Below, one piece after another: positions 1 through 64,000 of a stretch of 64,000 nucleotides of DNA. The notes below the pieces were generated by a model. The model was given only the letters and a program-made list of their open reading frames with translations. It ran no database searches and was not told the origin of the DNA. The stretch spans positions 62,650,609 to 62,714,608 of the forward strand of contig CP136066.1 in the NCBI GenBank assembly GCA_032622095.1, read 5' to 3'. Position numbers and translations under genes: made by a program. How positions within the stretch are numbered: position 1 is the stretch's first letter; the number at the start of each line of letters is the position of its first letter. Source of the DNA: Siphonodentalium dalli (Eukaryota > Mollusca > Scaphopoda > Gadilida > Siphonodentaliidae).

Positions 1-427
1 TTTGTGAGCAAAGGAGAGATGATCTAACAGCATCCCTGTTAGAAAACCTTGTGCTGATAGCTATCGTATACAACACAATCTATAGCCTACAGCTGAATTG
101 CTACAACAGATATACACGCATAATCGATGACAGGCTTCAAATGACGGCGGCAAAGTATCAATTATAGGCAATCACAAACATATTTAGCTAAGATAGATTT
201 CAATTTACTACATGAATGTCCGTAAGCGACCTCGTCACTGAGCGCGCTCCAGCGCGGTCACTGCGCGGTTTATTCGATCTCCTACCGATTTATCACAATT
301 GTATAGACGGAGATTTTCCGCGTCACCCATAACTATAGCTCAATGTAGGCTGAAACACTCGATATCAATGTTCCCAATCTGTCAGACTTTACATACACAT
401 ATTGGGCCGAAATTTCTTCTCCATACA
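1..427. other. No gene seen
   Basis: AT-rich non-coding sequence. I see no coding frame or recognisable repeat here. Confidence 0.4.
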
Positions 428-662
428 CTGTGGCACAAGGGCTTGTAACGCGCTCCGCTATATGCCCCCCTACACTATAATTATGCGCCGTCTCTATATA
501 TATGCGCGCCTGCTTGACGTTATGGTATATTATACAGCAGATCGAGTGTCTTGTATACATACATGTATCATAACGTAAAGCAGGCGCGTAGGTAGGGACA
601 GTGTATAAGGGCAATGCAAAGAGGAAGGGAGCGCGTTACAAGCCCCTGTGATATGTGGCAGC
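428..662. repeat. Inverted repeat (foldback), about 235 bp
   Basis: Positions 441-455 (CTTGTAACGCGCTCC) are exactly complementary to 628-642. Further in, a GCGCCTGCTT-GACGTTATG segment near 509-528 pairs with one near 570-590 with a single change. The nested pairing suggests a decayed palindromic MITE. I see no clear target duplication. Confidence 0.6.
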
Positions 663-779
663 CAGTGACATCGGTGGATAATTAGATAATGTAACTGTGC
701 GATCCAATGTTGACCTCGCCATTAGCAACTTCAAAGTTCAAACTCAAATTCTGTATAACATTTCAATCAAAACTCCAAT

Positions 780-1345
780 CTCTACCAGAGCGCACCAGTC
801 ATGCTTCATTTTTGACTCTGTAACCGGCTGGGTACTAGTCCGTGTTTCTATATTTAGCATGGGATTTTCCAGCAAAAATGGTGAAAACCCGATCGCTCCA
901 AAGTCAAATTTTCTGTGCTTTGAGAACAATTCCCACATCAAAACATAATGACAGAATGGAAATTCAGAGTGGTAATTTTGTTGACGATTTTCGCAAGCTA
1001 CTCGTCAAAATTGCACCAAATTAGAACTGTTTGACTTGCCGTTCGAGTTGTGACAATGTCGTATACGTGCGTTTATACATTTGTGTTGATAAAATAATCG
1101 GAGAACCGAATCACACCGTTTCGAAATATAGTTCTTCGGTTTTAGTGGGAATTTTCAAACATAAAGTCCAAAATATATAAATTTTTGTTTCGATATTGTG
1201 TGTGCTTAACACGGGCAGCATGTTGCTCTGTTCGCTTAGTAAATATTTTAATATCGCGGAAGTCCACCAAATGTGTGTGAAATGTCGCCGGTAGCAGCGG
1301 TCTTACCGAGTCATCAAGGGAGGTAATCCCTGCATGGAGTTTGTC
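780..1345 (-). mobile_element. Family L element, partial copy
   Basis: Reverse-oriented relative of the sequences at 63265-63840 and 43385-44427. Shared blocks include a CTACCAGAGCGCACCAGTCA end, the ATATTTAGCGYGGG block, the AACCGAATCACACCGTTTCG block and the GGAAGTCCACCAAATGTG block in the same order. The better preserved copy at 62.9-63.9 kb has terminal inverted repeats, so this is a fragment of a non-autonomous DNA transposon. The frames on either strand here are short and do not match between copies. Confidence 0.75.
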
Positions 1346-2199
1346 AAAACTCAATCAACTTAACAAGATACCAGGCTGTAATATTTTATTCGGATTTACT
1401 ATTCCGCATACACATGCATGTCATCACCTAACCACGGCACATGACCATCGCGCCCACAGCAGGCAGCCAGTGTTAGACACCAGTCTATTTAAACAAAAAC
1501 GTTGAGTCAGCGGAGTTGCAACTGACAAAACACTTCAATAAAAAAGTTTTAATTAAGAAAATACACATGCCGGCAGCGGTCAGGCATAGCCTATAACGAG
1601 GGGACTGAACTCTGTTTTGCAGCTTGCAATCTCTGTCGAAGGTAATATCATATTTTCAGCATATTTTATTTTTTCGGTGTGATTCCTGTATGTATTTATC
1701 ACATTTAACTGGAATTGCTCATTTTTGAAGTAAAATGGTTTTAAGCACACCACCAGGTAGGGATCCCCTAAATCAAGTGACTTTGATTTAAAGCACAATT
1801 TAGACTTTTAAGTATATTTCAATGGCAGAAATTCGCGGCTATTCCTCCGCCAAAATAACTCAGTGAAAATGTGTTGACAAAGCATAGTGGCTGAAATGAC
1901 ATTCAACCCATCCGAGCAAATAATTACATTACATTACAGTACAATAGAGTGTATTATATATGTCCCTACTCTACCAACTAATTACATTATTACTAACTAC
2001 AGTGTATATGTCCATACTCTACTAAACAATTAACTTAGTACTAAATACAGAGTATGTAAATATTGATCTCCTTAAAGCCCTCTAGTTCTGAGTACCTTTA
2101 ACCTGCATGTTCAAAACTAAAACTCACTGCCGAGCAGTACCCTTAGGAAATGTTCAGATAATAAGTTCAACATACGACCATATCGTTTTTATGTTTACC
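1346..2199. other. Non-coding; diverged dispersed repeats
   Basis: No gene seen. Around 1655-1790 a stretch (GTGATTCCTGTATGT...CACCACCAGG) resembles 6115-6220 and 7085-7190. Around 1930-2055 two similar short units carry the words ATATGTCC and TACTCTAC. Around 2150-2190 a block with TGTTCAGATAATAAGTTCAA matches the interior of the element at 55415-56048. Confidence 0.45.
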
Positions 2200-2420
2200 C
2201 ATACCATAGTATGGTAAACATAATGTCGATGTCCGGATTGACCACTCGTCGTTCGTCCGTCCGTCCGTCCGTCCGTCCGTCTGTCTGTCCGTAAACACTT
2301 TACGTATGGTGCGATAACTCAAATATTTTCTATCTGATCGGAACCAAATTTTGTATATGAATTTCTCAGCACAGATCGAGTTCGAATATGGGTTTGATCC
2401 GACTATTTTAAACTGAGTTA
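2200..2420. repeat. (GTCC)n microsatellite with dispersed-repeat flank
   Basis: A run of about ten CGTC/TGTC tetramers spans about 2246-2290. It is followed by a block beginning ACACTTTACGTATGGTGCGATAACTC that reads like the downstream part of a dispersed invertebrate repeat. A comparable GACG-rich tract ends another repeat near 61857-61890. Confidence 0.6.
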
Positions 2421-3417
2421 TGGCCCTGTTTCGAAAAAATATTCACTCTTAAAAAAATAAATAAATAACTAAATAAATAAATAAAAAAAAGTATATATAA
2501 TAAAATATTTTTGTTTAAATAATAATTTTTTTGTTTTATTTTTTAAAATCAGCAAAATTTGAAAAACTAACACCATTATAACTCTGCCAAGGGTACCCCG
2601 AGTCACCACACCAAATTTGGTTTAAATCGGTCCAAAATCTTGTGTTATGGACTGGTAAATTTCTTCGGAGCGACATTAAACCCAATTAACAATATCATCC
2701 CATGCCTTTGGTCTACTTAGCTATTGATAAGGCTATATTATTTTCTGATGCCTCTTATGCCAATGTGCAGATACAGAAAGCTATGGTATCTAATTTTATA
2801 AAAAGTTTTAACAATACACATCACATGATATTAACAGGAGACTAGAACATCTGTGCTGCATTGCACAGCTGAGTATATCGCTCTAAAGATGGTCTGAGGT
2901 CATTATAAATGTTATTGGTTTAACAGAGATGCCAGCCTTCAACATAAACAATGCCTGTGATTTGTTGACAGCTGCTATATAATTGATATTAATGGGTCGG
3001 CAGTGAGGTGTCTTATCTTGATGGCTGTTGTTGGTAGAATTTGATACATTATCATTGTAAACTTAAATTGGACTCTCTGAACCCAAGTATTCCATGTCCA
3101 GGTCACCTTTCTGACATTTAACCCAAGGCTGTGGTGGTGTAGCATTACATATCCTGTATCAATGCATTCTCTTATATAAATGCGAGTGACCCATAAATTC
3201 CAATAATTTGTGTTATGTATATTTGTCTATAATAGTACATAACAGTATACTCTATAATTGAACATCAAAACTCTCATTTGTGATTCCGATCATAGTAATT
3301 TACTATCGCCAAGGGATGGGTTAACATCTGTCGATCGTGATCGGCCTCTCGTTAATTTTATTATCTGATAATTTCCCTCGAATAAACAGGACTCGTTCTG
3401 AACTCGTATTCCCGGTA
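2421..3417. other. No gene seen; AT-rich
   Basis: Contains an A/T-only low-complexity stretch at about 2447-2550. No supported feature otherwise. Confidence 0.4.
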
Positions 3418-5250
3418 CAGTACCAGTCAGAAGAAGTGGTACATTGAGGCGCGCCTTTATTGCGATATTGAGCGCGCTTAATTTCGAAAAAGGCGCGATT
3501 ATAGCGCAATACCAAAAATCTGTCGCGCTTATCATTGCGATATTGAGCGCACAGTATTACGATATTAAGCGCGCATTGTCGCAATATTGAGCGCGACAAC
3601 ATTGCATACAGACCAAATAGTGTTATATGTATATTAGATAAATACTCTGCATATATAGTTCCTTAACTTTCCCGTCTCCTGTAATATTGCCTGGTCATTC
3701 AGAATCCTGAAACAATGAAGATTTAAAATTAATTAATTAAACTTTAGTGAAAATATCTGAAAAGCAAACAGCAACTTAAATCATTCGTATATATAGCGGT
3801 CATATTATAAACCGTTTAATACGGATACTTGTTGATATTCTGACTTGTGTTGACAGCGAACTTTGTAATATTGAAAAACTAATGCAGGGACCATTGAATT
3901 GATTAATACACGGGCAATTTTCATCATTGTAAGAGACGCAAATCAAAATCGCTCACCAAAGTCACTTAAATCATGCAATCGCGAGCTTGGACATTCACCA
4001 ACCCGTACGTGCAAGACAGATACATACTGATTTTAGAATAAAGGGTTTGAAACTTATGTGCCGCTTTAAATTTTGTTTTACCACTGGTGAGACTAGCCCC
4101 CAAAACGGATTCTATATTCTTGCAACTCAAAAAGATACACGTGTAACTTAGAGAGTTTGAGATTTAGATAGTGTCACCCTATCCATTTCAGATGACATGC
4201 ACATATACACTATATCATAGTCCTTTTCATTTCGATATAGATCGATTATATCTGCATTACTTCTTGCTAATACCATAGATATAAACTTACCTCAATTTCA
4301 CGATACCACAAAATCCAAAGAAGACTGTTATTCTATGAAGAATTGATTGAACATTGAGTTATAGACATCACAGACAATAGATACAGTAAACATACACAAT
4401 GCAGAGTGTGATTTAAATGAAGCCAAACTTAACTGGCTTTCCATGCGTGGTAACTTAGCACATATGTTATTCCATCCAAAAGTCACCGAATTCTACCATA
4501 TCAATGGTATTGTATTACACCCAGCAGACTATTGATAGACAAATCACAGAATGATACATGTCGGGAAGTCGCTCTGGCGTGGTCACAAACGGTGGTGTTT
4601 AAGACATACATCAATATATAAACGCTGGCGTTTTATACCATACGCAACAAGTGCAATTAGCCATAAATATTTGTTTAAGAACATTTATTACCACATATAT
4701 TTATTTTAAAGTTAATTTGTAGTTGAATTATTACATTGGACAATTGTATTCAGATTTTAAATTACAGTGCTGCACTGTCGAAGATAGTAATGCAACTGTT
4801 TAAAACATGTCGAGTGTTTTATTATAAACACTTGCGATTTCATATGTTACAAATAAACACATGATCCGTATATTTATAAACACTACCAATTTTAATAAAA
4901 CACGTGACACGTTTATATATCTTCAAATTTTTTGCAGTGTATAGTGCACATAGAGTGTACATATAGCATTTACAACTATAATTATATACAAATCTACAAC
5001 ATTGTCTCTATTCATGCCAAACAATATAGAAGAAGCAATAATTTGCTTTAAATGTCACAACTGTGAGCGCAAGATGTCGCAATATTAAGCGCGCGATATC
5101 GCAATATTCAGCGCGAAATATTTGGATATTAAGCGCAAAATATTGCACTAATATCGAAAGCGACGCGCTTATAAGCGTTTCCACTTGCAATATTATTGCG
5201 ATATTGGTCGCGAAAATAGCGCGCTTAATATACCACTTCTTTTGTATCTG
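3418..5250 (-). mobile_element. Family K (GCGC/AATATCGCAATATT) element, interrupted
   Basis: The first part (3418-3655) is the reverse complement of the right half of the intact elements at 52351-52876 and 56084-56612. The second part (about 4936-5250) is the reverse complement of their left half. It begins with the terminal CAGTACCAGTCAGAAGAAG. Both halves carry alternating GCGC and AATATCGCAATA words. About 1.28 kb of unrelated DNA separates them. The far end (near 5243-5250) has lost the canonical terminal sequence. Confidence 0.8.
3656..4935. other. Insertion splitting a family K element
   Basis: By alignment with the intact family K copies, this stretch is absent from the element and was inserted later. 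TATAG occurs at both junctions and may be a short target duplication. I see no coding frame, no terminal inverted repeats and no match elsewhere in the window. Confidence 0.45.
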
Positions 5251-5339
5251 TCTTTTTTGTATTTTCTGGAAAATCACTCCGGATGAATAACAAACATTCC
5301 AATGGATACGTGTATAAGTGAGTGAGACAATCCATTTTA

Positions 5340-7275
5340 AAGTATAGAAATGGTTAATTGAAAGTCCTAATGAAGTGACAAAGTCGATGAACCATCGCTC
5401 AATTGCAATACGCAGGACGACCATCCACATATCTAAGCAACAAACGGCACTAGTACTAACCACAGTATATTACGTGTCCCTACTCTGTCGATGCTTACAA
5501 GCTTGGGAATAGTATGTCTGCTATTTGTAGAATGAAGTCCACAGAGGGTGAGTTTAGTGATGTTATCTGCACAGCGGCCCATGTGGACCCCATTCTGATT
5601 GGGCCTCATCTTCTGGGAAGTGTGTATAGTCTCAAATTAACATTGTTTTTAGTTACTTTTTCCCCGTCTCTTCAATTTCTATAGCCCCTAATTTGCAAAA
5701 GCATAATCAAGGTGACTAATGTGTGAACATCACCAATCTCAACTTGGGAACTTCAATAAAGATCGTATATCTCCCATACCAGTTGATGCCTAAGCAGAAT
5801 GAGGTCCCCGGATGGTGAACTTGGTGACGCTAGCCCTCTGTTGACATCATTCTGCAAATGACAGACACACTATTTGCAGCCTTGGTTGCTTAGGTACATG
5901 TACTTAACCATCCAGGGTTCTTTGATCCTTTAATTGAACGTCGTTCCGTTACCACAGACAGCCAGACCTAGAAAACATGAAGCGATGATAGATCTACCGC
6001 CAGTGGGCCGCTTTGTATAATTGATATCAGTACTGGATTTGGGAATACGGTTGTAATAGCAATCATCCACAAAGACCTTATGCATAATTCACAAATGTTC
6101 AGAATATTTTATTTTTCAAATAGAGGTCTGGTATGATTCATGTTTGTTTTCATCACATTCAACTCGAATAAAGCAAGAATATATATTTAACATCCGAAAC
6201 TTACCAGCAGACAGAGACGTGGCGACAGGGTGTTTCACTTTGGTAAGAACTGTCAATAGTTGGAAATTTCATTCCGGACACAATATTAATTGGAAATTTT
6301 ACACCGTGTTATACGTTTAAAGTTATATGAAACAGCCCGGTATGGTGATACAAATATTATATCCAAATGGACAACAAACACCACCATTCTTATATATTAT
6401 GGAGTGGTACGGTCGATTTGCTTCAGAGTTTCGGCAATGTTAGTAGAATGCTACATTCCTCCAATTGACATAGCGCCTGGATACTAACTGATCAGTTTTA
6501 CGCACTAGAACAAGTACATAATATGTCTTTAATTTGTTCTCACGTTTGATTTTCCAACAAGTAATTGGTGGGGAATATGTTATTTTAAGACCAAAAGCAG
6601 CTTATTTTTCTATGTTTGGTAAACAATTATGGTATGAAATGGCTATCAGTTGGATAGTTTCCAACCTTTGGGGGGAGGGGGTGTCAGATTGAAAATTTCC
6701 AAAAGTTGGAAAGTTTGAGGTACCTGTTGGAAAATTTCAACCCAAGGGGGATGCAAATAATATTTTGAAAACATGGTGATCCTCTAGCGACGCATCCGAC
6801 CTGTAAATTGTTAGAATTACATGCGCACCTATTGACTTTTACTATCTAAATAAACGACGGGTCACAGTAGTAAAATTCACATGACTCAATAAGTTCTGGA
6901 ACCCTTTAATTGAAAGTCGTAATGAAGCGACAAAGTCCATAAAACATTGTTCCGTCACAACAGACAGCCCAATCGGGAAAGCACGAAGCGCCGCTAAATC
7001 TACCGAGAATGGGCGACTTTTCACAAATACCATAAATTGACTTTGTTTCAATCACAAATGTTCAGCATATTTTTATGTTCAAATAGAGGTTTGGAGTGAT
7101 TCCTGTGTGTATTCATCACTTACAACTCGAATTGCGCATTTTTAAATCAAGAATATTTTTAACACCCGAAGCATACCACCAGACACGTGACTGAATTAAA
7201 GCACATTAAACACCCAACCTGGAATTCTCAAAGCGCTGGTAAATCTAGCGAGAATGAACAGCTTTGTGTAATTGA
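5340..7275. repeat. Diverged dispersed direct repeats
   Basis: The same block order recurs with strong divergence: TTTAATTGAA-CGTC at 5355, 5932 and 6905; an AAATCTACCG-like block at 5990, 7000 and 7230; CAAATGTTCAG plus TCAAATAGAGGT at 6092 and 7058. Together they look like three or more decayed copies of one repeat about 300-400 bp long. The open frames on both strands are short and not conserved among the copies, so I do not call genes. Confidence 0.5.
6310..6525 (+). repeat. Repeat copy 1 (partner at 8365-8735)
   Basis: Shares GTTATATGAAAC, ATCCAAATGGACAACAA, a GAGTGGTAC-GTCGATTTGCTT block and GCTACATTCCTCCAATT with 8365-8735, in the same order and orientation. The second copy carries about 125 bp of extra sequence (about 8485-8610) in its middle. 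The 65-codon frame over copy 1 is not kept in copy 2. Confidence 0.7.
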
Positions 7276-7628
7276 TATCAGGGAACTGTTGTGGGTCGCA
7301 TTCTCTTCTACAAATGTCAATTAGACGAAGTATAATGTCGCAAAAATTGAGACTGAGTTGCCGGACTGACGCGGGATGGACATCTCACATGCCTATATGC
7401 CACAGACGTCGTACACTCTGTCTTAATCTAGCTCGTTATGTCTACGATCGTATCTTGAAAAATCCTGTCACGTCACCACGAGACGCAATCAGTCATACCA
7501 CTCGAGACATGACATACCCATTGGACCAATGCGCCGGCTCTTTAAATAATCGCCAAATGTCCTCTTTCGTGAACTGGTCCCTGGGGTATAGTTCTAACCA
7601 GCTTTACGGACTGTCCACCATTGTGTAA
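7272..7628 (+). other. Unassigned 118-codon open frame, probably not a gene
   Basis: The frame is rich in Arg, Ser and Cys and has no recognisable domain, signal peptide or membrane segment. It begins inside a diverged dispersed repeat. I find no second copy in which to test coding conservation. Listed so that it can be checked; I think chance is more likely than a gene. Confidence 0.2.
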
Positions 7629-7800
7629 CCCCGGACAGAATGCTGACTTGTACTACATGTATAATAGCGGAGATACTGTCGCAGAAAGTGTCAGGTTACC
7701 ACAAATCGGGCGGCTGGTTCTATTGGAGCAGTGACCAGTCTATTGTGCGAAATACGACAACATCTGTCGAAATTTCCACGTCATGGAAGTAAATCACATT

Positions 7801-8252
7801 TTAAAGGTACTCAATCCGAATTAATGCTCGCAAATTACTGTTTCCTTGGCTTCGGGGGTAAAACATATTTGATTCGAGTTGAGGAAACCACCCATCAAAG
7901 CTCAGAGTGATCAGATATCGATGTTTGAAATTTATTATTTTAATTTCAAGTGGCCCAGTAGACTGTCAATGAGAAGAATTTATTTGACCAAATTGCGGAT
8001 AAAGATGGATAACTCTAAAATCAAGTGGCTTTTCTGTATCAGATATTTGACAAACCGACACAATTTCGTTGAACAAAATGTTGATACATAACAGGTTTTG
8101 GACAATTTTATACTATAGTTGATTGTGGTAAGCATTATGTTTGGGCAATTAATCGATTCTGATAACTGAAGCGGCATTTCAAAAAATGTTGTTGTTTTTG
8201 TTGTTTGAATATGATGATATGGGGACAATCGAATCGGATTGAGTACCTTTAA
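7801..8252. mobile_element. Family G TIR element (MITE), full length
   Basis: Ends are TTAAAGGTACTCAATCCGAA and its near-perfect reverse complement (CGGATTGAGTACCTTTAA) about 450 bp apart. A diverged partial copy lies inverted at 34350-34650. TTAA at both ends would fit a TTAA-type target duplication, but the termini lack the CCC start typical of piggyBac. The interior frames are not conserved between copies, so it is non-autonomous. Confidence 0.75.
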
Positions 8253-8364
8253 TAACACATGGTTGTCTCCAAGTTGATATAGTTGCTATCTAGCTGTCGT
8301 CTGCTATTGTTTCTGCGATTATCATGTATGTTTATTTTTTCGAACGCATTCAATGACTTGTTAA

Positions 8365-8735
8365 AGTGATATGAAACACTTCGGTATGGTGGTCAAATAT
8401 AAATGGAGAATAATCTTGTTCAAAGTAGTAATTTTGACAAATATTATATCCAAATGGACAACAAGCACAGTCATTCTTATATATTAATTAAATGCAGTGC
8501 CTCTCGACGACGAAATCGTTTTCGTTAGTTTATCGCCGATAAATGCGTCCCGGATCGAGTAGTAAATATTTACAATTGAGCGTAGTTCAGACGACGTTTT
8601 CTATTGAGTGGTACTGTCGATTTGCTTAAGATTTTCGCAATGTTAGTAGAATGCTACATTCCTCCAATTAACATAGCGCCTGGATACTAACTGATTAGTT
8701 TTACGCACCAGACAGAACGAGTACATAATAGTTCT
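8365..8735 (+). repeat. Repeat copy 2 (partner at 6310-6525), with internal insertion
   Basis: Collinear with the earlier copy except for about 125 bp near 8485-8610 that is absent from it. The added piece contains CGACGAAATCG and CAGACGACGTTTTC. Origin of the added piece is unknown. Confidence 0.65.
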
Positions 8736-9599
8736 TAAATAGACTGTTTCTTGGTCCAAAACTGCAAACATCTCTAAACGTTGTAACCTTAGTCCCACCC
8801 CGGCGATAATGTTTCTGAGTACGTCAATGCTAGTTCACAATACAAGTGCTTACGGTCACAAAAAATAAGCTAAATGTCGTGTATGCTGATCCCTGGATCC
8901 GTTCTACTCGTGAATAAATGATCAGTTATAAGTTAATTCGCATATCTATAACCGATTACGTTAGTTCCAGGCAGTCATATAGTGACTGTTGGGTTTTTAT
9001 TAAGTGACAAGCTCAAACACTCAAACTTACAAACTGTCGATGGAATCGCCCAAAGATGCTTACAGTAGCTCATCGTGTGCAGACTCACGATTGATTATAC
9101 GACTCTTGAGTCTGTGATGGTGTAAATGGCATTCCGCTAGTGGACACGGATCTCGAAGTTCTGGTGCAAATGTAAATACCCGCGCCACAGTCGTGAAATA
9201 TTTACAAACAGATGTTCCCTATTTATGATAAACAACACAAGTCATAGATAAGTTTCATGTTTTATTGTGAATATATCTTGAAACTAGAATGCACTCACTG
9301 GAGCTGCCTATACTTGCGCCCATCACACATTTGGCATGTTGTGTGGTGTCTTGCCAACAACAGTTTGAACCACGGGTGCTGGCCCCTCGTTTGAGAGATC
9401 GATAACAAAAATCTAGATATCAAATCTCTGTTCATCCATCGCTGAAATAGTTGTGTGTACGGACATAATATCCCTGTTATGATGATATGGACCCCAGTTG
9501 GCTGCATATTAGGAACGATAACTCTATCCGATCTAATTACAGGTGATTCATATTGGTAGTGTTTTTTACCTGTTAACCAACTATCAGATTTAGGCCACT
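8736..9599. other. No gene seen
   Basis: Non-coding sequence without recognisable repeats or RNA genes. The only frame above 60 codons has no recognisable content. Confidence 0.4.
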
Positions 9600-9940
9600 C
9601 CGATGCATGGTGTATTATCTACATGTATATTACGTGAGGACCTTGATGTGGATAGCTTCAGTCTTGAATGTTAAAGTGACACACTGCGCTCGCTGAACGA
9701 AGTCTCTCCATGTGAACGATGTATTATCTACATGTATATCAGTGATGACCTCGATGAACGATGGGCAGCTTCCGCCATGAATATTAAAGGGACAAAATGC
9801 ACTCAGTATTTGAATATTAAAGGGACAATAGGCTCTCACGGGGGATGATTGTTAAAGTGACACAAGGCACTCACTATGGATGAATGTTAAAGTGACACTA
9901 GGCACTCACTGTGGGATAATGTTAAAGTGACATTCGCATT
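9600..9940 (+). repeat. Irregular tandem repeats with GTTAAAGTGACA motif
   Basis: The words TGTTAAAGTGACA or ATATTAAAGGGACA recur at roughly 40-60 bp intervals, each followed by an AGGCACTCAC-like block (for example near 9670, 9785, 9820, 9850, 9888, 9920). A second word, TGTATTATCTACATGTATAT, occurs twice, near 9610 and 9719. It is a decaying minisatellite. Confidence 0.65.
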
Positions 9941-10044
9941 GAAAACTTAAAAAAATTCAAACGCGTTGACGTGCGCGTTACTAGGACTGACCCGCAGTTT
10001 ATAAGGGTATACGTCTTGGATGGTAATTTGGCGCCTATAAAAAT

Positions 10045-10150
10045 TACTAAGTTTTTTGAAATTTGTGAAGTTTTTGAAATTTTTGAAATTTTTGAAGTTT
10101 TTGAAATTTTTGAAGTTTTTGAAGTTTTTGAATTTTTTGAAGTTTTTCAA
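10045..10150 (+). repeat. ~10-bp minisatellite (TTTTTGAAAT / TTTTTGAAGT)
   Basis: About ten units of TTTTTGAARTN. The top strand is rich in T and G, the bottom in A and C. The frames across it encode only Phe/Glu or Lys/Asn repeats and are not genes. Confidence 0.85.
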
Positions 10151-11169
10151 TATTGTTCATTTATGAACGATTTATTACCAAAAATAAAAACCAGATAACA
10201 ATGCAAATTAAATATATATGTGGATTTAAATTACAATCGATGCAACCATTTCATATTAGCGCATGTTCAGTCTTTACATTTTGTACTTCCGGTATGATAT
10301 AACATATTCCCGGAAGGACAGACAAAGATCCGGACCGAAAACATTACTTGCGTCCAGCATGGACTGGCGCAAGTAATAACTCTACATTTAGACGTTGTGG
10401 AAAGCGCTCAGATGACAATGTATGCATCCAACTACTTCAGGATTGCTTTATTATTCAGATCTGATTGTGGTATTTGAGCTACTGTCAAGTTACGAGTTAC
10501 AAGCTATAATAGCGGAACCTCTCTGCTATCAGACAGCCATAAGATATTTAGAAACTCATCTAATAAGTATACGATAGCATAGTGTGTTTTCAGATGTGTG
10601 TTATTTCAATTAGTTACAAGTATGAATTTTCGCGCGGCTCTCTCAAAACACAATATGTGAGTGTTGTATGCATCTTATTCCGACCGCCATCAGCATTTGT
10701 GGGCAATTGTATGTCAGTTTTGAAACAAACCAACCTACATTGTTTGCCATATCAAAGCGTAATTCCCGTAATGCATGAATACGCTGTTATAGTTAAAGAA
10801 TATATGGAACATTGACGATGATTTGTCACCAATAAACAAAATATAGTTCTTGATTTGATAATTATCCATCTTCAGAAATCAGAACTGTAAAGTTTTCTCA
10901 GTCAGATGTCAATATTCACACATAAGAGCAAAGACTTGCACATCAATTATAGTTTATAACCCACAATATATCAATTAACCACAGCACACGAAAATAGTGT
11001 CAAATTTTCAGCAGAGAAAGCCGTCTAAAACCACCCACAAAAATGGAAGATATATTGCTAATATACTTTTAATCATGTTTTATGTGGTGTAGCTATGAAA
11101 TTTCACTGATATCAATTTGTTATTTCATGCAAACCACTCGAAACTTTCACCCAATTCGAGTCGATTTTT
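10151..11169. other. No gene seen
   Basis: Contains a small imperfect hairpin near 10347-10379 (TTACTTGCG paired with CGCAAGTAA around a CCAG/CTGG core). The 77-codon frame at 10582-10815 has no recognisable domain. Nothing else is supported. Confidence 0.4.
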
Positions 11170-12845
11170 TTTATACGGCGCAAAGATACCAACGTCACGA
11201 GGTGAAATGTCACGATGCACATAGTTTATTGAAAAATAATACACACTAGCAGGTGGACCAGACTTCGTCCGGGCTGTTTCCCCTCTGCTTTTCGGCGAAT
11301 TGCGCGATTTGACCTTGAATTGTCCATTTTGAAGGTCAAGGTCAGGTGGGGTAACGATTTGACCCGTCCAAAACAATGCCCGGACAAAAGTACCCGACAA
11401 AAGTACCCGTCGGCATCCGTCTGATTTTACCAGATTTGACCTTGAATTGACCCTTTTGAAGGTCAATGTTAGGTCGTGATTACGTTTGACCCGTCCAAAA
11501 CAATCCCCGGAAATAAATACCCTTAGGTATCAAATTTCGTCAAAATCTGTCGAGCAGTTTTCCAGACCATAGCTAACACACACACATACAGGCAGAAGTC
11601 CCAAAATATAACTGATGTGCCCGACTTCGGCTGGGCTATTTAGGGATTTCTTTGTGATCACCTCCGTCTGGGCAGAATATACAGCGTCTGGACAAATTAT
11701 TGTTCGATCGGTCCAGAAACATGCGTATATGAGCGTATATGAGCGAGGTCAATGTCAAGACCAAGGGTCATGGACGCGGCCGCACCTGAAATTGGACCCG
11801 CCCATATTGTTCCCGGGGTCAAAGTAAGCCTACATACCAAATTTGAGTCGGATCGGTAGTTCCTAGGACATATATGACACAACAACCCATTCTGCCTATT
11901 TAATCGAGATAATTGCATTCCGCGTTTCGTTTTGCATCCGTATTTTACGCTTGGGTAGCCGTTTAGCAGCTTCGATTGTAATAAAGAGCGTTAATCCTTA
12001 ACACCTCCGAATATGGTCAATATAAAGATCGTTGATGCCTTAACCCCACGAGGTGGCGTTTGCGGTGATTTTGATGATTGGGAGTGGAGAATCGGTGCTC
12101 AGAGCTTGTCCAAAACGCGACGTCGACGATCCCCGTGGGTTTTTACACTTATATACGAATTTTTTTCTCGATCGGTCAACCCGTTTTCGATTCTATAAAG
12201 GACATACAGACAGACAGAGGTCTTCAAACAATATATGAGACGAGCCGATGAGCCCGACGTTGTCCGGGCTATTCAAAAAAAATGCTCCACCCGTTTCTGA
12301 GATCTGGTCTGCGCATGCGCGAAGCTGGCGTCGCACGGGCTCGGCGACCCGATAAAATTCGTTTCCTGGGCAAGATACATTCACATAGCCAATTTAAAGT
12401 CGATAGCTCCACCCGTTTCCGAGATCTCGTCTGCGCATGGGCTGCACGGGCGTCGCACGGGCTCGCCAATACGACAACGACGTCGGGCGGAAAAACTGAC
12501 CCGATGAAATCCCCCCTTCCCTTCCTATGAAAGACAGCACAACACGCATTTTTTGTGTTTCATGAATTAATTCATGGTACCCGTCCCTCAAAGACTGACC
12601 CGATGAAAAATATGGTCAATATAAACATCGTTGATACCTTAACCCCCGAAGTGGCGTTTGCGGCGATTTTGATGATTGGGAGTGGAGAATCGGTCCTCAG
12701 AGCTTGTCCAAAATGCGACGTCGACGATCCCCGTGGGTTTTTACACTTATATACGAAATTTGGTCTCGATCTGTGCAGCCGTTTTCGATTATATGAAGGA
12801 CATACAGACAGACAGAGGTCTTCAAAATATATATGAGATGTGGGA
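11170..12845. repeat. Cluster of related repeat units
   Basis: The phrase GCCCGAC-GT-GTCCGGGCTATT or a close variant recurs near 11255, 11619 and 12248, apparently marking unit ends. A block with TTTGACCTTGAATTG and AAGGTCAA occurs twice (about 11307-11340 and 11434-11468). About 230 bp at 12010-12240 is duplicated at 12608-12838 with few changes, ending in CATACAGACAGACAGAGG. A GCTCCACCCGTTTC-GAGATC block appears at 12282 and 12406. The small frames are translations of these repeats and appear in different frames in the two copies. Confidence 0.75.
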
Positions 12846-13236
12846 TATAGCGAAAGTTTAATACACAGTCAAAATTCAATCCGGTGTAAGATAAGTAGGA
12901 CTGATACGCAGTGAAATCCTACTTGCATCCTGTGGGAAAATATCTGTCTACATGTATATTATGATTGGGTGGGGGTGGCCCCGGGTGGTGGTAGGCATGA
13001 CGCAGCACGATTCTGATGCGACCATCATGGTCGTATAGGTTCAGAAATTGTCGAGCCGAAACAGCCGAGAAGATCAATTTTCGATATGTTCCTTATTGTA
13101 CTTTACCGACAACTTGGTCAGTATTTAGTAGTTGGCTGGAAATGTGTATGTACATGTATGAATGGTTGTAGTTCATTGAGAGTGTATGCGCAATTGTGGG
13201 ACACTTGCTGAGTTGATATTCGGAGGGAGGTTACAG
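12846..13236. other. No gene seen
   Basis: Non-coding. Contains a G-rich patch near 12966-12990 and no supported repeat. Confidence 0.35.
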
Positions 13237-13238
13237 TA

Positions 13239-13441
13239 GTGCCCTAAATAATCGACTCCTTAACCACAGCAGAATTATGGATTATTTTTCAGGATTTAGT
13301 CGCAAATATGGCTTGTTGCCATTCACCGGAATGCTCTCAGTGAGAGCTTTCCGATGAATGGCAACAAGCCATATTTCCGACTAAATCCTGAAAAATTACC
13401 CATAATTCTGCTGTGATTAAGGAGTCGATTATTTAGGGCAT
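13239..13441. mobile_element. Family F palindromic MITE, 203 bp, copy 1
   Basis: Nearly the whole element is one inverted repeat. It starts GTGCCCTAAATAATCGACTC and ends with the complementary sequence, around a centre near 13336 (CTCTCAGTGAGAG). It is flanked by TA on both sides (13237-13238 and 13442-13443), which fits the Tc1/mariner-type target. The second copy at 47270-47472 has exactly the same length. There is no room for a transposase. Confidence 0.9.
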
Positions 13442-13470
13442 TACTTTACCTGTTTTCCAATATGCATTAA

Positions 13471-13695
13471 CACTTTATATACTAAAGCATCATTGGCGAA
13501 TAGTTATCATATAGGCCATGTTAAGATTATAGGTCGTTTGTTATTATCTAAACATTTACCTCAATAAATAGGTTCCAGTGTGTTCTTTAATGTATCTGTC
13601 GTCTGCTCATATTACCTGTACATCCCTGGAAATCAATAATAAATCATTCCGATGTACACGTCTTAACTGACTGGGATAATACATTGTATAAAGGG
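13471..13695. mobile_element. Family E TTAA-type MITE, degraded copy
   Basis: Left part (CACTTTATATACTAAAGCATCATTGG after TTAA at 13467-13470, one base off the family start CCCTTTCTATACTAAAGC) and right part (GTATAAAGGGATAAA) match the ends of 55415-56048. The blocks AATCAATAATA and ATTCCGATGTACA are also shared. It lacks the tandem amplification of the later copy. Both ends have point changes. Confidence 0.7.
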
Positions 13696-13699
13696 ATAA

Positions 13700-14530
13700 A
13701 ATGTCTGGAACGACCATAAAACAACGAGGCAAAACATATTCAGAATATATTCAATATGTCACCAGTTACCACATGATATGAAGACAGTTAGTTATGACTA
13801 TATCATCCCTAACAATATACATGTATATTCTATTGTATATATTTGTATTTGTATACTTTTCATTTGTATATTATAAATAAAATTGTCCTTTTTTGTGTGA
13901 TGTATACATATGTACATGTACATATAATATGATAATATGCAAGGCATATATAGAACGGCACCGGCATAATAGTAAGAAGACGGACAATGCGAATGATCGT
14001 GCAAATAGTCGTAGAACTATATATATTAGGCCTATACGCATGTCAGCGACGCGATTGCTTGATTAATAATGTAGATCGTTTTGGATGCCAGTGGACTTCG
14101 ATAATTGTATATGCCTTAATATAGCCTTAATATAGCCTATCAGCCTTTGATAATAAAAGCCTCTATATTGTGATTAAGCGAAGACGACATGTCACGTTCA
14201 GTCATGTCTGGATTCTGGCCCGCAGAGACAAATGACGTTTTGACGTCATGACACCGTAGCTGCCTTCATTTAGCTAACAAATGAAACTGATCTAATATGT
14301 ATATTTTGTGCAACCAGTCACGTGATTTTTTCACGAAAAAGTTGGGGCGGTAAATATTTCACCTACACGGTATGCTGTAAATTACGTGTGACGTCACAAG
14401 TACGTACGCCCGCCTGTTACCTATACTATACTAGCGCGCCGAGCGGGGTCGTTATTAGCTATATAGTCTAGCTGTTTGGTCAATGGAAATTGTCTGCGTA
14501 GGCATTTCATTTATATTCATACAAATATAT
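13700..14530. other. No gene seen
   Basis: AT-rich, with TACATGTA-rich low-complexity patches near 13815-13930. A cAMP-response-element-like word, TGACGTCATGACA, lies near 14241, but with no gene beside it I would not assign a role. Confidence 0.35.
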
Positions 14531-14845
14531 TCACACACTCGTTATATAATGCCAATATTCAAGGTAGAAACGAGGGCTATCCAATGGCGTTTTGGAGAAG
14601 CTCCGTAATGTTTTGTCCGCCAAACAATGACTTCCATACATTAAACGCTTGACATCGTGGCTTCCGAGAGTAATTGGTCGATTAATTTTCTTGTTGAATG
14701 TACACAAGTTGTCTGGTGCCAAGCGTCGAAGACCGACATTGTCTGCTATCCTCTCATAAACCGCTGACTGTTCAGTGTCGTTTATTTTAGGCTCTTTGTG
14801 GCGACAACATAGCTGAGGGCCACCATTTCTTCTACCGGAAGTCAT
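14531..14845 (-). CDS. Hypothetical 104-residue protein or first coding exon
   Basis: An open frame of 104 codons on the minus strand that I do not recognise. It starts MTSGRRNGG and includes CRHKEPKINDTEQ (about 19-31), a mixed-charge stretch with LRRLAPDNL (about 39-47), and TLGSHDVKRLMYGSHCLAD (about 59-77). Unlike the repeat-derived frames here, its composition is balanced and protein-like. The start codon lies inside one of two duplicated CCGGAAGT boxes (ETS-like on the other strand), so a promoter could lie just upstream. No signal peptide or membrane segment is visible. It may be a complete small protein, a first exon, a gene relic or chance. I could not identify a splice donor with confidence. 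Confidence 0.3.
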   Translation of the reverse strand: MTSGRRNGGPQLCCRHKEPKINDTEQSAVYERIADNVGLRRLAPDNLCTFNKKINRPITLGSHDVKRLMYGSHCLADKTLRSFSKTPLDSPRFYLEYWHYITSV

Positions 14846-14932
14846 ATTAATACAATTTCCCGTTCACTAAGCTATGTTCTACCGGAAGTCATCGTAATAC
14901 AATTTCCCGTTCACGAAGCTATGGAATAAATG
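14830..14932. repeat. Tandem duplication carrying CCGGAAGT boxes
   Basis: A unit of about 54 bp, containing CTACCGGAAGTCAT and AATACAATTTCCCGTTCAC, occurs twice in tandem. CCGGAAGT is the core recognised by ETS-family activators in animals. Being duplicated just upstream of the minus-strand frame, it could be promoter sequence, but this is inference. Confidence 0.5.
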
Positions 14933-15171
14933 CCTTTGATGCACAGTCGAGTCGGCACACGAACACATGTTCTGGAATCTATAATTTAATAAGCCATATC
15001 ATGCCGGCTTATTGTATGCCAGCCCTTGAACTGTTCCGTTTCCAAGCAACCGTCGTCGTCCAACTGTTTCAACTACCACTGAGACTTATATATAAAAAAA
15101 AAGGTTCTACTCGTCTGTATTATGTATATCTGTATTCTTTACGTCTGTATTATATACGTTTCGAATGCTCC

Positions 15172-15199
15172 ATAATATATATATATATATATATATATA
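15172..15199. repeat. (AT)n microsatellite
   Basis: About 13 AT dinucleotides in a row. Confidence 0.9.
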
Positions 15200-15326
15200 G
15201 ATAATCACCACCGTTTTGTTTCCGAGATCTGTATTCATAACGAGTGACGTTTTCTGGGTTATATATTGAGTAATGGCGAGTCCGGCCCGCGCAGGGTGAG
15301 AGGATATACGTCAGAGAGAAAGGCGG

Positions 15327-15682
15327 CCGTTTCCGCCAGGTACGGGAAATCCAAAAAGGCGCCGACCGCACCTCCCCTGACTGCCTGACCACGGAAATGG
15401 ACATTATATCATGAAGTGAATACCCATATGCATCCATGGGCGATCGGACAAGTCGCTAGCTGCAGCGGAAGTGAATAAATTAACCCATACGCTGCTGCCG
15501 AATTCGCTATAAATGTACGCAAAAACGCCGAAATTAACACCCGCCGACCGGACCGCCCCTAGGGGTCCGAGCGAGATGGGGTTTGCACTAACGTGTAGAA
15601 TGGACCCGAATGTACCAAAGTTCCAATCCCCAAGTCGATAGCTCGAGCGGTCACGGCACTGTTAACCCCTGACTGGCGGCCA
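15327..15682 (-). repeat. 353-bp satellite, single inverted monomer
   Basis: One complete unit of the satellite, in reverse orientation to the array that starts 1.28 kb to the right. Its diagnostic bases (reverse complement reads ACATTCGG, ACGTTAG, CGGACCCCTAGGGG, CCATGGATGC, TGTCCATTTCCG) match the type found in units 3, 6 and 9 of the array. It is therefore a copy of an array-type unit and not an outgroup. It makes a large inverted repeat with the array. Confidence 0.9.
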
Positions 15683-16961
15683 TGCATTAAATGAAATATT
15701 TTCGGATCGATATATACAATTTCAAAAAGGTTATATAGTTTGACCAGAAAGGTTTGGCGATTTGATAATTACACTAGCGTAATGTTATGCTAGTGACATT
15801 TTGAATGGCTGTCGAAAGGCAAGCTGCAAGGCAGAGTTCAATCCTCTCGATCGTTGGTCTGACCACTGCCATTATGTATCTTCGTAATTAAATCAATTTT
15901 TTTTATTAAACTGTTTTGTCACTACAGCCTGTAACAATTCACTGTGGCTCGTCCTGCCCAACTTTGACATGGACAGTTCTAAAATTAAATGTAAACGACA
16001 AAAGTCTTACAAATGAATTAAAAAACTCCGAGTGAATTCCTCACAGTATCTGTACAAGATGGCAGTGGTCAGCCCAGCATAGCAAACGGATATCGTCTCT
16101 TACAGTTTGGTCGAGATCAATCAATCAATATTTTTGCAACTGAGCTAAACATCCTTCCTCCGCATCTTCATTTTCGCATATTTCGTGAAGTTCGGTAATT
16201 GGGGGATCGTTTACCTCTCACGCGCAATTTCTGTATCGAAATAATTGGTATTTCCATTTGTACTTTCACTATGTTATTGTCACATATTAATGAGATGATA
16301 CGACGACCCCGAGAGTATAGAAATAAAAGAAGTAATATCTGACTAAACACAAACTACATGTAAAGTAGAGTTGAATTTTCATCCTCGTTGCGTTTTTGTG
16401 ATAAAATTACCAAGACTCCAGAAATAGTGGTGAAGTTACACAATTTAAGCATATCTCACAAAGTTAACGGGATTTTAATATTCAATTTTGGCAAGTGATA
16501 GCCATCATTAAGAACTATTAATACTGGTGGTGGTTATTTGTTTTCACAAAATATACTTGGTTGCTTCGCATGAAATGTGGTGTAACCATTTATCACATCT
16601 CTAACCAGAGTAACTCTATCACACAATTCATGGAACATGGGCAACTTTTTTCACACAAAAAAAACATAAAAAAACAACGAGAATGAACAATTCACACGTA
16701 TTAGGCCCATATACATGTAGATGTTAGTCAGATGATGGTGGTGTATATAGTTGTGTTTGTCGAAGTTTGCTAATTTGTCTTTAGAACTTACTTGGCATCT
16801 GTGCTTATATGTATTTTACTGTGCTCATATATACATGTGTTATATTACCGTTATTCAGATTGTATGTTATCTTGTTTTGTAATTTGATCGGATACATTAT
16901 CACGAAATAAAATTCTTTCATATACTGACTGCGTTTTGTTTTCATCACTGAACACATTATG
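15683..16961. other. Unique spacer between inverted monomer and satellite array
   Basis: About 1.28 kb with no satellite homology and no gene. Includes AATCAATCAATCAATA near 16117 and a poly-A-rich patch near 16656-16676. Both edges abut the satellite sharply. The 60-codon frame at 16168-16350 (-) is unremarkable. Confidence 0.5.
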
Positions 16962-19900
16962 CCTTTTTGGATTTCCCGTACCTGGTGGAAACGGCCGCCT
17001 GTCAGGGGTTAACAGTGCCGTGACCGCTCGAGCTATCGACTTGGGGATTGGAACTTTGGTACAATCGGGTCCATTCTACACGATAGTGCAAACCCCATCT
17101 CGCTCGGTCCCCTAGGGGCGGTCCGGTCGGCGGGTGTTAATTTCGGCGTTTTTGCGTACATTTATAGCGAATTCGGCAGCAGCGTATGGGTTAATTTATT
17201 CACTTCCGCTGCAGCTAGCGACTTGTCCGATCGCCCATGGATGCATATGGGTATTCACTTCATGATATAATGTCCATTTCCGTGGTCAGGCAGTCAGGGG
17301 AGGTGCGGTCGGCGCCTTTTTGGATTTCCCGTACCTGGCGGAAACGGCCGCCAGTCAGGGGTTAACAGTGCCGTGACCGCTCGAGCTATCGCCTTGGGGA
17401 TTGGAACTTTGGTACAATCGGGTCCATTCTACACGATAGTGCAAACCCCATCTCGCTCGGTCCCCCTAGGGGCGGTCCGGTCGGCTGGTGTTAATTTCGG
17501 CGTTTTTGCGTACATTTATAGCGAATTCGGCAGCAGCGTATGGGTTAATTTATTCACTTCCGCTGCAGCTAGCGACTTGTCCGATCGCCCATGTATGCAT
17601 ATGGGTATTCACTTCATGATATAATGTAAATTTCCGAGGTCAGGCAGTCAGGGGAGGTGCGGTCGGCGCCTTTTCGGATTTCCTGTACCTGGCGGAAACG
17701 GCCGCCAGTCAGGGGTTAACAGTGCCGTGACCGCTCGAGCTATCGACTTGAGGATTGGAACTTTGGTACATTCGGGTCCATTCTACACGTTAGTGCAAAC
17801 CCCATCTCGCTCGGACCCCTAGGGGCGGTCCGGTCGGCGGGTGTTAATTTCGGCGTTTTTGCGTACATTTATAGCGAATTCGGCAGCAGCGTATGGGTTA
17901 ATTTATTCACTTCCGCTGCAGCTAGCGACTTGTCCGATCGCCCATGGATGCATATGGGTATTCACTTCATGGTATAATGTCCATTTCCGTGGTCAGGCAG
18001 TCAGGGGAGGTGCGATCGGCGCCTTTTTGGATTTCCCGTACCTGGCGGAAACGGCCGCCAGTCAGGGGTTAACATTGCCGTGACCGCTCGAGCTATCGAC
18101 TTGGGGATTGGAACTTTGGTACAATCGGGTCCATTCTACACGATAGTGCAAACCCCATCTCGCTCGGTCCCCTAGGGGCGGTCCGGTCGGCTGGTGTTAA
18201 TTTCGGCGTTTTTGCGTACATTTATAGCGAATTCGGCAGCAGCGTATGGGTTAATTTATTCACTTCCGCTGCAGCTAGCGACTTGTCCGATCGCCCATGT
18301 ATGCATATGGGTATTCACTTCATGATATAATGTAAATTTCCGTGGTCAGGCAGTCAGGGGAGGTGCGGTCGGCGCCTTTTCGGATTTCCTGTACCTGGCG
18401 GAAACGGCCGCCAGTCAGGGGTTAACAGTGCCGTGACCGCTCGAGCTATCGACTTGGGGATTGGAACTTTGGTACATTCGGGTCCATTCTACACGTTAGT
18501 GCAAACCCCATCTCGCTCGGTCTCCTAGGGGCGGTCCGGTCGGCGGGTGTTAATTTCGGCGTTTTTGCGTACATTTATAGCGAATTCGGCAGCAGCGTAT
18601 GGGTTAATTTATTCACTTCCGCTGCAGCTAGCGACTTGTCCGATCGCTCATGGATGCATATGGGTATTCACTTCATGATATAATGTCCATTTCCGTGGTC
18701 AGGCAGTCAGGGGAGGTGCGGTCGGCGCCTTTTTGGATTTCCCGTACCTGGCGGAAACGGCCGCCAGTCAGGGGTTAACAGTGCCGTGACCGCTCGAGCT
18801 ATCGACTTGGGGATTGGAACTTTGGTACATTCGGGTCCATTCTACACGTTAGTGCAAACCCCAACTCGCTCGGACCCCTAGGGGCGGTCCGGTCGGCGGG
18901 TGTTAATTTCGGCGTTTTTGCGTACATTTATAGCGAATTCGGCAGCAGCGTATGGGTTAATTTATTCACTTCCGCTGCAGCTAGCGACTTGTCCGATCGC
19001 CCATGGATGCATATGGGTATTCACTTCATGATATAATGTCCATTTCCGTGGTCAGGCAGTCAGGGGAGGTGCGGTCGGCGCCTTTTTGGATTCCCCGTAC
19101 CTGGCGGAAACGGCCGCCAGTCAGGGGTTAACAGTGCCGTGACCGCTCGAGCTATCGACTTGTGGATTGGAACTTTGGTACAATCGGGTCCATTCTACAC
19201 GATAGTGCAAACCCCATCTCGCTCGGTCCCCTAGGGGCGGTCCGGTCGGCTGGTGTTAATTTCGGCGTTTTTGCGTACATTTATAGCGAATTCGGCAGCA
19301 GCGTATGGGTTAATTTATTCACTTCCGCTGCAGCTAGCGACTTGTCCGATCGCCCATGTATGCATATGGGTATTCACTTCATGATATAATGTAAATTTCC
19401 GTGGTCAGGCAGTCAGGGGAGGTGCGGTCGGCGCCTTTTCGGATTTCCTGTACCTGGCGGAAACGGCCGCCAGTCAGGGGTTAACAGTGCCGTGACCGCT
19501 CGAGCTATCGACTTGGGGATTGGAACTTTGGTACATTCGGGTCCATTCTACACGTTAGTGCAAACCCCATCTCGCTCGGTCTCCTAGGGGCGGTCCGGTC
19601 GGCGGGTGTTAATTTCGGCGTTTTTGCGTACATTTATAGCGAATTCGGCAGCAGCGTATGGGTTAATTTATTCACTTCCGCTGCAGCTAGCGACTTGTCC
19701 GATCGCTCATGGATGCATATGGGTATTCACTTCATGATATAATGTCCATTTCCGTGGTCAGGCAGTCAGGGGAGGTGCGGTCGGCGCCTTTTTGGATTTC
19801 CCGTACCTGGCGGAAACGGCCGCCAGTCAGGGGTTAACAGTGCCGTGACCGCTCGAGCTATCGACTTGGGGATTGGAACTTTGGTACATTCGGGTCCATT

Positions 19901-20310
19901 CTACACGTTAGTGCAAACCCCATCTCGCTCGGACCCCTAGGGGCGGTCCGGTCGGCGGGTGTTAATTTCGGCGTTTTTGCGTACATTTATAGCGAATTCG
20001 GCAGCAGCGTATGGGTTAATTTATTCACTTCCGCTGCAGCTAGCGACTTGTCCGATCGCCCATGGATGCATATGGGTATTCACTTCATGATATAATGTCC
20101 ATTTCCGTGGTCAGGCAGTCAGGGGAGGTGCGGTCGGCGCCTTTTTGGATTCCCCGTACCTGGCGGAAACGGCCGCCAGTCAGGGGTTAACAGTGCCGTG
20201 ACCGCTCGAGCTATCGACTTGGGGATTGGAACTTTGGTACATTCGGGTCCATTCTACACGTTAGTGCAAACCCCATCTCGCTCGGACCCCTGGGGCGGTC
20301 CGGTCGGGTG
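16962..20310 (+). repeat. 353-bp satellite array, about 9.5 units
   Basis: The anchor GAAACGGCCGCC occurs at 16988, 17341, 17695, 18048, 18401, 18754, 19107, 19460, 19813 and 20166. Every spacing is 353 except one of 354 (an extra C in unit 2). Units are over 95% alike by eye. They differ at a few diagnostic sites: ACAATCGG/ACATTCGG, ACGATAG/ACGTTAG, GGCTGGTG/GGCGGGTG, CATGTATGC/CATGGATGC and TGTAAAT/TGTCCAT. Each unit contains the palindrome CCCCTAGGGG next to GCGGTCCGGTCGGC. The frames inside are satellite translations and not genes. Confidence 0.97.
18048..20165 (+). repeat. Higher-order repeat: two 1,059-bp trimers
   Basis: Units 4-5-6 (18048-19106) and 7-8-9 (19107-20165) share the same order of subtypes. 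The first is type A (ACAATCGG, GGCTGGTG, TGTAAAT). The second is type B' (CGGTCTCCTAGG, GATCGCTCATGG). The third is type B'' (CGGACCCCTAGG, ends GGATTCCCCG). The two trimers differ at only a few positions I can see, such as ACATTGCCG in unit 4, CCAACTCG in unit 6 and TTGTGGATT in unit 7. Units 1-3 do not fit the pattern fully. Confidence 0.85.
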
Positions 20311-20350
20311 CGGTCTGGTCCGGTCGGGTGCGGTCGGGTGCGGTCGGGTT
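20288..20350 (+). repeat. G-rich short tandem at the end of the satellite
   Basis: The last unit breaks off after CTCGGACCCCTGGGGCGG. It passes into five or so copies of CGGTCGGGTG / CGGTCCGGTC. This looks like local slippage expansion of the GCGGTCCGGTCGGC part of the satellite. Confidence 0.8.
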
Positions 20351-20609
20351 TTAGTAGGACCCCTTTTGGCTGGTGGAATGTTGCGCTTGTTATTCAGCAG
20401 GACACACCAACATCATAGCATTATAACTACGTGAGTCACGACCATGGATTTTATATCAGAGTTGGGTGCGCACTACCTCTTTGTATATCATGTCATGGTT
20501 GGGTCCATCTGATCATCGGCAATAACAGTGCCAGGCACTTTTTTCATGCATCTAACATAGTATTTGATGCCAATCAGATAATTGCTATGTACGATTTAAT
20601 GCTTAAAGA

Positions 20610-21015
20610 TTAACAGTAGCTTTAAGTGTGAATAACACCCAACAGTTACGTACTGGAAAGGGGGACCCTTTCCCTCTGATGCGATTGTTTTTATCGCATT
20701 GATAAGACGTTACCAAACAAACGAATTCCCAATATGGGTGTATTAAATGTTTCTACCGAGCTATTTTATCCCAAACAAATAATTCATTGTGCAACTTGAT
20801 CCTTGAAAAGTAAGAGCTTCTTTAAGGTGTGTACAGTACCCAACAGTTACATGCAGGAAAAGCCAACTGTTTCTATCACTTCGCCAAGTTTTTACAGGGT
20901 ATCAATATTCCCTATGGTAATGCATTTCATGTGTCTACCGAACTAGTTGATACAAAGAGAATAATTTCTATGTGCAACTTGAGGCTTGAACACTGAGAGT
21001 CTCAGTAAGTGGAAA
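20610..21015 (+). repeat. Diverged ~200-bp tandem pair
   Basis: Shared ordered words: ACACCCAACAGTTACGTA / TACCCAACAGTTACATG, TTTCTACCGAGCTA / GTCTACCGAACTA, ACAAATAATTCATTGTGCAACTTGA / AGAGAATAATTTCTATGTGCAACTTGA, CTTGAAAAGTAAGAG / CTTGAACACTGAGAG. A G run follows at about 21037-21045. Confidence 0.7.
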
Positions 21016-21199
21016 CTGCACCTAGCCGTTGTGAAGGGGGGGGGGGATATGTAGTTATCCAAGCATCAGGTTAACTATCTCGCGCTTTCGTTAACTCATG
21101 TCGTCAATGGAATATCTGTTGTTATCGTTGGTGATTTATCGACTGGTAGCACCATATCAGAAAGCAATCTTGTAATCTTCTGCACACAACATGAAAGAA

Positions 21200-22960
21200 A
21201 ATGAATCCCCTTTGTTACATTGTCCATTGGCGTTATCCTCGTTCTATGCAGCTTTGTTGCGCCCTTCGATTTTGATTCTCACAAGCGCCAATGCGGGCGA
21301 TCATTTACGCCTTTCGTCAAATCGATTTCTATACAGGGGTGGAATCTCTTGTCCCCTGGGCAGGCGAAGCATAGCTAGCGATGAGCGGTGTAGTGTCGCC
21401 ACAAACAAAATCGACTCATTGCAGCGAACGCAAATTCATTAAGAGATGAACACGCGGTCATTATTGTTACCTGCCAGTATTTCACGAGAAGCCGGCGGAG
21501 TGAATGTGGCGGAATTATTTCCCGCGACTTTCGGAGAGAGGATTGTTATCGTGTGACTTGGATTTAGTGTTGCGAGGGTCGCATCGGTACGAACCGGTTA
21601 GTACTGTAAGTGTTATATATCATCTTCAGATATTATAATGTTAAGTCAACATCATGGTCATAAGAACAAGTGTCTGTCTTTCTTTTTTCATAAATATATA
21701 TATATATATTTTGTTCTAGTCGTTGTCATATCGGAAAACTTATAACTCCATATCGAATTTAAACCATATAATTCAAGTATATAAGCAAATCATTTACGCC
21801 ATTCGTCAGCTCAATATATATATATAAGGTGGAATCTCTTGTCCCCTGGGAATGCGAAGCATAGCCATCCGTGAGTCGCATAGTGTCGCGACAGAGAAAA
21901 TCGACTCATTGCTGCGAACGCAAATTCATTAAGAGATGAGCTCGGCCGAGTGAATGTGGCGGAACTATTTCCCGCGTATTTCGGAGAGAGGATTAGTATC
22001 TTGTGACTCGGATATTAGTGTGACTCGGGTCGCATCGGTACGGGTCGGTTAGTACTGTATATTTGTATACGTTATGTATCATCTTTAGTTATGTTAATGT
22101 TAAGTCAACATCAAGATCATAAGAACAAATGTCTTTTTTCCTTCTTTTTTTTTCGCAATTATTTGTATTTTTCTAGTCATTTTCATTTCGGAAAACTTAT
22201 AACTCCGCATCGGATTTAAAACATATAATTCCAGCATAGAAGCAGATCATTTGCGCCATTTGTCACATCGATTTATATATAGGGTGGTATCTCTTGTCCC
22301 CTGGGAATGCAAAGCATAGCTATCCGTGAGTCGCGTAGAGTCGCGACAGAGAAAATCGACTCATTGCAGCGAACGCAAATTCATTAAGAGATGAGCACGC
22401 TGTCATCATTGTTACCTGCGAGTATTTCACGAGAGACCGGCCGAGTGAATATGGCGGAACTATTTCCCGCGTATTTCGGAGAGATGCTTAGTATCTTGTG
22501 ACTCGGATATTAGTGTGACGAGGGTCGCATTGGTACGAGTCGGTTAGCACTGTACATTAGTATACGTTATGTATCATCTTTAGGTATGATAATATTAAGT
22601 CAACCTCAAGTACAACTGTCGTCATTTTTTCACAAATATATATATTTTTTCTAGTCGTGTCATATTCGAAAACTTATAACTCTGTATCGGATTTAAATCA
22701 TATAATTCAAGTATAGAGGCAGATCATTTACGCCATTTGTCAGATCAATTTCTATAATGGGTGGAAACTCTTGTCCCCCGGGAAGGCCAAGCATGGCTAG
22801 CGGTCTGTGGCGTACGATGTCGCCACAGACAAAATAGACTCAATACAGACTCCGAGACTTACTCCGCGTCTTTCTAAGAATCGATGAGCATCTTGTGTCT
22901 TGGATATTAGTGTTTTGAGGAACGCGTCCGTATGGAACGGTTAGTACTTTATGAGTATAC
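21200..22960 (+). repeat. ~457-489-bp tandem array, four units
   Basis: The anchor TCATTTRCGCC occurs at 21301, 21790, 22247 and 22734. Each unit holds TCTTGTCCCCTGGG, a GTGTCGCCACA / GTCGCGACAGA block, AAATTCATTAAGAGATGA, a GGCGGAACTATTTCCCGCG block and TCATATCGGAAAACTTATAACTCC. The fourth unit is shortened. Parts continue at 23500-23642 and 24303-24420 beyond two insertions. No long frame survives across units. Confidence 0.85.
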
Positions 22961-23037
22961 AACACGATGATTATATTGACCAAATAACGGAGATATTCAG
23001 AAATGAAAAAAAAATTAAAAAAAAAACGTTTATCAAA

Positions 23038-23375
23038 CCGGCCAAAACCGGCCAAATAAAGCTTCAACAGCCTAAAATATATTCGGTCTGTCTCAATAGA
23101 ACCATACAAATATGGATATCATTGGAACCGGCTCCTTGACCACATTGTGATAGTTACAGTTATGCCCTGTGCCAATGCATTCTCTTATATATGCGAGTCG
23201 ACCATAGGTCGCCTCGCATATATAAGAGAATGCATTGGCCTAAACATTCTTTAACAATTTTATAATTTTTAATATGTTAAGCCAATGCATTCTCTTATAT
23301 ATGCGAGGCGACCTATGGTCGACTCGCATATATAAGAGAATGCATTGGCACAGGGCCGTTCTGTTGGGTAAAGGG
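23038..23375 (-). mobile_element. Family A double-hairpin element, copy 1
   Basis: Two 69-bp palindromes (23171-23239 and 23281-23349) are exact reverse complements of each other. The right end GTTGGGTAAAGGG is followed by TTAA (23376-23379). The left end lost its CCCTTTACCCAACA terminus. Both flanks carry AATAACGG-GATATTCAGA (22983 and 23379), so the insertion lies between duplicated or rearranged flanks. Interior spacing between the hairpins is only 41 bp. Confidence 0.85.
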
Positions 23376-23499
23376 TTAAATAACGGTGATATTCAGAACA
23401 GAAGAAAAAAAATAAAGATGTTTTTTTTGTTTGTTGAAGAAGTTATTTTAAAGAACGATTTTAAAGAATGCCCCCAAACCTCTATGAAGCCCACCCACC

Positions 23500-24450
23500 C
23501 AATAGGCGAAATTGATATTTTTCTAGTCGTTGTCTTTACCGAAAACTTATAACTCCATATTGGATTTAAACCATATAATGCAAGTATGGAAGTAGATTAG
23601 TTACGCCTTTCGTCAAATCGGTGTCTTTGTATAGGGTGGAATCTCGTATCCATAGTGAAGGCAAATGGCAAATGGATCCATTGATTCTTTCTATAAACTT
23701 TTGAACTCTACTGATCTCATTCACCTGAAAAATATCGCAAAATTCATACTCATAGGCATGAAACGATATGAAGACAACTGAGGCAGATGGCATGGTATAT
23801 TTAAGAATCACAACTGACAATTTTCATGCTAACCAGTTATCAACCAGTCCTCGTTAAGACTTAGTGCATATTGTATTATGCCTATTCGATATTTGATGAC
23901 TTAATTGCCTCTTATACATGAGTATACTCTATTTATATTACACGCAACGCTAACGATGATATACCCCAGCATATAGCATGCTTAAGAATAAGTAGTAGTC
24001 CCCTATTTCTCGACCCATGATATATTGTCGAGCACCATAATCAAAACAAAGTTACTCGAGCATTCGCAGTTAGATGGTGAATTAATTTTACTTTTACACG
24101 GTATATATTGATTCTTTATATGTTGGGGTATGGTTATATAAGCAAGCGTCGATGGCAATCGAAACTGTATTCATTTAATATGTTCGCGGGTTGATACTTG
24201 TATATATGTGTACATATGTTCTACATTATGCATGTTATTATATGTTATATATTTTCCTTGTACCATGTCAAAATGGCTGGAAATAAACAATCAATCAATC
24301 AAAGCATATAGCTAGCGGTGTGCGGCGTAGTGTCGCCATAGGCAAAATCGACTCAATACAGCGAACGCATGTTCTTTAAGAGATCGTGTTCTTGTGACCG
24401 GATGCTATCGCCTACTGTATCGACAGCATAACAATAATCCGACTCGAATT
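23500..24450 (+). repeat. Broken unit of the ~480-bp array with an insertion
   Basis: 23500-23642 and 24303-24420 are collinear parts of the tandem unit (CGAAAACTTATAACTCC through GGTGGAATCTC, then AAGCATATAGCTAGCGG onward). About 660 bp (23643-24302) is inserted between them. That insert ends AATAAACAATCAATCAATCAAA, a short (ATCA)n tail of the kind seen at the 3' end of CR1/RTE-type LINE copies. It has no long frame. Another such tail in the opposite sense (ATTGATTGATTGTTTATTTG) starts near 24448. Confidence 0.6.
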
Positions 24451-24490
24451 ATTGATTGATTGTTTATTTGCAAAACATGTGTAATATTAA

Positions 24491-24894
24491 CCCTTTACCC
24501 AACAAACCGGCCAAAACCGGCCAAATAAAGCTTCAACAGCCTAAAATATCTTGGGTCTGTCTCAATAAAACCATACAAATATGGATATCATTGGAACCGG
24601 CTCATTGACCACATTGTGATGGTTATAGTTATGCCCTGTGCCAATGCATTCTCTTATATATGCGAGTCGACCATAGGTCGCCTCGCATATATATATATAT
24701 AAGAGAATGCATTGGCCTAAAAAAAATATCTTTTTTTAACACTTTTTACCATTTTTTCTTACATTCTTTAACAATTTTATAATTTTTAATGTGTTAAGCC
24801 AATGCATTCTCTTATATATATGCGAGGCGACCTATGGTCGACTCGCATATATAAGAGAATGCATTGGCACAGGGCCGTTCTGTTGGGTAAAGGG
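24491..24894 (-). mobile_element. Family A double-hairpin element, copy 2 (intact)
   Basis: Flanked by TTAA on both sides (24487-24490, 24895-24898). Termini CCCTTTACCCAACA and TGTTGGGTAAAGGG are inverted. The palindromes lie at 24640-24716 (77 bp, with eight extra AT bases in one arm) and 24798-24868. The segment between left end and first palindrome (about 150 bp, with CCGGCCAAAACCGGCCAAA and ACCATACAAATATGGATATC) is specific to family A. TTAA plus a CCC start is the established signature of piggyBac-superfamily ends. No transposase is present. Confidence 0.9.
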
Positions 24895-25242
24895 TTAAAA
24901 CTAGACACAGCACGTAAAATCCATTAACACGTACCTTGGGTAATAACACAATTGCCAATTTAGGAATGTGTCGCATTACATGTAGATAGATATAAATATA
25001 TATATACGTTTCATCTATATCTAGTAGTATCTTAAGTAGTCTTTTTCAAGGCTAATTAAATAAAGATTTTCAGGACGCTTATGTTTTCAAGAGAAAGTAG
25101 TCCATGGAATTTATTGCGGTTCAGATTATCCCAATAATATTTTGGAATATATAGTTCACGTAGATCTTTCAGCTCCTGGCATGTGATAAAAAGTTACCCA
25201 TCACAGTACTACGAAACCGCGTACAAACATTACTTAATTGAA

Positions 25243-25435
25243 CCCTTTCATTACGGGAGCTGCGCTGGCCCAGCATTGAAGATCCTGTGCCAGTGCATTC
25301 TGTTATATATCCGAGTCTCCCATAGTGAGCCTCGCATATATAAGAGAATGCATGGGCTTACATGGTCAAGTTAAACATTGTTAGGCCAATGCATATATAA
25401 GAGAATCTATTGGCACAGCGTTTTCGCAAATCGCG
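25243..25435. mobile_element. Family C double-hairpin element, copy 1 (degraded)
   Basis: Left end CCCTTTCATTACGGGAGCTG matches copy 2 at 54017. The left hairpin (about 25290-25358) has the apical stem CTCCC-ATA-GTGAG instead of the CGACC-ATA-GGTCG of families A and B. The right hairpin has lost its middle (AATGCATATATAAGAGAATC). Ends with GGCACAGCGTTTTCGCAAA. The preceding four bases read TTGA rather than TTAA. Confidence 0.75.
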
Positions 25436-25727
25436 TACAAATAATTGCTTCCGTTCAGCCTCAGTGAGCTCATCTGTCTCATTAATTGAAGTTGTTTATT
25501 AAACAATGGTCATCTTACTGGTCAGTACCTTGAGGAAATCTAATTATAGTATGTCCATCTACGCGCTCATCGCCATATACCGGCACATTTACCATGGATA
25601 CTCATATCATAGAACGAGAAGTAGTAGCATGCCCTGGAAAGCTGGCACCACAAGATTATTGACAGCAACAGTCACGTCTTAAAGAAATGAATTTGTAAAA
25701 TATTTCATTTTACTATACTTAACTTAA

Positions 25728-26110
25728 CCCTTTACCCAAACAGAAGGGCCCTGTGCCAATGCATTCTCTTATATATGCGAGTCGACCATAGGTCGCCTCG
25801 CATATATAAGAGAATGCATTGGCTTAACACATTAAAAATTATAAAATTGTTAAAGAATGTAAGAACAAATGTTTTTTTTTAGGCCAATGCATTCTCTTAT
25901 ATATGCGAGGCGACCTATGGTCGACTCGCATATATAAGAGAATGCATTGGCACAGGGCATAACTGTAACTATCACAATGTGGTCAAGGAGCCGGTTCCAA
26001 TGATATCCATATTTGTATGGTGTTATTGAGACAGACCGAAGATATTTTAGGCTGTTGAAGCTTTATTTGGCCGGTTTTGGCCGGTTTTGGCCGGTTTGTT
26101 GGGTAAAGGG
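25728..26110 (+). mobile_element. Family A double-hairpin element, copy 3 (intact)
   Basis: TTAA on both sides (25724-25727, 26111-26114), ends CCCTTTACCCAAACAG and TGTTGGGTAAAGGG. Palindromes at 25755-25823 and 25883-25951 are both 69 bp. It is in reverse orientation relative to copy 2. The GGCCGGTTTT box near the right end is present three times instead of two. Confidence 0.92.
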
Positions 26111-26114
26111 TTAA

Positions 26115-26699
26115 CTTAAGTCATAATAATTGAAGACTTACTGGTAGTATTGTCAGCAGATTCCTTTGTAGAAAAATTAAATTTTCTTTTAAAAAATATT
26201 ATCAGCCGAAGACATGCTTACCTCACAAATAGTCAACTTGAAATTGGAGGCTTCTAATTTTGTCATAAATTTTTAATTTTCTTCATTGTTTTCTGCCAAA
26301 AAGCTCGTATTAGTAATGGTTATTTCAATAGTCTTTACATTGACGATTGTCCACTATTTTCCAATAATAAATGAGTATATATAGTCCTTAAATTTTATTT
26401 TTGGACATGAAAAACAGCAAACACATATCTTGCTGCATGGTATCTACAAGTAGTGGTGTGTAAATTGCAATCAAATAATATCAACTCTAGCTGACAGGCA
26501 CTTGCAAATTTCTGTCGATTAAATGGTTCCATAGCATACGGATATACACGGATATAGTCGATTGACTCGGGACTCCCAAGGAATTGACGTCTGACAAAAT
26601 TTGACATAGTAAATACACTCCTCCGCAAAAGACTACCCTATAGCTCATTCATAACGATTATGAATTTCAAGATGACAGAAATAAACTTCGCGATTTTGA
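26115..26699. other. No gene seen
   Basis: AT-rich. The 77-codon minus-strand frame at 26395-26628 has no recognisable content. Confidence 0.35.
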
Positions 26700-27900
26700 T
26701 TGATCCAGGCCGATCACATCTTGTTGGCGTTTTTATACACCAGACAGCTACTATGATATTAGAACACTGATTAATGGACTAAGAGTATACCGACTGAAGC
26801 CCCGGAGCATTGGGGTCCGTTCGATATTAAGGTGGGGCGAGATGTTTGAAATTAAACATTGATAACCATGAAAACTAAGAAATAAGCACACTCTTCTATT
26901 CCAACCAATTGATTTTTGAAAGCACTTAAGAACATGTGTAGTGCTATAATTAGACAATACAACGAGGGCTATTTCGTGCACTTGTTTTAAAATAAAATCT
27001 AGGTTGGAGTTTTTATACATGCACACGATATACCTGACAGTGACTGGCGCCCGAGTTCATGTGGTCCATTCGATATTAAGATGGGACAGGCTGCTTATAT
27101 ACAGGTTGGATCGAGATGGTTCATATTATACATTTTAGAACCGAATTTCTCTGTTGTGATTGATCAATGCCGATCACATCTTATTGGCGTTTTATGCACA
27201 ACGGGTGCCAGACAGTTAGTATAATATCAAAACAGTGATTGATGGGTGAAGGCACTGGATGCCACACGAGTGCACTGTGGTCCATTCGATATCAAGGTGG
27301 GCGAGATGAGATGGCTGATATCAAACATTGGTAGCCATAAAAACTAAGTGTTACAGACATGAAGCGAACTCTTCTATTGCAACCAATTTATTTATTGAAA
27401 GCACTAAAGTACATGTGTAGTGCTATGAATTAGTGTTCTACGTATATCTTAAGTATATGTGTATTTTTTGTTTTAGCATTGGTTCTACATGTATCTTAAG
27501 TGCACGTGTAGTGCTATCATTACTTCTATATGTATCTCAAGACGATGCAACTAGCGCAAATGCGTACTAATCTTTTAAAATAAGATTATGTTCTGGCGTT
27601 TTTATACAGACCAGATACCAGACAGCTACTAGTCTATATCTTAGCAGTGATTGATTGAGCGAGATTGCTTTTGTACAGGTGGCAGCGAGATGGTTTATAT
27701 CAAACATTTCAGAACCAAACTTCATTGTTATCATTGATCAAAGCAAATCATATCTTGTTGACGTTTATATATACAACATATATGAGAGTTACTATAACAT
27801 CCCAGCATTGATTGATCGGTGCAGAGTACCGACTGATGTCCGAGTGCATTTGGGGACCATTCGATATTAATGTCGGCCGAGATGGCCTATAGCAAATATC
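26700..27900 (+). repeat. Diverged ~400-460-bp tandem repeat
   Basis: The block GATCACATCTTGTTGGCGTTTTTATAC is recognisable near 26712, 27171, 27582 and 27745. Each is followed by a CAGACAG-TACTA block, GTGATTGATGG and CCGTTCGATATTAAGGTGGG. Between units a block with AAGCACTTAAGAACATGTGTAGTGCTAT recurs (26920, 27398, 27500). Small frames within it are not conserved. Confidence 0.75.
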
Positions 27901-27940
27901 GATTGCCATGAAAAACTAGAAAAGAAGAAAGATATTCAGG

Positions 27941-28255
27941 GGCGTGGCGCAGTTTGTAAGTTGCATGGCACATTAGGCCAACATAAGCCGTCCAGTAATG
28001 GCGAAGCTGGTTCAAATCCCGAATGGTGCGTATGCGGTGATTAACACACACGCTTGCAAGGTAAACTGATTCGGCAAGTTTGGCAATTACATTCCAGTGG
28101 TTGGTGGTTTATACGTGCAATGGAATAAATTGCTGAAGTGAAACTAACCCTTTGTCAATTACATTCCAGTGGTCGGTGGTTTATACGTTCAATGGAGTAA
28201 ATAATTGCTGAAGTGAAACTAACCCTTTGTCAATTACATTCCAGTGGTCGGTGGT
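27941..28255 (+). mobile_element. tRNA-derived SINE-like element
   Basis: Begins like a tRNA: an A-box-like TGGCGCAGTTTGTAAG at 27945-27960 and a B box GGTTCAAATCC at 28009-28019, the spacing normal for an internal RNA polymerase III promoter. The arms do not form a clean tRNA cloverleaf, so it is not a functional tRNA gene. A non-tRNA tail follows. It contains a 72-75-bp unit (CAATTACATTCCAGTGGT at 28084, 28156, 28231) repeated nearly three times. Confidence 0.7.
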
Positions 28256-28260
28256 TTATA

Positions 28261-28640
28261 CGATAAACGACGATAAATGATGATAAACGACGATAAATGA
28301 TGATAAACGACGATAAACGATCATAAATAACGATAAAGGACGATAATCGATGATAATCGATGATACACGACAATAAGCGACAATAATCGACGATAAACGA
28401 TGATAAACAACGACAAACGATGATTAACAACAATAAATAACGACACGCGACGATAAACGAAGATAACGACCATAAACTATCATAAACGACGATAATCGAC
28501 GATAAACGATGATGAACTGTGATAAACGACGATAAACAAAGATAAATTACGATAATCGATGACAAATAACGATACACGACGATAAACGATCATAAACGAC
28601 GATAAACGATCATAAACGGCGATAATCGACGATAAAGCAT
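28261..28640 (+). repeat. GATAAACGAC microsatellite/minisatellite, about 380 bp
   Basis: Roughly 38 units of a 10-bp word, CGATAAACGA / TGATAAATGA / CGATAATCGA, follow the SINE-like tail directly. The 115-codon minus-strand frame over it is a Ser/Ile/Leu-rich translation of the repeat and is not a gene. Confidence 0.95.
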
Positions 28641-29014
28641 ATCGTCACCTTCATTAATAATTATTGGATATTACAAATGAATTCAGGGTTCCAGACCAAT
28701 GTTTACAAAACCTTTGTTACTGTTTATTTAGATTCTGTGTATACAATATATGTTTGGAGCAAGAAGTGCTACAAGAAAGATACTATTATGTTTGATATTA
28801 AATTTCTATACATTTATTCCATGCAGCTTTTATGTTTTAGATAGACACCAAACATTATTTTGTTAATTTTTCAATGACATTATTATATTATTTGATATTT
28901 TTTGGTCGGGTTTATATGTCATATTTAAAAAAAAACAATACAAAAGAACAACAAAATTTATTTAAACTCAAATATAAATTAACATACTTTTGTTTAATTC
29001 TTGTGGTACCTTAA

Positions 29015-29434
29015 GCGGACATGGCTCATTCGAGCTTCCAAAATTTATCTTCATAATTTGAAGGGACGGATACGATAGGTCGATAAATACACGAAATATT
29101 GATATGACGGTTTCATGTGGTTTGAAAAACACTTGTCATAGCCATAGCCATTTTCCGGCCGTTTTCAATTTTTCGCCCGAAATCGCCCTCTTTATTGCTA
29201 CCATATCAGGAATAGAATACCACGGAACGCTCTTTTCTGTTCCGTATCGTGCAAATGGCTGTTTTTTGTTTGGGACTCAAACACCTTGTTCACAGTTGCA
29301 TTTTTCATTACTTCAATGCATCTTGTTTGCGTTGCTTAATGCTCGTAGAACGGTAGTTAAGATATTTATCGACCTATTCGAAAATTCAAAAGCGAATAAT
29401 ATTCGTATTTTGGAGCGCAAACCGCCATGTGGCT
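29015..29434 (+). mobile_element. Family I TTAA-flanked element, copy 1
   Basis: TTAA at 29011-29014 and 29435-29438. Ends GCGGACATGGCTCATTCG and GCAAACCGCCATGTGGCTT form imperfect inverted repeats. A diverged copy lies inverted at 58752-59194, sharing GCCATTTTCC / TTGCACG...CAAATGGCTG and the AAAAGCGAATAATAT block. The 133-codon frame here is broken in the other copy, so I treat it as non-coding. Confidence 0.75.
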
Positions 29435-29519
29435 TTAATGTAAGCTATTATTCCCAGTTAATATACCAGTACTGCATGTCGGTGCAAATCAGCGGTATTG
29501 GATGACAATATTTCCTGCT

Positions 29520-30278
29520 GTGAGAAACAGTGATTTCCGCTCATCAAAGTGGGGAATATTATCACCCCAACACCACCTTAATTTATAATTATTCGACATT
29601 AACTTCTATGGTGAACTTGGTGTATCATCGCGACAATCGGTTTCGTACTTGACCATTAATCACCGTGTGATCCATCAATTGATTACACGTCATTGGTTTG
29701 ATATGGAGCATCTCCGGGCGAGTATCATTAATATCGAGTACGCCATATGGTTTCTGAAGAACCGAGTCAAGGTCGATTGCCCTCGTGTGATTCCGTATAG
29801 GTTAATTCTCCGTTATCGTTTCGGATATTATTGAGCTTGAGTGCGCATCCTCATTGTGGATTCGGCGTTGTAAGTGTTGTTAATATATAACATATCCTCG
29901 TGCAAATAGGTCCATACTGGACCTAAATATTCACATTGGTTCCTATTGAACTAATTTGATTCTGAAAGAAGCCAGTTATTATTGAGGAGATGGCTCCACA
30001 TTAGCGCCTGGCGCTTGATGTCAAATCCTCTTCACTCAAACTTACCATACCTACGCATATATATGAACATCATCTTGTAAATTGTTGTATACATCTGGGA
30101 CACAAAATAGGTCATGTTTACACTAAGCCCGTTATTCCGTTTTATGGCGCGGGCCACAGCGAAAACACATTGTAACGAGCATACATCTGGGATGTCGATA
30201 TAGGTTGATATATATATATTAGAGAGCGCAAACACACAAAAAAGTTCATCAGCTTATTTTCAGAAGAACAGGCTGTCA
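29520..30278. other. No gene seen
   Basis: Non-coding. A 61-codon frame at 29649-29834 has no recognisable content. Confidence 0.35.
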
Positions 30279-30280
30279 TA

Positions 30281-30439
30281 TAAGGATTAACTGTCATGTG
30301 AACTGTTGTTATGGAGATGTAACGGTGAGGTAAGTGGACATAACTTGTGTAAAACCCGAAGGGTTTTACATACAAGTTATGACCACTTACCTCACCGTTA
30401 CATCTCCATAAAAATAGTCCACATGACAGTTAATCCTTA
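30281..30439. mobile_element. 159-bp palindromic MITE
   Basis: TAAGGATTAACTGTCATGTG at the left is matched by its reverse complement at the right. The stem continues almost to the centre (AAAACCCGAAGGGTTTT near 30353-30369). Ends abut TA dinucleotides. Single copy in this window. Confidence 0.8.
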
Positions 30440-30441
30440 TA

Positions 30442-31380
30442 TTTATATACATTTAGCGAAAAAGCCACTTTTGTAAATTTATTTAAATCGAAAAGTGTAT
30501 CGTGACAAGATCAGCCCAAAATACCCAATAGCACCCTTGGCAAAAGTTAATAGGAACAATTTCTCTTCATATTGAAACCCGATGATGTATTAAGTCAGTC
30601 AGGCTGCGCGAGTCCAAATGCGCCCAAAACATTACGCGTTCGTCTGTCCAAACCTAATGACGTATCGATGGTGTTATTAGCTTGGTGTCATGAGGCGTTG
30701 CGCATTCACCGAGAAATAACTGCAACTAGCCACGTGGGCGCCGACCAATCAGAATGCTGGATTTAGTGATGACAACACTTAGTGTGTAAATATATATATA
30801 TATCAATTTGGATATCAGACCCACATGTAGTTACGTTGCATATATGTGAAGGCAGTTGTCATACCAGCATAGCGAGGGGACTGAACTCTATCTTGCAGCT
30901 TTCCAGTTACGTTGCCACAACCTGACGTGTGTCCCCAGCGCCGGTGACGTATGGCCCCAATAAGAAACTGTGGTTAACATGAGTGGGAAAATGATACATG
31001 TATGTATTCAACGCATGTGGGCGGGTGTAGGTATAGTACGTGATATTATGGAAAAGGGAGACAGTAGCACAAAATAACACGGTATCATGCATGGCCAAAC
31101 TAGATTTATCGGTGTCTATTGAATATAGGATACATTGAATATATTCGCAAAATATGGACGCGAGCCTGGGACGGGTTATTGTGTGAGCTGTGCATACATG
31201 TATATAACACAACAGTCCATCGTCCTTACATGGTAGTGGGTGGGGTGTCATTAATTCGCGCGCATTGTCGCTGTCCTACTTAAATTGTGGGAGGGGAGGG
31301 ACATGTTACTTCTTTACTGCGGTCAATCGTTTGTCTTTTTATACCCAGGTGAGGTTATTTGCCATATGCAAGAGGTTCCA
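30442..31380. other. No gene seen
   Basis: The frames at 30572-30766 (+) and 30907-31251 (-) lack recognisable features. Includes a short AT repeat near 30789-30804. Confidence 0.35.
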
Positions 31381-31384
31381 TTAA

Positions 31385-31871
31385 AGGTCTACTTAATTTT
31401 CGAACCCCCAGATCACATTATATAAAATATATGCCATATTATATAACATGAACCCCCAGATCACATTATATAAAATGTATGCCATATTATATACCATTTG
31501 ACAGAGGAAGCTCCAAACATTGTATTATCAACTTATCCGGTGTAATACACTGTGAAAATGTTATTTTGTTGAGGTACCGACGTGTTTTATATGCTTAAAT
31601 TTCACCTGGACTGTACTGCAAAGTATATTATTTGCAATGGAAGTGGAATAACTCTATATCTTAGTTGGACTTATGTTGCATTCTGGGGGCGAAACGGGGG
31701 AAATGTTTCTATGATTTCAGCTATTTTATATTAATCTTTGGGCACATTCTGAGACACAGACGTTCCAAATGGTAATGAAGTATAGTATGTTAATCATATG
31801 TCATAGATTGTTATTAAAACAGTATATCAAGGTACTATAACAATATCGGTAATTCGAAAATTAATGGGCAT
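31385..31871. mobile_element. Family H TTAA-flanked element, copy 1
   Basis: TTAA at 31381-31384 and 31872-31875. Ends AGGTCTACTTAATTTTCGA and TCGAAAATTAATGGGCAT are inverted. The sub-left region contains a direct duplication of CCCAGATCACATTATATAAAA (31409 and 31454). Copy 2 is at 34882-35348. No coding potential. Confidence 0.8.
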
Positions 31872-31875
31872 TTAA

Positions 31876-32303
31876 ACATATATATAGGGCGTCGCGGGTC
31901 CACTCATGAATTAACCTTTTTACTTCGAGTGCTGGGCCGTTGACGTTATGGCCATTTTCCAGTGGAAAAATATAACGGGATATCACGAAAACCATAAAAC
32001 TATTCAGTTTGAAAGGCTATCATCATTCACAATCGTGGAACATCATACACTGTTTGAAACTGCGAGATATAGTTGTTCTGATGCACCAATCTCTTAGTTC
32101 CAGTTAGTGCTAGTGTGACGAAGTAGGTCCGTACTCAGTACGGACGTATATCACACGGCGTGACATTTTACGTCCGTACTCAGTACTGACGTATATATCA
32201 GCCAAGATGTTAAAATGACAGCGTTATGATAGAACGCATCGTAAAATCTTAATAGCTAACTAGACATCTTTGTGGTTAAAGCACGTTTGAGAATGCGCCT
32301 TAA
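31876..32303. other. No gene seen; short inverted/direct repeat
   Basis: GTCCGTACTCAGTACGGACGTATAT near 32127-32150 is a 16-bp palindrome. It recurs with one change near 32171-32196. Otherwise unassigned. Confidence 0.5.
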
Positions 32304-32673
32304 CCCTTTACTCAACATAACGGCCCTGTGCCAATGCATTCTCTTATATATGCGAGTCGACCATAGGTCGCCTCGCATATATAAAAGAATGCATTGGCTT
32401 AACACATTAAAAATTATAAAATTGTTAAAGAATGTAAGAAAAAATGGTAAAAAGTGTTAATGCATTCTCTTATATATGCGAGGCGACCTATGGTCGACTC
32501 GCATATATAAGAGAATGCATTGGCACATGGCATAACTGTAACTATCACAATGTGGTCAGTGAGCCGATTCCAATGATATCCATATTTGTATGGTTTTATT
32601 GAGACAGACCCAAGATAATTTAGGCTGTTGAAGCTTCATTTGGGCGTTTCTGAGCGTTCTGTTGGGTAAAGAG
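32304..32673 (+). mobile_element. Family A double-hairpin element, copy 4
   Basis: TTAA at 32300-32303 and 32674-32677, with ends CCCTTTACTCAACA and TGTTGGGTAAAGAG. First palindrome 32330-32398. The second (about 32461-32524) has lost its first few bases. The CCGGCC boxes at the right are eroded to GGGCGTTTCTGAGCG. Confidence 0.88.
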
Positions 32674-32991
32674 TTAACTTCGTACATGCAATGAGCTAAT
32701 AGACGTAAATGCATCCGACGATCCTGCCGACACCATGCACACCGTAATCTAGGTATACCCGCACACAACTTTTATTATGACTTCCTTCCCATTTCTCTGC
32801 ATGAACCAACTCAACACATTATTTTGTTACTCATTTTACCTGTTCCATTGTCCGTGAACTACATTCCTGCCATGTCATGACTTATTTATTTAAAATTATT
32901 CTTATGTTAGTCTACACAGGGGATGGCCGACGCGGATGGACACTAGTATGGTAACGATGCGCACTGCTTATTTGTACAAATCATGCTACAT

Positions 32992-33515
32992 CACCCCTGG
33001 TCAAGTGGTCCTGCTAATGTGCTCATGATGCGGTTGGGTCCGTCCTGCTGAATTGCTATGATGCTGTTAGGGCAAACTGATGCTGTTAACAAAAAGTACC
33101 GTTATATATTGTTTATTTGACCTTTTCGCGGTGCTCCCTTAATCTGAACATACCCAGGAAAGGCCATTATGCGTATCAAACATTCAAAAACATATTTATT
33201 GCGAAATATCTTTAATACTAGTTGTATTAGTTGTTGAAAATCGATATAATCAAGATGGCTATTTACATCGTTTTAGAAACACCAGCGCAGGCATTATTAT
33301 ATTTTTCAAAAATATATCTGTTGTTGAATATTTCATACATACAATGTTTTTTTCTCAAATCGCTCGGATTAGCCAAACACTGCGAAAATTATAATCATTA
33401 TAAAAAGTAACGGTACTGTTTTCGTAACGGCATAAGTTTGCCCTACCCGCATCATAGCAATTCAGCATGACCGTCAGCATCATAGCATATTAGCAGGACC
33501 ACTTGACCAGGGGTG
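32992..33515. mobile_element. Family J TIR element, copy 1 (524 bp)
   Basis: Ends CACCCCTGGTCAAGTGGTCC and the exact complement GGACCACTTGACCAGGGGTG. Subterminal GCAAACTGATGCTGTTA and TTGCCCTACCCGCATCATAG, and an AT-rich interior, match the copy at 45237-45709. CA...TG ends would suit hAT-type elements but I see no 8-bp duplication. Superfamily uncertain. Confidence 0.85.
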
Positions 33516-33535
33516 TTCATGTGGTCAGGTGACTA

Positions 33536-34290
33536 GGTATTTAGTGAACTATTCGTTCATTATCGGCAACTGTTCCCATTTCTTCTGAAGAGATTTCGCT
33601 AAAAGATGACAACGATAAATTTATAAAAAATCCAGTTGTTATAATTTGTATTCCTTGATTTCAGAACGAGTTCTCTAATGTTTGTGACATGCGCAAGAAA
33701 TTACTACAACTAGAAGGCGCTTGATAACATAATCTGGTATGTTTATGCATAATATGTTAAGACAAATCATTTCTCAATCCCTTCGTGCAATTATGATGTC
33801 CTTATGACCAGTCAGAAATTAACAATAACACTTTGAATGTAGGTACCCACGAAATATTTGGACAAGGATGCACACTGGTTATTGGGTATATGCGTGAATC
33901 CGTAACAATAACCAGTGTGCATAGTTACCCCAATATTTCTTGGGTAACTACTTTCAAAGTGTTATTGTGAATTTCACTATTGGTGGACATCAGGAATGCA
34001 GGAAGAGATTTAGAATTGATTTGTCTTAACATATGCATAAAATACCAGATTGGGTTATCAAGTGATCTCTCGTTTCAATACTTTCGTGCAGGTGTCTCGA
34101 AATTGAGAGAACTCGTTCGGAAATCTAGCAATAAAAATAAAGGTGATATTTGACGAAAATTCTACGCTGTAATAAAAATAAAGGTGATATTTGACGAAAA
34201 TTCGACGCTGTCCTCTTCTAGAGAAATCTCTTCTGATGTAATCGTTCAATAATCAACAAATAGTGCTCTAAATTACATAGTACCTGGACC
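33536..34290. mobile_element. Foldback element, ~0.75 kb
   Basis: Arms of about 350 bp face each other around a centre near 33890. Paired landmarks: GATTTGTCTTAACATATGCATAAA... against TTTATGCATAATATGTTAAGACAAATC (34016 and 33743), AATAACACTTTGAA against CTTTCAAAGTGTTATT, and GCACACTGGTTATTG against CAATAACCAGTGTGC. The right arm carries an extra 49-bp tandem duplication (AATAAAAATAAAGGTGATATTTGACGAAAATTC-GACGCTG), about 34130-34210. No internal gene. Confidence 0.8.
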
Positions 34291-34349
34291 CTATGTAACA
34301 GGTTTTCTACTAACCACTGTCAACTATGGTATCAAATTTCCCAAAACGT

Positions 34350-34650
34350 TATGTATCAACATTTTGTTCAAGAAAATATGGCCGTATTATCACTTGAGTA
34401 TTCACGAAATTTGGCCGTATTACCACTTGTTTTTAGAGTTATCCATCTTCATCCGCAATTTTGACCGAGACCATCCGGTTGACGGCGTATTTCTTGGCCA
34501 TAAATAATTGAAATAACAAACTTCAAAACTCGATATCTCATCACTCTAAGCTTTGATGGGTGGGTTCCTCGACTCGAAACAAATAGTTTTTACCCCCGAA
34601 GCCAAATAAATAGTAATTTAGGAGAGTTAAATCGGATTGAGTACACTTAA
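34350..34650 (-). mobile_element. Family G element, partial copy 2
   Basis: Inverted relative to 7801-8252. Shares TTATGTATCAACATTTTGTTCA, TTTTAGAGTTATCCATCTTCATCCGCAATTT, AGCTTTGATGGGTGGGTTCC, ACCCCCGAAGCCAA and the terminal ATCGGATTGAGTAC. The other end is missing or too diverged. Confidence 0.75.
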
Positions 34651-34881
34651 CTTGTCAGGGGAGATTACCTAAGTTGTTATAACTTGTGCACCAATCCCAC
34701 TTGTTCTTCCTGTCCTACGTTTTCAACCTTATGCTGTCATTCTTTTTACTTAAATAATATCAGGGAAGTTCAATAACATATGTCATCATCATCATGATAT
34801 GGCATAGCATCTCATTGAACGTATCGTAAAATCTTAATATCTAACTTGACAGGTTAATATACGTTTGAGTCTGCGCCTTAA

Positions 34882-35348
34882 AGGCCCACTTAATTTTCGA
34901 AACCACAAAATAATTTTATATAATACCATATTATATACCATTTGAAAGAGGAAGCTCCAAAACATTCCACATGTATTATCAACTTATTCGGTGTTATAAA
35001 CTTTGAACGTGTTGTTGTTGAGATACCGACTTGGTGTTCAGTGCTCAAGTTTCATTATTTTCAATGGAGGAAGAATAACTCTAGATCTTAAGATATAGAG
35101 TTATTCCCTTCCATTGAAAATACATTTTTAGTTCGAATTCTGCTGCATTCTTCGAGCCATGACGGGGGAAATCTTTCTATGATTTCAGCTGTTTTCTATT
35201 TCTCTATGTGCATCTTCTGAGACACAGACCTCTCAAATGGTGATGAATTATAGTAATTTAATAATATTTTATGGCATAGCTTTTATTAAAACCGTATATC
35301 AAGGCACTATAAACATAATAAACAGTGACTCGAACATTAAATGGGCCT
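34882..35348. mobile_element. Family H TTAA-flanked element, copy 2
   Basis: TTAA at 34878-34881 and 35349-35352. Ends AGGCCCACTTAATTTTCGA and CGAACATTAAATGGGCCT. The interior matches copy 1 (GAGGAAGCTCCAA, CCATTATCAAC-like block, GACACAGACCTCTCAAATGG). It has an added inverted stretch AATAACTCTAGATCTTAAGATATAGAGTTATT near 35078-35110. Confidence 0.8.
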
Positions 35349-35352
35349 TTAA

Positions 35353-36379
35353 CGTCGTTGGTGCGTCACACACTGACGATTTCTTTGTCTGTCGGCGTGA
35401 ATGTGCCGCATTGAACGCGATTACCCTTTAATTTATCCCTATTGCTCGATGTGAGTGTTCTGGGTCTCAAATCGTCGGGCATAACTAAGGTTCCTGAGTT
35501 ATACTATCGTCAATAAATAATGGATTCCGAACATTCGACGTTAAAATGATCAAAACCACAACACTTCATGTCACAGAATAAGATCAATCCATCCCCTATT
35601 TTACATTTTTAAGACAACCCGGACAGTTTGAATCGACATTGAGGGTTGTCGAGACGCAGACACGGTCGTAATCAAATGAGAAATTTAAATCGCGACGAAT
35701 AACGATTGTTACAATGTAAGCAAATTTGAATCGATTTTTCTCGTTTGACATTATAATGGTTTTCTCTCTGATTAGACAGTAGCTTTGGGGTTGATAAAAA
35801 ATCCGGAAGAGCCCCCCATAGATATCGGTACAGGTTATAAATCTGTTTTCTTGTTTTATATAATGCCACTCGACCTTTTACAGAATTGAGCTCTGCCCGT
35901 CGCGTTATCGTTATAGACATATGTGTCTCGATGAAGATTTCATTGTCGTCCGCTATTGATGCTGCTCATACACTGAGTTCATACAAGAATCTCCAAATAA
36001 TTTTGGAGAATGCGATATTTACACCCATGCACATCACTAACCGGTTACATATATATGGGTTCTATCAATGTTTCTGGGTCGTTAAAAAAAAAAACCCACA
36101 ACCCTTTATTTTGCAATCACCACTGAGCACTAGTGAAATTATTGTTTGTAATCAGTTGAGAAATCAAGGTAAATCACACATAGGGAAGTAATAAGTAGTT
36201 TCTATTCCCCGTCGGGTAGTACTCAGTTGGCAGTGAAAGCCATCAGACTGTGATCGACTAACATGTTTTATTCCAGGGCGATGTCCATTTCCATATTGGT
36301 AAAGTTCTTGTTATTACTTCAGGCCAAACAAATGCTTCTGATACTGGAAATTTGAGTACAGTCCCCCTTTAAACAAAGG
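35353..36379. other. No gene seen
   Basis: Non-coding. Frames at 35672-35920 (-) and 35886-36191 (+) overlap on opposite strands and show no recognisable domain. Confidence 0.35.
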
Positions 36380-36387
36380 GAATAGAC

Positions 36388-36916
36388 CAGGGTCCGCGCT
36401 GGATCAAAATTTACTTTTGCCAAATAATTTGCTAAATAAAAATATTTTTTGCTTAATTCTTTTAAAATTTGCCAAATGCTATCCTTGATAGTATAATTTT
36501 CTGCGAAATTGAGTCTTATTTTGTGGTTTATCATACAAAAATAAAACAATCACCGATCAATAAAATTGTAGAAGGGTTGCTTCATCAGACGGGCACATTA
36601 CAAGAGGATTAGCTATCCAAACACCATCGCCACACTAAATATGGGTAATCCCTCCACGCATCGATACTAATGCTATCAGATTAACCGCATCTTAATAAAG
36701 TTGTTAACTTTTTCTAGACCTTATAAAACACCACTAATATTGTTTTATATTATGAGCGTTTCCTGAAATGAATGGTATTGATTGACCAATATTTTTCAAC
36801 TTTCTTGAGGAATTAAAAAGTGATTTGCCAAAACTTTTGCCAAATGAAAATATTTTTTGCCAAATGTGAATTATTTTTGCTATTGGCAAATTTGGCAAGT
36901 GGCAGCGCGAACCCTG
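36388..36916. mobile_element. hAT-type MITE, 529 bp
   Basis: Perfect 8-bp target duplication GAATAGAC (36380-36387 and 36917-36924). Terminal inverted repeats CAGGGTCCGCGCTG and CAGCGCGAACCCTG differ at one base. An 8-bp duplication with CAGGG ends is the established hAT pattern. Sub-terminal TTTGCCAAA words repeat on both sides (AAATATTTTTTGCYAAAT). It has no transposase frame. Confidence 0.92.
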
Positions 36917-36924
36917 GAATAGAC

Positions 36925-38024
36925 TACTCGCATTTATTCTTTTAGAACTAATGGGCAGAATCAATGGGTTAAAAATACCTACACAAAAACAGATAAATAG
37001 AGATATATAGTCGATTTAATGTTCGATCGGCGTACCATAGTCCTGCGTACTGACCTCGTCCAGATTATATGTATGTTCCGGAGTTTCAAGAGGTTATTGT
37101 TAGCTAGGTCGTCGCATTCCGCATCGCTCGTTCTCATTGGATTAGGGGGACGTTTATTGGGAATTATGGGGAAAAGACTTAATTTGTCACAGGAATGAAC
37201 CCCCGTTGTCTAGGTCTCCACAAATTGGTATCACGTGATGAGTATGTAGGCGACGAACTCGATGGATCGGCTCATTGCTTAGAGTGTGTTCTTTATAAGT
37301 ATATCGGTTACAAACGCCTAAATCAGTGAAATTATGCCCCTTAGCGTGTGGTAACTCGAATCAGCATAAACTGCATGGCAGCTGATTTGTGTATAATATG
37401 CAAGGTTGTTCAATCTAAACGGACCAATAAATACATAGGCAAGGTTAAACGCTATGTGGGAGACCTAGGATCAGATTGAATTTCACCAGTTGAAGTCGGT
37501 GATGTTCACCCATAATAGACCGTGAGCTACCATATGGCCATCCCCCCTCTGCGGATTTTTGCCGACTATGTTTTTTTCGATAGAGGGATGCATTTCACAC
37601 ATTTTTCTGCTTGTTTTCCACTCGGGCGTAGGGGCTTTTTCATGTTATAGCGATTTTCAACAAACTACTGTGATTTTTGGCGATAAAATCTTTATTGGGG
37701 GTAGGGGAAATATTTATCTCAAAATTAATACTAAAACTATAGGTATCTTTTCAAACTCAGTTTTATTCGAACTGTATATGATAAGTGTCTACGTCGATAG
37801 CGTTACATGGGCACCTGACTCGATATTTTTCTTAAAGTGACACCGATTATATTATTTTTTATTTATTTTGTGTGTGAACTTACGCATGCATAACGTAATT
37901 AAACTATGAACAGTACCGATGTTTTCATGATTTTCCACGAGAACATAGGCCAGGGCAGTTTTCTACAACATTCCACGAGCACATGGATGTATATAGGTAG
38001 TCAATGGTTACATGTTTCGAGGCC
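36925..38024. other. No gene seen
   Basis: Non-coding. The 93-codon frame at 37559-37840 is Phe/Ile/Ser-rich and without recognisable domain. Confidence 0.35.
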
Positions 38025-39215
38025 ATTGAATCCAAGATGGCCGCCACAATTTATTATCTGACCTGGCAAATTTTAATTCGCAATCACTCAGGGAGTTTAT
38101 GAGGTATTAAGTCGAGCGATATGTCGTTCTATTGGTACTTGAGTACTCCTTATTTATATATATGAATAAAGTTCATTTATTCAAAATGGCCGCCAAAATG
38201 GCCACTGGAAGTGGAAAATTTGACTGTTTTTCACTAACATCTTCTATATCAGCTTCTACTGTTTGAAACTGGTTGAGCATTGTTACCTTATTTTTGTATT
38301 TTTATATTAAGTTATCATTGGGGTAATGAAAAAGCAATTATTGGGTTCCTAGCCACTTCCGATCCCTCAAAAGTTTGATTTTACAGAACGCTGTATAAAA
38401 TTTAACCAAAAAAATCACAATTGGGTTTCTATACATATTTCAAAAAGGAATGGGCATAACTATGGAATGTAAGTGAGACATACCATTACCCATCGATATT
38501 CCAACTCATAGGAACAAAAGCTGTTACTTTGGCTCAAAATGGCCGCCAAAATATGGAAAATGATAGATATTGCCCCACTGTGCCCTGCAATCACTTACAA
38601 GTTGTGGATGATGAATACAATTGCAAATTCTGCCTTCTATACATTGAAAACTAATATGCTTGATGCACTTTGGTTAATTGTCACTATTGTAACAAAGACA
38701 TTACTGGGGAATATTGGATTTTACTCTCACAAACTTGACATAAATTTCGGCAAAACAGGTTTGAACCATTTTTTTCAAGCAAAATTGTAACTATCTTAGT
38801 TTCGAAAGGAGTTTATTGTTTTGATCTATATTAAATGTGTCTAAGGTGTTTAATGACCAAATTACTCAAGATGGCTTCCAAAATGGCAAATAAATTGATT
38901 AAAAATTGATTTTCACATATTTCAGGAACATAATGCTCTGATGTTCTGAAAAGGTAGCACAGTATGACTCACTTGGTTATTAGACATGTTAGTTAATCGA
39001 CTAACAACTAGATAGTATATTCTGGTTGTCACAGTACATTATGAGTTATTAACATTTAATTTTAAAGTATGAAGTGTGGAATTGTGCGGAAACGTCTTTT
39101 GGGATTCTGGCCATGTTTTTGAAAATAAATTGGCAGAACTTTGAAACGGAACTAAGAGGGACCATATTATGTGGCTACTCTAGCCCATTAGCATAACAAA
39201 TTATCAACTGTTGTC
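38025..39215 (+). mobile_element. Giant foldback element, left arm
   Basis: About 1.2 kb that reappears inverted at 41480-42710. Paired landmarks: GAATCCAAGATGGCC against GGCCATCTTGGATTC, ATGAGGTATTAAGTCGAGCGATATGTC against GACATATCGCACGAGGCAATACCTCAT, CTCACAAACTTGACATAAAT against ATTTATGTCAAGTTTGTGAG, and GGATTCTGGCCA against TGGCCAGAATCC. Divergence by eye is around 15-25%, so the arms are old or not homogenised. AAAATGGCCGCCAAAATGG words recur within it. No transposase. Confidence 0.85.
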
Positions 39216-39269
39216 AGGAAAGTCGTTTAGTATTTCCTGTGTATAACTGCCACTAAGAAGGAGGACTCT

Positions 39270-41440
39270 CTAACGTGACCTCTCTATTGATTAACATATC
39301 ATTGAGTTATTGTGGAAAGCGATACCCACCCACAATACACATGTACAACCCACCAGTAACACAAGTAACTTCATTTATAAATAAACACCACACAGCTGAC
39401 AATATAGTCGCTTGCTGTTTACACATACACCTCACCCATCACCGTTCACCAATACTTGTGAAAACCCATGCACATCACACATGACCATACACCTATCAGT
39501 AACAATACAGGTACACCAGGTATACGTCCTACAGTTGACCGATGACCACATCGTCACAATATGTATACATATTCACCTCATTCATGATCATACAGTCGAT
39601 CATTGTATACCTGTTGACATCGGCATTGCCCATACAGTCACTTCATGCGTACCTATTCCCCACACCCATGGCCAAATAGCCACTCAATATATACATATAC
39701 ACTCCACCATGACCATATATCACTCCATGTATACATATGAACCTCACCAATGGTCATTTAATCACTCGCTTTATACAAATACCTCTCACCCATGACAATA
39801 CCACACATGTGTGTACCCATACACCCCACCCATGCATATAGTCACCAGGTACCATATAGTCAATGTGTGTATACATATTCACCACATTCATGATCATAGT
39901 CAATCATTGCATACCTATTGACCTCACCATTTGTCATATTCGCTCCATGTGTACCTATTTCCCCACACCCATGGCCAAATAGCCACTCAATATATGCATA
40001 TGCACTCCACCCATACAGTCACTCCAGTTATACATATGCACCTCACCAATAGTCATATAATCACTCGTTTTATACACATACCCCTCATCTAGGTATACAT
40101 ATGCACCTCACCAATGGTCATATAATCACTCGCTTTATACACATACCCCTCAGCCATGTCAATACCACACGTGTGTATACACATACACCCACACATCCAT
40201 TAATCAACATACAGGTAGACCAGGTAACTTCATGTATACCTATTCACCACATTTATGATCATACAGTCCCTGCTGGTACACCTATTCACCACGCCACTGG
40301 CCATACATTCACTCCCTGTAAATCTACTCGCCACGCCCATTGCGAAATAGCCACTCTCAAGATACACATATACACACCACTCGTGACTATAAAGTCACTC
40401 CAGGTATACATATGTACATCACCAATGGTAATATAGCCACACTAACTATACACATACCCCTCACCCATGACTATACAGCCACCCGTGTGTATACCCGTAC
40501 ACAACACATGGCCATACAGCTATGAGTCACCATACATACACACGGGGTATACTCCTACAGCTGACCATCACCATATAGTCACTCTATGTATACATATTCA
40601 CCACATTGGTGATCACAGTCACTCCGTATACACATATTCATCTCACCAATGGCCACACAGTCACTCCCTGCATATATATTCGACATACTCGCGTGGCCAT
40701 ATAGCCATATATGGCCACTCGATATAAACATATACACCTCACACATGACCATAGAGTCACTCCAGTTGTACACATACACATCACCAATAACCATACGGTC
40801 ATTCCAGATGTACCAATACTTCGCACATACGGCCAATCATACCTTCCATACTTGTATATACTCCCCACACATGACAATTCAGCACTCGATGTATAACCAC
40901 ACACGCCATCCATGGTCATACATCTACTCCATGTATACATATACACCCACCAATGACAATCTACATCCACGACATATATAAATATACATCCCATACATTA
41001 ACACAAGGGGGCTCCCTATATACCCACACACTTGTTGACGACCACCCAGCTACACCACAGGCATGATAATACATGACCGTACTGTCATTCCATGTACACC
41101 TATACACATAACCATTCAACTACTCCCTGTGTATCCATATACCCCACCCATGACCACACAGACAACACATTTATACATGTGCAAACACCTGTGACAATAC
41201 AGCCACCCGATGTACACATGTACATCCCACCATGACCATACAGTCACTCCATAGATACATAAACAACACAGATATGACCATGTAGCTACTCTCCTTATAT
41301 CCCACACCATATCATCGTCAATACAGCCACATCGTGCATACCCGTACATCCATACATTACCATACAACCATACAGTCACTCCACGTAAACACATTCATCT
41401 CACACATGACCATACAGCACTACTTGTATGCCTATATATC
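39270..41440 (+). repeat. ~42-48-bp minisatellite inside the foldback
   Basis: Roughly 45-50 degenerate units of the pattern CCATGACCATACAGTCACTC - CATGTATACATATTCACCTC - AC. They are in one orientation from arm to arm. Because the unit is nearly free of stops on both strands, it throws up overlapping His/Thr/Pro-rich and Tyr/Cys/Trp-rich frames of 60-130 codons. None is a gene. Confidence 0.92.
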
Positions 41441-41479
41441 TCACAATGGACACGCCAATCATGATGCTTGACCTCCCTC

Positions 41480-42710
41480 TTGTATCAAGTTCATATTGTT
41501 TTTATCCTAATGCTCCAGAATGGCCACAGATTACGGTTCATCTCGGTTCCGTTTCAAAGTTTTGCCCATTTCCTTTAAAAAATGTGGCCAGAATCCAAAA
41601 GAGTTTTTCGGCAAATTTCCATACTGCATCTTTAAAACTAATTTGTCATGCCCCATAAGGAAATGGTACAGCCAGCTATAATATTTAGTTGTCAGTTGAT
41701 TACATAACATGCATAATAACCAAGTGAGTCACAAATTTTTGGAACAGCAGAGATTAATATCCGGATATATGTGAAAAATGAACTTTTTACCCAAGTTAGT
41801 TGCCATTTTGGAAGCCATCTTGTGTAATTTGATCTTTTAACACCTTAGTGTGACACATTAAAAATATATCAAAACAATAAATACCTTTCATACGAAAGTT
41901 AGTTAAAGTTTACTTTAAAAAAAATGGTCCGTACCTAAAAAGTGAATTTTTGCCGATATTTATGTCAAGTTTGTGAGAGTAAAATCCAATATTTGTTGTA
42001 ATGTCAGTGGTTACAAAACTACAAATTTACCAAGGTGAATCAGACATGTTGGTTTTCAACGGATAAACGGCAGAATAGCCAATTCTGTTCATCAACCACA
42101 ACTTGTAAGCGATTGCAGGGAACGCTGGGGCAATATTTACAATTTTCCATATTTTGGAGGCTATTTTGGTGGCCATTTTGAGCAATTAAGTAACTAATTA
42201 ATTAATTAAGTAACAATTTTGGTTCCAATGACTTGGAATATTTACGGGTAATGGTATCACTTACATAACACAGTTCTGCTCATTCCTGTTTGAAATGTGA
42301 CTAGAATCCCAATTGTGATTTTTTTGTGAAATGTTTATACCGCATTCTGATAAATCAATATTTTTCACGGATCGGAAGGGGCTAGGACCCAAAGAATTTG
42401 TTATTTAATTGCCTCAATGATCAGTTAATATAAAATATACAAAATAAAGTGACAATTCTCGAACAGTTCTAAACAGCAGAAACTGATATAGAAGATATTA
42501 GTGAAAAAGTGTAAATTTTTCACTTCACTTCACATTTTGGCGGCCATTTTATATATGTGAAATTTATACATATCTATAAATAAGGAGTACTCAATTATCA
42601 ATAGAATGACATATCGCACGAGGCAATACCTCATAAACTTCCTGAGTAATTGCGAAATTAATTTTACCTGGTCAGATATTCAATGTTGGTGGCCATCTTG
42701 GATTCAAAGA
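41480..42710 (-). mobile_element. Giant foldback element, right arm
   Basis: Inverted partner of 38025-39215. The inner end lies near the AATATAAACAATATGAAC-side landmark at 41490. The outer end lies near GGATTCAAAGACC at 42700-42712. I could not see a target duplication, so the exact outer ends are uncertain by some tens of bases. Confidence 0.85.
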
Positions 42711-42714
42711 CCGA

Positions 42715-43384
42715 TAACTCTATAAAGCCCCCATAGTCAGATGGCAAACAACCGGCAAATTGAAGGACTGATATAGTTCTACAAAGCTATCATAACCACC
42801 GAACATCCGCATAGGGGGAGGGGGTCTACATGCAGCTCAAGCTCTGTAAGTCATCTCGATTATGCATTTTATCTTCTGCAAATTACGGGATATACAAACT
42901 GAACAAAAGGGAAAACGTAACTAAACAATGTTAAAATCCTCCTATTAATGAATATGTGTGTGGATAGATCCATTGATGTATCTGACAGTAGCCTGAATAA
43001 ACCACATATAGTTACATAGAGATTACACACGTTGTGTTTCTTACCAAATTTACACCAAGAGTAAGATTCATGATCTTTTATTTATTTATTTAGCGAGTGC
43101 AGTGTATCATCAATCACATGAGTCGTGTAATTTTGGTATTCAGAAACACTACGCGTGCATTTTGTTTATACTATGATCCTGTCAATAGGAATAATATTAG
43201 AATGTTAGAACTTAAAATATCGAGACAAAAATTGTCAACATTTCAAACCTCCGTGGACCCCTGCGGCAACTCAGTACATTAGTACTCTTACATGGCGAAG
43301 GGATATGAAACCTGCGGGAATTGAAATAAAGCTGTCACATACGGGATGATTAACCAAAACTAGTACATGTGCAATGTCAAACTT
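42715..43384. other. No gene seen
   Basis: Non-coding. A 61-codon frame at 43097-43282 has no recognisable domain. Confidence 0.35.
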
Positions 43385-44427
43385 CATACAGTACAGGGTT
43401 TACCTCCCTTGACGACTCGATATCACCGCTTCTATGGGCGACATTCTACCCACATTTGGTGGACTTCCGCGATATTAATATATGTGACCCGCCATATCAA
43501 ATCCAGTCGTAAGTCGGGATTTTTTTTTTAACCTGTGCCGATGCATTCTCTTATATATGCGAGTCGACCATAGGTCGCCTCGCATATATAAGAGAATGCA
43601 TCGGCCTAACAATTATTAACAATTTAAAAAAAAAATTCTTGTATTCTTTAACAATTTTATATTTTGACCCATACAGAGCCTCAGACAAACATGAGCAGAC
43701 GACACTCTTCTATATGCTTCTATATATGTGTAGGGCTCCCTGCAGGGTAATGGATGTTTTTTATTTTATGTCCTAAAAATTGTAAGAAACATTTATTTAA
43801 AAAAAATTATAAAAAATTGTTAGGCCAATGCATTCTCTTATATATGCGAGGCGACCTATGGTCGACTCGCATATATAAGAGAATGCATTGGCACAGGGTA
43901 ACAAAAATCCCGACTGGATTTGATATGGCGGGTCACATATATACTAAGCGAACAGAGCAACATGTAACATGTTGCCCCTATGAAGCACACAAAATATCGA
44001 ACAACATTTGTGTAATTTCGTGATTTAAGTTTGGAAATTCCCACAAGAAGCAACGAACTATATTGCGATACGGTGTAATTTGGTTCTTAGATTATTTTAT
44101 TAACACAAAAGTCTAAACGCACATGGACGACATTGACAAGACAAGTCATATACAAGAGTTATAATTTGCTGCAATTGTTCCGAGTAGCTTGCGAACATCG
44201 TAAAAAAAAACGACCGCTCTAATTCTCCATTCTGCCATTAAGTTTTTAGTGCGGAAATTGTCCTCAAAGCACTTTTGGAAATTTGAATTTGGGGTAACCA
44301 TTTTCGCCATTTTGCCTGGAAAACCCCGCGCTAAATATAGAAAACAATAGACAAGTACCCATCCGGTGACAGTGTCAGAAAGGAAGTATGACTGGTTCGC
44401 TCTGGTAGAGATTGGTGCAATGTACCT
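43385..44427 (+). mobile_element. Family L element, copy 2, interrupted
   Basis: Collinear with 63265-63840: GGGTTTACCTCCCTTG, CCACATTTGGTGGACTTCCG, then after the insertion ACTAAGCGAACAGAGCAACATG and on to GTATGACTGGTTCGCTCTGG. A family B element (43482-43938) sits inside it. A family A element sits at its right edge. Only the right part of the full family L element is present. Confidence 0.8.
43482..43938. mobile_element. Family B double-hairpin element, copy 1
   Basis: Ends ATGTGACCCGCCATATC and GATATGGCGGGTCACAT, followed inside by CAAATCCAGTCGTAAGTCGGG. Palindromes 43537-43605 and 43824-43892. The first has GCCGATGC/GCATCGGC in place of GCCAATGC/GCATTGGC, changed on both arms. The core (43668-43764) is in the opposite sense from the copies at 53 and 60 kb. 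Flanks are AT-rich and no TTAA is involved. Confidence 0.92.
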
Positions 44428-44431
44428 TTAT

Positions 44432-44823
44432 CCCTTTACCCAACAGAACGGCCCTGTGCCAATGCATTCTCTTATATATGCGAGTCGACCATAGGTCGCC
44501 TCGCATATATAAGAGAATGCATTGGCTTAACACATTAAAAATTATAAAATTGTTAAAGAATGTAAGAAAAAATTATAAAAAGTGTTAAAAAAAGATTTGT
44601 TTTAGGCCAATGCATTCTCTTATATATGCGAGGCGACCTATGGTCGACTCGCATATATAAGAGAATGCATTGGCACAGGGCATAACTGTAACTATCACAA
44701 TGTGGTCAAGGAGCCGGTTCCAATGGTATCCATATTTGTATGGTTTTATGGAGACAGACCGAAGATATTTTAGGCTGTTGAAGCTTTATTTGGCCGGTTT
44801 TGGCCGGTTTGCTGGGTAAAGGG
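44432..44823 (+). mobile_element. Family A double-hairpin element, copy 5, at TTAT
   Basis: Ends CCCTTTACCCAACAG and GCTGGGTAAAGGG, palindromes 44458-44526 and 44606-44674 (69 bp each). The four bases on both sides are TTAT (44428-44431, 44824-44827) rather than TTAA. Interior closest to copy 3. Confidence 0.92.
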
Positions 44824-44827
44824 TTAT

Positions 44828-45236
44828 ATCATGCTGCACGAGGTGAAGGAATAAATGCCGATTGATTAATAAAATTACATGCCTTGCATTTCCAGTTCTG
44901 ATGGGTGTTAATGAGTCGTTACGCGTAATTATCACCACGAACACACACGGTCTGCAATTTCTCCGCTGGCCTTGCTAATTATCGTTGGATAGAAACATTC
45001 ATTGTATCATGTGTAAATTAGTAATCGTGCAGAAAAAATCGACATGACGGAAAAAGAATACCTGCCGGTTATGGTGTTGTTAGGTACAAGCGAACATGTA
45101 CATATGTGTTGTAAGTTATGTAGTTATACACGTCATAATTTATTCAACAGCAAATCACGTAAAACTGTCAACAGAAAAGAAGGCATGGGGTCAGAAGACG
45201 GTAGCCCGTTTATATATATATATATACACCCCTGGT
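44828..45236. other. No gene seen
   Basis: Non-coding; ends in an (AT)n run near 45210-45226. The 78-codon frame at 45044-45280 runs into the next transposon and is unlikely to be a gene. Confidence 0.35.
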
Positions 45237-45709
45237 TAAGTGGTCCTGCTAATATACTACCATGCTGGTGGTCCTGTTGAATTGCTATGATGTGGGTAGG
45301 GCAAACTGATGCTGTAACGAAAAAGTACCGTAATATTTTCTTAAGTTGTCATTTTTGCCGTGTTTGGCTAATCCGAGCGATTTGAGAAAAGACCAGTGTG
45401 CGTGTATGAAACATTCAAGAAATTATATATTTTTTGAAAAATATAATAATGCCTGCGCTGGTGTTCTAAAACGACGTGAATAACCATCTTGAATATAAAC
45501 AATTTTCAACAACCAATAAAACCAGTATTACAAATATTTCACAATTAATATGTTTTGAGTGTTTGATACGCATAAATGTTCAGATTATCGAAACACCGCG
45601 AAAAAGTTAAATTAAAAATATAACGGTACTTTTTGTTAACAGCAGCATAGCAATTCAGCAGGACACAACCGTGTCATAGCACATTTGCAGGACCACTTGA
45701 CCAGGGGTG
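45237..45709. mobile_element. Family J TIR element, copy 2
   Basis: Ends CACCCCTGGTTAAGTGGTCC and GGACCACTTGACCAGGGGTG. Interior shares GGGCAAACTGATGCTGT, CTAATCCGAGCGATTTGAG and CCTGCGCTGGTGTTCTAAAACGA with copy 1 (partly in inverted order, as expected for a near-palindromic element). Flanked by TATATA/ATATAC. Confidence 0.85.
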
Positions 45710-45710
45710 A

Positions 45711-47269
45711 TATACCCATCCGGTAAATGCGAAATATACACAAGGAAACACTCCCCATAGTTTGTATCGATAAGCCTTTCCGTGTGTATTTTGATGGTGC
45801 GTTTTTAGAGAATTGGTTATCGTATAATTTCTACAACACAATTATCGCATTGTTTGGCAGCTCGACATTGGGTTGCACGAAGTTGCATTTGGTGTTCGGT
45901 CCATATATATAGCCACACCGGTGCAGTGCGGATAGAACAAAAAAAATGCCAAAAACAAAGTAACGAGGGTATGCGTGGAATACTTGGCACTATAGACGTG
46001 GCTATAGGGTTTCCGTTGGGGGGGGGGGGGGGTGTCCATCTTGGAATTTCCAACTGCACCACACCATTAAGCCTCACTAAAGTTTGCGTAATTCAATTTG
46101 TACCGCCCTGCGGCTTTAATTTTCCCCAAATGGTCCCTCACAGACGACTGGGTGGTGGCCAATTCTAAATGGATCTGTAGTTATGTGGTCACTATAGTCA
46201 GGGGGAGGATGGTTCGGCCCATAATGAGAACAGTTTTAGATCAGAACAGGAAATTACAAAATCCTAACATCTAGTCGTTTAACGCCAGGCAAATGCACAC
46301 CCCGGTTTGTTTTTCTTAAAGTAATTAGTAGTATTTGACTGTCTACTTTGGAGGGCCGAGGACAAATGGGGCTGACGATGGTTCGGCCTGTGTGAGAACA
46401 TTTTGAAATCTGAACATGACAAATATGGAAATATGGAAAATCCTAGCATCTAGACTGGCCTCAAGCTTTCTAATTATTGGAAATTTCCAACCCGACGCCC
46501 CCATAAAGTTAGAAAATTGCCAACTGATGGCCATTTCAGTCAAAACTTTTGACATAAAATAGGAAAATATGCAAAATTTATGTTGGTCTAAAAACAACAT
46601 TTCGCCACTAGCATACATGTACTGTTGGAAAATCAAACTGCGGCAACAATTTAAAGCTATTGTTGGTGTGAAATTTCCTACTAATGTTGTATCAAGTATG
46701 AAATTTTCAATTGCTGAATTTTTTTACTGCAATTGGGGATGAGACACCCGCACCCCACCCCACATCCACTGCCCCCTGACCCCACGTCCCTGCTTGTTAG
46801 CGAATGCCAATGGCGCGGTTTGGCAATCACTGAAGACGAAAAGCGTCCATATTATATCTTGTTGAAAAAAATATAGATATTTTAGAGAAGAAGAAGACTA
46901 CAGTGAGTAGAAATCAGGGAGCCAATAACAAGGCATGGGCTCTGATAACCTGATAATCACAAAACTAAACGAAAGACATCAAACCAACCAAAATGGGATG
47001 CAGTAGCATATAATATATACATATAATTATATATTATATGGCCTCTTTGTTGGCCTCTCGATATATATTCGGTCTCTAAAAACCCTTAAACCCACACGAC
47101 GTGCGATTTCCTCGCACTCCTTTGCGCAAATTCTAGTATAAAAAAGTTTGTTTATTTCAGAATAGTTCATATATAGAATCTGACCAGACATAAACACCGC
47201 TGATTCCATTACCCCACGCCGGGTACCAGGTTACGGCCAACCACAGGCACACACACCATGACTACAGTA
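45711..47269. other. No gene seen; poly-G tract
   Basis: A run of 14 or so G at 46018-46031. Several patches carry GTTGGAAATTTC-like words (46480-46740) that also occur at 6260-6300, 6690-6740 and 47650-47740. The frames on both strands near 45.8-46.2 kb overlap one another and show no domain. Confidence 0.45.
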
Positions 47270-47472
47270 ATGCCCTAAATAATCGAATCCTTAACCATAG
47301 CAGAATTATGAGTAAGTTTTCAGGATTTAGTCGGAAGTATGGCTTGTTGCCATTCATCGGAAAACTCTCAGTGAGAGCTTTCCGATGAATGGCAACAAGC
47401 CATATTTCCGACTACATCCTGAAAAATTACCCATAATTATGCTGTGGTTAAGGAGTCGATTATTTAGGGCAT
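47270..47472. mobile_element. Family F palindromic MITE, 203 bp, copy 2
   Basis: Same ends, same length and same centre as 13239-13441, flanked by TA (47268-47269, 47473-47474). Differences are scattered single bases. Confidence 0.9.
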
Positions 47473-47992
47473 TAGTGTAAATACAGGTCAACAGCGCGCC
47501 GGTTTTGTGTACGGTTATATCTCGCATATACCCATACGTATATATAAACGGGCTACAAGCATTTGACCGCAGCATGACATCCGACGAGACAAAAGTAAAA
47601 AGTCCTATATTCTTGATGTGTATGCAATCAACAAATTTAAACTATTGGAAATATCATGACTGACACAATACTAGTTGGAAATTTCAACCTAAAAACTATG
47701 TTGAAATTATCCTGATAGTTTGAATTTTCAACCAATATTTAGCGTGAAATTTGTAATTTTTAGACAAAAAGTCGATTATTTTCGTACCTTCGATGAAATG
47801 TTTGGACTGAGACAATATAAATTGCCCACAATGGAAAGATTGAGATTCCGGTTGGAAAAATTGGAAAATGTTAACCCAATGGCGTGTGCTAGGGATTTTT
47901 GTTTCTATGTTAGGAAATCTGGTCTGGTGCAAGGGGTGGGATCAGTCGGATATTCTGAGTTGAACACACACAAATTGACATACAGTACCAGT

Positions 47993-48415
47993 CAAAAGAA
48001 GTGGTATATTAAGCGCGCTATTTTCGCGCCTAATATCGCAATAATATTGCAAGTGGAAACGCTTATAAACATTGTGACATTTAAAGCAAATAATTGCTTC
48101 TGCTATATTGCTTGGCATAAATAGAGACAATGTTTTAGATTTCTATATAATTATAGTTGTAAATGCTATGTGTGCACTATATGCACAGTATTTATCTAAT
48201 ATACATATAATACTATCGGGTCTGTATGAAATTTTGTCGCGCTCAATATTTCGACAGTGCGCGCTTAATATCGCAATATTCTGCGCTCAATATCGCAATA
48301 ATAAGCATGACAGATTTTTGTTATTGCGCTATAGTCGCGCCTTTTTCGGAATTAAGCGCGCTCAATATCGCAATAAAGGCGCGCTTCAATATACCATTTC
48401 TTCTGACTGGTACTG
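47993..48415 (+). mobile_element. Family K element, copy 2 (internally deleted)
   Basis: Ends CAGTACCAGTCAAAAGAAG and TTCTGACTGGTACTG. It lacks about 100 bp of the left GCGC/AATATCGCAATATT zone that copies 3 and 4 contain, passing directly from GAAACGCTTATAA to ACATTGTGACATTT. The right zone is complete. Confidence 0.9.
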
Positions 48416-49285
48416 CATGTATAGAGCCTCTAATCACGTTCCTGGAAATGTCGTATTTGTCGGGTTGATGTTTGTGGATGATATATATTCAGTAAACGAG
48501 TCCATACGAGTCTTCTTTCATGGCTTCTGTTAAGAAGGATGTAATATTATAATCGCGAAGTGTATGATATAATATGATTTCCGTATTATGCATTCCAGTC
48601 ACAGTCCTCACACCACGATGGGACGTTTATGAGCTAACACGATTTCCGTATTATGTATACATCCACGAGACGCATTTCCAACTGAACGAGTACTGATGGA
48701 TTAGATCCCCATGAAATCAAGGATATTTTATGAACTATGGCTTCGGCCGTAGAGTTCATATTCGACAAATTAAAAACCTGGGAACGCATTGAAGTTCTGA
48801 AGGGGAACCTTATAGCGCAGTTGCCACATACATTTATATTTCTTAATTAATATATGTTCGATCCTTAATATGTATTTCACAGTATGTGAATGTACCAGCT
48901 TGAGATTGCAAATATTTCAATTTGAAAAAAGGGTAAAGAAGATTGGAAACATTTCAACCGGTTTCAAGGATACTCCATAAAATAGTACTCATACTCCTCA
49001 CAATAAGGTTATTTGGTTTGTATAATTGTTTTGAAAAATAACAGCAAAAATCTGCATTTATCATTGATGCTTTCGACGTGGTATACATGTATTGAAGTAG
49101 GTTTACACAGTTGAAAACAACTAGACCCAGGTGCTTGCGCTAAAAGCCAATGTAATATCCTGTATTTATCTTGCTATTTCTCTCTTTTCAGAACCAGTTT
49201 ATCGTCAATACCAGACCGGGAAGAAAAACACGTCAGCGTGGCGAATGAAAACACCAGCAGATGGCGTGGTCGATATTAATAGAGA
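48416..49285. other. Non-coding; possible 5' region of the GPCR gene
   Basis: No frame recognised. TCTCTCTTTTCAG ending near 49192 looks like a splice acceptor (pyrimidine tract plus CAG), so a 5' untranslated exon of the GPCR could begin there. This competes with the downstream TATA-box model. Confidence 0.35.
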
Positions 49286-49289
49286 GTGA

Positions 49290-49297
49290 TATATAAG
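49290..49297 (+). promoter_or_regulatory. Candidate TATA box upstream of the GPCR
   Basis: TATATAAG lies about 425 bp upstream of the start codon. A start site near 49320 would give a 5' leader of about 400 bases. A CACGTG E-box lies near 49420 and a TGACGTCG half-CRE near 49692, both inside that leader. It is unproven; TATATA words are common in this AT-rich DNA. Confidence 0.3.
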
Positions 49298-49718
49298 GAT
49301 CAACACTCAGTGTTACACCGACTTACCTCGTGGCGAGCTCACGCGAGGTCAAGCGTCTGTGGCTAACCAATTTATTTCGCTAAAATGAAAGGTTGTTTTG
49401 ACAGTAGTTAATTATGATCACGTGACAAGTTTGAACGTCGTAAAAGAACTCGATCGGATGGCAAGTGATTCCATTTGTAATAAAAAACAAAAGCTAACAC
49501 ACATCGTTTCTATGTATTGTCCGTTAATGGAAGCACTAAACACGTGGTCTTAGTCACGTACGAGACTTTGCTGCCGTTCTAATACCTATATTTGTCGATC
49601 GAATATCGCCGCAAACGAGAGCTCGTCTCGGTCATTAGAATCGGCACCACAAACAGGACGACAGCGACACACGTCGACAACAGTTGAATTTTGACGTCGT
49701 CTAGTCGGTCTTTCAATC

Positions 49719-50852
49719 ATGGCAGACGACATGTTTTCGGACACGACCGATCTGTCGGTGTCTCGGTACTTTCCAGATAACATGACGACGAACACGACTA
49801 TGTTTCCCGATTCGAACTCGACGGATCACGGACCGACCGACACGGCATTGATAGTCGGGAGTATTGTCATGTCCGTCGCTTTAATTTGTGGAATCATCGG
49901 CAACATCCTCGTCATGATAGTCGTGATTCAACGTCATGATATGAACAATGTCATCAACATGTTTATCGTCAGCCTGTGCGTGAATGACATCCTCAACCTT
50001 AGTATCAACAACATGATGGTACTCATGTCGTACATTCTAAACTCGTTTCCGGGTGGACTACTCGTTTGTGAACTGGCTACGCACTTTGCCGTTTTACTCA
50101 TGGGTAGTTCCTTGTGGCACACTGGTCTGATAGCCGTGCATAGACTAATTGTCGTTTGCTTCAATACATTCTACAAGAGAATCTCGAAGCGGTCGTACAC
50201 GATTTTCGTTCTGGTGTTTGCCAGGGTCGTGCCTTTACTGTTCTTGATCAACCCGAATCTCGGGACAATGGCTTACTACGAAGAAAAACTAATAAGATGC
50301 ATAATCAAAAAAGAGTTCGGCATCATTTCATTCTTGGTTAGTATCATTTTGATGATGTTGCCATCGGTACTTTTAATTCTGTGCTACATAGCAATTTTCA
50401 TCAAAGTTTACAAAGCGTCAAGCTCAGGCGCGTTCACCACCACGAGAAAACGTGAATGGTTACGGCGGGAAATTCAAATCACTAAAATGTTCGGCATGGT
50501 TTTCTTGCTGATAATGATCGGATATCTCCCTTACGGGATTGTTCGAGCGAAGGACCCGAAGCTGCAATTCAGTGCAGATTTCTACGTGGGAATAACTGTT
50601 CTATACGCGGTTGCCAATAGCGCAAACCCACTCGTGTACGGAGTAATGGATCGAACGATCCGCATCGCCATATTCCGGATTCTGCGCATTGATAAGTGTT
50701 GTGAGCAGAAAGAGGAGCCATTAAAGTACAATGAATCGGTAAGATCGGTAGCGGAACCGCAAGACCAGACGGACACTACACCTTTGAATAACTCAGACAA
50801 TAGCACGTGTAAAGGAAATGGTAGCACGAATGCCATACAAACAGACCTCTGA
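49719..50852 (+). CDS. Rhodopsin-class (class A) G-protein-coupled receptor, orphan
   Basis: A complete 377-residue seven-helix receptor in one exon; it should sit in the plasma membrane and signal through G proteins. The outside N-terminus has NxS/T sites at N21, N25 and N33. Helix 1 has GN (N62, position 1.50) and helix 2 has D90 (2.50). C117 (3.25) probably bonds to C194 in loop 2. Helix 3 ends HRL (141-143) in place of DRY, keeping R142. Helix 5 has P215 and Y223. Helix 6 has GYLPY, with P271 at 6.50 and Y269 instead of W at 6.48. Helix 7 has NPLVY (303-307). C327-C328 may be palmitoylated. The C-terminus TDL fits a class I PDZ ligand. The start ATCATGG is a fair Kozak context. By memory it recalls moody/melatonin-like or GPR84-like invertebrate orphan receptors, but I cannot name ligand or subfamily. 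No other gene is near enough to suggest its role. Confidence 0.95.
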   Translation: MADDMFSDTTDLSVSRYFPDNMTTNTTMFPDSNSTDHGPTDTALIVGSIVMSVALICGIIGNILVMIVVIQRHDMNNVINMFIVSLCVNDILNLSINNMMVLMSYILNSFPGGLLVCELATHFAVLLMGSSLWHTGLIAVHRLIVVCFNTFYKRISKRSYTIFVLVFARVVPLLFLINPNLGTMAYYEEKLIRCIIKKEFGIISFLVSIILMMLPSVLLILCYIAIFIKVYKASSSGAFTTTRKREWLRREIQITKMFGMVFLLIMIGYLPYGIVRAKDPKLQFSADFYVGITVLYAVANSANPLVYGVMDRTIRIAIFRILRIDKCCEQKEEPLKYNESVRSVAEPQDQTDTTPLNNSDNSTCKGNGSTNAIQTDL

Positions 50853-51140
50853 CATGTTCGAGTGGTGTTGGGCATATCAATTGCAGGGATGTGGCGACAG
50901 TGAGGGGGTAAGGGGGAGTCACTCCCCTATATTGGATTACAGTTTGAGCGCTTCATTTCTGAAACATTTTGTAACTTCACGAATGCCAGATATATACAGA
51001 CGGACATATAGGACATGTTCGAATGGTGTTGGACATATCAATTGCAGGGATGTGGCGACAGTGATGGGGTAAGCGGGATTCATTCCCCTATATTGGATTA
51101 CAGTTTGAGCGCTTCATTTCTGAAACATTTGGTAACTTCA
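50851..51140 (+). repeat. 161-bp tandem duplication at the GPCR stop codon
   Basis: GACATGTTCGA-TGGTGTTGG begins at 50851 (inside the stop codon) and again at 51012. The second copy runs to about 51140, with few differences. It forms the proximal 3' untranslated region. A possible weak polyadenylation signal, ATTAAA, lies near 51567. Confidence 0.9.
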
Positions 51141-52350
51141 GACTAGTATATCGGTTGAGATCGATATGGTTCTGATATGTTGATTTTCCGATCACATATA
51201 GTGTATACGGTATGCTGTTCTTAGGCAAGACATGACTTCCGTCTTACTTGTGATTGGTATAGACTTCCAACACCCGAACTTAACACTATCCGACTGCATA
51301 ACGTGTTTTTGGCTAAATTTGTTAGCAGTTTGATACAAACTGGGCGAGCGTCAGCCAACGGAATCCGGACCGGGTCTACAGGAAACTCAGATGGTGTCTA
51401 CACAAAGAAAAGAACACAAAAACACCAGATCAAAAGTTAATCTAATTTGTAGACAATGTATCCGAGGTTGGCGATTATCGCAATATGATAAGGGAACACA
51501 CGTTCGTACTCAGATATCATTATTGTTTGTACATCGCTTGCCTGACCTAGATTTCACGGAAAATGGAAATTAAAATTTATTTGTCGTTCTATATATGTTT
51601 ATCATGCCATTTATTATTCGTTTTAATGAAAAACAAATGATACCAAGTCGAAGAAAAATATTATGCATGAAATTGGAGATAAGTTGTTCCCCGAGTACTC
51701 TATACTTGTGGCAGTTACGTTACATACACAATGGTCTCCTTACGTATTGCGATAAGTCAATCCTTGGTTTCTTGTAGACACGATCTGTGTTTTTGTATGT
51801 TTGTCCAGTGTGCGATAACATGGACGACAGCACATTGATTTTTATAAAGTTGCGCATTTGGATCGGACGCAATGGGCTGTAACTGGGTATTCTATGTTAG
51901 GATGTTCCACGAATGATAACGCTCTATACAGCGAAGTTTCTGAGCCAAAGCAGAGTTGTATTGCTACATTTTATTTCGATACAGACTGTATTGCACCAGT
52001 TGATATCGATACATACCTCTTATTTGTGATGGACTTATACTTGCTCACGAAATCTCACTTATTGTTTGTGGTGTGTCACGTTGTGTGTCACGTTTTTGCA
52101 CGAATGTTCTGTCTGACATTGTAATGTGAGGATGGTTTGAAACAAGAGGATGTACATGTACTAAAGCCGTACAATACAGTACGTAAAGAGTGCACGAGAA
52201 GCAAATAACTCAACACCGCGGCGATTTTTTTGGGAGAGTGATTCATGGTGAACCACTGAACACCGAAAGCTTGAGCGGCGATGATTAGCGAGTACTATTT
52301 ATGGTGAAATTAACATGGTGTAGACAGTGTTGTCAAAACCTCGATATGCG
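51141..52350. other. No gene seen; GPCR 3' flank
   Basis: Frames at 51391-51573, 51595-51777 and 51858-52124 have no recognisable content. Confidence 0.35.
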
Positions 52351-52876
52351 CAGTACCAGTCAAAAGAAGTGGTATATTAAGCGCGCTATTTGCGCGCACA
52401 ATATCGCAATCATATTGCAAGTGGAAACATTTATAAGCGCACCGCTTGCGATATTATTGCAATATTTTGCGCTTTATATCTCAATATTTCACGCTTAATA
52501 TTCCGATATCTCGCGCTTAATATTACGACATCTTGCGCTAAAAATTGTGACATTTAAATCAAATTACTGCTTCTGCTATATAGTTTGGCATTAATCTTAT
52601 ATTTGTATATAATTATAGTTGTAAATGCTATATGTACACTATATGCGCAGTTGTATCTAATATAAATATAACACTATTGGGTCTGTATGAAAGTTTGTCG
52701 CGCTCAATATTCCGACAATGCGCGCTTATAATCGCAATATTCTGCGCTCAATATCACAATAATAAGCGCGACAGATTTTTGGTATTACGCTATAATCGCG
52801 CCTTTTTCGAAATTAAGTGCGCTCAATAACGCAATAAAGGCGCGCCTCAATATACCACTTTTTGTGACTGGTACTG
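52351..52876 (+). mobile_element. Family K element, copy 3 (intact, 526 bp)
   Basis: Ends CAGTACCAGTCAAAAGAAG and TTTTTGTGACTGGTACTG. In the outer 200 bp on each side, GCGC (or GCGCGC) alternates with AATATCGCAATA/TTAATATTGCGA words every 20-25 bp. The middle is plain AT-rich. The inverted symmetry continues a few bases past the listed ends (ATGCG / CGCAT), which may be target or terminus. Confidence 0.92.
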
Positions 52877-53326
52877 CGCATGTACTGCAGGTATACGACA
52901 TTAAATTATCACGACCCACCGTGGATCACCAGTAATTACCGCAATTTTTTTTTATATATGTACAGTTGTATGTAAGGGGAATCGTATTGAATAGGTCTGC
53001 AATTTCCAATTTTTATTTTATTTTCGCGATCATTAAAGTTTAAACAAGTCAAAACAAGACAATTATTAATATTTAGTTAATACTGTTAATAAATAAATCG
53101 GCATAGCGTAAAATATTCTTGTCTGTGTTTTTCCAACGATTCGCCGTGGTCAGTCTACGTGATTTCTGTTGATTCATATTAATCCGTTCACTCCAGTTTT
53201 GCCGTGGATCACCGGGTAATCAAATCACAGTTAGTCCTGATAATACACAGCTGGTTTGGTCGGGTTCCCACGACACAGAGTGGTTTGCTTACCGCACACG
53301 ATTTACGTACGTTCCGGAAAGAAGAT
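52877..53326. other. No gene seen
   Basis: AT-rich. CCGTGGATCACC occurs twice (52919 and 53203), about 284 bp apart. Nothing else stands out. Confidence 0.4.
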
Positions 53327-53757
53327 ATGTGGCCCGCCATATCAAATCCAGTCGTAAGTCGGGATTTTTTTTTACCCTGTGCCAATGCATTATCTTATAT
53401 ATAAGAGAATGCATTGGCCTAACAATTTTTTATCATTTTTTTGAAATAAATGTTTCTTACAATTTTTAGGACATAAAATAAAAAACATCCATTACACTGC
53501 AGGGAGCCCCACACATATATAGAAGCATATAGAAGAGTGTCGTCTGCTCATGTTTGTCTGGGGCTCTCTATGGGTGAAATTATAAAATTGTTAAAGAATA
53601 CAAGAAAAAATTATTAAAATTGTAAAAAATTGTTAGGCAAATGCATTCTCTTATATATGCGAGGCGACCTATGGTCGACTCGCATATATAAGAGAATGCA
53701 TTGGCACAGGGTAAAAAAATCCCGACTTACGACTGGATTTGATATGGCGGGTCACAT
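53327..53757. mobile_element. Family B double-hairpin element, copy 2, with shortened hairpin
   Basis: Ends ATGTGGCCCGCCATATC and GATATGGCGGGTCACAT. The second hairpin is full length (53637-53705). The first is only 38 bp (53381-53418): its 31-bp centre is gone, leaving both base arms equal. Core ACCCTGCAGGGAGCCC-like block and TGGGGCTCT form their own inverted pair. Confidence 0.92.
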
Positions 53758-53779
53758 ATAACTAAATAAATAGAACGAC

Positions 53780-53914
53780 CCAAGTGTGTGAAGTGGTTAA
53801 CCTTACTGCATGAGTGTGTTCTGATGTGATGGCAGAAAGATTACCGGGTGTTTCGGTTGTACCGCGTGACAAGACTAACGATTGCTATAAATAGTTAACC
53901 ACTTCACACCACAA
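53780..53914. repeat. Short inverted repeat pair, about 135 bp
   Basis: GTGTGAAGTGGTTAAC (near 53786) is matched by GTTAACCACTTCACAC (near 53897). Could be a small MITE. No target duplication seen. Confidence 0.6.
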
Positions 53915-54016
53915 TCTGTCACGTGACCGGAAGTAACACGAACATGCATTAGACAGTATTGTTTATATATTCCAACTATCGACATATCATTTCCGAGAAT
54001 GAAATAAACTATTTAA

Positions 54017-54256
54017 CCCTTTCATGTCGGGAGCTGCGCTTGTGGAGCATTATAGATCCTGTGCCAGTGCACTCTTATACATGCGAGTCTCCGCATATAT
54101 AAGATAAAGCACTGGATTACAAGGTCAAGGTAAATATTGTTAGGCCAATGCATTCTCTTATATATGCCAAGCTCACTATGTGAGACTCGCATATATAAGA
54201 GAATGCATTGGCACAGGGTTTTCACAAAATTTCAGAAAGCTCCAGTCGTGTAAGGG
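54017..54256. mobile_element. Family C double-hairpin element, copy 2
   Basis: TTAA at 54013-54016 and 54257-54260. Ends CCCTTTCATGTCGGGAGCT and AGCTCCAGTCGTGTAAGGG. The right hairpin (54144-54212) has apical stem CTCAC-TAT-GTGAG in place of CGACC-TAT-GGTCG. The left hairpin (about 54062-54115) is shortened, with CCAGTGC matched by GCACTGG. Total 240 bp. Confidence 0.88.
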
Positions 54257-54260
54257 TTAA

Positions 54261-55410
54261 AATATGCACTTCCCCTCAATCATTCGATGCAGGTACATTA
54301 AAAGCTTTGTGCGATGCTACCTGTTAGAGCGGAACACTTGGATTGACCAAATAGGCCTAGCTAAATAAATAGTCGACGGCATGTCAGAATTTTGGTATGG
54401 GCACGTGAATATTAAATTTGCGGCGGGTGGAATTATTTAGAAAAAAAATGCCAGCCTAATTTCGTGATTCAAGTATTTCACGGTAACCGTTTTAAATTTT
54501 AAATACATATCCGATTTTGTTGTAAAGCGAAAGAATGATTTTAGAAGTCTTACGACTTGCTATGATAGTTGTTGATACTATATGCTACTTGGTGCGACAG
54601 AGAGAATGTTGTTTGTGAAAGGAATCGTTTATGTTGTGGCCGGTAGATTTCACGATAATGTTAGCAATACTTTGAAAGAAAAAAACTTTTTAGGTTCAAC
54701 TGATTTTGTTATTTACTTTGTCATTTCTCTGGGGTATTACTCGACGTTGGGCGTCATTGCAATGAACAATCAGGATGTAACTTTGGATTCCAGATTAAAT
54801 AGAACATGGAAATAATCAAGATATACCGTAGCCAGATTTAGCCTTACGGGCTGTAACTTGTGTCGTGTGTTGTTGCGGTATAAATACCATAGATAAGAAG
54901 ATGCACCTGGGGATAACATTCACACGATTTCAAGACGATAAACCACCACAGTTATAGATATCGGAAGTAAGTGTAGCAAAATGTATAAACAAGAGCCGGA
55001 AAAAATGCCGCCAACACTACTACCTCCGATAGGCTTATTTGGCTTCAATCAAAATCAATATACGATCTTTCCACACGGGCGAATCCCATTCTCCCATTGC
55101 CTGCATACTGTTCGTCGCTCAATCGATTAATATAATATTTTTATTTGTCTTTGCTACACGTTGGACACAATATTTCAAAACGGAATGTACGTGTATGCGA
55201 AATTTAATCAAGTGATGGGAGTCAATCACGTGATGTGAGTGAGTCGTGTGACGTGATACAGGGGACGTTCTTTGGTAATGGCAACACACGTTACAGTTTA
55301 CATGCGCATGTGGCTAAACATGGCTATTATCAACAGAAATGTTCAGAGACATGTATACTATATTACTTCTGACTCGAGGAGCTACATACTGCATAATGTG
55401 GTGATGGGTT
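54261..55410. other. No gene seen
   Basis: Non-coding. The 77-codon frame at 54582-54815 ends in a plausible hydrophobic stretch, but I see no domain and no splice sites to support it. Confidence 0.35.
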
Positions 55411-55414
55411 TTAA

Positions 55415-56048
55415 CCCTTTCTATACTAAAGCATCATTGACGAGTAGTTATCCCATAGAAAATGTTCAGATAATAAGTTTAACCCTTTCTATACTAAAGC
55501 ATCATTTAGGAGTAATTATCCCATATAACATGTTCAGATAATAAGTTTAATCCTGGCTATACTAAAGCATCATTGATGAGTAGTTATCCCCTATGAAATG
55601 TTCAGATAATAAGTTTAACCCTTTCTATACTAAAGCATCATTTGTTGAGTAGTTATCCCATAAGAAATATTCAGATAATAAGTTCAACCCTTTCTAATCT
55701 AAAGCATCATTGATGAGTAGTTATCCCCTATGAAATGTTCAGGTAATAAGTTTAACCCTTTCTAATCTAAAGCATCATTGATGAGTAGTTACCCCTTATG
55801 AAATGTTCAGATAATAAGTTCAACAAACAATATATGGTAACTTTTCAGATAATAAGTTCAACGAACGATCATATATCGTTTTGTTGAACTTATTATCTAA
55901 ACATTCCCTCAATTAATAGGACTCCTTCTGTACTTGTATTTACCTGTCATCTGCTTATATTACCTGTGCATTTCTGCAAATCAATAATAGAACATTCCGA
56001 TGTACATTTTTTTATCTGACTTGGAGAATACATTTAGTATATAAAGGG
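55415..56048 (+). mobile_element. Family E TTAA element with amplified left end
   Basis: TTAA at 55411-55414 and 56049-56052, ends CCCTTTCTATACTAAAGC and TTTAGTATATAAAGGG. A 68-bp unit that includes the terminus itself is repeated six times (starts 55415, 55483, 55551, 55619, 55688, 55756). Each ends TGTTCAGATAATAAGTTTAA. The right part (55876-56048) matches the degraded copy at 13471-13695. No coding sequence. Confidence 0.9.
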
Positions 56049-56083
56049 TTAACTGCATGAACCTCGAAGTGTACATAAGGTTA

Positions 56084-56612
56084 CAGTAACAGTAAAAAGA
56101 AGTGGTATATTAAGCGCGCTATTTTCGCGCCAAATATCTCAACAATATTGCAAGTGGAAACGCTTATAAGCGCACCGCTTGCGATATTATTGCAATATTT
56201 TGTGCTTAATATCGCAATATTCGCGCTTAATATTGTGATATTACACGCTTAATAATGAGACATCTTGCGCTCAAATTTGTGACATTTAAAGCAAATTATT
56301 GCTTCTGCTATATTGTTTGGCATAAATAGAGATGTTTTAGATTTGTATTTATTATAGTTGTAAATGCTATATATACAATATATGAACACTGTGTGCACAA
56401 TATTTATCTAATATAAATATATCACTAACGGGTCTGTATGAAATTTTGCGACAATGCGCGCCTAATATCGCAATATTCTGCGCTCAATATCGCAATAATA
56501 AGCGCGACAGATTTTTGGTATTGCGCTATAATCCCGCCTTTTTCGAAATTAAGAGCGCTCAACATTGCAATAAAGGCGCGCCTCAATATACTAATTCTTC
56601 TCACTGGTACTG
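56084..56612 (+). mobile_element. Family K element, copy 4 (intact, 529 bp)
   Basis: Ends CAGTAACAGTAAAAAGAAG and TTCTTCTCACTGGTACTG. Same block order as copy 3. Starts only 32 bases after the TTAA of the preceding element. The overlapping frames on both strands arise from the low-stop GCGC/AATATT pattern and are not genes. Confidence 0.9.
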
Positions 56613-58747
56613 TGCTGGCAAATTTTCCTGGCATTTTTCTGACAATTCGTCGCAAAGGGGTAAAGTTTGATAGAATTGGATATGCATAAGCATAAACACA
56701 GCCGACACGAGCGTGACAATGAGATTGTCGATACGACACGAGTACCATGCCGGAAGGATACGAGAGGCACACTCTCGAGTTATATCCTTCGTCGATATCA
56801 CAAGTGTCCTATCGATAAACCCACTCACACACGTTATGTATTTATTATCGCCACCCGTCCTAGAATACAAGTAAACAAACACTTACCAGGTTTACACAGA
56901 AACAGACAGTGGTCGTCTTGCCATGTGTGGCGATGCTTTTAATTTTTTTAGTTCTGGTTTCATGGTGAGGCGAACGTTATTTACGGCGGATGACGTACAC
57001 GTCGTCCGATTCCACACACGTGTGGAATCGCTTGAAAAAGAAGACACAGCCCAAGTCGGCGGAACGTTTTAGTAAATTAGAACAGGCGTGAAATACAACT
57101 ATTTACTACATGGTCAGTGAGCTCACTTATACCGCGACTATTAAATTATTGCCATATGACTCGCGGAAGTTAGAAGCTTTAATTAGCAACAAAATAATCG
57201 AAAAAACAAAACAACTTGCAATTCGTAATACTTTCACACAAAGCGCTGCAACAGCCAACATATATCCACATGAGGCGAACTGCATGATCATCTACGAGCT
57301 ATATATGTCAACAACATAATTATCCTCATGCAAATAGGCTCATACTGAAATCATATTCGCATATGTTCATATTGTGCTTATGCTATTCTGAAATAAGCCA
57401 ATGATAGATTTAATCGTAGTATAACGTCGAGTTGAAATGGTCACATCGGTGGATCAAACTAGTCGCCAACGCGTTCAACGACCACACGATTAATTCACTT
57501 TTTGTGATAACAATGTCTGACATGACACGAATTTCATGTTAAAATACATTTTTATTCGTCATAAATTACACGAGTAACAAATAAACACACAGAGAACAGT
57601 ACAAAGCAGTGCAAATACAAATTAATCGATTATATGATTTATTATTATACATGTATATTATTATATATGTATTACATTCCTATGTGTGATTTACCTTGAT
57701 TTCTCGAGTGATCATAAACTAGAAATTAGAAAACCAAACATTGTGAGAATCCGTTGACAGAGAGCGGGAAAACGCAAGTTCACAGTAAAGTATACACATA
57801 TGACGAAATGTCTTGTTTAGCTTGTAATGAGTTAAGACGTGTTGATTTCAAGAATGATAATATCTGAAACTAACAATTCAGTTTCGGCTGTGGATAAGAA
57901 ATTGATAAAACGTTGATCTGCCATAATGATATATTTGTGAGGTCGGGGGAATATTTATAGCGGCAAGGAAAATGATCAAACTCTACTGAGGTTATTTGAA
58001 CGTCAGCGATAAGTAACACCAAACGTATTGTATGGTCGCTCGGTTGTGCATTTGTCTGCGGTATCTCAGTATTAGCTACAGTATAATGCTATTGTGCAAC
58101 TATGTGGTCCGCGGTGCTCATGTAAGAAGACCGAACTGGAACCTTAGCCTACACCATAAAACGAATTAACGGTCGCACAACGCATTTCAATTGCAAATTA
58201 AAAACGATAATTATGCAAATGAGCAAACATCATTGTAAACAGAGTGTATATATCCTAGCTGTGAGGTGAGACATCTCCGCACGTTGTACTTTTCATGACA
58301 ACAATTGTCGAGATGTGGGTTGTGTAATCAGAGCTAGGAGGTGAGTTGTAGGTGCAGGGTAAGAACCCTGATTATAGATGGACGTGCTGAATACTCAAGC
58401 AGTCGTTTATGTCCGATTATCCCCGGTGAGTTCCGGGATCAATGTGTTAATAAACCTATGAACGACATTGAAAGTGACGTCACGGTACGTTAATATGTTT
58501 ATGAACACATTGACTCAGAGGGCGTGTCTAACGTAACACTATGGGGAAATCGGAAGCGATATTATGTGTATGTAAATATACATAAATGGCCATGTTAGCA
58601 TCAGAACGCATGGTCAACTCAGACCAGGTTTGACAATAGGTTCCGATGTTCACCCATGTTGGATGCGGACCTACAACCGTGTGCACCTTGTCTAACACAG
58701 AAGGATTTTTGTTTTGCAACTGATGATGGTCCTATTTTGAAGAAGGT
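56613..58747. other. No gene seen
   Basis: About 2.1 kb of non-coding DNA. The overlapping 90-codon frames at 56601-56942 on both strands lack recognisable content. ACACACGTGTGGAATCG (57014) is a small palindrome. Confidence 0.35.
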
Positions 58748-58751
58748 TTAA

Positions 58752-59194
58752 AGACACATGGCGGTTTGCGCTCAAAAATACACATATTATTCGCTTTTGA
58801 ATTTTTCTCAGTATAGATATAGGTCGATATATATTTGAACTACCTTTCTACGAACATTGTGTAACCCAAAACGACGCAATGAAAAAATACATGTGTGAAC
58901 ATGGTGTTTGGGTTCCAAACACATTGGGTCCCAAACACAAAACAGCCATTTGCACGACATGGAGCATAAAAGAGCGTTCCGTAGTAGTCTATTCCTGATG
59001 TGGTAGAAATAAAGAGCGTTTATCTGACTTCTGGCGAAAAGTTGAAAACGGCTGAAAAATGGCTGTGACTTTGGTAAGTGCTTTTCAGAGCATATGAAGC
59101 CGGTATACCAATAGTTCGTTTATTTATCGATTATCGTATCCGTCGCTCCAAATTACGTAGAACAAACTTGGGGGTTCGAATGAGCCATGGCCGT
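58752..59194 (-). mobile_element. Family I TTAA-flanked element, copy 2
   Basis: TTAA at 58748-58751 and 59195-59198. Inverted relative to 29015-29434. Ends AGACACATGGCGGTTTGCGC and TTCGAATGAGCCATGGCCGT. Contains an added duplicated GTTTGGGTTCCAAACACA / TTGGGTCCCAAACACA segment. Confidence 0.75.
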
Positions 59195-59198
59195 TTAA

Positions 59199-60053
59199 TA
59201 TTAAGTTATTGAGTACGAAATGTTTGATCAGCGGATTTGTCTGGACGACCGGGCTGACGGAACAAACCCATTTCTAAGGTTCCGCAATTACAGCATAAAG
59301 GGACCAGGGGGCACCAGCCCCCAAAATCTCTTTTATTTTAACTTTCGAGTAAGAGCATGATATTTGTTCTGATAGCACCTGGATACTATACCTATTATAA
59401 CATTAGAACCTTAGAAATGTTTTTTTTTGCAGCATTTTCAGATTAGGGGTCTTTTTGCACGCCCCCAACAAACGTAAACAATCACTTCTATTTTCTTGAT
59501 ATTTGCTATGGTTAATCTCAAATATGTACTAAACACAAAACCACAACTTAAGTCAATTTCTGCAGCATTTTCAGATAAGAAAGGGTAGTTTGACCCAACC
59601 CTTAAAACTGTGGGATTCGTAATTAGTCTGGGATTTTATAGCCTGGGATACCCCTGCACTACTAGGACTTAACTTCATCCAACTAATTTTCTTCCTTAGT
59701 TTGCCCCTCAATGTTAGCATGAAAACTGTGGACACCAGACTCTAGTTGGAAAAACTTGTTTCACATCCCAAAACAGGATGGCTACGAAGGTCTATCGCTC
59801 GCTGTCAATATACATGCATGTATGCCAACGACATGTCGAATTTTATTATACCAACTTCCAAGATGACGACAAAGCTAAGTAAAGACTCTATGTGGGTTTG
59901 GAAGACGACAGTAGCGTGGTCAGATTTCCCGTGGGAACCGGTCTAAAGACGCCTATCATTATGTCGCCGTGTGCCGGTGGAACCAAGTAGATAGCGCATA
60001 ATTTATTGAGAAACTTACTCGCGTTAATACAAAAAATAAGCAATATGTGAGTC
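59199..60053. other. No gene seen
   Basis: Two similar blocks carrying GCAGCATTTTCAGAT (59431 and 59561) suggest an old duplication. Frame 59746-59946 is unassigned. Confidence 0.4.
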
Positions 60054-60514
60054 ATGTGACCCGCCATATCAAATCCAGTCGTAAGTCGGGATTTTGTTTA
60101 CCCTGTGCCAATGCATTCTCTTATATATGCGAGTCGACCATAGGTCGCCTCGCATATATAAGAGAATGCATTGGCCTAACAATTTTTTATAATTGTTTTA
60201 AAATAAATGTTTCTTACAATTTTTAGAACATAAAATAAAAAAACATCTATTACCCTGCAGGGAGCCCCACACATATATAGAAGCATATAGAAGAGTGTCG
60301 CCTGCTCATGTTTGTATGGGGCTCTGTATGGGTGAAATTATAAAATTGTTAAAGAATACAAGAACAAATTATTAAAATTGTAAAAAATTGTTAGGCCAAT
60401 GCATTCTCTTATATATGCGAGGCGACCTATGGTCGACTAGCATATATAAGAGAATGCATTGGCACTGGGTAAAAAAACCCGACTTACGACTGGATTTGAT
60501 ATGGCGGGTCAAAT
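60054..60514. mobile_element. Family B double-hairpin element, copy 3
   Basis: Ends ATGTGACCCGCCATATC and GATATGGCGGGTCAAAT. Palindromes 60107-60175 and 60395-60463, both 69 bp; the second has ACTAGC for ACTCGC. Core (CTGCAGGGAGCCCCACAC ... GGGGCTCTGTATGGG) in the same sense as copy 2. Confidence 0.92.
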
Positions 60515-60876
60515 ATTGCAACCTGTGTGATATACGTTATATCTTGTCCAAAAAAGTATGAAACGTTTTTACATTACACAACAATATATTGCTGCGACGA
60601 AGCGTTTTTCGATCCTTAAATGATTACATTTATAATACTTTGGAATGCAGTTGCATCCGAAATTTCAATTTACACTGGCAGATACCACACACATGGAACA
60701 ACTTCCGACACAGACATATAATTGTGATTAATTACTTGTATCTGTGGTGTCTTCCGAAGCACAACTCAAGTCCATGTGTATCATTGTAGTTTGCTTCCAA
60801 ATTTGAATACAAATAAGATCAATTTTGTATTAACACTAATCGTACAAACTATCAATCAAACAATGCGTGATTTTCT
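60515..60876. other. No gene seen
   Basis: The 66-codon frame at 60589-60789 has no recognisable content. Confidence 0.35.
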
Positions 60877-60880
60877 TTAA

Positions 60881-62078
60881 CCCTTTCAGTGCCAAGGAAC
60901 GATCTCATCGGCCCCAATTTACGGTCTATAGATTTTTTTTTTTGGTTGAATTTTTGTAGGGTATGCTTAACTGGTTAAAACCTTAGGGGCATGTTATAAC
61001 TCAAAAATATCACCAAGTATTCATAGTAATAATTTTGATGCCCATGAAAAACGTAAGATTCCCTGGCACTAAACCTACAAAATAAGTCTGGCACTGAAAG
61101 AGAATAGAATATAAGACAAAATTATTAAAATTGTAAACAATTGTAAACTAGAGGTGTGACTGTCCCAATGGGACTACGGATACCCCCCCTGTTTTTAAAA
61201 TACTAAGATGTTTCACATGTCAGTAAACATTTAGTTAAAATAATAAAATAACAGTTCCCATTGCAGGTGTACAACCATAACCTTAATCTTTAACCTATTG
61301 ACCAAAAAATGTAAGAATAAAAGCTTGGACAAAATTATGTATGTTGCGGAAAAAATTCTAAGTCGAAAAAGGGGAATAACTCCAAACAAAATATGTCGGA
61401 CAGACGTCATAATCGCAGGTGCACAGGTTCCCATGGTACTAAATGTCAGTGCCAAGATTAAAAAACATTGACCGAAAAATGTAGGAATAAAAGCTCGGAC
61501 AAAATTATGCATGTTGCAAAAAAAGTTTCTAAGTCTAAAAAGGGGGATAACTCCACCAAACAATGTCGGACAGACGTCATAATCGCAGGTGCACAAGTTC
61601 CCATGGTACTAAATATCTGTGCCACGTTTTTAAAAAATTGACCGAAAAATGTAGGAATAAAAGCTCGGACAAAAGTATACATGTTGCGAAAATTTTCTAA
61701 GTCGAAAAAGGGGGGATAACTCCAGCAAAAAAAGTCCGACAGACGTCATAATCGCAGGTGCACAGGTTCCCATGGTGGTTGATGTCTGTGCCAAGTTTCA
61801 CGGAAATTGATCAAAAAACGACTGAGAAAAACTCCGGACAAATATGTGTCCACGGACGACGACGGACGGACGGACGACGGACGGACAAGCTGACTCCAGT
61901 ATACCCCCCTAAATTCGTTGCGGGGGGTATAAAAATAATAACAAATGATGAACATTTGTTAGGCCAATGCATTCTCTTATATATGCCAGGCGACATATGG
62001 TCGACTCGCATATATAAGATAATGCATTGGCACAGGGTATATGGGTTGATACAAAAATCGGACTTGGCACTGAAAGCG
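60881..62078 (+). mobile_element. Family D composite element with one hairpin
   Basis: TTAA at 60877-60880 and 62079-62082. Ends CCCTTTCAGTGCCAAGG and TTGGCACTGAAAGCG, a close match to piggyBac-type termini. Another GGCACTGAAAGAG occurs inside (about 61091), so a smaller element with the same ends may lie at the left. An interior block (AAAATTATTAAAATTGTAAAC) matches family B. Only the right hairpin is present (61963-62031). A foreign repeat (61147-61935) sits in the middle. Confidence 0.8.
61147..61935 (-). repeat. ~170-bp tandem repeat unit inserted in family D
   Basis: CAGACGTCATAATCGCAGGTGCAC recurs at about 61400, 61570 and 61741 (period about 170). A GACGGACGGACG run (61857-61890) and a short inverted pair, ATACCCCCC...GGGGGGTAT (61908-61930), follow. 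The left edge has GGATACCCCCCC. This end structure is, from memory, common in molluscan-type genomes. The 121-codon minus-strand frame is repeat translation. Confidence 0.75.
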
Positions 62079-62269
62079 TTAATAAAATATTCCCTCTAAA
62101 CCGCGAAATAACCTCTTGACAGAAAGCTATCGCAAATTCGCCCAATACACACACGATTGGAAAGCGAATGCTACTTAATCGGGTTACATGATTAGATAGC
62201 GATCGATATTAAATCGCAATAACACGTGGTACGCGATGTTAGGATTGAAGTTAGGATTATTGACGAAAT

Positions 62270-62710
62270 AACGGAGATGTTTGAAGAAGTGCTTTCAAAG
62301 AGCGATGTGGTCCTTGGAACCAAACATGTTCTTTGAAAATGTCACCGCATTGTCAGAGGTAATCATGACAACATCGGGGCAATGAATGTACATGTCTTAT
62401 TTCATATAATCATCCTCAAAATCTCAAAACCTATCACCATGTAAATACGTTCAAACAACCATCTTGATAACATTTGTGTTCCATTCTATTGTATCGAGAG
62501 AGGGGCTTCATAATTTGCAAATAAAACTTGTGCCCTGGAATTGTATGCACATAAAATATGTTCAAGTCTAGTCGACATGTTGAAAGCTAATGGTGATGAA
62601 GGGAAATCATGCTCCTTGGAACCAAACAACATCGTTGAAGATGTCGCCACAACTTCAGAGGCAATCATGACAACATCAGAGAAATACATGTACATGTCTC
62701 ATTATATATA
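62270..62710 (+). repeat. Diverged direct duplication
   Basis: CCTTGGAACCAAACA, then a GAAGATGTCGCCAC-like block, CAGAGG-AATCATGACAACATC and TACATGTCTYATT occur at about 62310-62405 and again at about 62615-62705. No gene recognised. Confidence 0.65.
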
Positions 62711-62880
62711 AGCATTCTATTGACTCTACTATCTCTTGACATCTCTTGACATTCTTCGATCAAAAGATGTCAATAAACACAGAGGCGTGAACTATAATGA
62801 GAGCATTCTGTTTTAACAAAAGATCTGCCTACTTTATACACTGGTTATGTGCGGAATACTGCGGGCGATAGAGTCATTGT

Positions 62881-63891
62881 CACAAGGCATCGATCACATT
62901 CGTAGCCAGCTCTTCAAATATGTTACAATTGTAGCTAGATTTTCTATGGCGATCACATTGTAGCCAGCTTTTCATGTTCATGCGGGCCTAATGAACGATA
63001 CTAGTTAGGTTAATCATATTTTTGAGTTGATGAATGAAAACAACTTAAATTTAAATTTAAATGTTTAAGGTGTTTTATCAATGTCGTGAAAATTCTGGAG
63101 TTCTATTACAATATAACTTAATAAACGAACTCTGTTTTGTAGCATGGCGTCGACAATTTAGTCAAGAACGCGATGACGTCATACGTCGCGTCACAAAACA
63201 TTGGAATTAGAAAAGCCAGCTACGAATGTGATCGCCTGTGAAAACTAGCTACATTCGTGCAAACTCCATGCAGGGTTTACCCCCCTTGGTGACTCGGTAA
63301 TACCGCTGCAACCGGCGACATTTCACCCACATTTGGTGGACTTCCGCGAAAATAAGATATATACTAAGCGAACAGCGCAACATGCTGCTCTTGTTAAGCA
63401 TACAAAACATCGAACACAATTTATATAAATTTTGAACCTTAAGTTTGAAAAGTCCCCACTAAAACCGAAGAACTATATTTCGAAACGGTGTGATTCGGTT
63501 CTTCGATTATTTTATCAACACAAAAGTCAAAACGGACACGGACGACAATGTCACGACAACACGCATGGAAAGTCAGACACAAGAGTTATAATTTGCTCCA
63601 AATTTTGACGAGTTGCTTGCGAAAATCGTCAACAAAACTACCGCTCTGATCCTCAATTCTGCCATTAAGTTTTTAGTGCGGGAATCGTTCTCAAAGCACA
63701 TAGGAAATGTGACTTTGGGGCGATCGGTTTTCGCCATTTTGTTCGGAAAACCCCGCGCTAAATATAGAAACGGAAACTAGTACCCAGCCGGTGACAGAGT
63801 CAGAAAGGAAGTATGACTGGTGCGCTCTGGTAGAGATTGACATTTGTGATCGATTTAAAAAGCTGGATACGAATATGATCGGTGCCTTGTG
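62881..63891 (+). mobile_element. Family L TIR element, copy 3 (most complete)
   Basis: CACAAGGCATCGATCACATT at the left is matched by the inverted GATCGGTGCCTTGTG at the right. The neighbouring CGTAGCCAGCTCTT and AAAAGCTGGATACG also pair. The same CGATCACATT-GTAGCCAGC word occurs again internally at 62949 and, inverted, at 63214. The right part (63265-63840) is shared with 780-1345 and 43385-44427. About 1 kb, non-coding. Confidence 0.8.
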
Positions 63892-64000
63892 ATATTGACA
63901 CTATCGGCAATACTGCGCCGCACGGTAAGACGCCTCATAAAGGTTACAAGAAAACTAAGATGCATGCATCAGGTCACACATGAACTATTTATCATAGAAT

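Follow-up and report, generated by a model that had tools for sequence, protein, structure and literature searches.

Why should short mobile elements with unlike ends share one long hairpin, and does the hairpin contribute to their movement? The question is raised by a 64-kb window of the scaphopod Siphonodentalium dalli, the whole stretch of DNA analysed here, in which a near-perfect 69-bp palindrome recurs from element to element.

A recurrent hairpin and its carriers

The hairpin combines a 27-bp arm with a T·C mismatch (read as G·A on the opposite strand), an apical stem of 5 bp and a loop of three bases (ATA/TAT), confirming the anatomy described in an earlier sequence-only reading of the locus. 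That reading had put the total at 14 or more copies, spread over about ten elements; the number proved larger, with 21 recognisable copies in 11 elements and a one-arm remnant (arm at 3153-3191) besides. The apex is intact in 18 of the 21 and deleted in three, and both hairpins of the 24k family 1 element have gained AT repeats. Retention of the mismatch, also claimed earlier, holds throughout: all 18 intact hairpins carry T·C and the ATA loop in a single polarity, though the independent lineages are few, since the four altered hairpins of families 1 and 2 are confined to three copies. The window contains 15 palindromes, whatever their type, that pair at least 20 arm bases around a loop of at most 7; each of 20 first-order Markov simulations contains none, and chance is therefore excluded. 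DNA folding of the hairpin at 60107 gave -35.4 kcal/mol (z = -15.6).

Mostly single copies had been named as a finding that would make a specific function unlikely; within the window ten of the 11 elements hold an inverted pair, the family 4 element (60877-62082) having one hairpin. The further claim that paired copies are exact reverse complements stood for three of the ten paired elements (23.2, 25.8 and 44.5 kb) and not for the remaining pairs: among the seven pairs with both apices three are exact and four are not, and each of the three other pairs has an apex deleted on one side. The inverted polarity is expected of any inverted-repeat arrangement and is by itself not extra evidence. The hairpins lie internal to the outer ends in every element with readable ends. 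The elements with two readable ends measure about 250-470 bp, with one of 1.2 kb (family 4):

23035-23379, minus strand: family 1 element (23k); hairpins 23171-23239 and 23281-23349, exact reverse complements; TTAA at 23376-23379, long-arm end near 23035 without terminal TTAACCCTTTACCC
24487-24898, minus strand: family 1 element (24k); TTAA duplication 24487-24490 / 24895-24898; hairpins 24640-24716 (AT repeat, 8 extra bases) and 24798-24868 (2 extra), both extras in the inner arm
25724-26114, plus strand: family 1 element (25.7k); TTAA at both ends; hairpins 25755-25823 and 25883-25951, exact reverse complements
32300-32677, plus strand: family 1 element (32k); TTAA at both ends; hairpins 32330-32398 and 32456-32524
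44428-44827, plus strand: family 1 element (44k); hairpins 44458-44526 and 44606-44674, exact reverse complements; TTAT on both sides, a non-canonical 4-bp duplication
43483-43937, minus strand: family 2 element (43k); ends TGTGACCCGCC, TA on both flanks; hairpins 43537-43605 (one compensated pair, A-T to G-C) and 43824-43892
53328-53756, plus strand: family 2 element (53k); TA flanks; left hairpin 53381-53418 without apex, right hairpin 53637-53705
60046-60513, plus strand: family 2 element (60k); TA flanks; hairpins 60107-60175 and 60395-60463
54013-54260, plus strand: family 3 element (54k); TTAA at both ends, terminal CCCTTTCATG / CCCTTACACG; hairpins 54064-54115 (apex deleted) and 54144-54212 (apical stem CTCAC/GTGAG, mismatch retained)
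25236-25425, plus strand: family 3 element (25.2k), degraded; left end TTGAACCCTTTCATT, right end not clear; hairpins 25290-25357 and 25391-25414 (centre deleted)
60877-62082, plus strand: family 4 element; left TTAA-CCCTTTCAGTGCCAAG, right CTTGGCACTGAAAGCG-TTAA; single hairpin 61963-62031
3118-3191, plus strand: remnant with a family-3-like left end and one hairpin arm, 3153-3191

A left hairpin was looked for in the family 4 element and none was found; the interior of this element is seemingly interrupted by a stretch with tandem repeats. By eye, the left end of the 60k family 2 element shows an apparent 9-bp tandem duplication.

Four kinds of ends around one core

In appearance the elements are non-coding MITEs, and their ends fall into four types. 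Terminal inverted repeats are present in all four families; families 1, 3 and 4 have CCCT-type, piggyBac-like ends with a TTAA duplication, and family 2 has TA flanks. The terminal repeat starts with CC[C/T]T in family 1 (CCCTTTACCC), in family 3 (CCCTTTCATG / CCCTTACACG) and at the left of family 4 (CCCTTTCAGT), the right end of which begins CGCT. TTAA borders both ends of three of the five family 1 copies, a fourth having TTAT at both ends and the fifth TTAA at one end only; it also borders both ends of the 54k family 3 element and of the family 4 element, the 25.2k family 3 copy being unclear. All three family 2 copies are surrounded by TA which, being self-complementary, could be part of the terminal repeat. 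In the four family 1 copies with both ends, the hairpins lie at unequal distances from the tips, 24-25 bp on one side and 147-157 bp on the other including the duplication. Comparison of the outer arms across families revealed no clear similarity. A candidate homology between the subterminal arms of families 2 and 4 was not adopted, shuffles having been as good in 112 of 2000 and 20 of 500 cases in two runs.

Inside these ends the core is laid out as CCCTGT-hairpin-AT-rich spacer-hairpin-ACAGGG. One identical 75-bp hairpin sequence occurs in eight of the 15 family 1 and 2 hairpins counted (six in family 1 and two in family 2, the apex-deleted 53k left hairpin being left out). A comparison of the 44k and 60k copies gives 2 differences in 150 hairpin positions and 6 in 53 positions of the alignable family 1/2 spacer (Fisher p = 0.0045); for the 44k and 53k copies the figures are 1 of 75 and 5 of 53 (p = 0.08). 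With one core, four kinds of outer ends and TTAA or TA borders, the earlier description of a modular transposon system is well supported.

Pairing, decay and competing explanations

Changes on both sides of a pair are seen at five of the 32 pairs of the hairpin, a figure reached by 4 of 500 shuffles. Family 3 alone supplies four of the five covarying pairs; there the apical stem has been re-paired around an unchanged mismatch and loop. Among the 14 intact hairpins of families 1, 2 and 4 (the length-changed 24k pair excluded), eight of ten substitutions break a pair. Since single-copy substitutions are thus mostly pair-breaking, any constraint acts on mobile source elements. As a caution on covariation as support, covarying pairs could arise by template switching.

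Decay at the rate of the flanks had been proposed as a sign against function, and here the outcome is divided. In family 1 the hairpins are variable at 3 of 138 sites against 21 of 132 in the long outer arm (p = 6e-5), but they are not less variable than the short inner spacer (1 of 36, p = 1), nor in family 2 than the rest of the element (5 of 107 against 27 of 315, p = 0.21). The contrast with the family 1 outer arm owes part of its strength to the 32k copy; without it the counts are 0 of 138 and 9 of 108 (p = 0.0005).

The main competing reading, possible but on balance doubtful, is that the palindrome is passive and has no function, its symmetry arising through template switching at replication (quasi-palindrome correction) and its apparent conservation reflecting recent copies. 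In the published account, template switching is reported to yield multi-base compensatory changes and also to repair the pairing of existing stems (PMC8794818). The three lost apices among 21 and the two AT-repeat gains would be a sign of replication trouble, and both the eight of ten pair-breaking substitutions and the decay of family 2 hairpins like the rest of the element fit the same view. Against it, long correction tracts should have erased the T·C mismatch or inverted the loop, and both are unchanged in 18 of 18 hairpins, an argument that rests on few independent lineages and leaves short tracts compatible. Recent amplification alone, moreover, leaves unexplained why family 1 and 2 hairpins are more alike than the adjoining spacer.

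We consider it unlikely that the core, CCCTGT...ACAGGG, is itself mobile and was inserted into unrelated older MITEs. It is built like a long inverted-repeat element, starts with CCCT and appears as one core in several contexts; yet no target duplication flanks it, the junctions reading GAACGG/CATAAC, TTTA/TAAA and AGAT/TTTT in families 1, 2 and 3 respectively (in family 4 one junction only is readable), and neither core-less family 1, 2 or 3 ends nor a complete core outside such ends were found in the window. Such nesting was disfavoured for want of target duplications at the core junctions. An expression signal appears very unlikely. Each arm carries TATATAAG, so that the hairpin could act as a core promoter working in both directions or, were it transcribed, as a dsRNA or microRNA-like precursor. 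Among the 15 family 1/2 hairpins inspected, 14 contain TATATAAG reading rightward and all 15 contain CTTATATA reading leftward, but these bases are conserved no better than their neighbours, a microRNA precursor would normally have a loop larger than 3 bases, and no Rfam family reached its gathering score anywhere in the window. Helentron/Helitron-type elements with a terminal stem-loop are known from molluscs; a rolling-circle element of this type is scarcely credible here, where hairpins lie near both ends and the inverted ends have TTAA/TTAT duplications or TA flanks, the 4-bp duplications already disfavouring it.

A candidate cis-module and its precedents

Our tentative preference, a shade short of what we would call probable, is that the hairpin is a cis-module in subterminal position, retained as the elements transpose and passed between MITE families. 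That it is functional, as the sequence-only reading suggested, is plausible: within the window the copies are mostly paired and the mismatch is retained, and the decay evidence points both ways. The MITEs would be non-autonomous and moved in trans, families 1, 3 and 4 by piggyBac-like transposases that duplicate TTAA, and family 2 by a TA-duplicating transposase, Tc1/mariner-like or similar. The subterminal hairpin may serve as a cis-signal for transposition, by analogy with piggyBac most likely as a symmetric site bound by a transposase DNA-binding domain or a host partner. The core could have passed between families via recombination at identical hairpins, for instance during gap repair, whereby the outer ends would be swapped around it; selection would be confined to source copies, and inserted copies would decay. 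A Pfam scan of 10 of 35 ORFs (at least 100 aa) gave a GPCR as the sole match and no transposase or autonomous copy was seen, so that no binding can be deduced from a partner. The near-perfect 27-bp arm exceeds what a dimer site needs. We think it unlikely that the double hairpin is a transferable cassette, that is, a folded or symmetric site given polarity by T·C and serving both TTAA and TA transposase systems; were this true, MITE families would swap their outer ends yet keep the signal that drives amplification.

The analogy draws on published descriptions of piggyBac and piggyBat, whose subterminal palindromic repeats are recognised by paired C-terminal domains of the transposase; the piggyBac internal repeat, a 19-bp palindrome, is occupied by a CRD dimer, and the piggyBac repeats lie unequally far from the tips (PMC7351741, PMC11707139). 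The TTAA target and the unequal hairpin distances of family 1 are alike in this respect. The palindromes described there are about 14-19 bp and imperfect, whereas the scaphopod hairpin is 69 bp and near-perfect with an apical mismatch, and those of piggyBat are described on the left end only, whereas ours lie near both ends (PMC7351741, PMC11707139).

By published description, the closest precedent is the coral CMITE group of Acropora millepora and A. palmata, TTAA MITEs with CC[C/T]T ends and differing terminal repeats, whose families have one internal region in common that is better conserved across families than the ends and that the authors speculate matters for transposition (PMC2872659). 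Families 1 and 2 likewise conserve an internal region across differing terminal repeats. CMITEs are described as about 100 bp long with a single 75-bp internal region (PMC2872659), whereas the scaphopod elements with two readable ends span about 250-1200 bp, two inverted hairpins are present in ten of all 11 elements, and one family is TA-flanked; the CMITE main text contains neither 'palindrom' nor 'hairpin' (PMC2872659). The double-hairpin core adds a new variation to a theme already known from corals, and no paper describing a paired 69-bp hairpin core came up in a literature search that included the hairpin sequence itself. MSITEs such as Microuli are described as TTAA elements that share subterminal inverted repeats with ours but are without the terminal inverted repeats that families 1-4 have (PMC2872659).

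At stake are the success of MITEs in amplifying and the origin of families whose ends are new; a constant core with changing ends, as reported for the coral CMITEs, points to an internal signal. The scaphopod core is a discrete, foldable and easily mutated module, which makes the question open to assay, and it would be a case of one module in both TTAA and TA elements.

Outside the window, the 27-base arm pattern had zero matches in IMG/VR and a 20-base arm pattern zero in a bacterial/archaeal genome set; one family 2 element compared with phages gave no match, and no predicted protein containing the open frames of the hairpin was retrieved at E 10 or better. A core-end 17-mer matched 15 viral contigs, in which the best correspondence to the hairpin among the matches listed was an isolated 27 of 29 bases; the hairpin was absent from the approximately 140-150 bases inspected in ten of the 15, and these matches were attributed to chance or to coding sequence. 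Nothing could be learned from scanning 60000-60600 for bacterial promoters, the genome being that of an animal.

Foldback or palindromic MITEs are likewise hairpin-forming and non-coding, but there the whole element is one palindrome, whereas here short paired hairpins lie inside other ends. Other palindromic elements of the window are found at 13232-13448, 47263-47479, 30278-30442 and 33815-33975.

Anatomy and number of the hairpins

Read from the outer side of an element inwards, the hairpin consists of 27 paired bases, a T·C mismatch, 5 paired bases and an ATA loop, and every part of the 69-bp structure described in the sequence-only reading (27-base arm, mismatch, 5-bp apical stem and loop) is present. 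At least 14 copies in about ten elements had been claimed; we counted 21 recognisable copies in 11 elements, with the apex intact in 18. The damaged copies and a one-arm remnant lie as follows.

53381-53418, hairpin with apex or centre deleted
54064-54115, hairpin with apex or centre deleted
25391-25414, hairpin with apex or centre deleted
3118-3191, one-arm hairpin remnant

An inverted pair is present in 10 of the 11 elements. Exact reverse complementarity, asserted earlier for all two-hairpin elements, holds in three of ten pairs (23k, 25.7k and 44k, elements being named by kb position) and fails in the other seven; the comparison took in the seven pairs with both apices, the remaining three differing by deletion. 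Palindromes of any kind with at least 20 paired arm bases number 15 in the window versus none in 20 first-order Markov trials. All element statistics are drawn from this one 64-kb window. Both hairpins of 24k (24640-24716 and 24798-24868) are lengthened by AT repeats, of 8 bases and 2 bases respectively, at one and the same alignment position, which suggests that the two slipped in a linked manner or exchanged sequence.

Element families: different ends and a common core

Four families share a core of two hairpins around an AT-rich spacer, and CCCTGT or a close variant directly outside the hairpin is common to the elements. Family 1 (23k, 24k, 25.7k, 32k and 44k) has ends of CCCTTTACCCAACAGAACGG type. 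Its borders are TTAA on both sides in three copies but TTAT on both sides in one, which suggests that the 4 bp arose by duplication and do not belong to the repeat. In the four copies that retain both ends, the hairpin-to-tip distances, counted with the duplication, are 24-25 bp on one side and 147-157 bp on the other. The fifth, 23k, keeps one TTAA end; its far end has lost the terminal repeat, and the element is flanked by direct repeats of 19 bp that differ at one position (22982-23000 and 23378-23396), a combination that looks like the result of aberrant insertion or repair. Family 2 (43k, 53k, 60k) has TGTGACCCGCCATATCAAATCC ends with TA on both sides in all three copies. Family 3, made up of 54k and the degraded 25.2k copy, has ends of CCCTTTCATG type, with TTAA at both 54k ends. 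In family 4 (60877-62082) the ends are of CCCTTTCAGTGCCAAG type and bordered by TTAA, and the only hairpin is on the right. This element is seemingly split by a stretch with 170-bp tandem repeats and CGGACGG motifs (61150-61930), bounded by TACCCCCC and GGGGGGTA.

Outer arms of different families showed no clear similarity when the 15 pairings of six arms were compared with shuffles. Only the same-family pairings, left with right arm of family 3 and short with long arm of family 1, beat all 500 shuffles. For family 4 with family 2, 20 of 500 shuffles did as well, and so did 112 of 2000 in another run; next came the family 3 left arm with the long (37 of 500) and short (44) family 1 arms and with family 4 (45). 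Because of these near misses, some ends of different families may share a distant common origin.

How different ends came to flank the same core could be explained by nested insertion of the core into other elements. No target duplication was found at the core junctions of families 1, 2 and 3, and for this reason we favour recombination, by which ends or cores would have been exchanged among families. Coral CMITEs, as described in part of PMC2872659, are TTAA MITEs with differing ends and one conserved internal region, and the mollusc families likewise combine differing ends with one common core; unlike the CMITEs in that account, they have paired hairpins, another size and one TA-flanked family. 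Literature searches of open-licence PMC articles found no report of the paired-hairpin form.

Conservation, pairing and a possible role of the hairpin

One 75-bp sequence is matched exactly by 8 of 15 family 1 and 2 hairpins (six and two, respectively; the apex-deleted left hairpin of 53k is excluded). Between 44k and 60k the alignable spacer differs at 6/53 sites and the hairpins at 2/150 (p = 0.0045); between 44k and 53k the values are 5/53 and 1/75 (p = 0.08). Variable sites within families were counted without gapped columns, so that length changes go uncounted.

Variable sites within families
Family 1, hairpin 3/138 versus long outer arm 21/132, p = 6e-5
Family 1, hairpin 3/138 versus inner spacer 1/36, p = 1 (no contrast)
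Family 1 without 32k, hairpin 0/138 versus most of outer arm 9/108, p = 0.0005
Family 1 without 32k, hairpin 0/138 versus spacer 1/41, p = 0.23
Family 2, hairpin 5/107 versus rest 27/315, p = 0.21 (contrast absent)

Paired cells make up 95.4% of the hairpin alignment. Both-sided changes occur at 5 of 32 pairs (14 distinct rows of 21), a number reached by 4 of 500 shuffles (mean 1.4); slid controls gave 0 or 1. Three of the five lie in the family 3 apical stem, where CTCAC/GTGAG replaces CGACC/GGTCG, with one pair lost in one copy; of the other two, one belongs to the left hairpin of 54k, in its outer stem, and one to the left hairpin of 43k (A-T to G-C). Retention of the apical mismatch was borne out, T·C and the ATA loop being constant in 18 of 18 intact hairpins, which amounts to about three events rather than eighteen because the lineages are few. 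Among 14 intact, length-unchanged hairpins of families 1, 2 and 4, pairing is broken by eight of ten substitutions, and the compensated 43k pair accounts for the remaining two, which is what would be expected without selection on resident copies.

According to portions of PMC7351741 and PMC11707139, the internal repeats at piggyBac ends are 19-bp palindromes to which cysteine-rich domains bind as a dimer, and piggyBat has imperfect subterminal palindromes at its left end, its low activity being attributed to a subterminal inhibitory sequence. Since the mollusc hairpin occupies a zone comparable to that of the palindromes in these accounts, we favour a subterminal cis-site, presumably protein-bound, that would be maintained over rounds of transposition. 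The chief competing explanation is a passive palindrome that owes its symmetry to template switching, for which part of PMC8794818 provides a precedent.

Other features of the window

A scan of 10 of the 35 ORFs yielded one clear gene, a GPCR ORF (49695-50852, Pfam 7tm_1), whose best named relatives are mollusc melatonin-receptor-like or unnamed proteins at 57-64% identity (among them Mytilus 59-61, Pinctada 64, Argopecten 57); from these matches we take the DNA to be nuclear and from a mollusc. A 217-bp near-perfect palindrome that occurs twice (13232-13448 and 47263-47479), with CAGTAATGCCC-like ends beside TA, is probably a foldback mariner-type MITE. Two more foldback elements lie at 30278-30442 (71-bp arms, TTAA near its ends) and at 33815-33975 (70-bp arms). 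In the stretch 55410-56050, a 68-bp tandem array (55410-55824) repeats TTAACCCTTTCTATACTAAAGC, and AAAGGGTTAA lies near 56043; this may be a TTAA element that contains tandem repeats. At 16961-20307 a 353-bp tandem repeat runs for about 9.5 copies with 97% matches, within a stretch whose G+C content exceeds that of its surroundings.
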